Of a stretch of 64,000 bases of DNA, positions 1 through 64,000 are shown piece after piece. The stretch is from Morchella semilibera (taxonomy: Eukaryota > Ascomycota > Pezizomycetes > Pezizales > Morchellaceae). The notes beneath the pieces are model-generated. The model had not been told where the DNA came from, made no database searches, and saw nothing but the letters and a program-made list of their open reading frames with translations. Positions within the stretch are counted from its first letter, which is position 1, and every line of letters starts with the position of its first letter. The stretch lies in assembly GCA_009192285.1 (NCBI GenBank), contig WBVU01000005.1, forward strand, positions 1,816,731-1,880,730, read 5' to 3'. Position numbers and translations under genes: made by a program.

Positions 1-1597
1 TTAGTGATATCTGGACCAAACATCATACCAACACCACGTTTGCTGGGTCCACGGCCAGGCATCGTCTGCGGGTCAGTCCAAAGCATTTCCATCATCCTAA
101 ACGTTACCATGGATTAGTAATCAGTATCAGTGAAATTAATCTCAGGAAATCTTACAATCCATCTTGACCAGGCTGTTTTCTTGCATGCCTGTTCAACTTT
201 CGGATATCATCCAAGTTGACCTTATCATCTGAAAATAATCCACCATGGAGCACCAAAAACTTTCCTCCGATAAGAGTCGCTAACGGTAAAGCACTAAACG
301 ACTCGGAAAAAAGCTTGAAGAGGCGTTCGTTATACTTAGCCTTACATTCGCCTTCAAAACCGTAAACCCTGTTCATATCATCTGTTTCGTGATTCCCACG
401 GTTAATGAAGAAATTATTTGGGTAAAGCCACTTGTACGAAAACAGGAGGAAGGCAATCTCAGTAGACCAAGAACCGCGGTCAACAAAGTCACCATTGAAG
501 AGGTATGCATGTTCTTCCGACGGATAACCATTGCGGTTAAAGATCTCAAGGAGATCAAAGTATTGACCTTTTTGTAATTAGCAAGACAGTAATTTCTACT
601 CGATGGGGAATATGATTACCATGTGTATCACCACAAACAGTCATCTTCTTTCCCTCCACTATGCTAACCTCTGGCATTGTCGGCTCGGCATAAAAGATCT
701 CTTTTGCTTTTATAACAATTTGATAGGCGTATTTCTTATGTATTTTCTTTCCGTTCTTGAACCTTTCAATCATGTCGGTGATGAACTCCTTGGTCATCTC
801 CTTTTCTAGACGTACGCCGTCATATTCGGGTTCAACAGCTGTATTGAATTATTAGTTATGTGGGGACTATGGCATGCCTATGTCCTGTGTTGGAACCTAC
901 TCATAGTGTCTAAATTCAGGCCTTCAGCGGCGGAAGGTGGATCGCCCTGTTCGATAGCTTTAAGAAAGTCCAACTTCTTGACGATTTTTTCGCATTCCTG
1001 CATCTTAAGTTTTGCGTCCTTGTCGTTCGGTGCTGAATGACGCCACCCGATCACCAATCAGTTTTTTCCCTTTCAACTCAATCTACTATCAGAATAATCC
1101 CGCACCTTTTCTGCAGACCGTTTTGAAGTCCTTCAAAGCCTCTTTATTTTTAACGATGGCCATTAATGAGAGTGCTCGGCGATAATAAGCCTTGACATAT
1201 CCTGGATCCAGCTCTATCGCCTTGGAAGCATCGGCAATCGCAAAACCGTAGGCTTCCATTTTGATGTGGGCCTGTACATCATGTAATATTGACATCAGAT
1301 AATCTGAGCAGCTTGTTTCATGTTATAATCACACGGAATTTGGGGAACGAACATGAGCTCGATTTGAGTATAATACGACATTACTCGGATCAAGTTCGAT
1401 GGCTTCTGTGTAGCGTTCGACTGCGGTCTATATGTTTCATTTCATGTCAACATAACCCCCCTCACTGGTTTATGAGATAGGACTTCGCTGGAGTATCAAA
1501 ACCGGAACAGGATGATATATACCGCCCAGTCTTTCTTCGCAATCGCTGCGTTTCCTTGGTTTTTTAGGTCAAGGGCCTGTTCTGCTGGGGTTGCCAT
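1..1597 (-). CDS. PPT1: Serine/threonine protein phosphatase 5 (TPR-PP5), C-terminus off the left edge
   Basis: This encodes the PPP-family phosphatase with an N-terminal TPR domain that binds Hsp90 and restrains the catalytic domain. I read exons 1523-1597, 1353-1427, 1106-1271, 901-1032, 620-838, 156-567 and <1-96. The start [16 protein letters not shown] fits the first TPR helix. TPR signatures follow ([32 protein letters not shown]). The catalytic domain shows all the metal-site motifs: GDTHG (split by an intron), GDFVDRG and GNHE. The final visible exon gives [18 protein letters not shown], followed by MMFGPD. The order TPR then PPP catalytic domain identifies PP5 and excludes PP1, PP2A and calcineurin. 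The last part of the catalytic domain lies beyond base 1. Splice donors are mostly consensus; GTTCGT at 1352 is weak. Function is from the family, structure from sequence. Confidence 0.95.
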
Positions 1598-4545
1598 AGT
1601 TTTGTCTTCGGCCGGTGAAAGAAGCGACCGGAAGGATGAGAGAAGGGGGATATAAGAGGTAGCCACGGCCGATAATTTTTAGTTGATACAAGAAAGTTTG
1701 AAGTCACGATGCCAATGTGGGGAATGATTTGGGGTTGAGAAGGATTAGCCTCTTGCGTAGCAAGGATGGTAGCCTTGCCACGTGATCTCTGCATGCTCCG
1801 GCATTTCCCGTGGCGACTAACTGCACTGTGCTCTGAAGCCCCGAAACAGCTTTATTGGAACATAAGTACATGCAGGCAAATAAGCAATTCTTTGGAGTAT
1901 AGCGGTGCTATGGAATCTGGCTCCAAGACATCTTGTATGAGCGGCCACTGGGATGAGTTAATATGGTATCAAGAAAACATCGAACTACATACTTAGATGC
2001 TACTGGTACCGGTTCGATTGTGCGTGATATATGTTAGCTGATAATTTTGGTAACTCCTTTCCCAGTATCGGACTCAGACTGTAAGGCTTAAGGAGCTCAG
2101 GGTTAGGGGTATGGTGGATTATACTTGATACTAGACGCTACATAATTATAAAGGAAGGTTATAATTCATATTGATCTATCTCAGGATCGAGCCTCCTTTG
2201 GCAAGGGCCGGGTGAAATAAGATACTCACAATGAAAATGAGTCAAAGAAACAAACCACTCTACTCCAGTAATGATTCAGTAAATAATTAATTAATTATGT
2301 ATACCCATCAAAGGCTTAGGGGCCGGGGGTTACATGTATTACGGATAAAGTTTCCAGCTATCATCAATTTCAAGAATATGCATACACACTAAAACTGGGG
2401 CTGTAGTGCGTATAACAGAGCTTAGAAAGAGCGTTAGTTTTTTGATCGATTCAAAGTAAGGTTTACTCGCGTTATAGTTGTGATATATGTAAGTACATGT
2501 AGCTGCATGTAGTATTTTTTTTTATGCCCTGGGGTTTCATATGGCGCCCAGAGCCTAAAACCTACACCCCGCTCCAAACCCCTAAGGCCCTCCACAACAT
2601 AAAGACTTAAAACAAAAACCATACTCTCACAAAGGCAATCTAGGCCTAGGTGAATATAGTTCTGTTTCTCTAAAAATATGTGTTGCCGTTGAGGAGTAGG
2701 CTACATGTACATGTAGTTTATGGGTTTTATTACCGCCAAGAAAATTTCACTTGAGGTGTGGACTGGTGGTAAGTATTAATCAGGCCCGATTAGGCTTAGT
2801 CTTACCTAAACCAATCCTCAGTCGAATTTAGAGCGCCAAGGTAACACTATCTACTAACATATCGCATTTTTAGTGACTACATGTACAGTTCAGAGATATT
2901 AAAATTGAACACTGAAGCTTTATTTGGGCAAGTACGTATCTAGTACATGTTACTAGGGATCCACCTCGCGACCGCGAGTTGTGTAAGTTTTGACCCTCGA
3001 GCAGGTACATACATGTATACATGTACTCTGGTTATCCCCCCTCCGCTCCCCCAATCCCATTCCTGCCAGTTAGACATTTCATTGCCCTGAAATTAATGAT
3101 GTAAACAAAGAAGAAAAAAACCTTTCATTGCCTTTGATGCATTGCCAAGGAGATCTTTCCACAAATGGGGGGCTCATAAACTACAATGACACAAAGAAAA
3201 GTATCGTGGCCTAGTGGTAATACACTGTATGGCCTTTAATTAATATTTTTATTAAGTATTTAAAAATGGGGTTTTGACATATAGTATCAATTCTATCTTA
3301 ATATAGTTCCGGTCTATGTACTTAGACCTAGTCCTAGCCAGGACGGTTGTAGGGTGGGTTAGGGTTGATCTGCAGAGTGGATTTAATACTGTTGTGGAAT
3401 ATATCTCTAGTAGTCTCGTGCCCATCCCCTATTTTGGTGTGGTTGGAGATGTAGTATTTTTTTAACCTTCCGGTATTGCACACCACAATAAAAAAAATAC
3501 CGATTGGGTCTGGGAACGAGACTATATCTCTAGCACATCTTAGTTCTCCTTTGCTATATGTCTGCGGTGTTAAACCTATGGAGCGGTAAATTGTCAATTA
3601 TCAACGGTAGTACATACAAGCACATATATAGTTACGCCATACTACATTAGTACATACTCAATCATTTCCCATGGACTACCAACCAAATACTTACATGTAC
3701 TTACTAGAATTTCCGACCTTTTTATTAATGAATACATGTAGGCGCATGATACAAATATATTGGCATTATATGGCCCAAGGAGTCTGTGCTTTTATCATAA
3801 AAATTGGTATTATAAGGTATAAATTCCGATATTATTTTCACCTGCGGTAAAATTGCTTTTGACATATGTATTTACCGCCCCATATGAACCCGCCGCTATT
3901 GACCAAAAATCCCCGAAAACAAACCCTAGCCCGCCTCAGAGCCGTCCCCGCTTATGACCAGGTCTAAGTAGTCGGAACCGTACTAAGAAAGGCTAGTTTA
4001 CACGTTTGACTCAAGGAGATTACTCGTAGAACCCCGAGTGTATTCTGGGACATTCACGTGGCCTGGCTAACATCACTATACTACTAGGCAATGAGGTTAG
4101 ACAAAAGGGAGGATCAAGGGTAGATGTATTCAGATAAGGTTGCGTTCAGTACAGCCAGGTTAGTGTCGAGGAGAAACTCAAAATGAATAACATTACTCAG
4201 AGAGGGAAGTAAGTAGTTGTCTCTTGGGCCATCGATAGTTACTCTGAGGTGACTCAGACGCCCCTTGAGCTCAAGCACGGCTACGATAATACTGATACAA
4301 TCCGCTTTCTATGTACAGTCGTACCCCCCGGCCTCGGACGCCCCAACTACACTGCCCATTATACTATACGCAAGCCTCGCCACATAGAGAGTTTCATTCA
4401 CTTCAAGAAGCTTGGAAAGTAGATACATGAAAGTAAAAGCCACGATAATTAGGATAGCGAAACCCTTAGGGCCTATATCAATTACAGCTCCTTATCAATT
4501 CCTCAAAAGAAATCAATATAAGGGGGTGAAATGATACAAATTGCG
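1598..4545. other. AT-rich intergenic region, no recognisable gene
   Basis: No open frame here has family features or splice-compatible coding structure; the longest frames use non-ATG starts. The stretch is AT-rich and holds a cluster of TACATGTA palindromes (2494-3740). It also has two TTAGGG-type words, GGGTTAGGGG at 2100-2109 and GGGTTAGGGTT at 3356-3366. It presumably contains the PPT1 promoter on the left and the 3' end of the next minus-strand gene on the right. Confidence 0.6.
2494..3740. repeat. Cluster of eight TACATGTA palindromes
   Basis: Exact octamers begin at 2494, 2702, 2708, 2878, 3010, 3018, 3692 and 3733; the 2702/2708 pair overlaps. About one copy would be expected in the whole 64 kb, so eight in 1.25 kb is far above chance. 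Other groups start at 17015/17035/17047, 19708/19761/19868/20002/20016 and 47461/47467/47579. No function is known to me. Confidence 0.85.
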
Positions 4546-5830
4546 TCATCGTGGGGCGGTCGCTGGGAAAACCCTCCTCCCGACATAACCATAGGCCCCA
4601 ATGAATTCGATATCTATGTTGTCGTCCATGTGAGCCGCAAAGAACTTTGCCAGAATGAACCTCCCAGAACTACTCCCATTAGCTTAATCCTTTCCCGAGC
4701 GTGCAGTGTAGATATCTGAAACATACATAGCGGGCTCAAAGTTGATGACGCAATTGTTCTTATTGTCACGGTTGTAAAACGTTGCGTGTGGTTCAAGGAG
4801 TGGTATCTGTGCAGCAATTCCTGCAGCATCTGGGGTTGCTTCGATTCTTGACGGACCCACATCCGTATCTCTTAGATTACTTGCAGTGCGAGCTCTATAG
4901 AGTAGTCCGGGTGTTGTTGAAGACTCTATCAAAGGCTGGGATTCACGACCTTCCTGAACTATATCGCAAGGGTCTGTTTGAGATGGTCTAGCAACCCGAT
5001 GGTCCCCAATCTCATCCTCACTATCGTCTTCATCATGATAATCCTCGTACCGGATCGAATAATTGGTACGGGTGAGCAAGTTATTGTCGTCCATGGTCAC
5101 AAAAATCATGCCTTCGCGAACACTATCGCTGAGAATTAACAACAATAGGTTCAGCAAGATGATTGCCCCGTAATCCCTGAGGGAGCACAACTTACGGGGA
5201 AGTGTAGCCTGACGAGGGTGCTCTGATCTCCAGCTTCTGAAGGGTGAAGCATTTCTTGTTGACATGCTGGAGGATCATGTTACACCGTGAGTTTTTCGTG
5301 CAGTAAACTGATACGTTACACATTAGTTATTCTACAATCCCCTACTAATATCTTTATGGTATCGAACCAGTGCCATCATTACGTAAAGCATTCTCTGGAT
5401 AGTACCCTGCACTTGGATGGTTGTTATCATATCGATCGGCGTCGTAACTACCTCCATCGCAGGAGAGCAATTCCAAGGGAACCTGAGTCATCTCGACCTG
5501 GCCTTCTTCTTCTTCTTCAACTCGACGGCGCTTGTTTCTGGAACTGTATTGACCTAAATCTAGCGACTGCGGCTGCTGTAGCTGATTGGTTATGCGCCGC
5601 CTCCGACGTTCATGCTCGCCCCTTAAATTGTAGAGGGCAGACGACGAGTGCTGGAATCGCCCCAAGCGTGGAGGGAAACGGTTTGAAGGTCTCACCAAAT
5701 TGGCCCCAGAGCGAACGCTCGCATTTGGTAGAGAGGATGAGTTGCTAGGACTTTGTGATGAGTTTTCCTAGGCGTTAAAGCCGCGTTTAGTAAGGATCCA
5801 CACTCAGGAGATCGGGGATTTTCCTACCAT
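4546..5830 (-). CDS. Conserved-looking fungal protein of unknown function, 342 aa
   Basis: I could not name this protein. The model has five exons: 5828-5830 (ATG alone), 5383-5767, 5196-5307, 4727-5128 and 4546-4672, totalling 1029 nt in frame. Intron 1 starts GTAGGA directly after the ATG and carries a TTACTAAAC branch site; intron 2 carries AATAACTAATG. The N-terminal 130 residues are polar and probably disordered, with an RRRRR run, KRRR (a possible nuclear localisation signal) and an EEEEE run. A folded-looking core follows (residues CTKNSRCNMILQHVNKKC through SGYTSP and REGMIFVTMD). Next comes an acidic linker (DYHDEDDSEDE), then a C-terminal segment ending GAYGYVGRRVFPATAPR. The core and C-terminus resemble two halves of a beta-sandwich separated by a linker, but this is inference. 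The gene is divergent from AOS1. The last intron (donor 4726, acceptor after 4673) is the least certain part. Confidence 0.7.
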
Positions 5831-6405
5831 CACAAACTGGGAGGTCCAAGCTTACAGGGTAATTGGGGTGTTTGGCGAAGAGTTTTCGGCTTTTGGACGA
5901 GCCTCGGTTTTAAGTACCGATGAGCAAAGAAAGGATGACAGTTAGGATCTTATCCAAACGACTAACTTTAAAAGACTCGATAAGGTGGCTGGGTTGAGAC
6001 GAATGATTTAGAGCTGTGAAGGTTTCAAGTGGGCACTCATCCAGGAAGGGTGATCACTGGGCCACTATTTTAGGTGCATCGTCACTTCTACACCTCTCAT
6101 GAGCTCTGATTGGTGTATTTGCAATGACAAACCAACCCACGATGCACGCCAGGGACATATCTCTCATACTGGGAAACTCACGAGGTAACTTTCGACAATG
6201 ACCTCCTGGTACCGTGATACTGTTACACATAGTTTTTCTGCGTTGTAACTTGTGCATGCATTTGTTATCCTTATCTTATCGTAGTTAACCAGATCTAATC
6301 TCTACGGTTACCCTACAGGGCTGAACGAATTTGAACTTCTATAACGCGCTCTACGCGATTCCACCACCAGCACTCAACACGGTAAAACCTCATCCAGTTC
6401 ACATC
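5831..6405. promoter_or_regulatory. Divergent promoter region, unnamed gene / AOS1
   Basis: This 575-bp stretch lies between the start codons of the minus-strand unnamed gene and plus-strand AOS1, so it must hold both promoters. I see no clear TATA box and no conserved motif that I can assign. Confidence 0.5.
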
Positions 6406-7957
6406 ATGGTTTCCTCAGCTTTAGAAGAAGATGTCCCCATACTAGATATGGAAGACCCAGCTTCAGCGACGGTTGCTGTCATCGCAGAAGCTCAAACAAT
6501 CTCAGCTGGTAAGAGAACATCAAATACTTTGCCCTTCACACCTGCGTTTCTGACTTTGCTGTAGATGAGGTAGCTCTATATGATCGTCAGATTCGACTCT
6601 GGGGTATGGAGGCGCAAGCACGGTAAGGCTTATCAATGTTCATGGAGCCAAAAGTACCTACACTCGTCACATAATCGATAATCTTACGCTAGACAGAATG
6701 CGCAATGCTCACATCCTTCTCATTACCATTCGGTCACTCGCAAACGAAGTTGCAAAAAATCTCGTTCTGGCTGGGATTGGCTCACTTACGGTCCTTGATC
6801 CGGAACCTGTTCATGAGGACGATCTCGGTGCACAATTCTTCGTTGGAGAAGAACATATCGGCATGAATGTATGTTTGCGAAACTATACCTTTGGGTTTCT
6901 GGCGATTTGGCTAACAACCCTTCTTTCTAGAGAGCCGAAGCAGCTGCGCCAGCTATACAACGTTTAAACCCTCGTGTATCAGTACATGTAGACACATCCA
7001 AACTTGAAACGAAAGACTTCAATTATTTTAAGCAGTTTGACATTGTCATCGCAACTGAATTGGACATAGATAGCTTGGTACGTGCAGAATTTGGGAGTTT
7101 CTTTATCCCTGCTGACTTATTTAGCTCGCAATCAACTTCTCAACACGACAATGTGGACGCCCTTTTTACGCGGCAGCAACGTATGGTTTATACGGCTACA
7201 TTTTCGCCGATCTAATAAAACACTCTTTTGTCATGTATTTCCTTCCACCCGCTATTGCCCAATTTTCAACCCATCACTAACTTATCTCCCAGTGAACGTG
7301 AGAAGTCGAACATGAAGACAGATCTAAAAAAGGAATCTGCAACACGCACGGTCGTTGGAGTCACTGAAAAAAAGGAGGGCGAGAAGACCATTGAGTTTGT
7401 AACAAAGGAAGAAGTTTACACGCCCCTCGCGCAAGTGCTCAATTGTGAAATCGATAAGACCTGGAAGATAAGAAAGCGGAAAACTGTCCCGGCAGTCTTA
7501 CCAGGCGTGAGTGGTTAGTTGCCGACAGCGGACGTATTTACATTATGGGCTTTTTACTGATTGGTACTAGCTATATGGGCATTTCAACGGCAACACGGAC
7601 GTCTCCCAGAGTGTACAAAGAGCGATTTTGCCGAGTTTACTAAGCTTCTGACAGAAGCTAATCGCCAACTCAATCTACCTGAGGAACTTGTCCAATCCTC
7701 CTTCATTAGGTAATGGACAGAAATCCTTTTCTCTTCTTCAGTAAAAGGTTCAGCTCATTAACGACTTTTTTAGCTCCTTTGTCGAGAATGCCACTTCCGA
7801 GTTGGCACCGGTTGCTGCAATCCTTGGTGGCACCTTAGCCCAAGATGTAATCAATGTTCTTGGGAAACGAGAACAACCTTTACAAAATCTTTTAGTTTTT
7901 GATGGGACTACTAGCGTTGGCCCAATATTTGCTCTACATCCCCAGGACGAGGACTAA
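6406..7957 (+). CDS. AOS1: SUMO-activating enzyme E1 subunit Aos1 (SAE1)
   Basis: Aos1 pairs with Uba2 to activate SUMO with ATP, the first step of nuclear sumoylation. There are eight exons: 6406-6508, 6565-6622, 6697-6868, 6931-7077, 7125-7234, 7293-7513, 7571-7709 and 7774-7957. They total 1134 nt, 377 residues, normal for the family. Diagnostic features are YDRQIRLWGMEAQ at the start of the adenylation fold, a helix-loop ending in AKNLVLAGIGSLTVLD, then LGAQFFV and QCGRPFYAA. The C-terminal part has AAILGGTLAQDVINVLG and NLLVFDG. As expected for the Aos1 half there is no catalytic cysteine domain. Exon 6 uses a GTTAGT donor at 7514, chosen because the upstream GTGAGT gives the wrong frame. 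The ATG at 6406 is the only sensible start; an upstream in-frame stretch lacks ATG. Exon 4 contains the only coding copy of TACATGTA (6983). Confidence 0.95.
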
Positions 7958-9680
7958 TAATCTTTTTTCAATTCCAACATGTCACACCAAGCGTAGTAGA
8001 TTTTGCAAAATTCATTGGTGGGATTATCCGCTTTTCATTTTTTTTTTTTTGGTAACTGCGGATACCAAATGTTGACTCAATATTTCTTTTTGGCAGATTA
8101 TTTTATTACTTGTATTATTATCTAGTGTTTGGACTTGGTGATTTGGAGTTTGAATTACTTGTAGGACAAATTTTTTAGTCATCATCAAAGAGCCTAAGTA
8201 TACCTATAGCTTCATACTACTATTATTGTGTCGTGATATTAACACGAGGTACTACGCGGTCTTTACCGTAGCTATGGGAAGGCAATACCTTTGGGCTGGG
8301 CCCGCAAGATCCAAAATGTCTCATTTATATCAACACGGATCAAATGTATATGCACTGGAGATCAGACCCATATCCCAAGTCTGACCCAAGTAAAGCTGAA
8401 GCAGGTGTACTCTAAGTCAACTAACCACGTTCCCAGACCACCAGCCACCTGAAGCTTCGTATCCGGCGTTTATGCACCGCACGTTAATATCAAGTTACAT
8501 AAACATCCATTGGATCACTACTCCGCACTGTATATATGGAGATTACTCCTAAATTAAAAGGGAGCTGCAGAGCCCCTTTCTAATAAGCGGTCTCTACGGT
8601 GGATGTGCAGAACACACTAAAATAACTCCTGCCCAGGTGGGTGGATCATAGAAGAGGATGTGGTCCTCCCATTACAAAAGCGCGAAAGCCCCATGGATGT
8701 CCATCCCGGGACTAATACGTCTTTTGGTGTCCCCCCCCCCCCCCCCTTCCCTGACTAAGGGTGAAGGCCAGCAGTGTCGGCAAAACCCCCGACCAGGGCT
8801 ACAATCCAACCCCCAAAAAACCCCCACTGCAGCCCGGTTCGATGTCTTTGGCTATGCAGCTAGCTAGGCGGACATACATGTAGCTTCAGTCTGGGAGCTT
8901 GCAATATTTTGTGGGCATGAAGAACTAGCACAGAAGTCTCCCTCGCTATATGGGCGCGGACTCAGAGCGGAATCATATATATCCTCCCTCCCCTATAGGG
9001 AATTATTGCTACAAGAATCAGGGTTAGGTTTTGTGGGACATTTACAAATTGTGAAATACCAAACCTATATAAGGATACTAATAGAAAACGCTCAACCTTA
9101 CACAAGGATATCCTTATAGGGAAATGCCCTCGAATCACCATATAAAAATTGACGGTATAGGGCATTTATATCCTTAAGGGAGGGCATCCTCATACTAGCA
9201 GCGAGAGGTTGCAGTAAACTACATGCAGCTACACATATATACATACCCGGAGAACTACCAGAGCAATATTGGTCTGGCGAAGCAGGATCCCTAAGCATTC
9301 TATACGAACAAATTACAAGCTCCACATTACCCAGACCTGGTCAGAAACCCACGGCAATATAACTCGTCCGTGGAGTCAATGGCCTATTCATTCATAGTGG
9401 GTCAATGATCGATATTACCATAAATATTCCCGCCTCAAACGACGGGCATGAAAACCCGTCTGGATAAAAAAAATACAAAATTTACCCTCCTCTTTCTTCA
9501 AGCCTCTGATGACCGGCATCTGTGCAGCTTTACAGACCCTGGGCTCCAGCAGCAGCAGGCAATCGGGCAAGAGCTACACTGCAAAAGAAATCACCCCCCC
9601 GTAAAACAACTATATATATTCTTATCTGTTTATGTTGTTTGTCTGTTTTATCTACACGGGACAAAAGTCGGCCCCAAACC
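7958..9680. other. Convergent intergenic region between AOS1 and RIT1
   Basis: Both neighbours end here, so it holds two 3' UTRs plus spacer. It contains one TACATGTA (8875), a long C run near 8730-8746, and related short words (CCCTATAGGGAA near 8990, CTTATAGGGAAA near 9113, GGTATAGGGCAT near 9153) that look like decayed local duplications. I see no gene. Confidence 0.5.
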
Positions 9681-11628
9681 TCAAGCCGGCCTCTCCATCA
9701 AAAACGAATTCACCACATTCAGCGCCCCCCTCGCCGGATTCGCCGATGGCCTCGACGCCGCGATCCACGCCAGTCTCCGGCGTATATATGCCTTATCCAC
9801 CACACGCGCCCTCTCCTCGCCCGCCATCTTCCTAAACCCCCCTATCCACATATATACACAATCAGCAATGCACCCCCCCCCCCAAAGCCGGTGATCATGA
9901 ATATCCCTTACCTTCATCATCGTAGAACAGACACAACAACACCAGCGCCACGACAGGCGCAACCTCATCCCCACTCTCACATACGACGACCACCTTCCTG
10001 CCGGGACCCACGCCCCCGCCAGCCTCCACCGCACTCACCACGTCCGAAAGCCCCGCCCGAAGAGCCTTGATGCCCTTCTTCCCCGCCGGAACGGGGAACG
10101 GCACTACCGTGCAGCCAGCCTCCGCGACATGGTCTAGCGGCGCAGTCGCGCAGCAGTTCACCACAACGTCATATAAACCGCCGCTGCCTACCGCGCCGAC
10201 ATACACCCCCTCTGTCGGCCTCACCAGCGTGCACCCGCCCTGCTGTGCCGCGTCCTCCCCGGCCCCGGCCCTAGGGTCCCCGAAAATGGCCCCCGCGAGC
10301 TCCGCAAGCTCGTCATCGTCCCGCGCTGCCAGTAGCTTCTCGTGGTGTCTCCAGAAGAGGGCCGGCGTCAGGCCGGACTCCTAATATCACATCGCGAAGG
10401 GTTAGATATGGAGTGGGAGGGGTAATGATCGTGGGGAGGGGTCATACCTGTGCCCAGCCCTCGTGGTCGTCGCCGGCACCCTGGATGTACTCACCCTCGA
10501 TGCCTGCGCCCTTGACCATGCGGGATGCGGTGACCAGCACGAGGGGCGTGAACTCGGTGAACGACGGCGGGATCTCGGGGAGCGGAGAGGCGGGGGTGAG
10601 CCAGAGGGGACGGAGGGGCTTTCGGAGGCGCCGGACGGGGGACAGGTCGAGACCTAGTGCCTATATATATTAGGGGTTATTATGACTATGACTACTACTG
10701 AGGAGGGGTAATGATCGATTGGCAGGTTTTTTTTGATAGGCTACGTACGAGGAAGTTGGCCACGAAGCCGGGGAGCTTCTGCGTGATGCTGTTTGCCTCG
10801 GCGGCGGAGACGGCCTGCGGGGGTGTTTGGAGGGCGAGGGGCAGATTGGGGAATGCGATGGCGTTCATGACGGCGATCCAGATGGGAATTGTTTTGGAGA
10901 GGGAGTCGGGGAACCTTTTTTTTTTTTAATTTAATTAAAAACCATTTGTATACTTAGCTATAAGTTCAATCTACATATAATAGTGATAATGATATAGCAA
11001 TAGCAATATATAGCAATAGCATATATAGCAATAGCATATATAGCAATAACATATATAGTGGGATATATATATCCCATTCCGGAAGAGAATCAAGGAGGAG
11101 GGGTTTTCTATATCAAACCTTTTCCCTCTCCTAGTCGAGTCCACGATGATCGCCCTAACGGACAAAGCACCCTCTCTAACTTTAGCACACATTCACTCTC
11201 TCTACACCTTATATATCTCTTATATGATCTATCTACCGCACAGCACAGCACAGCACTCACCCACGCCCGCCCTCCTCCGCCACAACCTCCAACAGGCCCA
11301 AGTTCAGCCTTCTCAGCGAAAACATCCACTCACCCGCATGCCCGTCTGTACTTTTAAAGTACACGCCGCCCTGGCGCCTCTGCGGGTCGACATACCAGTC
11401 GCCCGCACGTGCGTTCGTGAGCACGGGAAGGTCGTACGCCACACGCACACGCTCCACAAATGCGGCGTCGTGCGCAATGCTGTGGAGACGGTTGCGCAGG
11501 CTGCGTGAGGAGCGGCGGAGAGTATTGGTTATGGCGCCAAAGGAGGAGGAGGGCGTCAGGACCCCTGAGTCCTCGGCGGAGGGGACGAAGGGGGTGAAGG
11601 TGAAGGTGATGTCATTGTCGCTATCCAT
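9681..11628 (-). CDS. RIT1: tRNA A64-2'-O-ribosylphosphate transferase (Rit1)
   Basis: Rit1 adds a 2'-O-ribosyl phosphate to A64 of initiator tRNA-Met, which keeps it out of elongation. There are six exons: 11261-11628, 11119-11154, 10749-10914, 10448-10660, 9912-10380 and 9681-9841. They total 1413 nt, 470 residues, against about 513 in yeast. Family blocks are RAGDWYV, VYFKSTDGHAGEWMFSLRRL, IIVDSTRRGKR (in the 36-nt exon 2), FPDSLSKTIPIW, EYIQGAGDDHEGWA, and the C-terminal RRRLAWIAASRPSANPARGA with VNSFLM. The start MDSDNDITFTFTPF follows in-frame upstream sequence that is low complexity, so the internal ATG at 11628 is preferred. Intron 2 has a poor donor (GTTTGA) and an A-rich acceptor and carries a small tandem repeat. 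Exons 4-6 are markedly GC-rich compared with the flanking DNA. Confidence 0.92.
10991..11057. repeat. Short tandem repeat in RIT1 intron 2
   Basis: Units of about 16 bp based on ATATAGCAATAGC are repeated about four times with small changes. The repeat lies between RIT1 exons 2 and 3 and is AT-rich. Confidence 0.8.
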
Positions 11629-14224
11629 TTTAGTCCTTTTTTTAGTTTTTTGTGTCGATAGATGGAGCAGAGATCTCGAGAGGGGAACAGAAAGGAAGGG
11701 GAGGGAGCTGAGGGGGAGGGAAGGGGGGGAGGGAAAAAAGCAAAAGGGCACCGAACCGGATACCGCTGCCCTCTCGAAACAATTCACCGGCTTCACTCCG
11801 GCGGGCGGGTGTTAATTGTTGATATTTTTTATTTTATTTTATCTTATTTTATTTTACGTTTGCGGTACCGGAACCGGAAATACTCCTCTCCCCTCATACT
11901 TACTTATCTCCTCTCACTCTGTTACCGGGGACTCCGACCCGGGCAGCAGCCCAATCAGATCAGTCAAGTCCGATATTTCCTAATGCGGGAGAGAATCGAT
12001 TAGCGAGCGTCATGCGCCGTCACTCGTCCTGTCACATCATCATCATCATCATCACACGGGGTGGTTTTCAATACGGCTGACACTGAATTGAACTGAGTAG
12101 AGAGGGAAATTGCGGGGAAGGAAAATTTTCACCAATACACACACACCATCTTCATCACCATCGTCACCGTCATCACCACCATCATCACGATTACTGCTGC
12201 ATGACTGGCTGGCTTTCCGAAAGAAAAGGGAAAAAAAAAACCCTTTTTGATAATAATTTAATGTTTTTTGCAAGTGACCAGTCCAGTCCAGTCCAGTCCA
12301 GCCTAACCAGCCAGCCAGAGGGAAGGAGAGGGAGATAGATAGAATATTAACGGGTGTTGCACAATTGCTAATCCATATTCTCTCTCTCCATAAACAGGAA
12401 GAACACGGACAGACTGCTCGATCCCTCATGATCAATAATTGGAACTCTCCAGCAGCAGCAGCTGCAGAGTGATTGTATTGGCCCGCTTACCAAAACCCAA
12501 ACCAAACCAGTCAACCCCGCGCAGTGCAAAGCTGACATGACATGACATGACCACATGCCATCACGCCTTCTTCTTCTTCTTCGTCTTCTTCTCCTGTGGT
12601 ACATGTCTTCCCCTTCCTTCGACTCCCTCTACTCTGGCTGGGTCGGTAAGCGTTTCATCCCCCCCTCACACATTGCATCCAATTACGATACCGCCCGGCC
12701 CGTAAGGGTGATACGTTCCAATACCGCCCGCCTCGCCCACCATCTACATAACGCTGAATACCGGTTTTCTCACTTTTCCGGATCGGACCTTGCATGAGAC
12801 CGGGGGTGGAGGTGGGTTCTCGTTACTCCAAGACCCAAGTTACCGTCTTCGGAATATCGAATCCAGGCCGGCCGTATGTACGTACGTACGGGTGAAGCAA
12901 GGCAAGGCAAGAGACTGGCCGGACCTGTTCGGTATCTACCCCCTGTGCCGACTGGCTTTGTTGGACTCTTTTTTTTTATTTTTTTTATTTTTTTTTTCCT
13001 TCCCTTTCTTTCTTTCTTTTCATTTTTTTTTCTTAAAGTAGATAGACAATAGAGTACAGGCACAATATAGCAGAGCAGAGCAGGCTCTCCACGACGGCCC
13101 GGCCGGTTCGCCGCCTGCCTCCCCACATGGCCTGCCTGGGAATGACATGACAGGAAACGATTGCACACGCAGTCCGAATCCATATCCCCTCTCCTCCCTC
13201 CCTCCCTCCCTGGCTTATCAGAGCGCTCCGGGTGAAATCCATGGCGTGAAACATGTACTTCAGCCAACGTTTCGGGAGCAGGACCCGGCCGCGCGCGCGG
13301 GTACGGTGCCCGCCCGTTGAGCATATTGATTGACCTGGCGCGCAATTGCGGCGCAACAGCTGGTAATGTTAGCTGTTTATTCCTATATACTGCATGTGCG
13401 TGGGGAAATATTATATATATAAAGAAGAAGAAAAAATGGATATGGGGGCGGAAATATACACTATGCAATGTATAAGATATATGTATATGTAGAACTCCCT
13501 CCCCAGGAACCCGGTACGGGGTATGCGCGGTGATCTTTGAATCCACGCTGGCTGGCCATGGCTGGCTCGGGCAAATAATCTACAATACATGAGTTTTTGT
13601 GCGTAGAGATTGCGGTATAGCAGTACGTACAGTATGCAGGGCCAACTGGTACGTGGGTACATACTGGCCAGCCAGCCGGTGGGTAAGAAGGGAAAAAAAA
13701 AGAATAATTGTTTCAAAAAGGAAGGATTGAATTCTTTATTTTAAAGAAGAGTCTTCTTTTTATGAATACTCATCAGGCCGGGTGAGGTTCATGTCTCGAG
13801 CGAGGTTCAGGAGGTGAGGTCTAGCCTACAGCCCAACAAGGTGCTACATATATCATTTCCGGTCCCCAATCAACTACATGTGGTATAATACATATAATGG
13901 ATATTGGATAATTAAAATACCACCAAGTCTCAGCTACATTATACTGCCCTGCAGGCCATGGACTCGGTCTGGTCATGTCATGTCACCAATGGACTGGACA
14001 ACTCAAGGCTGGGGGAGGGGGGGAGGGGAGGGGAGGGGCCAATTCAAAATCCGGCAGAACGTTTTTATAGAGTATATACTCTATAACCCCCCGCCGTGAC
14101 CACTGGCATGACCTGACCATGAGCAAGACGGGAAAACAAAAAAAACAAAAAGGTGTTTCCTGACCGACTACATATATTAACCCGCCCCATGGCCATGGTA
14201 ATTGAAAGTCCACTAGCTAACCTT
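11629..14224. other. Low-complexity intergenic region left of the LINE
   Basis: This is the RIT1 promoter side. It is dominated by simple sequence: purine-rich stretch 11660-11760, CAT/CAC triplets around 12030-12190, GTCCA repeats near 12275-12300, T-rich blocks near 12968-13035 and CCCT repeats near 13190-13212. Long open frames on the minus strand (for example 12770-13546) begin at non-ATG codons and are low complexity. I see no gene. Confidence 0.6.
14065..14086. repeat. Perfect 22-bp palindrome
   Basis: The sequence TTATAGAGTAT followed by ATACTCTATAA is its own reverse complement over 22 bases with no loop. It lies about 140 bp from the LINE insertion. Function unknown. Confidence 0.9.
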
Positions 14225-14240
14225 GAATGAGTGCAGTATC
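14225..14240. repeat. Target-site duplication, LINE 3' side
   Basis: GAATGAGTGCAGTATC here is identical over all 16 bases to 16401-16416. The plus-strand T run that begins at 14241 is the poly(A) tail of the minus-strand element. Confidence 0.95.
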
Positions 14241-16400
14241 TTTTTTTTTTTTTTTTTATATCAGTTGTATTTGTTTAAGGTACAAAACATTGCATAAAGT
14301 TAAAAACTATGGCATAAAAGACCTCTGTGCTCCTTCAAAACTACTATCCCCTTAAAGAAATAAAATCAAACCAACTCCTACAAAGGAAATAAACATATGA
14401 AATATAATTTGGCTGGACGCCGGTGCCTTCAATAGGACTTTTTAAGATGCGTATATTGGGTCGAAGGGGAGACCCAGTATTTGTGATTCGGTTGTGGACA
14501 TTGTGGTCAAGGTAGAAATCGTTGTCCCTGAGTGTGGAGGCGAAGCTACGTTCGAAATGGGGTAGTTGATTTTTGCGGTTACAATGAAGCCGCTGAGAAT
14601 TGTTGTGAGTATTGAGCTTTCCCAAATTTCTTTAAGGGAGTTGGCAGATGCGATTTCTAATGGCCTGAGATTTTCTAGTGCTGAACATCTTAGGATAGTG
14701 TGTGAGGGTGTTTCGTCTTCCAGATTGCATCTGGTGCATATGGATGGGAGGTGGATATTAATCCATGATTTTTGTCCGCGTAGGTAGCTTTTGCCTGCTC
14801 TCATTTGATGTATGCGGGAGGCAACAAATTTATGAAGGTTGGTAAAGGGGAGCGGTTTGGTTATAAGAGGGTGGGGATAATATGCTGGTGGGGGGGTAGT
14901 GATAGTTCCAATTGGCAATGAGTTGTGTCTTTGCTCGGGCGGCCATCTTGTTGGGGGGTATACCCTCATCGAGGAGTGGTCTAATAATTGAGCAGAGGTG
15001 TTCAATTGGGAGGTGGTTAACTCCTTTAACTGCGTTGGAGTTCCACTTCTTTGGGGGGTTGGGTAATGTTTTTAGTAATGCCGAATGGGTATAGAACCTA
15101 TCCGTTGTTGAGGTAGGGAAGGATATGGAGGTCCTGCCCGTGACTGGATTGGCTGTGGGGGGGGCTTGTAGAATTCTGATAGCATATTTGCTTTTCAGAA
15201 AGTGTAGGTAGAGGTCAAGAGGAGGTGAGCAGGCTTCTGCCCATAGTACACGTTGGTTGGTAGATCTGAAGCATCCTGTTACCCATCGTAAGATTGAGTT
15301 CCAGAATACATTCATTTCTTTAATCGCTGAGGTTGGGGTGAGGACTGAGCCTCCGTACGTAAGCATAGGTCTTATCGCAAGGAGGGCAATTTTTCTGCAG
15401 TTCTGGGCTGAGAGTCCCTTCCCTGCTGACGAGAAGCGTTGGATTATGCCGAAGGCGGCTCTCGTTGAAGCAAGCCTTCGTTTATAGTGTTCATTAGGGT
15501 TCAGAGAAGTTGAGAGCCAGAAGCCTATCCACCTCACCTGATCTGAGGGTTGGATGGTTTGGCTTTCGAGGGTGATTGGTAAATAGCAGACTTGGGAGCG
15601 ATCTTTCGGCGTTCTCCAATGAATCAAGTCCGTCTTTGTTACTGAAAAGAAAATATTTTGTGGTTGTGCCAATTGTATTAGCTTGTTGTAATGTTGAGTA
15701 AGAATTCCGATATTTGTTGGTAGGATTGTGATCCTACTGTAATCGCTAGATCATCGACATAGGAAAGTGAAATGCCTGGATGTGGGTCGTGTTTATGTAA
15801 AAAACTTATATATATAAGGAAAAGAAGTGGAGAAATTGGTGATCCTTGCGGAACTCCGACTTGTATGGGGTGAGCTATTTTTGGTGATCCTTTATAGAGT
15901 AGTGTGATGTATCTGTCGGACATAAAGGACAGTACCCAGTTGACAATGTATTTTGGAACATGGGCGTTTTCCATAATATCTTTCAGTGAGGTTTTGAGAA
16001 CATGATCAAAACCACCTTTAACATCCAAAAAGAGTGTGGAGACTTTGAGTTTTGCGGCTTGCATAGCTCGGGTTTCGTTAATTAGAGTGGTGGCTGCATC
16101 CGCGGTGGACAGTCCTGCGACTGATCCACATTGGTGAGGGTGGAGAATACCGACTGCTCTTGCAATATTGCTTAGTCTTGTTGTTACAATCTTCTCTAGG
16201 ATTTTAGAAAAGGTTTGTAGGAGGACTATAACTCGATAGGCGGAGGGTGAAGTGTAGTCTGGTTTGTTGGGTTTTGCTAGGATAACTCCGTTGGCTTTTT
16301 TCAGGGCCAATGGGTGGTATCCATGCTTTAGGAGTTGGTTTAGTATTGTTGTAATAATAAGAGGGTTTGTTTTGTGGACATTTTTCCATACTGGGTATGG
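14241..16400 (-). mobile_element. 5'-truncated non-LTR retrotransposon (LINE) with poly(A) tail
   Basis: The insertion is bounded exactly by 16-bp target-site duplications. It ends on the minus strand in an A-tail of about 17 bases (plus strand T run from 14241). On its 5' side (16400) it starts inside the reverse transcriptase domain, so the endonuclease and ORF1 are missing, as is usual when target-primed reverse transcription aborts early. Some 160 bp of 3' UTR follow the last stop. The clade cannot be set safely by eye; the Tad/I-like group of fungal LINEs is likely. Confidence 0.95.
14442..16400 (-). pseudogene. LINE reverse transcriptase ORF2 fragment, two frameshifts
   Basis: Reading from 16400 down, the frame is open through RT motifs: KKANGVILAKPNKPDY, TLFLDVKGGFDHV, GVPQGSPISPLLFLIY and the catalytic box YVDD. 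The frame is lost near 15700 (stop at 15678) and resumes in another frame with SVTKTDLIHW and VRWIGFWLS, part of the RT thumb/connection. A second break near 14890-14900 coincides with a run of seven C on the minus strand. The last segment has a CCHC knuckle (CTRC, then H and C, spacing C-X2-C-X8-H-X4-C) and ends at 14442. No RNase H domain is evident. The copy cannot be active on its own. Confidence 0.93.
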
Positions 16401-16416
16401 GAATGAGTGCAGTATC
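16401..16416. repeat. Target-site duplication, LINE 5' side
   Basis: This is an exact copy of 14225-14240. The bases just outside differ (G at 16400 against T at 14224, C at 16417 against T at 14241), so the duplication is 16 bp and no longer. Confidence 0.95.
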
Positions 16417-19400
16417 CAAGTACTTATCTATATATCGCCCCGTGCCATACCGTACATATATAATAATAATAATAATAATACCAGGCGCAGGCGCCTAGAA
16501 GTACATGCTCAGCTCAATTGCGTACTCTACTCTACGAGTCGTCGTTGCCGCCGCGTGCTGGCGCTGCTACATACTTATCTAGATATATCGCTCATGTACA
16601 GCCTCGCGCAGTACTGATCTGAATCTCTCTCTCCAGCAATCATTGGTATATGTAGATGCTAATTATAAGTATAGCCACACATCTCTGCCCATCACTGCCC
16701 AAAGTGGTACTTCCTACTCATACCTCACCCCCTTGTAGACTTGTAGACTTAGTCATGCGCGGTCGTCTTTAAAACCAAGTGATCGACATTGGATCAGGCT
16801 GACGCTGATCTCTGCTAAAAATGTACAGTTTTGTAAATGTACCCTATGTATGGTAGGGCTAACGACGATAAACTACTGTAGGGCATTGACAGCTTCGGGG
16901 GTACAGATGCGAGAAAACGTGAATCGAAACGCCGGACGTCGGATGCTGTGTATTGTTTTGTTTCAGGATCGAGGTCTGTGCCAATGCTGAGTTTGACAAA
17001 CGCTTTGTCTGCTATACATGTACCCATATCCACCTACATGTACTTCTACATGTACATATGTAGGGGTATCCAGCTGATAGATTTCCCAATTCGAACCCCT
17101 TCAGACGAAACCCATCATCCATGGGGACGTTCGATACCGGCTGGCGGAACCCCGGATAGAGTGTTCTGTAGAGATAGGTATGTAGATAGCTAAAGATGTC
17201 CATGCTAGATAGAGCACTCAATCGATATCTACACCCCGCCCCCGCAAGCCTCCATGATCTTGGTCCGTGCGGTGATGGATATCACGACATCTCAAGGCCT
17301 GACACTGTATTGGATTTTTTTTTCCTGCTCTGATTTAATTCTCACCACCATCTCGTGCGTGTCGTGCTTCGTGCGTGTTTTGTTTGCATCTGAGCTGCGT
17401 AAACACATAACGTCAATATCCACCACCACCACCACCAACCCCCCCCTATCCTCCTATCCAATCCTTCTCCTTGGTCCTCAATCCTCGCGATCAAATCGCC
17501 TCGATGCCTCTCTCCCGTGGCACGGCGAAACTAAGCGAGGCCCGCCTGACAGAGCAGGTTGTGGAGGTGGCCGGTCGGAGAAACAAAAGAAGAAGGGGGA
17601 GAAGAAGAAAAAATTCCTCGATTCGCTGCGTCGCGATGCACCGCCCGAACCGTGAATCTCCGATTGGGGGGGGAAAGGGGAGAGGGATGGAGCGAGTGAC
17701 GTCCCATGATTGGTCTAGAACACGCACTCATGAGAGAGGGCATTACATTTTGATACCCCCCCCCCCACCTCTTCCTAGGAGATGAGCACAGTAAAAAAAA
17801 AAATCTCTCTTTCGCTGTCGGCCGCTTTGCGCGGCTGCTACATAACTTCTACATACATGATACATAATACCACAGGATACCCGTTTGTCAAAAACATGGC
17901 ACGCGTGGGAGATGGGGAAGGGGGGGGGAGAAGTTGCAGGTATCGTGGATTTGGGCCTCTATCGGTACGTTCGGTGGTGGGCTAGGGGTAAAGAACTGAC
18001 ATCTCCGAGAGTATCATGTACATGTAGTCCCGTCTTCTCCTCGTATGTACATATTGTACAGGTACGGTTTTGATCTGGGCCGAAGAGGGAAAAAAAGAAA
18101 GAAAAAAAGGAATGCTCCCCGTTAATCCTAATTATAAAGAAAATTAGAAGCTGTATTAATATTATTAGAGTAAACTATTTCTCCATGTGCTCGCGGTTGC
18201 GTTACCTTACCTGGATGGTGGGGATAGAGCAAGATAGCTTTAGCTGCGATCCCTTCCCCCGCAAATTCGCAATTGGGCCGAGATATGGTTACAGGACATT
18301 GCTTGATGTACCTCTACATGATGTTTTTAATAAGAGGTACATATGTAGAGAGAGAGGAGAGAGAGCACTTGTACCCCCCACACTATACTTTGCTGGGTAG
18401 GTACATACACGTAGAGAAGGCATGTGAGAGCAGTACTGCACGAGAGAGAGACAATTGGCTGGCTGAATATATTCGTGTGGGGGAGATACATGAGTAAGTT
18501 GGGTGCTGCTCTCATACTCTCTCTACTTTCTACCTCGACTACACTCTACCTAAGTAATACTTGGAAGATGCAGAACATCTACTTTCGAGAAGGTACACAC
18601 AGGACAGGCACAGAAACAGAAAGAGAAACAGAAATTGGTTAGGGGGGGGGAGAGAAAGGAACATGCTTTTTCCGGGGGAGGCGTGTGTTTCGTTTGCTCC
18701 GATCGCGATACTGGGTAGGCCGGCCAGATCTCAGTGTCCACATTCCATGTCCACTTTTTATTTTTTTTATTTTTTTATTTTTTTATTTTTCTTTTCTTTC
18801 TTTCTTTCCTTCCCTTAATGGGGCCCGTGTCATGGGAATTTAGGGGGGGGGGGGGGCGAGGGAAAGAAGGAAAGAAAGATTCATGGATCTCTTGGATTTT
18901 TCAATGCTTTGCTTTTTTTGTGCGTTTCTTTATTTGGAGACTCACATATCTATCTACTACTACATAACTACGACCTGGGGAAGTGTAGAAAAGAAAAAGT
19001 TATGATACTCCCACATTATGTAGCGATAAATGTACAACGCAGATCCCCAAAACCCAGGATGATTTTAGCGATATTTTGTTTTTGCGCTTCCTGGCGCCGC
19101 GCCCCGTACCATGTCGGGTAGGAGAATAGTGGGGTGGGGTGGTCAGTGATCTGGATCAATCAATGTATGGTGGGGTCAACTCAACTCAACCTCGACAAAC
19201 CCAACTCAGGGACCAGGGACCGAGTTCTGCCCGGTCCTAGACTCCTAGCTGGTCCCCCCTCTCCCCAAAAGAAAACACAAGACTGACCTTGCCTACATGT
19301 ATGTACTTGTATGTTTTCTGTATTTCCAACACGGCCAGTATCGATACTGCCCATTATTTATTTGTCCCCCGCCAGGTTCGAATTCTTCAGCTGCTATAAC

Positions 19401-19768
19401 ACCGCCGCCGGCGGCAGCAGCTCCGGACTACCCCCCTCCCCCTCTCCTCTCTCTCCCCCCACCGTAAGGCTTTCTCCTCGGGTGGCTTTGGCCAGTCAGG
19501 CAGCCATGGCATGGAATGCCACTGCCACTTAAGAAGCTGACTGACTTACTAAGAGAGAGAGATAGAGATAGAGATATTACAATAGATAGAGCAGATACGG
19601 ATTGCTTCCTGGCAGGGAAGGTCGGCCTGTCAATCGGAAGTCGCCGGGATTGAGAGCGGCGGGGATCAGGAGAGGATTCGCAGTGCAGCATGCACTCGGT
19701 ACGTAAGTACATGTATTTTACTCTATCGGTGGAGTAATCTTCACCCCGCCTTTTCCAATCTACATGTA

Positions 19769-19792
19769 GGCAGGCAGGCAGGCAGGCAGGCA
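19769..19792. repeat. GGCA tetranucleotide microsatellite
   Basis: Six tandem GGCA units start directly after a TACATGTA octamer. Confidence 0.9.
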
Positions 19793-20535
19793 GAGGAAAG
19801 GGTTCTACATACTGGAGATAACCGTACATACAGCAGGAATGTAGGCAGTGTAGGCAGAGCAAATAGATACATGTAGTATCCATTGACTGGCTGATTGATT
19901 GATGATTAATAGTATAATAGTACAGAAACAGTCAGGCTGTGTGCTTTACCGATATCATATCGTATCTTCAAGTCAAACAAGTATCATGTAGGTATTGTAC
20001 ATACATGTATGTAGCTACATGTAGGCAATCAAGCAAGCAGGAAGGAAGCAGGGCAAGTGAATCAGTGAATCAGTGAATTGAATTGAATCAAGCAAAGTGC
20101 ATACATTTTTCTCGAATGTATATATGACATTGCACTGTCAGACAGAGAGTTGGATCGCTGTAGCCCACTCATCTGCTCATCCCCTCATTCACTGTCTACC
20201 TATCCTGTCCTGTCTCACGGCTACCACTACATTACATACTTCCATCACCACCTCCACCTCTCCACCTCCACCTCCACCACCTCCACCACCTCCACTGTCC
20301 TCCACTGTCCTCCACAATCCTCCACTACCAACCTCCAACAGTAACTGTACATAACAACGACACCGAGACAGCCAATTTCGAATCACACCAGCAATAGTTT
20401 GGTAACAATATAGCGAGTGAGTGAGCGAGTGAGTGAGTAGTGCGCACCCATTTAACAAGACAAGTAAGTTAAGAAGCACATGAAAAGAAGGAAAGAAAGA
20501 AGAAAAGAAAAAGAAAAGGAAAGGAAAGGAAAGAG

Positions 20536-20546
20536 TAACCCTAACC
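20536..20546. promoter_or_regulatory. Telobox-like site (TAACCCTAACC) upstream of FUR1
   Basis: Two tandem CCCTAA-type units lie 68 bp before the FUR1 start codon. TTAGGG repeats are bound by Tbf1/TRF-type Myb proteins in fungi; use here is inferred. Confidence 0.45.
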
Positions 20547-20613
20547 GTCGAGCAAGCAGCGAACCAGAGCTCCCCAACGACCGAATCCATCCAACATTTC
20601 CAACATTTCCACC

Positions 20614-22056
<1,443 letters not shown>

Positions 22057-22417
22057 AGGGAAGAGTGTGTGGTAGGTTAAAGATTCATTTTCTTTTGACT
22101 TCTCTCTTTCCTTTTTTTTTTTGTTTCTGCTTGCGATAGTACAGCCGAGATATCACTGATTATCCGGAAGTAGAGAATATAAAAGCCCAATAGCAGTAGA
22201 AAGAGAAAGAGAAAAACCCCACATTGCACAATTTCTCGTAGAAAGTGTATATGGATATATGTAAGCATTTGAAGAAACTCATCATTTTTCGCACATGATT
22301 TTAAAACCAAAGAACCTGTTGTACACAAAAGAATGGTAGAAAGAAGGTTTTAAAAAAAAAGTAGTTAGAAAAAAAAAACCATATTACTATAAACATCCAA
22401 TTTTTTCCCCTTCCTGT
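22057..22417. other. Convergent 3' region FUR1/ELF1
   Basis: These 361 bp separate two converging stop codons and must carry both 3' ends. The stretch is AT-rich with A and T runs; I see no gene. Confidence 0.5.
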
Positions 22418-23247
22418 TCAATCATCGTCATCATCATCTAGGCCGAGGGCCTGCCGGGAAGAACCCCCGTACCCACCGCCGAGGTCATCATCATCGTCAT
22501 CATCGGGGCCATCGAAGCGGCTCCTCTGCTGACTGCCTCGGACACCGCTTCCACCGCCGCCGCCAGCGGATCGGCTCGCGTGCTTCTCTTTGGGGTTTGC
22601 GACCTCGTCGCAAGCATCCACCCACTCACTGTAAACGTCTATCGCATGCGATAGATCTGCAATGCGCAACCCATACTGTTAGCCGCCTTATTCCGGCACA
22701 CACCTCGGAACCTTTGAGTACTCGGAGGGGGGGAAAGGGGGGGGGGGGGGACGGTGCCGGCCGGGTGGGATGTAGGTAGATATAGGTAGATAGGATAATA
22801 GGAAGAGGGGAGGAGAGGGGGGGGGGGGCATACAGTTGATGTTTGCCTGGAAGGTTTGGCCGCAGACCTTGCAGGAGAGGGAGCCGATGCCGGCCTTCTT
22901 ATCGAGCTTGCAGGTGACGGCCTTCTCGTGGTTGCAGAAGAGGCACGAGAAGGATGTTGCTAGAGGTTCGCTCTATCCTTGCTTGTCAGCACTGCGGTTC
23001 CATCTTTGTGTCTTCTTGTCCGCGCTGGACCATAGCTTCCTGATACCATGTGATATATAGATAGCTCGAGGGGCAGCAGGCGGGGAAGGAGAAGGAGAAG
23101 GGGAAGAGGGGTCGCTGACCTTCTTGGGGCCTGTCGGCTTTTTGGCTGCCTTCTTTCTCTTGCCCTGTTTATCGCGGTGTTAGTCTATGTATGCTGTCCC
23201 GGACACTGGGGCCTGCCTGGTCCAGGCCCGCGGGGTATTCTTACCAT
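22418..23247 (-). CDS. ELF1: Transcription elongation factor 1 (Elf1)
   Basis: Elf1 is a small zinc-ribbon protein that travels with RNA polymerase II and helps it through nucleosomes. Exons are 23245-23247 (ATG only), 23120-23164, 22834-22972 and 22418-22656, totalling 426 nt, 141 residues. The basic tail GKRKKAAKKPTGPKK is followed by the zinc ribbon: CLFC (first Cys pair), TCKLDKKAGIGSLSCKVCG (second pair) and then YLSHAIDVYSEWVDACDEVA. The protein ends in two Asp runs separated by a Gly-rich patch, the acidic tail seen in longer fungal Elf1 proteins. The first intron (GTAAGA) directly follows the ATG. It sits between FUR1 and URC1, with no obvious link to pyrimidine metabolism. Confidence 0.95.
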
Positions 23248-24990
23248 AGCTTACACTGGTAGTTTTATGGGGGGAGAGGGGTGTAGATGCTTGTTTGGTG
23301 GCGAGGCGAGGGCTGGTGTCAGGGGATTGGGGGGTGCTTTTCTTTATTCTTGTAAAAAAACTAAAAAAAAAAAAAAAAAAAAAGAGGTTGACGCGAAGGA
23401 ACGCGATGGATGATGATGATGTTCTTTTTTCAGGGGCGGTGCTTAAGCCACAATTACCGCTAGCGCGTGACGTGATGGGGCTAAAAAAGGGATCCCGAGC
23501 CACACACGTATCAATCGCCCTGTCTGTCCCTGTCAGGGAAGAGGGGAGGGAGTGTTACTAGTAGTGGTAAAAATAGTAGGTGGAGTACTCTAGTATGTAG
23601 TAGAGCTAGAGCTATTATATTAGCTACGGCAGCTAAGTCCTAGCTAGACTAGACGGACAAGCGGGCAAGCGGGCTGATAAAGGTAGTGTGTTGTTGAGGG
23701 AATTAAGAAGAAAGAAGAACGGTCTTTTATATGTGTTATGGTATTGTACGGATAGAGAATTATTACAGCCTTGTCAATTATACATAAGTACATGATATAT
23801 AATATACACACTGATGATATATATACTGGCTAGTGGCAGACACGTCTCGTGGAAGACCACCCCCTCCGCCCCTCTTCTCAAAAAAAAAAAAAAAAAAAAA
23901 AAAACCCATTGCGTGGTACAAAAACTCTGTCGAGCCTGAGCAATTAAGAGCGAGCCTGAGCAATTAAGAGGTTGATATTATCATTGACTCTCTGTCCACA
24001 CGTGACCCGCGTATCCATTCCCGAGTGGGAAGGTTAGCTCAAGCAAGCGATAAGGAGATAAGTCCTCTTGAGCTTGTTGTCCCGGGACGGGAACACGCCT
24101 GTGCAGTACCTCCACATGAAGTAGGTACTCTGCTCTGGAACAATGATTATTACTGTTATTATGGTGACGGTGATGATAATGTACATACCCTCTAGCTAGC
24201 TGCCGCTGCTTGTTCACGATTAGAGTACATACTGGAGAAGAGAGAGGGGGGGGGCGAGCTCTTTCTTTCTATCTCTCCCTCTCTCTCTCTCTCTCTCTCC
24301 CCAGATCTACATGATGTCTTGTCTCGTCTTTCGCGAGTTCCGCCTTAGACAATACTATCTATGTAATCGTAGCTTGGGAGAAACGACTTTGACTGGTTGG
24401 TTGTCGGCGAACGAAAGATAATACTTGTAGCAGCTCATTTTTATGTAGTTTTAGTTTTAGTTTTAGTGTTGAGCCAGAACGAACAACACAACAGCTTGGA
24501 GACATCCCGTGACTGGTTCCTGGATAATGGACCGACATTTCCCTGCGTCCTATCGAGGAGGAGGAGGAGGAGGAGGAGGAGGGCAGAAGGGTCCCTCTCT
24601 TTGTTATCCACCCCACCTTTTTTTTTACCACAACCACCACAACCTCTTCTCCTTCCCCGTTCGCTACCTCTCTTCTCTCTCCTCCTCCTCTTCCTCCCCC
24701 CTTTCCCCTCTCCTCAATTCACCTTCACTTACACTTACATTTACACTTTCTTCTTCCACTCTGATTTGTGCCCTTCTACATTCTGCATCACCATCACCAT
24801 CGTCTATCGAGATTCCCACCCCCCCCCCCTCTCCCAATCCACAGCTTCACTTCTGCTGCTGTTACCCTCATCGCCATCGTGACTGCCCCTCATCCTCCTC
24901 CTCCTCCTCCTCCTCCACTACACTCCACTACACCACTACACACGCAAGCACCCCGCTTCCGTTCCGTTTCCAAACACCGCCTATCAAGCC
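23248..24990. promoter_or_regulatory. Divergent intergenic region ELF1 / URC1
   Basis: This 1.74-kb stretch holds both promoters. It contains long A runs (23362-23382 and 23879-23904), a perfect 20-bp tandem duplication at 23931-23970, a GA/GGA triplet tract near 24548-24580 and a strongly pyrimidine-rich block at 24600-24960 before the URC1 start, as expected for a fungal promoter/5' UTR. Long frames in it are low-complexity artefacts. Confidence 0.6.
23931..23970. repeat. Perfect 20-bp tandem duplication
   Basis: The unit CGAGCCTGAGCAATTAAGAG occurs twice in a row without mismatch, just after a long A run. Confidence 0.95.
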
Positions 24991-27606
24991 ATGGCGGAAG
25001 CACCTGCTGCAGACAACAATGCCCTCCTCGCCCAGATCCTCACGGCCGTCAGCCAGATCCAGAGCGACAACAAGGCCCTCGCGGCCGCCGTTGACGCCAT
25101 CAATGGCCGCGTGAATGCCCTCGCGGACGTAAAGAAGCTCAAAGATGCTGCCCGCCCCGACAGCCGTATCCCCGCTGTAATCTCCTCTGCTCCCCCGGCA
25201 CCGGGGGTGCCCCCGCCAACGTCGGAGACGAGCGCGGAGGTCAAGGAGGAGGAGCCGGCAAAGAGACCGCCGACCTCGAGAATCATCCTCACCACTTATC
25301 CGGGGCAGAGCGGCATTGACCCCATAATCATGAATTGGGGACACAAGGACCCAATGCAGAGAGGTCCGGTGGTTGTTTCAAGGGCGGGTTCAACTGTCAG
25401 GCGCAGGAACGGTTAGTCAAGCACAGTTTTTTCCCTTGTATTTGGTTTTTATTTTATTATTTACTTTTTTTTTGCTTCACTTATATTATATTTTCTTTTT
25501 ATACATTGGGCCTTTTCTTTTCTTTTTTTAAAAGCTGACATCTCTGATCTATCGTACAGCAATCGGTGCCCATGGTGGCTCGTACAGTATTTACCATGCT
25601 CTCGCTGTAGCAATCAATGAACTCAAGGTAGACCATAAACCCGATTATACCAATACTGAGCCTGCAGCCCCACTTGGGCCTTTCCCTCAATGGTCCGATC
25701 CCAAGAAGATCGTTGCTATGGACCCTCTCGGCCATCTTGCGCCATGGTTGTACAAGGATTACATCGGCAAAGAAGATGTCGAGATTCGTCCTACCATTGC
25801 AATTACCAAAGCCCATATGAAGCTACCCGAGCTCGAGCAAAGTGTGAAAGAGGGCCGATTGAAGGTTGACGGAAAGATCTGTCTGAACGAGACTGGTGAA
25901 TTGGCTGTCACCAAGTTTGCCGTAGAGCCGGTCTGGTACCTACCAGGTGTTGCTGAAAGATTTGGAATTGGTATGTCGTGTGATGTGCTTCCGTGTTACT
26001 CCTGCCACTATCAATTGTCTGTGGAGTGGAGTCTTTGGACCTAGCCCGCATCGAGCCCAAGCTTAGAGTCCCTCTCGGAAAAGCTTGTCCCCTTCCCCGT
26101 GAAACACTTCATCGCCTAAAGACCCCTCAAAGAGTGTAACGCAAGCTAACTCAAAGTGCAATTCCTAACCGAAAAAGATGAGGGAACTCTTCGCCGTTCG
26201 CTATTCGAGAACACGGGAGGTTCATTCCCCGAGCTCATCACTCGCGGTGACATCAAGTTGTTCCTTCCGCCAATCGGAGGCTTGACGGTCTACTGCTTTG
26301 GTGACGTCGCGAAAATGTCTGATCCAAATGTTAAATTGGCCCTTCGGGTCCACGACGAATGTAACGGTTCCGATGTGTTTGGATCTGATATCTGCACATG
26401 CCGTCCATATCTCATTTTTGGGATTGAGGAAGCTGTAAAGGAAGCTCAGAAGGGTGGAAGCGGAGTCGTCGTCTACTTTAGAAAAGAAGGTAGAGCGCTC
26501 GGTGAAGTCACCAAGGTACGTGTCGACTTACTGGTAGGCCGAATCTCGCTGACTAGCTGTTTAATAGTACCTCGTATACAATGCTCGTACGTGGCAAGAC
26601 TTTTCCCTTGGATCGATTTCCAATTTTCTGTGGCGGAAACGTGTTGACTGGTTGGAATATAGGCAAACGCGGTGTTGACAAGGCCAGTGATTATTTCATG
26701 AGGTGAGTTGCCAATTAATATCCACTAATGCTCAATTGAACAATCTCGTGCTGACCAAGTGGATTGTAGGACTGAGGTATGCCTTTCGAATGCGGAATTC
26801 CCGTTGCCTATTCAAGTTTTATTTTCTTTTTCCTGAAGAACGTTAACTAACCCTCTTGACAGAACATTGCCGGAGTAAAGGTAAGAGCCACAAAGCCATG
26901 GCAAATGCAATTACAGAGTCTCGACCTGCAATACACCGCGTGCTAATATTGATCCTCGGCTAGGATATGAGGTTCCAAGCCTTGATGCCCGATGTACGTA
27001 CCCACAAGCCCTCCTGTCTCTCATCGCACGATCGCTGTGCGGCCTGTAATGTGGAGGCTAACAATTCTTTCCTAGGTACTCCATTGGTTAGGTATCACGA
27101 AGATCGACAGAATGCTCAGCATGTCCAAGTGAGCTACCCTTTTGCCGCGTTTGACCGTTCGGTTGAAAGAATTTTTACCCCGCATTTTTTCAGAGTAAGG
27201 TTTTTGTTTCTGACTGTTTTTCTCGTGTAGCATGAAGCACGATGCGATCGTTGGGCAGGGAATTCCCATTCATGAGAGGATTCCGATCCCGGATGAGCTG
27301 ATCCCAGCAGACTCCAGGGTTGAAATTGATGCGAAAATCCATGCTGGGTCAGTGGGGCACTTTCTTTTTTTCTCCCCGCGAATTTGAATCGCGTGACCTA
27401 AATCCTGAATCGCGATGCTGACAATGGTTTCTTTTCCGTACGGGTGTAGATATTTCACCACCGGAAAGGTGATGACGATGGAGGAGCTCAGTGCCGTTCA
27501 GGGACGTGCGTGGGGTACGTATTATTAAGAATCCCTTGTAGTACTACTGTAGTAGCAAACGAGCTCGTTTTGGCTAACTAAGTTAATAGACGACGTGGAT
27601 CACTGA
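24991..27606 (+). CDS. URC1: Urc1, GTP cyclohydrolase II-like uracil catabolism protein
   Basis: Urc1 belongs to the GTP cyclohydrolase II superfamily and is required in the fungal URC route that degrades uracil after conversion to UMP. There are twelve exons: 24991-25411, 25560-25970, 26157-26515, 26568-26586, 26663-26702, 26770-26776, 26863-26880, 26964-26993, 27076-27128, 27231-27347, 27450-27514 and 27590-27606. They sum to 1557 nt, 518 residues. The N-terminal domain has YPGQSGIDPIIMNWG and GAHGGSYSIYHALAVA, typical of Urc1 and absent from RibA. The cyclohydrolase part has LRVHDECNGSDVFGSDICTC, giving three cysteines placed as the RibA zinc ligands, then RKEGRALGEVTK. The C-terminus HWLGITKIDRMLSMSN and ELIPADSRVEI fits the family. 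Exon 6 is only 7 nt and exon 7 18 nt. The 3' splice site before exon 3 (CAAAG at 26152-26156) is the weakest. Confidence 0.95.
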
Positions 27607-30600
27607 AAAGGCTTGCCTGCATATGTGTGTATTTTAACAGCGGGTCCGGGCCTCCTTCCCCGATCGCCCCTGAATTCACGATCCCGACCCTTCTCGGGTA
27701 CCTTTTTTCCTGGGGCCGGCTGACTTTTAAATACTTTGTTTTAGGAACCTCGATTCTAACCCTCCTCCCCCCCGCATTTCCCCGCTGTTTTCTTAAATCC
27801 CCGGTGACACGTTTATATTAAGGATCTTGTGATTACCTGGTATTCAACTCCTTCTCTTTATGGTAATTTCACTTTATATCTCGTGTATTGTACGTTTTTA
27901 TGCATTACGATTCCAATGAAATTTGTCGATACGCTCGAATAATGTCGCGGTAAACTAAGGGTTGACTTAATTATGTTTCCCCTTCTTATTTTCTTTTGAA
28001 ATGGTTGAGATTTTTTTTTTTACTTTTTTTTTCCCTGTCTCTCTCTCTATGCTGTGGCCGAAGGGGCGTTGTAGGTACTTAGACGCGTAACTAAGTAGGT
28101 GCGGTTATTACCCCGTAGTTTTTGGTAAAGTGATTCAACAACCCACTGACCACTGATGGGGTGAATCTCTCGATCTGTATCACTCTCTACTGGCTGTAAT
28201 TGACTGGATACCCTGAGCTGTTTCTTCATCTTACTTCATACCACTTGCCTATGACGCCGAAGGTGGTAATCCCTAGATGCTTCATGATCGTGAAAAGTGC
28301 CTGTATCCAAATCCCAGGCATACTCCTATCCCAGTAATCAAAATTTACTTACCCCATATTGCGGTAACGTCATCGCGCGCAACTCTCCCTCCTCCTTCAT
28401 CTGGAACCCTCCAGTCGTTTTTTAAACGCGTCGCCAAAGATGGATGGAAAACGGAAGGGAAGAAAGAAAAAAAGGAAATAGGGGAGTAGTAAACAAGACA
28501 TGCAGGCTTGTTGAGCTCATGTTCTGCTGTAGTTATTAGAATTGTTCAAACCGGGAAGCGAGGGTCTCGGGTCTCGGGGGTTGGGTTGGGGGGGTTGGGG
28601 GGTTGGTATGTACTCTACTAAAGAAGATACATATTTGTTACCAGAAGTAAGGTACAACAGACAGCAAAGGTAAGACGAGGCCAGGGGGTGTACCGTGTGG
28701 TCTTCTGTCTGAGGACCGGTAGTAGGTACATGTAGGCAAAGTACGGGTACTCTGCTCTATACTTATAAGTACATGCAGTTAGTGGTGCAGATTTAGGTTC
28801 TGTACCTCTGTTCTGGGTACATGTATTTCTGGGTTCAGGCGGAGGAAGGAAAAGTAAGACCAGGCTGGCCATTACTTACCAACTAGTGCCTTCTCTCTCT
28901 ACCGACTGCAGAAACCGGTGTGTCTGTCTGTGTGTGTGTGTGTGTGTGCCGTACCGTACCCACCGTACGGTAGTGATGTAAAAGTTAGAGTATGTGCTTA
29001 CCTGACGCGACGATGATGGAGAAGAAGAAGCTGATCCCAGGAACCGACAGACAACCAACCAAAAAAACTCAAAACTACCGGAGTGCGTCCTCCTCCTACA
29101 TGCCTCCTAAGTCTTAGAATTAAGTAGAATAGTAATAAGAACCGCAAAGCAAGCTGAGTTTACCTTTAGTAAACTTACATGTAGGTACTTACTCTAACTA
29201 ACTGACTAGGCTTAGGTTGGCATTTTTACACGGATGGACTCATTGCAAATTGTGCAAGTGATTGGAGATGCACGAGATGTGCTGTGGTGTGTGGTGTGAG
29301 AGATGTGGGCTGGTCTGGTCACGATTTCCCAGGAGCCCGGAATTCGAGTGAGGTACCCGAGCGTGTATTAGATTCGGGTGGTGGAGGATTGTGGATTGTG
29401 GGTTGTGGATTGGTGGTGTGGTGGTGGTGGTGGTGATGGTGAAGGGGTTTCTGCGACAGTGGGTTTCTGTGGTGTTTGTGGTGTCTCTGAATTATAATAG
29501 TTCGGAGCTAGAGTAGTTTTGTATTTTTTTACTAAGGTAAAGAATTCAGGTACGATATGTCATGTCATCCCACCCTTGACACCCGGCCGGCCACACTCCA
29601 TGATCCACTCATCCACTCACCATATCTCACTCCCTCTCTCGTTATCTTCTTCTCCGTCTTCTTCAGCCGGCCGGAACAACTACATGTAGGTACCTACTTT
29701 ACAAACTACATAACTGTATCATATCACACCCGTCGGGTGCTCTCTCAGCACGTCCCGATATCTATGGATGTGTTTTTCCGTTGCCTAGGTAGCCTAGCTA
29801 GCCCATCCATTCATCCATTCACCTCCTCCCCCTTCCCGCGGCGGAGCGGCGACAAAAAAAATAAAAATCTGTAGATAATATGTGCGTATGTGATGCGCGG
29901 CGGGCTGACCCACTCCTAACGGTAGCCGACGACGACGAGGACGACGACGACGACGAACCTCGATTTGCCCGTTGAGTCGTTGTTGAGGTTTCCCCCCCAC
30001 CCCCCCCCCCCCCTCCCCTGTCCGTCCCCTTTCACCGTTTTGTTCGTTTATGCGGTTGTCATTCTCTTTTTTTTTTTTTTTTTTTTTTTTCCCTTACCCT
30101 TGTCGCCCCAAAATCGTTCTGCCAGCCGTAGACTGTGTGATCCGTGACTCACGACGACCTTTTTTTTCCCCGTGAGCTTGTGTCGCGTGTTAGTGTTGAA
30201 GCTCTGTGACCAGCTACATGAGCCCGCATAGAAAGAAGGAAAGGAAGGGAGACAAACTACTCTCTGCTCTGCTCTACCACCGGGACAACCTTGTAGGGCC
30301 AGGTCATGTCTATCAGGCAAGGATACGTGTGTCTCTCTCTCTCTGTGGCATATGCACAAGGGAAAATTTTTGTTACCGTGGAATATTCCTCCAGGAATGA
30401 GGATGTCTGATCTGACTACATACGACTACTACAGTCTACAGTACTACCACTACCACTATTATCACTACAGCAGAACAGTATCATAGTGTAGTAAACCTAA
30501 ACTCCCCCTCCTTCTTCCCCTCTCTCAAAACGTTTGTGATCTCGCTCGAAACACACACACCTCCATATATCATAGGCGGATCTTTTGGCGCCCCAGGATT

Positions 30601-33600
30601 ATGTGTGGTCCTTGAAATAGATAGGAGAGAGCACAAGACAGTCTTTTCTACCATTCATCTGAACGCCGACGGCGTGTGTGTGTGTGATGGTGGTTACATC
30701 TCCCGTTTTTTTTTTTTTCCCACCCCGTCCTCCTTCCTGGGAAACGCGGACTCGGAACTGCCGCCCCACCCTCTTTGCTTCGGGGGATTATATGGGAGGG
30801 AAAAAGAAAAATCACGGGGAAGGGGAGGGTGCGAGGAGGAACTTTTTTTTTTGTTTATTTGGGGGGAGGGGGGGTGAATGGGTGGTGATGTGTTTCTAAG
30901 TATCATATATATCAAGTGCTGGCTATAGGGGGGGGGGGGCCGTGGAAGGGAGTACGGAGGTGAGATGAGGGTATTGATATTGGACGGGTAGGTGAACCGA
31001 TACGGCCGGCCGTGGAGCACTTGGAAGCCTTATTTTTGTTTTATATATATATATGTTTGTTTTTCGGTATCAGGTATTTTAACAAGCAGGTAGGAGTGTT
31101 GCGTGCGTACATGTACAGACAGACATTGATAGGTTTTGAATTGCTCGTGGTGAGAATTAGAGGGAATTAATTCCAGCAACACCTAAGCGTGGGGCTGAAA
31201 ATGCCTTTCCAAGGCATAGCAGATACCAGTACGAACTAGTACCCTGATATCAATCCAAAGTCCAAAGTTGCCCTGGCTAGTGCTGGGGGGGGGGGGGGTT
31301 GAGTATATTCATAGCAAAAAGAGAGGCTTGGACCTTGGGTTAGGTACTTTTTCTCCTCCCCCCCCCCCAATTGAAGCCTCACTCGGGCACCGTATTGCCA
31401 CGGTATTGGACACGGAGTCGAGTAAGTATCAGGTACTTAATAATAACCCTAGACCATGGGGGGTTGATACGGTTACGATTCGTCTTGTTTTGATACATGT
31501 AGTTAGCTCGGCGAACACGAGCAAGCTAGGGAGACAAAAAAAAAAGAAGAAGAGCCAGAGAGCCAGAGAGCCAGGCCATGCAGCCCGGACTGCTTGAGAA
31601 GGACTGCATGTGCTGGGTAAGGGGCTGAATTGAACGAGGAAACAGCAGGCGGGAAAAGCTACACCTTACTCTAGATGTTGGGAGCCGCATACCAAGGCCC
31701 GCAGTAACTGCAGTGGTCACGACGTATGTGCGTAGGTATATATATATATATATGTCAGTAATATTTATTTTTTTGACGATGGGTATTCCATTCGACAGCT
31801 ACGTACCTAATTGGTAGAGTACGTCAGATCAGGACCTTCTATATATCATTCGATGTGAAGAAAATCCCTGGGAAGGAGAGTGCCTAACTGCATGTACATC
31901 TACGTTTCTTTTTCCTGTGACTTGTGCCGACGTACGATATACCATACTTATGTTGTGCGTGCCCTTTTTTTCTTTTGCGTATGTCCTCTGTAGAATTAAC
32001 CGTTCCAATTGCGAAGGGAGGAAGGACTAACGTGGAATTGACTAATGTAGGTACCTTGTAGCTATGCGAGGATCCTTCTCAATTGCTGCTGGTTGGGATT
32101 TATATATGTATACAAGGTACAAGTACCTCTCCAACTTTCACTTTACTGGGAGAATCCAACCCCCCCATGCAGGAGGTTATGTATATTTACATGTAGCCTA
32201 TTATACATACTGGTCGACTAGATGGTACAAATCTCACGGAAACAAAGGAACATTCTACCTCTTACTTGTACCCTTCCCAGCCTTCAATTGGACATGGGGA
32301 GGGAAGAAGCTAGTATTAGAGTAGTGTAAAGTACATGTAAAGACCGTCAAGCTGGCGGCTCGCACGGGCATCTCCAATTCCATCATACACACCCGTTCAT
32401 CCCTCCATCACGGTTGATATTGCAAATCCGACGGATGCTAAGAGTGGTATTTCCGCTCGTTGGACGCTTGTATGGTAAGGCGGTATGGTAGGTATGGGTA
32501 CATAGGGCACAAACCAAGATTTGGTTATTTATTTAATTTGTGATTGTGATTCGGAATTTTACTTGTTGCCCTCCCAATTTTGAAGAGGAGATCCAGATGG
32601 TCGTGCATACTGCATAGCAGCAGCAGCAGCAGCAGCAAGCAGCAGCTGTTACTCTCAGACTAGCTTAGTGAAGCTACTTACTACCACCACTACCACCACA
32701 CCCTTCAGGAAAAAACAATTACCGAGAGATTTGCCTCCACCCTCCCAACCTTGGGGGCTAGTCTTCAAGCGACCGCGCCAACGACCATACACGCCGCCGC
32801 CGGACTCTTCTCGGGGTCTCTCCACAGTGAGCGAGGTGAAGCATCCAGTGGCAGAAAGCCGAGCAGGGGGGTGAGAATGAATTAATGGGGGGAGGAAGGG
32901 TGCTTGCTCAAAGGCTAGCTAGTAGTGGGTGACGACCAGCAGACACAGCAGGCCGGATTCAAAGCCGCCATACAAGGAGAATCAACGACCGCACAGCTCC
33001 CTTGTCGAGACACACGAGACTTTTGGGACGCTGGTAATTCTGGGTCTCTCGTCTGTTCTAGAGAGGGTTTAGTGGGTTCTATGGAAAGTCTTAGTGGTAG
33101 TGGTCGAATGGATGGAGTTGAGTCTGTGCTTGCCTGCTGGGTTTCGTCGGTTCTCTCTGGCTCATGGGGAGGGGGGGGGGGGGGTTCATCGTGGAGGCCT
33201 CGACAAATAAAGGGCCTTGGGACCGCACCGTTTCATTCGAATAGATTCCTCTATCGTTATTAAGTCTGTATCCTGTAATTTGTCTCTTAATTGTTTGGCC
33301 TTACTTGCCTTCTTTTCTTCTCGAAAGAACGAAAGGAAAAATCACTGGTGTAATTGTGTTTGATCTCATTGCACACCACTGCCCTCCTCCTCCTCCTCCT
33401 CCTCCCTCTTACTATTATCATTTGCACTTTACTCTCTCTCCTCTCTATTTCACTATCCACCAAGGCGAGCAATCAAGCAACGCAATAGGCGGCCTCGTGC
33501 ACACCCACACCTTTCACAACCCACACACCTACAGACGGCTTCAGACACAGACATTTATTTAGATAGAACGTCTTTTCCTGCCCTGGCAACCATTTTTATT

Positions 33601-33742
33601 GTGTACCTACTCTTGCCAGCCCTGAGATTCTTGTAACCTGAATATTCCTCAAGCCTCCATACTATATTTTTCCTCCATAGCGCATATCACCGCTTCTCGC
33701 TACCTCTCTCCGCTATCCCATCGTTACCTTCCAAACTCGCCC

Positions 33743-33778
<36 letters not shown>

Positions 33779-34631
33779 TCAGGAGAAGCAGTAGCCAAAA
33801 AAAAACTCCATTTACAATTTTTGTAACCCACACCGGCCGTTTGTCCTGCTCCCTCCCTCCTTCCCACGCCCTTAGCAAAGCAGTAGCACCTTGTTTTATC
33901 GCAGCAGCAGCAACTCTCCCACACACCCACCAAAACCCACCCACCACAACCAACCCTGCGCTAGTCACCACCGCAATCCATTTACAGGGCAACCAACCCA
34001 CCCTGCCACTCTACACTTCCCTACGCCCATCTCCGTCATCTCCCTTCTTTCCCACACCCCCCCCCCTCCCCCTTCCAAGAGAAGTACATCCCGTACTCTC
34101 AACTTTTGCTGACACACTCAACCTAATCTGAAATAAATATTAATACCTACGGCCTCACCCACCATTTTCCCTTTCACCTACAACGCAGCAACCACCCACA
34201 ACCATCACCCCCATACTTGAATTTCAATAAAATCCCTCAGAGCTTCGCCGCTAATTCAGAGGATCATCCAACATCAGTTCGCCTCATTATTACTATATAT
34301 CAAAAGGGTCTCCTCAATCCTGCTTTAACTGCAACTACATTATATCTTGTGAAGAAGAATATCCATCATCAGTACCAAGCAGTCATAAACCGGATATCCC
34401 TTCGGATTATATTATATATATATACTCGGTCTTCTCATCCAACCTTCAATCAGTCCATTGGATACTTATTAGTAGTCAACCTCAGCCATACACTCAAGGG
34501 GAATAACCCGACAAAGCATCACAACTTCCCCCAAGATTACTTACCAGCTCGTCACCGTGGCTTCAAATAAGAGAAGAAGATCTTCCGACGACTCTTCGTC
34601 CACCTCAAAGTTCGCCTTCGCTCCATCAAAA
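27607..34631. other. Seven-kb intergenic region without a recognisable gene
   Basis: No frame has family motifs, and the longer ones start at non-ATG codons or are low complexity. Contents: TACATGTA copies at 28727, 28818, 29176, 29681, 31108, 31494, 32188 and 32332; a GT run near 28928-28948; GACGA/CGACGA triplets near 29928-29955; a 27-base T run near 30066-30090; long G runs near 30926 and 31287; a CAG repeat at 33744-33773. From about 33,600 the DNA becomes C/T-rich with ACC/CCA-rich patches, as in promoters and leaders of other genes here. An unrecognised short-exon or RNA gene cannot be excluded. Confidence 0.5.
33744..33773. repeat. (CAG)10 trinucleotide repeat
   Basis: Ten CAG units followed by CAA lie about 890 bp upstream of the next gene, with further CAG triplets near 33900-33912. 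No coding context was found. Confidence 0.9.
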
Positions 34632-35292
34632 ATGTTCATCTCACTTCCCAGTCGTTGCGAACCTTCCGTCAGGCAGTCAATACGATCACCATTAACGCCA
34701 CCGTCGGTCACACCGCCATCGGTCAGCGTAACGGGGTCGTCGCCAATGCAGTTCGAGAGGGATCGATGCAAGTCACCAACAACAAATGCTCACACATTAC
34801 TCGCAAAGGTAGCGACAGTGGTAGCTACAGCACCCCAGCCAACCCAGCCAACGCCCACAGCTCCCCGCATGGCAGCATCAATATCAAATTCAAGTTCGGC
34901 GAGCAACTCGCCCCTGTCAACACCGCCAAGAGAGGGAGGTCACTTCCCTTTCGAAATGATCTCAAAGGAGTTGCCAGAAAGCCCTGATGGTATGTGATAT
35001 CACCACCGGAGAGTGTCTAGGAAGGCATTGGTGCTAACTGTTTGCAGGTGGCTACGTCAGTTTCCCGACATTTGAGGAATGGGATTACAAGTCCGACGAC
35101 GAGAGGGACGGTGGGTCACCACCACCTCGAAAGCGGTGACTTGATGTAATCGACCTTGAGGAGAATGCCGCCGACATGTACTACCTCGCCGGTAACAATT
35201 GGCTCCTCAAGGGCTTTTACAACATCGGACGTTCGTTCCAACCGGCAATTTCAAACCAGCTCCCGTTTGTGAACCGGACTTCGGATGAATAA
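34632..35292 (+). CDS. Small Ser/Pro-rich protein of unknown function, interrupted by in-frame TGA
   Basis: I do not recognise this family. Exon 1 ends at 34989 (donor GTATGT) and exon 2 starts at 35048 after TTTGCAG. The spliced frame is SPDGGYVSFPTFEEWDYKS followed by DDERDGGSPPPRKR and a TGA at 35137-35139. The same frame then stays open for 50 more codons that look like protein (LDVIDLEENAADMYYLAGN, then NWLLKGFYNIGRSFQPAI) and stops at TAA 35290-35292. The first 149 residues are Ser/Thr/Pro-rich with an N-terminal KRRR if the frame extends upstream. ATG 34632 is the first ATG in frame, but coding-like sequence (NKRRRSSDDSSS) precedes it, so a further 5' exon is likely. The TGA could be a CGA-to-TGA mutation, readthrough or an error. 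Confidence 0.6.
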
Positions 35293-38200
35293 CAACAAAA
35301 CAAAAAAAATTCAACAAAAACCAAAAAAAAAACACATTTAAAAACTGGGTGTCTTGTTTATATTTCTATTTTTGGCGCGGGGTTTTATCTTTTTATTCTT
35401 GCCTAATCTTGCTTGTCCTTGAGGAGCATACATATTCTTGTTGATTATTTGTGGCAGTAGCCTCTTTTATACTCTTCTTTCTGCCTTCTCTACTCTGTCT
35501 AAAAGCAATCTCGTGGTTTCGAGGGGTTAAATGGGGTATTCTGTTTACAAAAAAAAGTCTTGTTTTATCCCTACACTCTTTGGAGCGGTATCATGATGGC
35601 CGGCAGCTTGAAAGCTCCGAAGTATCAAAACTTCTTGTAACGATTTTTCTTTCTCTTTTATGAACCTTCATGGCCGGTTGCTCTTTTATTGTATGAACTG
35701 GGGGGTTATTATTTTTATTTTCGGTCAGGCGCGTCATCTGGCATATCTACTACATTTTGTACTTCTCGGCGCCGGATTGATTGGGACTGGCGTGAATTAT
35801 CTTTTTTTCCTTCTTCATGACTATATTTTCATCTTGATTATTTTATTTTATTTTTTGCTTTTCTTTGTGTTCCTGGTGGGATGGGAGGAATCGGGATGGT
35901 GGGATTTTTTTCTTTCGCAGCAAAAGGAGAGACGGGATGAGACGAATTGTACTTGCAGAAGACTCTCCCATACATAAAATGGAGTGGAGTGACTATTTTA
36001 CTACCTACTACGTACTGGTGGCAAAAAAAGTTTTTACCCTTTCAGGGGGATGCATACTCTACTGCTTGCTGCTGCGCGACATTTGAAAAAAGAGAAATTC
36101 TTTGTCCGCCTTTGATTTTCCACCTTATTTGATATTTTTATTTTTAATGTTTTTAATGTTTTTCCTTTTTTTTTCTTTCTTTTTTTTTTCACCTCGATCT
36201 GCATTTTTCTTGTTTGTCCTTTTACTAGCCGTTTCCCTTTAATTTTGTCCTCCAATACCAGGAAAGCTTTTTAGGATGTAGATATGATGTCTGGATGACT
36301 TAATAGCAGTTCAGGGGGAAAGAGAAGCCCTAGTAAATTAAAAACGGGAGCTAAATGTACTTACCCGAGTAGTTACCGCAACTAAATTATACTACGACTG
36401 GAGTAGCCGGTCACCTTTTTATTACTACCAGTAACGGGATACATACTGTAGCTTAGTTTCCATGTTCTTACATTGCTTAGAGTGGGTACTGTACTCCTTC
36501 ACACTACTTTACACCCAAATAGTATTAACAATCAATCAACATCCTCACTCACACTCTTCAGAGCTTCCCCTTCCTTCTTTAATTCACCCCCACTGTCGGA
36601 GTAAAGGAGGGAGAGGTCCGGACATCCGACCTTTCTCACTCACATTGTTTCTTTCTTTTTTTTTTTTTTTTTTTTTAATTCTTACAGGCAAGCAGCTTCG
36701 AATTTCATAATACATCACACCACTATTGAGATCACCTACCACCGAAAACCGAAGCCGACTGCTACAACCTATCCTCTTTTTTTTTCTTCTTTTTTTTCTT
36801 TCTCTTTCTCTTTCTTACTCTACTACCCTACTCTAGCTACTCTACAATAACATACCTACCACACTGTTACAATTACATATTTTTTTGGAGGGTTGGGTGC
36901 TGTTTGGCACGTGTTAAAGACATGGATGTTTGTCGTAGCGGAGTTTTTAGTAGCTGGACAGAAGGAGATATCCCATTGCATTTTGTGGGGGGTGAGGGAA
37001 GGGAAGGGCTCTCACGAGTGAGATATGGCGTTTCGCGCAATATGTATGGTTGCAAGTGGAGAAACATCAAACTGGACTGGAATGTCTGTGTACTGTACTC
37101 GACTGGACTGGACTGGACGAGGTGTGGCAATCATTCGGGTTGCGTACATATTTTTTTGCAACGATATTCACAATATTTCTTATGCGCGCGCAGTCTGGTG
37201 GTGGTGGTGGTGGTGGCGGCTGTGTCCTGTGCCTGTGGTCGTTAGTTGTCTCATGAGGATTTTGGCTACTATGCTGATACATCAGAAGCAAGATAAGGAT
37301 ATCAAATAAAGGCCTCTTCTCTCTCTTTCTCTGTCACTCAGTCCAGGTATCTATGATTACGATGGTACGTACATACACGTAATGTAACATACTGTCTATC
37401 TACAAAACTTGTTCTTTCTTTCTTGTTGGGTGACGGGGAGTTTATTTTGCACCAGGAGCTAACTGGCAGCAAGCCCCAAGCAACGGTAGATTTTCCCAGG
37501 TGCCAGAATCCGGGATTCACTTTTGTTCTTTTTGCTTTTCGGGCTGTAAATAGCGAGTGCGACTTTGAGATGGAGGGTTGATCACACTCTGTTGCTCTGG
37601 CTATTGGATATGGGTGGTGGTGGGTGGGCAGGCTGAATATTTCTCCCCCCCCTCGTATCAACCCTTGATAGTAAGGAAGGTGTAGTGGTGTCTGTGTAGC
37701 TAGCTAGAGTAGATAGCTTCAGTAACACACTTCACCAGCGGTTACACGGCTCAATTCAATTCATTGCTGCTGCTGTTGTTGTTGTTGGCCTGCTTCCGCG
37801 GCGGTGGGTGTCGTCAAAGTGGAATGGTGGGAGGTGGTAGGGGGGGGGAAGGTACTGCAGGTACATTGAAGGTACAGAGTATTTGGAGATATCTTGTTGG
37901 CCAGGGTGGAGTGAACACTTAGGGGAGCCCGGAGGGAGGCTACCTACATAAAATACATACACCTAACCCTCAAGGTTCCGGGTGAGAGGGTGGGGGCTGA
38001 ACGGGGTAAGGTACCTACAGAACCCTACCGAAAGCCTACATGATAAGTATCTTACTAATTGAAGTAAGGCGTGTAAATGGTATATTATGTAGGTCGTGCA
38101 TTTTTTTTTATAACTTCAGGAGTAGCTGTTGAGAACAACATAGGTACATGTGTTTTGTTCCTGGCGGGTTATCGCTTCTGCCACCCTCATGCTTATGCTG

Positions 38201-40680
38201 TTTCTAGATTTCTACATCATAATATCACAGTACATGTACAACAATGTGGAGAAAATGGGTTAGGAAAAAAGGTAGATCCGGCAGAACGAACATGTTACTC
38301 TACCTTAGGTACATGTAAAGTACCTTGCTATATATACAGCTTACAGGCCCCCCCCCTCTTCTTCCCCTAGAGCACCACCCTTCCCGAGAGATTTTCAAGG
38401 TGCATGGGGAAGGGGGGAGAGGCACGACCGTTACGGGATGGGAGGTGATCGTCCTGGCCTGTCGTAAAGCCCAGAACCGAAGGATGGTGGTTATCATGAT
38501 AAAAAAAAATGTGGTCTTCACTTCTTGAGTCAATCTCCTTGCTTCGCTTCGATGCAAGTGTATCTGTGGGCGTCAATCAAATTCTAACAGACAGACAAGA
38601 TAGTAGATAGAGTGCCTATGCGTATGCCATGTACTTACTGTCTATAGCAATGAAAAGATATCGGCCGTGCTTTCCTTAACTTCCCATCCACTAATTCATT
38701 CTCTCATACTCCATCCTACTCATACTCGCTCACTCACTCACCCTCACCCTCCCACGCATAATAACACTCTACTTTCAGAACTGTTTCTTCCAGGCATTCC
38801 GTCTAATCCACCCCTCACACACCCCCCCCCTCCCTTTCCCTTTCAATCATGTAAACGGGCGAATGAACATGCTCGTAGAGCGAGAGAAACCGAAACCCCG
38901 CTCCGGACCATGTAGATTAGGTCTTTGCGGCACGAGAACGGAGTGTTGGACACATACCCTACACCTCAGGATGTATATATCCGGTGTCACTGATAAACCT
39001 CTATTCCTTCCTCCCATCCCCCGCATCTGCCACTTTTTCACCCCTCCCCCATATTTTTTTTTAGAAGAAAATGATCCCAACTGCTCCTGTGAGTATGAAA
39101 CCCCTACCTGCCTTGGAGTTTCAACCATCTCACTCGGCTCTCTCTAACAACACCCCCCATTAACCCATTAAGGGTATCCTCCATCCGAGGGTGGATGGGA
39201 ATAAGGATTAGGTACGCTGAGTAGTTCTGGTCAACGAACATGTGTGAGCGAGTATCCCCGAACGAAGAGAAAGTAAACACCCGCAGCAAGAGGCGCATTC
39301 TTGGGCTTGGCCGGTATGTAGCTTCGGTGTTGGTTTTCCACTTCTCGTTTCTTCCATTAGAGAAGAGTTTTCCTTCATGAGGCAATTATTATAATTTTCC
39401 CATTTTTATATAATATGTGCATGTAGCACAGCAACACATATACATCTTTTGGTTATTGAATTGATACACCGAGGTAATGACTTCTTGTACATACTTCTCC
39501 GTCCGTACCTACCCGGAATCCCATCCGGTGTAAAGGTGGCAGCATACAAAAAGATACTTACGAAACCTTCAAAAAGGACTTGGCCAGGGTAAATTCACAC
39601 CACCCTCCACCAACAATATATATACACCCAATAGCTATTCATCCAATACCCTTGGATATTTCAACCAACCAATATGGCTCGCTCTCCGGCCCAACGAAGC
39701 AGAAAATAATTATTCTGGCGCCACGCCATCATCACTTTCCTCTCCCTATCGCTCTCCACATATCACTTTTCCGTTCTCCTCTGGGGGGCTTAGGTATAAG
39801 AGAGCAGCCTCTACCGTACCCACATCCTTGGGTTGTCCATGAAGCTAGAACGAGGATCTGTCCAGAAGAAGGAAGCTGCATGTCTGATAGCCCCCCTCGT
39901 CCTCGCTTCTGGGTATCTTTAATCACGTTTCGGATCGCTCATTCGACCGACGAGAATTGGCGAAAAGCATTAGAGGGATATCCTGAGTCTTAGTGTCGCC
40001 TTGATCTGCTGCTGGCAGTTATATTCTTCCCCGGAATCTTTAATAAAATGTGGAGCCCACCAGATCAGTAGCGCCCTTCATGGGAGTTTTGATAGTTCTG
40101 CGAGGGTGGACGTTTACGGGTCGCCTTACCATGGAAGATCTGCAGAAGTTCCAAGAGAGGCAATATCAATTTTTTTTTTTCTAACACCCCCCCGTGGGCG
40201 CCCCTAGGCTTTGGTTATTGGCTGTCAGGCGATCCAATCCAGCAGGCGAACCGGCCGGCAAAACAACAAATCAGCAAACATATACTAACATGTATCCATG
40301 AAACAAACCCCTTCCACCACCACCATCCCTTCATGTAGAGTAACTATAAAATTTTCAGGGAAAATAAAACCATGCCCCTGTCTTAGCCTGACCTGACCTC
40401 CCCTACGAAGAATGGTTGTACATGATTGATATCATAATGTTTATAATCCTCAACTTTAACGTCACGTCATCTTTAATTTCATTAGTTAGATCACGACCGG
40501 CCAGCCTACTCTCGATCAATCCTTTCTATGTTCACCTTCCGGTAAAATTTATTCCATAAATTTCCCCTTTAGGTGGGACCTCTCTCTTTTGGAAGAGGTA
40601 GTTTCGAAAAAAGTAATGATTCCGGGAATGGCCAATATAAAACGTTGATCTATCTCATAGGCTGTCTGCCATATGTGTAA

Positions 40681-40764
40681 GTAGGGACGGCATTTCCGCC
40701 GGGCAAGTCGTGCTTCTTGCAGAAAATGTCACTGGGGTTGATTCGCCCGCTATCCCGTCCCTAC
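40681..40764. ncRNA. Candidate structured RNA or stem-loop element
   Basis: GTAGGGACGG (40681-40690) pairs perfectly with CCGTCCCTAC (40755-40764). Inside are GCAAG/CTTGC around an 8-base loop near 40703-40720 and GGGC/GCCC. The layout is a closed multibranch structure of 84 nt. TATAAAA lies about 45 bp upstream on the plus strand. No known RNA family matches by eye, and strand is unknown. Confidence 0.2.
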
Positions 40765-43700
40765 CTGATACCACTCTATCCCGGGCCTGTCCAGCACAGT
40801 CTGCCTACATACTTATGCAAGGCCGCGTTATTAGATGGTTAAAAGTGAGATGAGAGAGCAGAAAATGTCAATCATCAGAACTACCCCCCCCCTACCTGTG
40901 CATGGTCTGCAGGTGTTAAGATACTCGATTTTTCATAAGCTGGTTAAACGCACGACGGAGAGATTCGGGAGATTGTTGGGATGGCCAGGGTGGTGACAGC
41001 AGGAGAGGACAGATGGGACGAAAACCAGGGATTGGCAATCTGGCGCGCCTTTAAAGTATTTCGGACCGGACTGCTCTCCCCCCGCTCCACCCCCCCTCAT
41101 CATCGGCCGTTAAACAGAGTGCCAAGTCGGATTGTCCCGAAGACAAAAAAAGTGAGAGAGGCTAGGGAAGGTGCCGCAGAGCCTCATGGAGCTCGGGCGC
41201 GGGGGAAGGAGAAAAAAAAAAGTGGGGATCGGTAGATCGACTGATCGCTAGGCTAGTCGAGCTCTTTTATTTTTCTTACTTGGAATCCTTACTGTTCCTG
41301 GACAAGCTGTCCTACAGCTGAAGGAAGAGGAAACAAAAAATTCAACCACAGGTCATTAACCATCAAGAATTTTTATTTTTTATTTCCCTCCCTCGATGAG
41401 AAGGGCATGAGTCAGCTACTACGAATTAATTGCCACGAACGTGGGCAATTGAAGGCAGCTAGCGGGAGAAAAATAGGCTGAATTTTATCGCGGCAAGAGG
41501 GGAAAATACAAGCTACATTGGGCGCAGCTGATTGCTGATCTTGAAGAAACCGAGTTGTGGGAAATGCCGTGTTGGCTCACTGTCGTGGAACCTTGACGGG
41601 GGAAAAAAAAAAGCTGAAATGTGAGGAAACGTAAGTCGTCACTGTAGTTTTTATCACGGCATTCTAGCTTAAGCATTGTAATCGCAGCCGTGTGCAGGTA
41701 ACCCTGGCCCTGGTCCGTCGAGCTCTGCGATGGTGATGGTTTATTCAAGGATTTCGAATCGAGATAAGAGCCCAGACTTGCCTTCCCGCATGCAGAAACA
41801 TGTAATATACATATATACATGTATTAGAGATGCACTTGGGTCACAGATGAGAAATTTGTCGCGAATCTGTGGTGATCTGTACCTGAATTGATTCGATAGT
41901 ATTCCTGACTTGATAGGTGTCTGGTTGATCGAGTATCGCCATCTTATTTTTGCTACCCACCAAGGTATGCAGGAGCTCCGGGGTCAAAAACAACTTACGA
42001 CAACATCCCGTCTGATGGCGGTTTCCTCCCTTTCTTTTCTTTTTCTTCTCTCGCTAGACCTGGGGATCAGGGGAGGTTTGGACGTCTGAAGCTCAATTGA
42101 CGCAAATTTCGATCATCGTGGGCCGTCTGTTAAGTTCGAGCGCTCAGAGCGCTAAATGTGTTGCCATACAACCGTAGTACAGGAGAGGGGTTCGTATAAA
42201 CCAAAGAAACTTCTGTTTAAACTTTCCATAAAAGGTGTCATAAAACAATAAGTTATAGCACACGATCATGGTATCACATCTAGTGCTATAGGTTCAATAA
42301 TTAACCCTCTTCCAGATGTTAGTAAAGCAATCGAAGCATTGTGGCTTTTAAGAGCAGTATGTAATAGAGATGAATTGTTCCCATGTTTCAAGAGGCTGCA
42401 TGTAATCATGGGTTAACATACATATTATGATTAGGTACGATTCAAGGCAGTCTTGTTTGCCGGGCCCGATAATACACCCCGCTTATTGGTTAGTGCATTA
42501 AAGTTTCGGAAAGAGGCTTGGATCTTGAGCGCTATTACCAAATAAAGTCTTAACCGTCGTAAACCATCTACATACCCCATAAGTGCGGACCCCGCTCTGC
42601 GAGTCCCTTAATTAAGGTAACTTGCCTACCATGCGGAATTCCACGTGAGGGTAAGTAACAATATGTGGGGAAGACTCGTGATGATAATTTTTATGAGATG
42701 AGCCGGGAGGTACGTATGTGGAGACAGAACGCTTCGCCAATATGCATTTTGAGGATACACAACAGAGATCTGAAATTCTCCGCATCTCGAGTACTACCGA
42801 ATTTCAGATTCTCGCCATTGATGCAACATTAATCATGCCTAGAGAGAATTTTTTCTGCAACACAATTGTGCAGAGTGGATAGCAGTTCATCATCGAGTTT
42901 GACCCACCCGTAAATCAATAGCTGTTTCAATATTGTTCGTTTCTGTCATAACTTGCATCCCAGCATGAGTACATGTGTGTATCACTCCCGGCCTTTATAC
43001 ATATAGCCAAGTACATGTATAAATAAGTCACATGTACGTATGCATCCCCTTTTGCAAAAAAAGAATAAAAAAAAATTCGGGGTACGGTATCATACAAGAA
43101 ACGTACGAGGCATTGATCTGCGAAGGGAATAAATCATTCTCTCTCGTAAAGCCAACCAAATCGATCAACACTCTCGGAATGTGGCGGAAACATTCAATAT
43201 ACTCGTTTACCACCATAAGAACCAGTTTCTCAGGGCAAGGATAATTTGTACGGACTGGCGATGATCTCTCCTACAAATCATCTCTGTTTCAGTCACTTGA
43301 GTTTTCTAGTTCTTTTCGTGGTGAACGATTATGTTCTTGAGTGGCTTTGGTGTTTGTTTTTTTGTTTATTGCCGCCCTAAGAGAATTCGTGTTCTTGAAG
43401 TGCTAAGTGGCTGTCATGAATAATTTATCGTGCATCATACTGCATCTGCCAAGAACCTGCTCTCAACGTCTCGTTGTCTCAGAAAGGTTGTGAGACGACC
43501 AACGCCAGTACTAGTCTTGATAAGATATTGAAACCTCAGGCTAGAAACGACACCCATTCTGGCATCGCCAACCCCATCACGTCATTCCCGGAGAGGAATA
43601 AACCATGCACCTGAGTCCGACAGCATATATAGGAATTGCAACATCAATTGGCTTGAATTGCAGTTTAGAGCCCAATAAAAGGAGGACGATTGTATTCAGC

Positions 43701-43920
43701 ATGTTAAAGCCAATAAGGGTTGTAGAATCTGGCCTTGAATTAATGACACCAGCAGTTTATGGGGGCGGTGGTTTGTGCTGTTCTCGTGACGAGATTGGCT
43801 GAATGGCTTATGTAGCTTCAGAGGATTGATCTAGAAGAGGAGGCTGATGAAATTATAATTTGGACCACATGTAGCCACCTACGGTGATCCAACATGTAGC
43901 CTAGCCACCTTTGAAGTAGG

Positions 43921-44065
43921 CGCCTTCACGGGCCTGGTATGGTTCTCACGGGGGGTATGGTGTTTTTATACAGAGAATTCTACCCATAAATTGATTTTTC
44001 TGTGGCCAATCTTGACGCTCAGGTGTTACACCATACTCCGTGAGGACAATACCCCCGTGAAGGCG
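43921..44065. repeat. Imperfect inverted repeat of about 40 bp per arm (MITE-like hairpin)
   Basis: The left arm 43921-43963 (CGCCTTCACGGG, later CTCACGG and TATGGTGT) matches the reverse complement of the right arm 44028-44065 (ACACCATACTCCGTGAG, then CCCGTGAAGGCG). There are a few mismatches and a small length difference, with a loop of about 64 bp. Such a structure fits a short non-autonomous DNA transposon or a foldback element. No clear target duplication is visible. Confidence 0.6.
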
Positions 44066-45364
44066 TCTAGATAATTGAAAATATCAAACCGCTCAAGATG
44101 CATCGCCCCCGGGCCTTTGCCTGGAAGTAGACTACGGCACGTCGATGCATAATGGAGCATTGGATATCTTCTCCGTGCTGTCAAAGATAACCTACTGGTA
44201 CTGACATCTAGACGGGGTGTGTTTTGTTTGGCCAATACAATATCGCCTGTATGCTACCCCCCGCAGACCAAGACTTTCAGATATAAGAACAACGTGCAAT
44301 AGAGCGTGTTGGCCACACTCATATTTTCAAATTTTGAGTTCAAATTTTAAGCTCTTGACGGGCTATCCACACCAAAAACCAGTCGCCAAGAACTAAATAT
44401 TTAGACTTAGAAGTTGTTGGCCAATACGCTTTAATACGTGCAATAATTGTTATCTCTGAAAGATTTTGCTGTAATCAAATTGAGCTACAACAGCTTGAGG
44501 CGCAGTGTCGGGTTAAATTATGTGTTGTTCCGGGTGCTCTTACTCTCTATCAGGGTCCTGATGACGTCACCAATTATTACTATCTTCTAATCCGACTGGT
44601 ACAAGCTTATCACACTAGTGTTCCACCTTTTTTTTTTAAAAAAAAAAAAGAGAGAGAAAAGGCGGGGGACAACTTGAGGCCCAATATTTGAAAAAATCAA
44701 TTCAGAAAGTTCTACCGAAGATACTAATACTTCAGCTAGTCTCGAAATTTAAACGATATAAGTCTCTAATGACGATTGCTAGTTACAATATCCCAAAGCG
44801 GCAATGTAAAGCAAGGGCCAGGTAAAAGGTCTGTTTATGAAAAATATCCTCAAGAAACTCAAACCTTCTGTGTTGGAACCCTACCTTAGAAAACAATTTC
44901 AAATTCGCTAAGACACATGCTCTATACTTCTGGGGATTGATAGATGGGTCGTGATCCGCTTGTCTATGATGTATCGATTAGGGTACGGGCCCTATGCCAG
45001 TCCCTTCCCACATTAATTGCCAGCGCCAAGACAAATCTTAGCCCACAATCGTTGCCGCACAACTCAATTAACCAAATTGCAGGCCAGCGAACAGCAACAC
45101 CCGCACGACAACCTCCATCCAGCCAACGCCGCCCTGACTTCTGCCCGAACGAAGTCTTTATAATCTACGAAACGAGAGGTAAGGCAATATCTCATCTTCC
45201 GGAAAATTTGGTTTTGGTGGGAATTATTTAGCTCCACTATGGTTAGGGGCATCGATGAAGGTTCAATACTGGAGATTATCAATTTGGGCACAAGAAGGGG
45301 ATGAAGAGGTTTTGCAAGGGCTAGGCTGACGACGGGAGGATTAAAGTAGTAACGACTATAAAAT

Positions 45365-46407
45365 ATGGCTGTTGGAAAGAACAAGAGGCTTTCGAAGGGA
45401 AAGAAGGGTCTTAAGAAGAAGGCCCAAGATCCCTTCACCCGTAAGGACTGGTATAGTGTCAAGGTGAGCTCAATTCCATAGCTCAAGTCTGACCTGGTGT
45501 TCGTAATTCTGACCCCTCTTTCTACTTCAGGCACCTTCAACTTTCCAGATCAGAGAGTGAGACTTCCATTTTCCTACAGCACGTGAGATATATGTACAAA
45601 CGAGTGGCCGTATGCGTGGGTGTTGGATAGGGCTGACAGGAGCCTCCGGGAAACAGTGTTGGAAAGACTCTTGTCAACCGCACCACCGGTTTGAAGAACG
45701 CCAACGATGCCCTTAAGGGACGCATCTTCGAGGTCTCCCTCGCTGATCTCCAGAAGGATGAGGACCACGCATTCCGCAAGGTCAAATTGAGGGTTGATGA
45801 GGTCCAGGGCAAGAACTGCCTTACCAACTTCCACGGACTCGACTTTACCTCCGACAAGCTCCGCTCCCTTGTCCGCAAGTGGCAAACCTTGATCGAGGCC
45901 AACATCACCGTCAAGACCACCGATGACTACCTCCTCCGTCTGTTTGCCATTGCCTTCACCAAGAGACGACCAAACCAAATCAAGAAGACCACCTACGCCC
46001 AGTCTTCCCAGATCCGTGCCATCCGCAAGAAGATGGTCGAGATTATCCAGCGCGAGGCTGCCAGCTGCACTCTGTCGCAGCTGACTGCTAAGCTCATCCC
46101 TGAGGTTATCGGACGCGAAATTGAGAAGGCCACCACCGGAATCTACCCTCTACAGAACGTTTGTGCCCATCTTCCCATTGATTGTACCTATCGGCAACCT
46201 GCAGCCGATGGGTGATATCGCACAAATTTGCGTGCATGCATATGTACTGACGATCTCCCGCAGGTCCACATCCGCAAGGTCAAGCTCCTCAAGTCCCCCA
46301 AGTTCGATCTCGGTGCTCTGTTGTCTCTGCACGGAGAGTCGACATCAGATGAGTCTGGCCAGAAGGTTGAGCGTGAGTTCAAGGAGACCGTTTTGGAGGA
46401 AGTGTAA
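45365..46407 (+). CDS. rps1: 40S ribosomal protein eS1 (S3a/Rps1)
   Basis: eS1 is a small-subunit protein on the platform near the mRNA exit. Exons are 45365-45463, 45531-45556, 45657-46158 and 46264-46407, totalling 771 nt, 256 residues, the usual length. The start [19 protein letters not shown] and the segments [20 protein letters not shown] (across three exons), [42 protein letters not shown] and [19 protein letters not shown] are characteristic. Exon 2 is only 26 nt. The 5' leader appears short; a TATAAAATATG stretch directly abuts the start codon. The high share of C-ending codons in exon 3 suggests strong expression, as expected of a ribosomal protein gene. Confidence 0.98.
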
Positions 46408-48016
46408 ATGGAGAAAAAAAAAATTTATATACTGAAACGGATTTCGGGGTGTTCTTTTTTCCTTCCTTCCTCTTGTTACTGAATAAAAAAAAATTGGGTC
46501 CATCTCTCAGATAAGGAGTAATACTCAATAAATCAGCAAATATTCCCGTGGGCAACAAGACAACAGTAGAATTGGGTCGAAAGTGTGTAACTACGAACAC
46601 GAAGCTGACTTGTATTTTCGATGAGCCTTGTTCTTGATGGCTATGTGGTGTCCGTTTTTTTCATTTTATCGCCTGATTTCTTTTCTTTTTCATTTCCATG
46701 TATTCAACTTTTTTTTTTTTCCCTCTTTCGATCCCAGGGAAGGATGCTCTAGTTGCGGATATGCATGGCCTAAATACAGTTCTCTCGTTTCTAGAGTGGA
46801 ACCGAGAATAGATACCATTTCTGTGCTGTAGTCCGTGTTCTGAATATCGCATAGGCTATTGCTGTAGGAGGCTGTGGAGCTTTGAGAGCTGTTGATCCGA
46901 CTTTGAGTGTGTGCACTGAAGTGCGGTCGCGTGGACCGCCGCTGGCCGAGGGTGGTTGAGTCATGTGGTTGATATTATGTCTATGAAGTCTTATGTCGCC
47001 CACGTGTGGTGTAAGTGTCAACTATATAGGTAATGTAAGCACGGTGTAGTGAAGTGTGTTGTGAGTGCGTCGTCGTCTTTGACTTGATATCTGTGCTGAC
47101 GATCTCTTGGCTGTTGAGGCGTTTATTTGCTACTGCATCCACTCAACATAGCTATTGGCGCGTTGGAGATTTCTCGTGAAACGGTTGACATGTATTCACT
47201 TATGCAGTGTGTTTCTCAACAATGCCCAGTGCCCTTTTACTTTGCTCACGCGGCACGAGCAGGAGCATACGGCAAAGTATTGGTCGCTTCGCGTTTCTAG
47301 TACTTGTTTGTTGAATCAGGAGATATTTAACACTGGTATTGCCTTAGCTGGTCCTAGTCTTTGGAATATCAACTTTTACCTTAGCTACTCCTTGGCATGT
47401 ATTGTACTTAGATTCTATCAGTTTGTAATTTATTTGTCATCAGTTTTAGCTAAAAAAAAATACATGTACATGTATCTCATCTTCATGTTTAGAAAGATAG
47501 TAATTGCTTGTTTTATCCTAATATTTGTACTCAAGGTTTGTATCATTATAAGGCGTATCATTTGATCATAATTTAATGTACATGTACTTGTAGTTGTGTA
47601 GCAACATGATATTGAACCCATGCCCAAACATAAAACAAATGCTGTCATTGGGCAAGCAAGGACAGCAGCACTAACAACCCTTAACACCTCCAAGAACAAC
47701 GTCGTCTTCTCTGCCTCTAAGACTCTGACAAACTACTGACGTCGTCGCTCGCTACTGTTTGAGCCTCTTCTTTATCATCCTGTTACAGTAGAAATTACTG
47801 TGCACATTACTATTGCCCTTAGAAAGGTCCCTACATTCACCATACCTGGTCCCCCCCAAGCTTCAACCCAAAATCTCTCCACCACAGACAGACACGGACG
47901 GGCACACAAACGCAAGCATAGATCACACACCACACCACTAATATCCACTCTCCATCCTACTTCAATACACATACTACAACAACCTTACATAGAAATTCCT
48001 CAGTGATCACCGCATC
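46408..48016. other. Intergenic region rps1 / Rab gene
   Basis: This contains the rps1 3' UTR and, from about 47,700, the promoter and leader of the next gene (C/A-rich). Three TACATGTA copies lie at 47461, 47467 and 47579. An open frame at 47155-47565 begins with TTG and has no family features, so I do not call it a gene. Confidence 0.5.
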
Positions 48017-49135
48017 ATGTCTTCAGAAGCTCCAACCATCAAACTGTATGTTTAAAACCTACCCCTCTCGGATCGGGATAATATAGTAGCTTTTTTTCGG
48101 CTTTCCTCTCTTAACTCTATCGTCCATTGCTTCTTCCCACGCTGACCGTCATAGATTGCTTATAGGTCCGAGCAACTCGGGCAAGACGGCGCTGTTGCTT
48201 CGATATGTCGACGATATATTCGATACTGATACAGCAACAGCCACGATAGGCGTTGATTTTAAGGTTTGTTTTTCCTACCTTCGCCTCTCAGCCTGCTGCA
48301 GGGATTCATACGCAACCGATCAGTTCCGATATCACCCCCGTAGATCGGTGGGAAAACAAACTTTTGAGAAAAATTGCCGGGAAAATAAATGGAGGGGAAT
48401 GGTCACATATGATCTTGAGATTTTGTCTGACGAAGCTCGGATGTAGGTCAAGAGAGTCTCGGTCAATGGAAAACCGCATAGATTACTTCTGTTCGACACT
48501 GCAGGTCAAGGTGACTATCCATCACCCTTCCGGTCCCTTGCTTCAAAACATCTGGAGCTTCAACTACCTATTCGGCGGTCCTAAGGAACTAAATATTGAT
48601 GGGCGATAATTCTAGAACGTTTTCGTACTTTGACAAGTTCCTATTACCGAAATGCGCAAGGCGTAATATTGGTCTACGATGTATCTAATCGGGAGAGCTT
48701 CTTGTCGATGGATCATTGGTTTGGAGAAGCAGAGACATATGCTTCGCCAGGCGTCATCAAATGCTTGGTATGTAGTTTTATTGGTAGCTTAGAGGCGGGG
48801 ATATCGGCAAATCAAAATATGGGGAGGGGGTATTTCCCAAGAAATATGCTGACATCACTATTCCTTAGGTTGGATCTAAAATTGACCGAATAAGCTCCAG
48901 AGCTGTCAAGCGCGAGGAGGGCGAAGCTCTAGCCAAAAAGTATGGCGCGACTTTCTATGAATCGTCCTCAAAGACCCGCGAGAATATTCGTGAGCCATTC
49001 GTCACTACGGTTGACAGGATTGTCGAAACACCACATTTGATGGATCCAACGCTAATGGGAAAGAGGGATGGGACTGTTGCTTTGGGGCATAACAGGAATG
49101 AGCCAGAAGTCGTTGATACCGGTTGTGCTTGTTAA
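48017..49135 (+). CDS. Rab-family small GTPase, Rab18-like
   Basis: Rab GTPases switch between GTP and GDP forms to direct membrane traffic; Rab18 relatives act at ER and lipid droplets in other eukaryotes. Exons are 48017-48045, 48155-48263, 48447-48510, 48616-48767 and 48869-49135, totalling 621 nt, 206 residues. Visible motifs are the P-loop GPSNSGKT, switch I TIGVDFK, DTAGQERFR, the Rab segment [22 protein letters not shown], and G5 ESSSKT. The C-terminus ends CAC, a CXC double-geranylgeranylation signal. The G4 motif reads SKID where Rabs normally have NKxD. A few residues around SMDHWF and [12 protein letters not shown] resemble Rab18 more than other Rabs, but subgroup assignment is tentative. 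Confidence 0.9.
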
Positions 49136-49522
49136 ATTCTCCGAGAACCGGGGTTATGGATTTGTTTATTCGGTTTTATACCCTCCTTTTGATTCTTTCT
49201 TTCTCTATCTCAGGTTTGTAGGTGCTCGGGTGTTTAGGTTGGTAAACAAGAGTCATACTCATTAGTATTCATTCGGTCGTTTCTTCTATACTTTTCCGTA
49301 CTTCTACGGTCTCCTTTTTTTTCCCCTCCCTCCTTATTATCTCGGTATATGCAAATTTCCTACTCGGGTGATAGATCATGAAGCGATATATTTACGGGAT
49401 GTAATTAATAGTTATACCTCTTAGAAGTTTCTATGATATACAAATATATGAATGACGAAATATTTTCTAATGATCTCTATTCTTAATGCTTCAATTATCT
49501 ACCTCTCAGCAACATTTACAGT
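49136..49522. other. Convergent 3' region Rab gene / IMO32
   Basis: This is 387 bp between converging stop codons, AT-rich, presumably with both polyadenylation sites. No gene seen. Confidence 0.5.
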
Positions 49523-50764
49523 TTATTCTAGGTCTTGCAGGAACTCAACAACGGCTATAACAATTGTCAATGAGTAAACTCTAATAAGAACGCCCACAAA
49601 GAGGAAACTGACCTTCTTTAAACTCGGCCGGCTTCTCCGAAATAACCCAATGTCCAGCATCAATATCTTTCAGCCTAAACAATGGAAAGAACCTGCCGAT
49701 AGTTGGAATATGTTCATCAGGAACATAATGACTCTTGGTCCCTCTAATAAATAGGGCCCGCCCCTCAAACCGATCCTTCTCGGCCGTAAACGGGAAATCA
49801 CCAATCTCGTCCAATGCGCTGCCGAGGATCTTAATCGGCACCCTAAACTTGAGATAAGGGGAGTCCTCTGTGCGTGTCAGGTTGGTGAGCAGAAACTGTC
49901 GAATCCCAAGGTTTGGCTCGTACTCAGAGAGTACTTTATCGGCCTCGGACTGCTTCTTGAGCTGTGACTCCTCAATCTGACGCATGGCGCGGATGTACGT
50001 GCCGAACGAGGAGTGCAGAATTGAGGAGACGGGGGCATTGTCAACAACTACGAGGTTTCGAACGAGGGAGGGGCTGCGAAGAGAAACAGCCATGGCTGTT
50101 TTGGCCCCCCTAAGTTGTCGTTAGATTAGAATTTATGGCGTCAAGAGACGGGGGTTTACGGACATTGAATGCCCAAGAAGGGTAGTTTCAGGGCCAAGTT
50201 TCTTGTCGACAAGGAAGTGCTCGACATCTTCGGCCATAGCTGTGTAGTCATGGCGCTTGTGATGGGGGCTTTCGCCATGGTTTCGGAGGTCCTGATTTTA
50301 AACCGTTAGTTGATACATTTTATATATGATATATAGTGATAATCCATGATGCAAATACGGAGAAACTTACAACTGCATAAACAGGCCTGTTCAGATCCCG
50401 TGCGAGTGCTCTAAAAATCGTTGACGTATATATTAGCATTTTACACAAACAAATAGAGATTTTGAATAAGTCAATGATTTATATTCCCGGTCTGGTACAT
50501 CTTGGCTGCTATGAAAAAACCCTTTTTCAACAGGATTTTGGGTTCTTACTTACTGATCGAGCGGTTATTCTGCTTCGAGCCGAAGAGGCCGTGCATCACG
50601 ACAACCGGCGCATTATTCTTGGGGGCATTCGGGTTGGTAGGCTCGTAAAGGTGGTATGCGAGCGGAACTATTTCCTTGGCTGTGGGGTAGTTCCGTTTAG
50701 AAACTATACTGATCGGGCTTGTACCGGGTCGAGTGCATCGTGAAAACAAAGCTGTTACAGTCAT
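49523..50764 (-). CDS. IMO32: Mitochondrial alpha/beta hydrolase Imo32 (ABHD11-like)
   Basis: This is a serine hydrolase of the ABHD11 family; the yeast protein is mitochondrial and its substrate is not firmly known. Exons are 50550-50764, 50371-50410, 50164-50291, 49613-50109 and 49523-49554, totalling 912 nt, 303 residues. The N-terminus (MTVTALFSRCTRPGTSPISI) is Arg/Ser-rich without acids, like a mitochondrial presequence. Hydrolase features are VVVMHGLFGSKQNNRSISKA, DLRNHGESPHH and the nucleophile elbow GHSMGAKTAM, completed across intron 3. Near the C-terminus, DAGHWVISEKP carries the catalytic His, and the acid would be in the preceding part. Two overlapping GTAAG donors follow exon 1; the second (50549) was chosen because it keeps the frame. 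It is divergent from NDUFA6. Confidence 0.93.
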
Positions 50765-51081
50765 CTTTTGCTATCCAAGATATGGAAACTTGTGGAAAGC
50801 ACGATCTGGGTACTGGATTAAAGATAGCCGTTAAGATTTTTTTTTTTGATAGGGTCGTCGCGGCTCAATGGGCCAGCCACTTGCCGCCCCTAACCCCACC
50901 AAAACCATGTAGCTACAGGACGGCGTATTTCTGATCATCCACAAGGATTCAACTTAAAGCAGCCTGTTTCTGTCCAACCCCCCCCATCCCCGTCGCCGCT
51001 CTCTCCCGTGCACCAAAGTCTCACTCGTTGTCTGTGATCACATCATCTTACCTGCACCCCCTACGCAAATACACGAACGCC
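50765..51081. promoter_or_regulatory. Shared divergent promoter IMO32 / NDUFA6
   Basis: Only 317 bp separate the two start codons, and both products are mitochondrial. A telobox-like CCCCTAACCCC lies at 50887-50897. A C-rich stretch follows toward NDUFA6. Shared regulation is an inference from spacing and function. Confidence 0.6.
50887..50897. promoter_or_regulatory. Telobox-like site in the IMO32/NDUFA6 promoter
   Basis: CCCCTAACCCC carries one CCCTAA unit with G/C-rich flanks; it is a weaker match than the sites at 20536, 52754 and 61003. Confidence 0.3.
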
Positions 51082-51760
51082 ATGGTTATCAACCCCACAC
51101 ACCTCGCCCAAACAACCCGCGCGTGTTGGTACCCGTTCCGCTTCTATCCCTACAGATAGTCAGTTTGCTGATCTCGGCGGTGATGAGGGTATAGCTGTTA
51201 ATTGGCAGGATGCATCAAGGCGGGCCATTCTCTCGTACAGAGCGTGGCAGCGATCTGTAGGTCTTCCCTCGTGATGTTATCTCTCCCTCGCGCGAGGTTC
51301 ATGGAAAGCTGGTGCTGATTTAGTGGGGTGATAAGGCGCCGGAAATTGTAAAGACATATGCTCTTAATGTCCCACTTTCTGCCGTGCGCGCGAAGATCAG
51401 ACAGGAGTTTGAGCGCAACAGATATGTGCAGCAGCTACCGGTTGCGGACATGTTGATCACAAAGAGCAATATGGAGCACCAGGAGACCCTGAACTACTGG
51501 AAACAGATACCCCACATCATGAAGTGAGTGCAATTCCTTGCTGGGGGACGAGAGATAGGGGACTATGTGGGAGTTTGGTCACTGATTGAGGCGGCGGTAT
51601 AGATATTTTAGGACGGAAGAAGACCCCAAGTCCAAGGTCTCTTCGAATTTTATGAACAACTTCTTGGAGGTACGAGAATCTAGATTATTGATTCTGAATT
51701 CGTCGATCATGACGTGCACTAACATCTTTCTTTCTTTTGTCTTTAAAGGGCCGCAACTAG
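51082..51760 (+). CDS. NDUFA6: NADH:ubiquinone oxidoreductase B14 subunit (NDUFA6/LYRM6)
   Basis: This is an accessory subunit of respiratory complex I in the LYR-motif family; it binds the mitochondrial acyl carrier protein. Exons are 51082-51124, 51195-51256, 51336-51523, 51603-51669 and 51749-51760, totalling 372 nt, 123 residues, normal for fungi. The N-terminus MVINPTHLAQTTRAS leads into DASRRAILSYRAWQRSAPEI, where SYR stands at the LYR position. Then come AKIRQEFERNR and the C-terminal YWKQIPHIMKYFR. The stop falls in a 12-nt last coding exon. The first donor (GTTGGT) is non-standard but is the only one giving a continuous frame. Confidence 0.92.
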
Positions 51761-51972
51761 AACTTGTATGCACAACCGAATTATCCTGTCCATATCTTGC
51801 GTCTAATGTCGCTTCAATTTTTCGACTCCTGCGAGTAAATATACTAAAGATCGAAGAGAAAACAACCTCCCAAAAAGAAAAGAAAAAGAACAGCCATAAA
51901 TGCGCCTATTTATCGTGGAAAAGATAAGAAAAGAAATGACTTTGGTACAACTCCTGATCTAGTGTGATGTAT
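51761..51972. other. Convergent 3' region NDUFA6 / AC19
   Basis: Both genes end within 212 bp of each other. AT-rich, nothing further recognised. Confidence 0.5.
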
Positions 51973-52608
51973 TTATTTGTCTTCGTGCTTGCCGTGGGCG
52001 TCTTTTGCGGCCGTAAAGGCTTCAGTGACATGGTCGCAAAGGTCAGAGAGGTCGTCGAAGCCCTTGAGGAGGACGTCGTATGGCTTCGTGGTTTCCCAGT
52101 ATTCAGCTGCATTTCCGATCAGTTAGATTAACAACAAGACCGGAATTGAGTATTAAAACAATTGGTGGGAGCGGTACGTACGATATATCTGTATCCGGAT
52201 ATTCATCTTCTCCTCGGAAGGATGCGGTATCGAGTATCCACAGAACTCAACCTCGGGGCTAAAGAATCCGATTCAGTATCCAGTTAAAAACAAGACCAGC
52301 GGTGGAAAAAACATCTCATACTTTTTCATAATGATATATCGTAAGGCGTTGCCAAGGGTGTGGTCCTCGCCCTTAATCTCGAATGACGCTGAGCCCTCTT
52401 CCGCACCAGGGAGCTATCTTGCACTATCAGCAGGCATAGCCTCCGAGGTGAAATTCTGACAGCAAAAGGCACTTACCGTTGTGATTCGCAGATCATTATA
52501 CATCGACTCCTCCTCGACAAGTGGCTCGTCATTGTCGATTTCACTCAGATCTTCCATCAGGGTGTCCTCTGCAGGTGCAGATTGCGGGTGCTCTGGTTGG
52601 GAGGCCAT
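51973..52608 (-). CDS. RPC19: DNA-directed RNA polymerases I and III subunit AC19 (RPAC2)
   Basis: AC19 pairs with AC40 as the alpha-like assembly platform of RNA polymerases I and III. Exons are 52477-52608, 52322-52413, 52182-52258 and 51973-52106, totalling 435 nt, 144 residues. After an acidic N-terminus ([20 protein letters not shown]) the alpha-like motif appears: [20 protein letters not shown], then [20 protein letters not shown] and IRIQ. The tail [16 protein letters not shown] closes the fold. The GEDHTLGN block is diagnostic for the AC19/Rpb11 family, and length and the PHPSE block point to AC19. The third donor (GTACGT after 52182) is the one that keeps the frame. A telobox-like site lies about 150 bp upstream. 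Confidence 0.95.
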
Positions 52609-55504
52609 TGTGCTTGCGTTGTTTTGTGGAGCGATTTTCCGTCGTGCAAGTTGAGTGGATCTCTAAAAATTTCGAGGTGAAACAAGCCTTGGACGGGTAA
52701 TCGTGCGTCAAGTTACCCTTCCAGAAGACCCTGGTCCGCAGATTTACACGCATAACCCTAACCCACAATACACATTCTACAACCTCATTCAAACCCAGGG
52801 TCGGTAAAGAAAGCCTCATTTTCTGATCGATTCAAAGAAGCACGTTCGGACACGAAATGGAACGATTTGGAGGAACTTCCCCGCAGTACAAGTCAGATCA
52901 TAGCTACGTAGGAGGCTTTGTCAAAGCTACCTATGATTTCAACTGCTCACATAATAAGCAAAATGATACACGCAAACTCCGAAGTAGAATACGGGTGTAA
53001 CCTTGACAACCACCACCACCACCGTGACAACCTTTAAGCGTGCTGACTTGGTCATGGAATCGGGGAATGATATCGAATGCATGTTTCATTTTTTGTTTCT
53101 GTGTGTGGTGGTAATTCATTTATTTTATTGCCACGCGGAGGGGCTTTTGGCTACTAGCGTACATGTAACCTCCTCTCCTCACCAACATGTTAGGTATGTG
53201 CCGGGTGAAGTTGAGGGTTGACGCGCCGACTCGGCGCTATCTTTTAATTCTTTTTACTCTTTTTTACCCCCCCCCCCTTCTTGTCTTGGTAGGTTTTGTG
53301 TTTGTTTGTATGTTGGGGGATTAATAATGTTGGGTACGGTGTTCGCGCCGTCCGACAATCCCCGCTCAAAATATCCTTAAGTGGAGAATCCAGCTGCATT
53401 TGCTCGCCGGTGATCGACGGTTTAGTGGTATGATTATGGCTAGCTGGAAGCGAGATCCCAATCTACTGGCTTGACTTTAAGGGGTAGGTAGAGGAGTTTG
53501 GGTTATCGATAAGGTTGGGCCCGATACCGAGGCTTTGAGCCTCATGTCTATCTTGCCTAGAGACTGAAACGGCAGCAACGGACCCAGGAGGGGTAGGGAT
53601 ATTCTGCAGCCAATAGTTGTACGTTTATTCTGGGCAACGTGGTCAAGATTTGCTTGATTTAAGCATTTGTGGGAGGTGAATCGATGGCCAGCACATCAAA
53701 GGTGTTGAGATTTCCGATATAGTGGTTCGCATAATCCTTCACCCGGGAGAAAGAGTAAATCCCCGTTTTTGGTAACACTGGGACTTGGAGGGAGGGGGTG
53801 GGGGGGGGATAGCGAACCTCTTTTGTGATACACTAGCTCATAGGAGGTGTGTATGTGCGCGCGCGTGTGTGTGCCTTTGGAATATAACTCTTATGAAATC
53901 AAGGCGAGGTGCTGAAGAGTACATACATGTAGGTACGGTTTATTCAATTGAAACTATATCCATCGTCCATAGGCTTATGGATCTGTAACGATGTTGGAAG
54001 CGGTCGAAGGCATGTGAATAGGCAGTGGATGTTCGGGAAGGAAGCCTTAGCGTTGAAACCACATGGCCTTCCAGAAAGTCCAAAAACACGCCACCATCTG
54101 ACATCCATCGTGAAATCCGGCATGCCTCCTGCGTGCGTTGAACATACTATAGTAGATCCACACGACTTTGCCTTTTGTGCAAAAACAGAAACAGTCTCCC
54201 GCTCAAGAAAGCCCCCCCCCCTCCCCCCACCCCTTTCGGCAACTTACACTATTGGGGTCACATCCATTCCTCGATTGTCTGTGATACAAAATCAAAGACA
54301 CCAAAGAACGGCCAGGACCAGGGAAGGACCAAGGAGTAGGTAAGTATATTACTAGATACAGTGGTATGGAATGTACGCAGCACTCCTATGTGAATCTGTA
54401 GTCAGGTTCCACCGTTTGTCTCCCGGGAACCTTCCGTATTAAGGAGTAGCAGATTATGTAACTTATCATTTTTTGCACGCCCTGTTCAGCCCAAAAACCA
54501 ATGGCTGAAGAGAACGAACTAAAAGAGGCACATGCCCAGGACTCCACAGTTCCACCCCCATATACAAGAGGGAACAGTAACAGAGAAACGATCTTCGATC
54601 TTACGCGTGTGATTGCTATTCACGGTATTAACTGTAAGCTCTCCGAAGGATAAACTTTATGACGTCCGAACTTTACAGATAGCTGAGCTGCTGTGAGATA
54701 CCTAGACTGATGTGAGATACCCTAGATCATTGTGGACCTATGAAATCTGTGGGCCTCTGAACCCTTCATTCTATTGACCACATCTACGTAGTAAGTTGTC
54801 CTCAAAGACACAAACCACAAAACCCTTGCTAAATATCGGAAACGCCAGGAGAAGAAGGAAAGACGAGGGCGGAAAAAAAAAAAAAAAAAAGGAAAGGAAA
54901 GAAAAGGAAAGGAAAGAAAAAGGAAAAAAGAAATAGAAAAAGAAAAAAGAAAAAAAACACCAACGACAAGCAGAAGCAGCGAACCACAAAGGCAACCTAC
55001 AGAAACCACCAACCCAACAGAAACCCACACTCTGCCTCCCCGTACCCGCCGCCAACTCTCCCCCTACTAGGTTGGGGGCTTCTGCTCATGCCGCAGCAGC
55101 CTCAAAAGTCACACTACCTCCTAAGGATTCAAGAAGTGTCCTGACTGGATTCAACTGTGCATTGCTACACACCTAGAAAAATAAATAAAATAATACCACT
55201 CCAGAACACGCAATACGACCAGCTCTCCACATTAAATTAGCAGTACCTTTCGGGGAAATACACAGGCGAGTACCAACGTCTCGGGATTCGCTTTTTGTAA
55301 AGAAAGTTGTTGGTTGTGCCGGAGACCGAGTCTTGGTGCAACAACGACGTCCTTGCTGTCAAGTCAGTCAGTTAAATCCCTTTCCTTTTAGTTTCCCAGG
55401 CCTCCACTCTCGGATCCTTTACCCCCCATGAAATACGCTGAAACACCCGCCTTCAAATACCTACTGTGATGATATTGAGCGTGACACTCTTATAAACAAG
55501 CTAA
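52609..55504. other. Intergenic region AC19 / hybrid histidine kinase
   Basis: This holds the RPC19 promoter on the left and the kinase promoter on the right. TACATGTA occurs at 53160 and 53924. A short ATG frame at 54501-54653 (starting MAEENELKEAHAQDS, with a PPPY) could be an isolated exon but has no support. An A/G-rich tract spans 54870-54955. No gene is called. Confidence 0.5.
52754..52764. promoter_or_regulatory. Telobox-like site (AACCCTAACCC) upstream of RPC19
   Basis: A clean two-unit CCCTAA repeat lies 146 bp upstream of the RPC19 start codon. In fungi such sites are associated with Tbf1-type regulation of ribosome-related genes, which suits a Pol I/III subunit. Confidence 0.5.
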
Positions 55505-58153
55505 ATGTATTTACATGATATGCCGCCTAGGTTTCCCGTTGATTCGTTGTCTTGGGGCGAACACGCTGCTTCTCTTTCCGCGCCCCCTCAAGCACCCCTC
55601 ACCACCACACGGCATACCACCACGATGGCGGTTACTTGCGACAATACGGCAGAACGCAGCGGTGCTGCTTCTTTTACAGATTTCGTACACGCGGGCTCGA
55701 AATCCGATCACCAAGTCCAGCTGTTCGAGTCAGAAGAGCAACTGTACAGGATCATATCAAGCTTTATTGTGCCCACGACCAGAAGCGACGATGCAGTGGT
55801 CATTCTTGCTGGGAAAAACCGCATTGAGACTCTCGAGGCATGCTTTAGAGAGCAGCATGTCAACACGGAACGGATGAAGCATCAGCAGCAACTTGTGTTT
55901 GTAGATGCTGGGATTATTGCCGACACTGTTGTTCCCGGTGGCATATTTGATTCAGGGAAAATGGAGGAGTTTCTGCGCGATCTCTTTGGAAGGGTTCAGA
56001 AGAATTATCGGAGAGTTTTTGTATATGGAGAGTTAGTGAATATATTGTGCGAACGCGGCTTGCACACGGCTGCCCTGGAACTGGAACAGGTGTGGTCACG
56101 GTTTGTTTCTGGGAGAGAGATCACCCTCCTTTGTGGTTACGACCTGAACAACTTCAAAGATACTGGTCTCGAAAGCGTTTTCGAGCGTATATGCCGACTA
56201 CATACCCATATCAAGCCCGCCGAAGCCTCTAATGGGCCAATAGAAACATCAGAACAACAAAGCCTCATGATTGCCTCTCTACAACAGAGAACGAAGGCCC
56301 TTGAAAATGAGGTCCTCCGCCATCGGGCCGCAGAAACAACATTGCAAGGAGCTTTGAGTCTTTTGTCTGCTCGGACTAGCGAAACTGTTGGGCGAGAACG
56401 TGATGGATACCTAGCACTTTTGTCGATGCTCCCAGTGGGTGTTTGTGGTACCAATTCAAATGAAGGTAGTCTTAAATACTTCATCAACAAACGCTTCTGC
56501 GATATTTCTGGTCTTTCTGAAGAGAATATACGTGACGGCGGCTGGATCAATGCCATACATCAAGCGGATCGCGAGCAAGTCGCCGCAAGCCTCCGCGCTG
56601 TTAAGAACGGAGAAGATGCATTCGCTCGATGCGAGTACCGGTTCGTGCACCCGGATAATTCAATTCGCTGGGTCGCTTGCGAGGCAGTCGCAAACGACAG
56701 TGGATATTTGCAAACGGTTTTCGATATCACAGAGTTTAAGATGTTGGAAAAGGAGCGACTAGATACCATGAAAGCGGCAGAGGAGCACCAACGGATGCGC
56801 GCTGCGGAAGCCGAAAGGCACCGCCAAAACCGTGAACAATTCGTTGATTCCCTTTGTCATGAGCTTCGAAATCCTCTGGGTGGAATATTTGGAAACGTAG
56901 AGCTTCTTAAAATGGGCCTTGAAACTCGACGCTCCGTATTAGAAAAACCATTCGTCTCCCCAGAAGACTTGCTTCTTCTCCGGGAACAGCTTCTTCTCGA
57001 CGAAGAGTCACTCGACGCGATTTCTACCTGTGCGGTGCACCAGCAAACTGTGACTGACGATGTCCTCAACCTTTCAAAACTGGAACTTGGCAAAGTTGTG
57101 CTAAAGAAGATTAGCTTTGATCTTAAGAGCACCATTTCTTCTGTGCTAAAGATGTTTGAGGTTCAGGCTCAGCGAAAGGGTATTGAACTGCGTGCCTCCA
57201 TGCCTATATCTGATTCCGTCATCACGGCGGACCCGCATAGGCTTTCACAGATCATCATCAATCTTATCGCCAATGCACTCAAATTTACAGATAAAGGCAG
57301 CATTACTCTTATGTTTGACATAGTTGAACGTACACTAGAAAATACCCTCTTTCGAATAACTGTTTCAGATACCGGCGTTGGATTGACATCAGATGAAAAG
57401 TCGGTCCTTTTTGATCGGTTTTCGCAACCGTCCTCAACTAACTATTCGGAAGTCGGAGGCACAGGTCTTGGGCTACATATTAGCAAGAACCTTGTGGAAT
57501 TGATGGGCGGTACAATCCTTGTGGATAGTAGGAAGGGGCAGGGTTCGAAATTCACATTCACTTTTAGATGTGAAGAGGACCGGAGTGGAGGAAACTCGTT
57601 CAGCTTATCAAAATCGAGCCCGAAGAGCTACAAGGACTCTATATCAGTTATGGCCTCAGCCCAAACCCAAGCAATCATACCTTCTGTTATCCCTCGCCCA
57701 ATAAATCACATCCTCATTGTCGAGGACAACCATATCAACCAGCGCCTAATTACCCGATTATTGTCGTCCGAAGGATTCACTTGCACAGTAGCCTCTAATG
57801 GTCAAGAGGCTCTCGATCTTCTGGAGAACCTATCTGCGAGTGAATCACCGATAGATCTTATTCTCATGGACATTCAGATGCCTGTGATGGGAGGAATTCC
57901 GGCGACGCTTGAAATCCGCCGTCGAGAAAGGGAGTCGCCTACTACTTACACCCCTTGCTCACGCATCCCCATCATTGGACTCTCTGGGAATGTCCGTGAG
58001 AATCATGTACTGAACGCGCTGGAGAGCGGGATGGACGATTATCTCATCAAACCGGTCAGAAAGGTGGACATCATGACCGCTATTCAGAGATTTGGGGACG
58101 ATATTGAAATGGATGAACGACCTATCCCCAATGGGGCGAGGCGGGCACGATAA
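55505..58153 (+). CDS. Hybrid histidine kinase with MEDS and PAS sensor domains, intronless
   Basis: This is a single-exon, 882-residue phosphorelay sensor. Domain order: MEDS-type sensory domain (about 68-218; QLFESEEQLYRIISSF, VFVYGELVNILCERG, ALELEQVWSRF), coiled coil (about 250-290), PAS (about 300-412), HisKA with H-box SLCHELRNPLGG (phospho-acceptor His452), HATPase (N-box 586-590 in NLIANALKF, DTGVGL 622-627, GGTGLGL 651-657), and a receiver domain (acidic E740-D741, phospho-acceptor Asp789 in LILMDIQMP, Ser827, Lys849 in YLIKP). All catalytic residues are present. No transmembrane segment is seen, so it should be cytosolic and pass phosphate to a Ypd1-like protein. MEDS is a fold known mainly from bacterial and archaeal sensors. 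Start candidates are Met1, Met6 and Met41 (MAVTCDNT, 55625); none is decisive. Confidence 0.93.
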   Translation: MYLHDMPPRFPVDSLSWGEHAASLSAPPQAPLTTTRHTTTMAVTCDNTAERSGAASFTDFVHAGSKSDHQVQLFESEEQLYRIISSFIVPTTRSDDAVVILAGKNRIETLEACFREQHVNTERMKHQQQLVFVDAGIIADTVVPGGIFDSGKMEEFLRDLFGRVQKNYRRVFVYGELVNILCERGLHTAALELEQVWSRFVSGREITLLCGYDLNNFKDTGLESVFERICRLHTHIKPAEASNGPIETSEQQSLMIASLQQRTKALENEVLRHRAAETTLQGALSLLSARTSETVGRERDGYLALLSMLPVGVCGTNSNEGSLKYFINKRFCDISGLSEENIRDGGWINAIHQADREQVAASLRAVKNGEDAFARCEYRFVHPDNSIRWVACEAVANDSGYLQTVFDITEFKMLEKERLDTMKAAEEHQRMRAAEAERHRQNREQFVDSLCHELRNPLGGIFGNVELLKMGLETRRSVLEKPFVSPEDLLLLREQLLLDEESLDAISTCAVHQQTVTDDVLNLSKLELGKVVLKKISFDLKSTISSVLKMFEVQAQRKGIELRASMPISDSVITADPHRLSQIIINLIANALKFTDKGSITLMFDIVERTLENTLFRITVSDTGVGLTSDEKSVLFDRFSQPSSTNYSEVGGTGLGLHISKNLVELMGGTILVDSRKGQGSKFTFTFRCEEDRSGGNSFSLSKSSPKSYKDSISVMASAQTQAIIPSVIPRPINHILIVEDNHINQRLITRLLSSEGFTCTVASNGQEALDLLENLSASESPIDLILMDIQMPVMGGIPATLEIRRRERESPTTYTPCSRIPIIGLSGNVRENHVLNALESGMDDYLIKPVRKVDIMTAIQRFGDDIEMDERPIPNGARRAR

Positions 58154-59713
58154 ACTGTTTATTTTATGTATGGGATTCCTGCTTGAATTCTACGCTCGCT
58201 CAATTCGTCAACTTAGTGATTACACTTGGCTTACTTGGATTCTATCTTCAGTGAGCTGAGCATAAGGCGTCCCCTTCACACTCAAGTACTATTATTTCTG
58301 CATTTATGGATATAGGGGCGCACACTAGAGTTGGGACGAGAGAAGGCCATGTTTGTATGAATCTGAAGTTATGGCGGTTTACTTGCGGCTGGATACATAC
58401 ATGGGACGGAGTCTAGGATAAGCTTGGGAATTCTGCTTTTTTTTTTTTTCCTTTTTTTTTTCCCTTCTATTTTTCGGGTTCAAGGAATCCCTATATTCAT
58501 TTCTTGTAAATACTTTAGCGCGTGTACAAGGGGTTGCGGTAATACTTGTAAATACCGGGTCTGCTTTTTTTTTTTTTCCTTTCTTTTGTTGTTTTAACTG
58601 CTCGGGTTGTTTTCCGCGTCAAATATCATCTCGGGCTGGTTTTTTAGGCCACTTGTTTCATTAATAATTGTTTCCGCAACTTTACTTTTTCAGAGACTTT
58701 AATGTTTTCCTCCTTTTATTTTCTTGTGAGTGCATTAGGTAGGAGAGCGTTCGGTATTTTAATATTGTCCGGGCACGTAATTACTCCGCAGTGTTGGTAT
58801 ATACATTGTTTTTCGCGCCCCCAAGCCTTACGAACATCCATTGGTCAAGGCGGCTATCGTGTCGATTGGCCCAAAAACCAAAAGCCACAACTGTGCAACA
58901 CCACCACTAAAAAGGCTTTGAACCGTAGATGTTTCACCTCGTATTCCCCACCAACTCCCGGGTCCTGCTGCCTATCAACAATGGGAGGGTTGGCCGAGTG
59001 ACGGGCTATGAAACACGTCAGTGCGGGTTTTGAAAGAAAGTAAAGAAGGTTCGGGAGAAAACGGGGGTTTTAGATATCGTGGGCAGCAAGTGTTTGTGTT
59101 TGCCGTGGATGGGATTGGTTAGGTGTTTGATTGTCGGGACCGTGGGCACCTTGAGTTTGTGAAATCCGGACGGGGAGGACATTTGAGGACAGACATACAC
59201 GGCACAGCACGATAGACCTGGGCATGCTCCGCCATAAACGAACTCGCATAGCTCTTTTTTGCCAAGCGCGTAGACTTCAGGATTCACAGTCTAAGACGAG
59301 TAGATGGATGAGTGATGGTTTGTGAATCCGGACACAAACTGATTCTCTGTAAGATCAGTTACAAAGTACATTGTAATTCACAAGGAGTGTGGCTCTTAGG
59401 ACTTTTAGTCAAAATAGTTTAATACACGGTTCGCCAAATGGTATTGGATGCCTACATATACATAGCTTCGCAGACAATTAAATGGGGTTGGGTTTGAAAG
59501 TGCGGTAGTCTTTGGCATCTTCCCTAAATATTGTTTCTGGATTCGAGACTAAACTATATAGAACCCTAAATAATGCGTGATGGGCGGTTGTCCCACAAGG
59601 AGATTTTCTTGGCGGGCGGTTGACCAAAACATTCTAAACCAAGCAAGAAGGTGGTTACACAAACACAAACACGATCCTTGAGAGATGATTGAAGGCAGGG
59701 GAAAAATATGAGT
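58154..59713. other. 3' region of the kinase gene and spacer
   Basis: T-rich blocks at 58438-58463 and 58566-58585 probably belong to the 3' UTR or just beyond. Nothing else is recognised up to the tRNA gene. Confidence 0.5.
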
Positions 59714-59793
59714 GAATAGAGTGAGGATCGAACTCACGCGGGTTGCCCCACTAGCACCTGAAGCTAGCGCCATAACCACTCGGCCATCTATCC
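59714..59793 (-). tRNA. tRNA-Leu (anticodon CAG), intronless
   Basis: The 80-nt minus-strand sequence starts GGATAGATGGCCGAGTGG and folds as a class II tRNA. The acceptor stem GGATAGA pairs with TCTATTC (one G-T). The anticodon stem CTAGC/GCTAG encloses the loop TTCAGGT with anticodon CAG. The variable arm is GGG-CAA-CCC, and the T stem is GTGAG/CTCAC with loop TTCGATC. Both A and B boxes are intact. A T5 run follows about 10 bases downstream on the minus strand, suitable for Pol III termination. Confidence 0.96.
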
Positions 59794-61218
59794 ATATGCT
59801 TCATATATTAAAATTTCTTTATATATTCAAGTACTTAATCATGTCGCAAACGACGAAGCGTTTAATTCTTAGGGTAGGAAACATATGAGCCCAAGCCGAT
59901 ACATGCCTGTACGGTCCTGTACGGTCTCCCTCTCAGTTGGTGGTGGGGTATAAAGTGTTTTCCCTCCCTTCCTCTTTGGGCGGGTCCTTCTAGCCCCCCC
60001 CGTGTTGACCCAATTTCAATGGGTACATTAGAAGGACTACATGTACCTACTAAAGCCCGTTTGAATTAGAGAGTGTGTAGCTAGCCAAGAACCAGCTGCG
60101 GTTAACCTATTTAGGAGTAAAATCCTTGCTCACTTTCTACACCATGGTGGGTTGATACGAGTGATGATTCGTGAATGTATCTGGAAAAAAGAAGCCAAGG
60201 GTTCTTCAACTTGGAAACACTCCCCCCAATCAGGTAAAATCAATCCTGAAATGGAACTAGTTATGTGTAGCTGCCGACCACTATTTCGGCTTCAGCATAA
60301 TTTGGACCGAAGATCGGTTTTTCGGGCCGGCACTGACTTTTAGCGCAACGTGTTCAATACTCACAAGCCCAACGAGTCGAAGGAAGCGGAATAACTTGCC
60401 TCAAAGTATTCTTGTTTGATCCCGGTAGTAATATGGGATAACCGGTCAGTAGGGTTTGAACAAAGGGATGTAAAGTTATGGGTATATCTATATATGTGTG
60501 TGTGCTAGGATACCAGCTACATTCAGCTGTCAATAGAAGTATATTCGGAACGAATGAAGGTAGGAGCGATGAAACCTGTTTTTTTCTTTCTTCTACTCTT
60601 TCCTCGAAACATAAGCGGCGGTCTTCCTTGTACTCACCTTGGTATGTACTCAGACGGAACTACGGAGGCACTCAGGACCAATAGCATAAAAAGTGGGAAG
60701 AGTATCTTTTACCTGCATAAGTTGTATAAACAAATCTTTCTAGAAGCCATGCATGTGGCTTGCTTCTGATCTGTCCTAACCTCTCACAAATACTTAAAGA
60801 ACTGAGACCTCCTGAACCACGCCCGCATTTGTATCATTGGTCCTCGGCCTCACTCAAAAGAAAACATTCCCGCCCATCTCATACCGATGTGCCGTTTATC
60901 GGCATTGATTCTCCTTCTTAGTTTGATTGGCCGAATTTCTTTTTATGACTTACCAGTCGGAATAAGATTATGACACCGGTAGCTAAAACAGTGTTTCTGG
61001 CAGGGTTAGGGTTGTCATGTGCACTAGATTTTGCCGGGTGTCTTTCTGCTCCGGTTGTTAAGCTGCCAATTTTTCGTTGGCCACAAGGGGGCGGAGGTGG
61101 TGAGCTTAAAAGTGAGCAACAAAACGACCGACAAGCGATCTCTTTACCTTCATACTTCTTACAGTCATTTTCGATTTCAAGAAGGGGCGGAAGGACGAAG
61201 AAAAGGGAGGATTTCATA
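59794..61218. promoter_or_regulatory. Intergenic region tRNA-Leu / SLP1
   Basis: One TACATGTA occurs at 60038. The right part must hold the SLP1 promoter, including a telobox-like site at 61003-61013. The reading frame of SLP1 is open upstream to ATG 60970, but that extension lacks signal-peptide character. Confidence 0.5.
61003..61013. promoter_or_regulatory. Telobox-like site (GGGTTAGGGTT) upstream of SLP1
   Basis: Two TTAGGG-type units lie 206 bp before the preferred SLP1 start. If the upstream ATG at 60970 were used instead, this motif would be inside the coding region, another reason to prefer 61219. Confidence 0.4.
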
Positions 61219-64000
61219 ATGTTTGGACGATACGCTATCATCGCCGTCTCTGCTGTGGTGCTAGGACTCCCACAGCTCATTTCTGGAGCTGTGTCCGGTG
61301 GAGAGATACCAGCACCGACCTGTAAAGCAGTGTCGGTAAATTATATTACACATTATCTTCCACAGCAATGTTTACGGACATCACGAACTTCACAGACCAT
61401 TACAGTTACAGCTACAGTGTCCGGTAGTGGTGAGGAAGGGCTATCGGAAGTGAAGCCAACGGCAACAACGGTAACGACGATAGCAACGACTAGTACAAGA
61501 GCCACGTCCAAGGGCCCGAATTTCGGAGAGCCAAATACTAATACCGAGGAGTCTTACTCATCCATAACTACAGCTTCTACCACAATTAATCAATCGATAC
61601 CACCGTCGTCGGTTACGGTTCTGGTAAACCCTACGCCTCTTGCTGAAGTGGTTCCAACGGTACAACTACCTAAAGAGCCAGACTCAGATGATTCACCCCT
61701 TGATAAGGCAAACTTCCTCTCTTTCGAGGAATGGAGGGCCCAAAATCTTGCAAAAGCTGGTCAGTCGACGGAGGATTTTGGGCATCGGGGGGTGCGAGAA
61801 CCGCGGAGAGATCCTCGAGCTATTTATAATGCTCTCGACGCTCTCGGTGAAGATGCCGAGATTGAGCTGGATTTTGGGTTCGACTCAGTTCCAGAGTATC
61901 GAGTTGGCCGAGCCGATAGGACTGCCACACCAGCACCTGCACAACCCGAGGCCCCTGGAGGGTACTCTAGGTCCAAAGATGCGGGAAAGACTTGCAAGGA
62001 GCGATTCAATTATGCATCCTTTGACTGTGCTGCTACAGTTCACAAAACGAATCCTGGAAGCAAGGGCGCTACATCAATTCTTGTAGAGAATAAAGACAGC
62101 TACATGCGGAACAAGTGTGGCCAAGAAAATAAATTCTTTGTTGTGGAGTTGTGTGAGGATATCCTTGTGGATACGGTTGTCCTCGCCAACTTTGAGTTTT
62201 TTTCTTCAATGTTTCGGACCTTTCGAGTTTCTGTTAGTGATCGATACCCCGTTAAACAAAATGGATGGAAGGATCTTGGGACATTTGAAGCAAGGAATAC
62301 GAGACAGGTCCAGGCGTTTCTAATCGAGAACCCACTGATTTGGGCACGCTACCTTCGCGTGGAACTGCTGACCCACTATGGGAACGAGTTTTATTGCCCA
62401 GTGAGTTTACTAAGGGTACATGGGACAACTATGATGGAAGAGTTCAGGCATCAGGAAGAGCTCTCGAGGGGGGAAATCGAAGACGACGTGAGAGAGGATG
62501 TGATTCCCGAAGCCGTGGCAGTGGGTATTCAAGATATAACTGTTACACCGGCGCCGACGGAGGCAGAGAAACCAATGGAAAGCTATCTGGACTATACAAC
62601 GACAGACTTGGACGAAATTTCTACAGAGATCTATGAGCCAAACCAGGATTCTGCCAAGAGGAGGGAACTGGCTGGTGCCACGCCGCCAGTCTGTAAGCCG
62701 ACGGCCTTGTATGATGTAAACATTTTTGAGCCTTCAAGGCTGTCTGTATGCGGCGTAATTCACATATCATCGATCACATCGCGGACTGTTAGGGCTCATT
62801 CGGAACCCGAAACTCTGATAAGCGCGGGGTCCATTTCCACAGCAAGCTCGAAGACCGTCCAGTCAGAGCCCCAAGCAAGCAGCAAAGAGCCTATTGCAGC
62901 AGCTCCCTCTGCCCAGATCTTACCACAGCGGGACACTACACCTACAGCTGTCAAACACCAAGCGGTTTCGGTAACGCAAGACGTGAAGCACAACCATATC
63001 CAGCAGCAACACCACGCCTCCCCTCCACCCTCGCATCCAAGTCCCCCACATGCAATTCCTACGACTCAGGAGAGTTTCTTTAAGACAGTACATAAAAGGC
63101 TCCAGTTACTTGAACAAAATGCCACTCTTTCGCTTCAATATATTGAGGACCAGTCGAGGATTTTACGGGAGGCGTTCATTAAGGTTGAAAAGCGGCAGAT
63201 GGAGAAGACGGCACATTTCATTCAACAGTTGAACGCAACTTTTTTAACAGAGTTATTACTTTATGTATATCAGCCTCTATTAATTGAAATATCACTAGAG
63301 GGTTTGTGTTAACGAAAGGTGTCCATATAGAAGCAACAATATGACCAACTCTGGCAATCAACGGTAATAGCCCTTGAATCTCAACGCGAGCAATCAGAAC
63401 GAGAAATGATTGCTGTTTCCACCCGCCTTACTATCCTCGCAGATGAGATGATATTCCAAAAACGAATGTACCAAATCCAATCTGTTCTTCTGCTCATTAC
63501 TATCGGCGTTGTTATATTCTCTCGAAACGGAAACCTTGATACACCGCTCATACAACATATGAAAACCCGTAGCTCCCTGCGTATGCTCGATACCCCCCCA
63601 TCTAGCCCCCTTCCGGGTGCTACTATAAGTAGAGCGATGTCTCACCGCCGCCATAAAAGTGATGATTCCGTCACATCGCCGACATTCGAACTTTCGCCAC
63701 CCTCCCCGGACGATTACATGTCACCTGTCGAAAGTAATGAATCCATGCCACAGGGCACACAAAGCTCACCAGCAACACCTAGTGGAACACGGCCTCGCCA
63801 TGGTTGGGGATATCAATTTGGGCCGAAGCTGAGGGCTGAGAGTAAAGGCCGAAGATGGCAAAGGTTACCAAGCCCGCTTGGAAGTGCTGTGCGTGAGGAC
63901 TATGATATTACGAATCCAGAGAATGACGAATACGAAAGGACGGAGGAGTTGGATGGAGAAGTAGGGTTACAGACTCCAGAAGCGAGCCCAGATCCGGAGC
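61219..64000 (+). CDS. SLP1: SUN-like ER membrane protein Slp1, C-terminus off the right edge
   Basis: Slp1-type proteins are ER membrane proteins with a lumenal SUN-like domain; the yeast member works with Emp65 to protect soluble ER proteins from degradation. Exons are 61219-63264 and 63331 to beyond 64000. The start MFGRYAIIAVSAVVLGLPQL is a good signal peptide; the ATG 249 bp upstream would bury it. A Ser/Thr-rich linker leads to NFLSFEEWRAQNLAKAG, a conserved Slp1 block. The SUN-like domain spans about residues 258-407 (CKERFNYASFDCAATVHKT, VVELCEDILVDTVVLANFE, ARYLRVELLTHYGNEFYCPV, then SLLRVHG). A coiled coil and a transmembrane segment (SVLLLITIGVVIF, near 63483) follow, then a Ser/Pro-rich cytosolic tail that runs out of the window. 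Confidence 0.94.

Follow-up and report, generated by a model that had tools for sequence, protein, structure and literature searches.

A highly abundant palindromic octamer in a filamentous ascomycete is probably an excision footprint of IS630-Tc1-mariner transposons

The palindromic octamer TACATGTA is found as 39 exact matches in the window (the whole 64-kb stretch of DNA that was analysed) and as 22,206 copies in the complete genome (56.8 Mb) of the source, a filamentous ascomycete. Very probably most of these copies were left behind by excising DNA transposons of the IS630-Tc1-mariner (ITm) type, with MITEs of the type CAGCGA...TCGCTG as the probable source. Copies with a readable earlier state show a bare TA, which strongly supports one of the explanations first put forward for the word, i.e., the footprint of a small mobile process. 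The high copy number of TACATGTA can be explained without the alternatives proposed with it, a dimeric factor or a methylation or chromatin mark. A later co-option of the scars by dimeric factors is possible.

Abundance and distribution of the octamer

The high count of TACATGTA as such is confirmed. All 38 starts listed in the original prediction are exact matches, but the list was short by one copy, at position 2331. Dinucleotide-preserving shuffles of the window give a mean of 0.84 and a maximum of 4 copies (100 shuffles). A larger sample of 244 kb, consisting of the window and 18 stretches of 10 kb (allelic L018 and L021 left out), contains 123 copies, where Markov models of order 1, 2 and 3 predict 3.1, 4.7 and 7.8, respectively. 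The corresponding enrichments are 39-, 26- and 16-fold, so that the claimed forty-fold excess is reproduced at low Markov order but drops to ∼16-fold at order 3. In the sampled sequence TACATGTA is the top-ranked 8-mer by excess over the order-3 model. Unrelated palindromes do not share this excess to the same extent, since the next-ranked palindromic octamers in the 244-kb sample reach only 19-fold (TATATATA) and 17-fold (ATATATAT) at order 1, versus 39-fold for TACATGTA, followed by CGCGCGCG (14-fold, 11 copies), GCGCGCGC (9.6-fold, 9 copies), GTACGTAC (9.0-fold, 14 copies) and the reversed-letter control ATGTACAT (6.8-fold, 24 copies). Genome-wide this control occurs 3,723 times, a count to which nested TACATGTA copies contribute, as they also contain ATGTACAT. 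The extended form TACATGTAGGTA, noticed at the outset, is real as well, with 763 + 729 copies versus 1 + 5 for the reversed word, and beyond position +4 of the octamer the flanks hold at most ∼0.04 bit of information per position.

In the 244-kb sample, 0.97% of the noncoding TAs (123 of ∼12,650) bear the octamer. One-letter variants of TACATGTA are raised in the same sample, with 88 transitions versus 36 expected and 86 transversions versus 70 expected, and this transition-biased excess fits decay of TACATGTA copies. None of the 123 copies lies in predicted exon (59.6 kb), as defined by a home-made coding HMM that overlooks short exons, including the exon at 6983. The copy at that position is indeed coding, as originally stated; it is the one coding copy identified, lies in an exon of SUMO-activating enzyme subunit 1 for which PDB chains of human SAE1 give a gap-free alignment, and is a chance run of codons rather than an insertion.

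The positions of the octamers and of two MITE copies in the window are given in Table 1. A longer repeat or a MITE that would bring the octamer along in its body was considered and is ruled out, since the similarity between copies ends with the octamer and its near flanks. For the regions around 18 of the 39 copies, only a few short matches were found elsewhere in the genome, none of which runs across an octamer. Rfam and tRNA scans of the window reveal nothing but one tRNA-Leu. A search for rRNA gave only a dispersed 5.8S-like fragment, which scores under the Rfam cut-off.

Table 1. Octamer copies and associated elements in the window.
Feature	Position	Strand	Basis
Nine TACATGTA copies: 2331, 2494, 2702, 2708, 2878, 3010, 3018, 3692, 3733	2331..3740	.	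Exact matches
MITE family 1 copy, TA at 2702 turned into TACATGTACATGTA (2702/2708 nested double scar)	2538..2764	+	Family alignment
MITE family 2 copy (element 3411-3524), flanked by its 9-bp target duplication TATCTCTAG, unscarred	3402..3533	+	Family comparison
Coding copy, Val-His-Val codons, SUMO-activating enzyme subunit 1 exon	6983..6990	+	Translation and human SAE1 alignment
TACATGTA copy	8875..8882	.	Exact match
Three copies: 17015, 17035, 17047, single-copy DNA	17015..17054	.	Exact matches, genome comparison
TACATGTA copy, single-copy DNA	18019..18026	.	Exact match, genome comparison
Six copies: 19294, 19708, 19761, 19868, 20002, 20016, single-copy DNA	19294..20023	.	Exact matches, genome comparison
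Four copies: 28727, 28818, 29176, 29681, single-copy DNA	28727..29688	.	Exact matches, genome comparison
Four copies: 31108, 31494, 32188, 32332, single-copy DNA	31108..32339	.	Exact matches, genome comparison
Two copies: 38231, 38310	38231..38317	.	Exact matches
Two copies: 41816, 43012	41816..43019	.	Exact matches
Three copies: 47461, 47467, 47579; first two nested as TACATGTACATGTA	47461..47586	.	Exact matches
Two copies: 53160, 53924	53160..53931	.	Exact matches
TACATGTA copy	60038..60045	.	Exact match

Insertion of CATGTA at TA dinucleotides

The birth of the octamer can be read in two mutually unrelated MITE families. MITE family 1 comprises 29 genome matches to window positions 2480-2780, including the window copy itself. 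At one position in 21 aligned rows of this family, 13 copies have a bare TA, 2 have TACATGTA and 2 have TACATGTACATGTA, the other 4 being uninformative. At an internal TA of MITE family 2, 20 of 22 rows are bare, one is uninformative and one (L007) carries TACATGTA, with a clean gap of 6 bases between L007 and its sister copy L068.

The ends of MITE family 2 provide a second type of record. Both ends were found in 36 copies from the 42 loci examined, and in 25 of these the 9-bp target duplication is in place at 8/9 or better. In L058 and L121 the duplication is perfect (9/9) and shifted off the element by exactly CATGTA; one further copy is displaced by TTATA and 8 are unclear. A second set of 30 copies, chosen for CATGTA at the end of the element, includes 7 with a recognisable duplication, which is displaced by CATGTA in L140 (9/9), L138 (8/9) and L153 (8/9) and undisplaced in the other four. 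L153 is of low complexity, and because a second offset fits equally well its displacement is ambiguous, so that a CATGTA-displaced duplication is observed in four family 2 copies, with L153 as an ambiguous fifth. Target duplications displaced by 4 bases are absent from both sets. Together, six positions (the family 1 site, L007, L058, L121, L138 and L140) document the change from a bare TA to a short insert with TA on both sides. Since sister MITEs have a bare TA and target duplications are pushed out by CATGTA, it is evident that a CATGTA inserted next to a TA can give rise to TACATGTA. On 400 TAs of MITE family 2, two certain and up to four scar events are observed (0.5–1%), to be compared with the 0.97% of noncoding TAs in the 244-kb sample.

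A microsatellite origin, by slippage or expansion of (TACA)n/(TGTA)n, would agree with the raised counts of TACATACA/TGTATGTA (63 versus 14 at order 3, in the sample including allelic stretches) and with the existence of double TACATGTA copies spaced six bases apart. However, slippage cannot turn TA into a palindrome, and L007, L058, L121, L138 and L140 had no CATGTA to copy, as the sister or duplicated target is a bare TA. These bare TAs rule out slippage as the main origin and make it an extremely improbable explanation of the word, while some of the double copies may have arisen in this way.

The insertion origin also bears on the proposal that TACATGTA is the site of an abundant homodimeric factor (a TALE/Irx-type homeodomain protein or another CATG binder), built and kept by selection. 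The word is self-complementary, it is favoured by Irx factors and corresponds to an abundant upstream motif of Phytophthora that correlates with expression (both as described in PMC3520976), and the BEN domain of NACC1 has been crystallised on DNA containing it (PMC11472053). Moreover, at more than 500 bp upstream of gene blocks, defined by rough gene models that miss exons, octamers are 1.5–1.75-fold over the TA-weighted expectation. Closer to the same rough gene blocks, however, they are depleted on the 5′ side (2 versus 8.6 expected at 0–250 bp; 2 versus 6.3 at 250–500 bp), and on the 3′ side the numbers are 1 versus 8.7 and 5 versus 7.3, respectively. In addition, the word is born by CATGTA insertion at TA, within and at the edges of MITEs, and its one-letter variants show a transition bias. 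A factor site would be expected to originate by substitution and to prefer promoters, whereas an insertion origin and a depletion within 500 bp upstream are observed, and it is therefore an unlikely explanation.

Candidate source elements and a proposed excision model

The genome contains Tc1-like elements and MITEs ending in CAGC...GCTG, together with 69 DDE_3 and 96 DDE_1 transposase-domain matches. Three Tc1-like elements (L033, L034 and L037) have open frames and CA...TG ends, and MITE families A and B likewise end in CA...TG. Elements that combine such ends with TA duplications are present in the genome. One element, bounded by perfect terminal repeats of 20 bases (TACAGCGGTAGG...CCTACCGCTGTA) and containing an open frame of 366 aa, is present at two different sites in copies that are 97.8% alike. 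The six inserted bases equal the duplicated TA plus the two terminal bases from each end of such resident elements.

MITE family A (TACAGCGGTAGGTAATAAG) was rejected as the main source because its targets are GTAC, with C at +1 in 97% of 61 ends; its flanks nonetheless score above random TA sets (P 0.026). MITE family B, with ends CAGCGA...TCGCTG (TACAGCGAYAGGAATGAT), gives 70 pattern matches in the genome versus 10 for the reversed control. Under a model of the octamer flanks, 22 family B ends score 0.61 and the octamer flanks themselves 0.68, in contrast to −0.68 (sd 0.30) for random TA sets, none of which reaches the family B score in 20,000 draws. The Jensen-Shannon value of family B (0.183) falls within the range of random octamer subsets (95% point 0.194), but it is not far from the 5% point for random TA sets either (0.174), which makes this second measure weak at n = 22. 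By the flank score, the octamers sit in the target context of MITE family B. Like the Sleeping Beauty/Tc1-like target ANNTANNT (PMC2756404), the flanks of the octamers and of family B have T at +3 (A at −3); they differ from that target, as described there, in avoiding A at +1 and preferring A at +4. The 70 family B matches are few compared with the 22,206 scars, and none of the DDE_3/DDE_1 matches and open frames found could be tied to family B as an autonomous partner.

From these similarities we infer both the excision step and the identity of the source family. A non-autonomous ITm element (MITE) would insert at TA in a ANNTANNT-like site, with duplication of the TA. On exit, the transposase would cleave two bases inside each 5′ end, such that CA and TG are left behind, and fill-in and joining would yield TA-CA-TG-TA. 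Further rounds at the newly made TAs could produce nested forms such as TACATGTACATGTA, and the scars would accumulate in noncoding DNA and then erode through ordinary mutation. Published ITm footprints span 2–4 bp (PMC7913693, as far as described there); in the 244-kb sample, TACATA, which would stand for a 2-base footprint, is observed 319 times versus 157 expected at order 2, only a 2.0-fold excess.

The uniformity of the insert could also fit another DNA-level process, e.g., an enzyme, repair or methylation system that makes or keeps the word. The HIP1 octamer GCGATCGC of cyanobacteria, also a strongly over-represented palindrome, is an example of such a word with a link to methyltransferases (PMC4390886). 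In contrast to HIP1, TACATGTA arises via insertion at noncoding TA, a six-base insertion that a HIP1-like repair model would not seem to predict, and the six bases match the duplicated TA and terminal bases of elements living in this genome, within flanks like those at the targets of one MITE family. A process of this sort is thus highly improbable.

Filled, scarred and empty alleles at one orthologous site were not found in a single attempt, in which an element in C22 lacks a listed counterpart in C21 and the compared stretches have no homology. The sampled haplotype pairs are 99.95% (L017/L018) and 99.67% (L020/L021) identical, and the listed differences are short indels (for the second pair, listed up to alignment column 3267). 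Because the pairs are near-identical and differ by short indels, they have no power to reveal TA/TACATGTA polymorphism.

Related words in other organisms and implications

The original remark that no role had been described for the word needs amending, as TACATGTA has been published as a Phytophthora motif, a Tc1 footprint and an Irx site (PMC3520976). In C. elegans the identical word, TA + CA + TG + TA at TA targets, is an excision footprint of Tc1 (Eide and Anderson 1988, cited in PMC3520976). It is rare there, whereas 22,206 copies are present here, with a fungal MITE or Tc1-like family as the presumed source. The same abundant noncoding palindrome is found in Phytophthora as motif-1 TACATGTA (PMC3520976) and as M93/M94 TACATGTA/TACCGGTA (PMC3597505), and TACCGGTA likewise consists of TA, two bases, their complement and TA. 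Unlike the fungal word, these motifs were interpreted as transcription-factor sites (PMC3520976, PMC3597505), the footprint reading being dismissed in the former study on grounds of abundance and conservation. Among the matches listed from the open-access literature, no paper describes a fungus in which TACATGTA is in excess across the genome.

If the footprint reading is true, what resembles a control signal is for the most part a relic of past transposition. Such scars tend to be counted singly; at the abundance seen here, past cut-and-paste events would become countable even after loss of the element. The case also calls for caution in motif finding, as transposon scars can take the form of palindromic words that are abundant in noncoding DNA and have informative flanks. 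The displaced target-duplication test is simple and applicable to Phytophthora genomes. More speculatively, one Tc1-like lineage with a near-fixed four-base footprint might have scarred ∼1% of the noncoding TAs, the scars providing both new TA targets and a palindrome usable by factors; the oomycete promoter motifs TACATGTA and TACCGGTA would then largely be scars, some of them co-opted.

Abundance and probable decay of the octamer

The octamer TACATGTA occurs 22,206 times in the genome (56.76 Mb, 23 contigs), compared to 3,723 times for the reversed word ATGTACAT, and a 244-kb sample contains 123 octamers where Markov models of order 1, 2 and 3 predict 3.1, 4.7 and 7.8. Distinct sites are somewhat fewer than 22,206, because the assembly is partly doubled as near-identical haplotypes: sampled stretches of contigs C9 and C10 are 99.95% identical and those of C12 and C13 99.67%, while C21 and C22 have many common matches at a slowly drifting offset. 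In the window, all 38 starts of the original prediction stand and one further copy, at 2331, had been missed, giving 39. The single copy described as coding, at 6983, indeed encodes Val-His-Val in SUMO E1 subunit 1, where the gap-free alignment to human SAE1 indicates chance rather than insertion. Two regions with 18 of the 39 octamers (16700-20150 and 28600-32500) are single-copy save for a few short matches, none covering an octamer, in a search that skips simple repeats.

One-letter variants of the octamer are also in excess (174 versus 106 expected at order 2), mainly as transitions (88 versus 36) and less as transversions (86 versus 70), as expected of decay. TACATA is 2.0-fold over order 2. 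Two-base scars are scarce here, although footprints of ITm elements span 2-4 bp according to an excerpt of PMC7913693.

Coordinates of mobile elements and other annotated features (bare numbers are window positions; L-numbers are stretches fetched from the genome)
Feature	Location	Description
MITE family 1 copy	2538-2764	recorder of earlier states
MITE family 2	3411-3524; L058-L077, L118-L132	about 98-132 bp in most copies; 9-bp target duplication, presumably MULE-like
MITE family A	L082-L117	about 103-117 bp; ends TACAGCGG
Tc1-like element	L033 (C2); L034 and its allele L035 (C9, C10)	1.68 kb; 20-base perfect terminal repeats TACAGCGGTAGG...CCTACCGCTGTA; open transposase frame of 366 aa
Reverse-transcriptase fragment (RVT_1)	15678-16427	adjoins an octamer cluster; apparently a non-LTR retrotransposon remnant
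Uracil phosphoribosyltransferase-like gene near GTP-cyclohydrolase-II-like gene	21364-26647	perhaps a uracil-catabolism (URC) cluster
Ribosomal protein eS1	45640-46212	best matches PDB 7r81 and 5oql, from Neurospora and Chaetomium; places the organism among the filamentous ascomycetes
Hybrid histidine kinase	55505-58153	single exon; HisKA, HATPase, receiver and PAS domains; N-terminal MEDS (DcmR sensory) domain
5.8S-rRNA-like fragment	L029:1501-1672 (C19:2699587-2699758)	under Rfam's cut-off, amid ordinary DNA; probably a dispersed rDNA piece

Origin of the octamer at TA in two MITE families

Two unrelated MITE families record the state that preceded the octamer. At one position of family 1, the TA is bare in 13 of the 21 rows aligned, those 13 including an allelic pair; L038 and L056 have TACATGTA, the window copy and L053 have TACATGTACATGTA, with four extra letters in L053, and four rows are uninformative. 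The four scarred rows may go back to one ancestral event and are therefore tallied as a single position. TACATGTACATGTA, an overlap of two octamers six bases apart, is also the commonest close pair (three in the 244-kb sample).

Family 2 has at least 41 genome matches. An internal TA is bare in 20 of 22 rows and is TACATGTA in L007, with one row uninformative; L007 aligned to L068 shows a clean six-base gap. Both ends are present in 36 of 42 loci examined, the other six being L007 and five family-1 loci (L133-L137). The target duplication is in place, at 8/9 or better, in 25 of the 36; in L058 and L121 it matches 9/9 yet is shifted by exactly CATGTA, in L075 it is shifted by TTATA, and eight give no clear reading. 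The family 2 end followed by CATGTA has 65 genome matches (≤2 mismatches, alleles included) and the reversed control none. From these a second set of 30 loci chosen for CATGTA at the end (29 newly fetched, L065 re-used) has a recognisable duplication in seven. It is shifted by CATGTA in L140 (9/9), L138 (8/9) and, ambiguously, L153 (8/9), where a TAT repeat lets a second offset fit equally; in L143, L147, L148 and L166 it is unshifted and itself contains CATGTA (CATGCA in L166), the MITE having inserted beside a word already present. No duplication shifted by four bases is found in either end set. Thus at six positions and one ambiguous one, a bare TA came first and the scarred form differs from it by the addition of CATGTA.

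Of 400 TAs in the 36 family 2 copies, two are scarred with certainty (L058, L121), and counting L065 and the word common to L118 and L127 brings the events to at most four; the rate is thus 0.5-1%, in a family that is no random pick, as it was met via a chance match to the scarred L007, itself outside this count. Approximately 0.97% of the TAs in HMM-noncoding DNA carry the octamer, an underestimate because of missed exons. Scarring of noncoding DNA at the family 2 rate would thus suffice for the genome total.

Flanking preferences and candidate source elements

Read outward on both sides of 131 octamers, allelic sites included (without them the result is the same), A is scarce at +1 (0.11), the preferred letter at +3 is T (0.60) and at +4 it is A (0.50), with at most ~0.04 bit per position beyond. 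The previously noted extension TACATGTAGG(T/C)A follows in part from these preferences; the most frequent 12-letter extension is TACATGTATGTA (17 in the 244-kb sample). The two sides look independent of each other, with T at +3 on both sides at 57, on one side at 71 and on neither at 27 of 155 sites, a set that also takes in transposase loci and loci retrieved for TACATGTAGGTA.

An element with CA...TG ends and a TA target duplication would leave a four-base footprint, TA + CA + TG + TA, and taCATGta is named as a Tc1 footprint in an excerpt of PMC3520976. The genome has 69 DDE_3 and 96 DDE_1 transposase-domain matches, and eight of the DDE_3 loci were cut out. Among these, the Tc1-like element occupies two different sites with copies 97.8% alike; it has possibly moved recently. 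Closely related ends are present in L037, and the CAGC start is common to L031; the pattern TACAGCGGTAGGTAAAAAG (≤3 mismatches) has 328 genome matches versus 11 for its reversed control.

Two MITE families with CA...TG ends were set against the octamer flanks. Insertions of family A are almost all in GTAC, with C at +1 in 97% of 61 ends, a context that does not match the octamer; TACATG adjoins nine of its 61 ends, where existing octamers seem to have been re-used as targets. Family B (pattern TACAGCGAYARGAATGAT, 70 matches versus 10 for the control) has A at.05 at +1, T at.59 at +3 and A at.50 at +4 in 22 ends, i.e. 20 fetched and two of L016. On the octamer-flank model the octamer's own flanks score 0.68, those of family B 0.61, family A -0.09 (59 ends) and random TA sets -0.68 (sd 0.30); the family B score is reached by none of 20,000 random TA sets and that of family A by 2.6%. 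The Jensen-Shannon comparison is weaker: family B is at 0.183, where random octamer subsets have their 95% point at 0.194 and random TA sets their 5% point at 0.174. The T at +3 recalls the Sleeping Beauty target consensus ANNTANNT, as stated in an excerpt of PMC2756404. In L177 a family B end lies directly behind TACATGTA, as if a scar had been re-used as target, like those of family A.

Position relative to genes

A binding site for a dimeric factor, the reading in print for Phytophthora (excerpts of PMC3520976 and PMC3597505), gives no reason to expect new octamers to be born by insertion at TA. Around 62 rough gene blocks, octamers are over-represented beyond 500 bp upstream (ratios 1.48-1.75), as such a site might favour, but scarce just 5' (2 versus 8.6 expected at 0-250 bp, 2 versus 6.3 at 250-500 bp) and, at the same distances, just 3' (1 versus 8.7 and 5 versus 7.3); farther out on the 3' side they are near expectation (ratios 1.02-1.08). 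This distribution could reflect insertion preference or retained function, and some scars could have been co-opted as factor sites. The octamer excess is real and genome-wide, and the words are most likely excision scars, excision being the step that we infer. As such they are a mark of a known kind, unusual in scale and uniformity.
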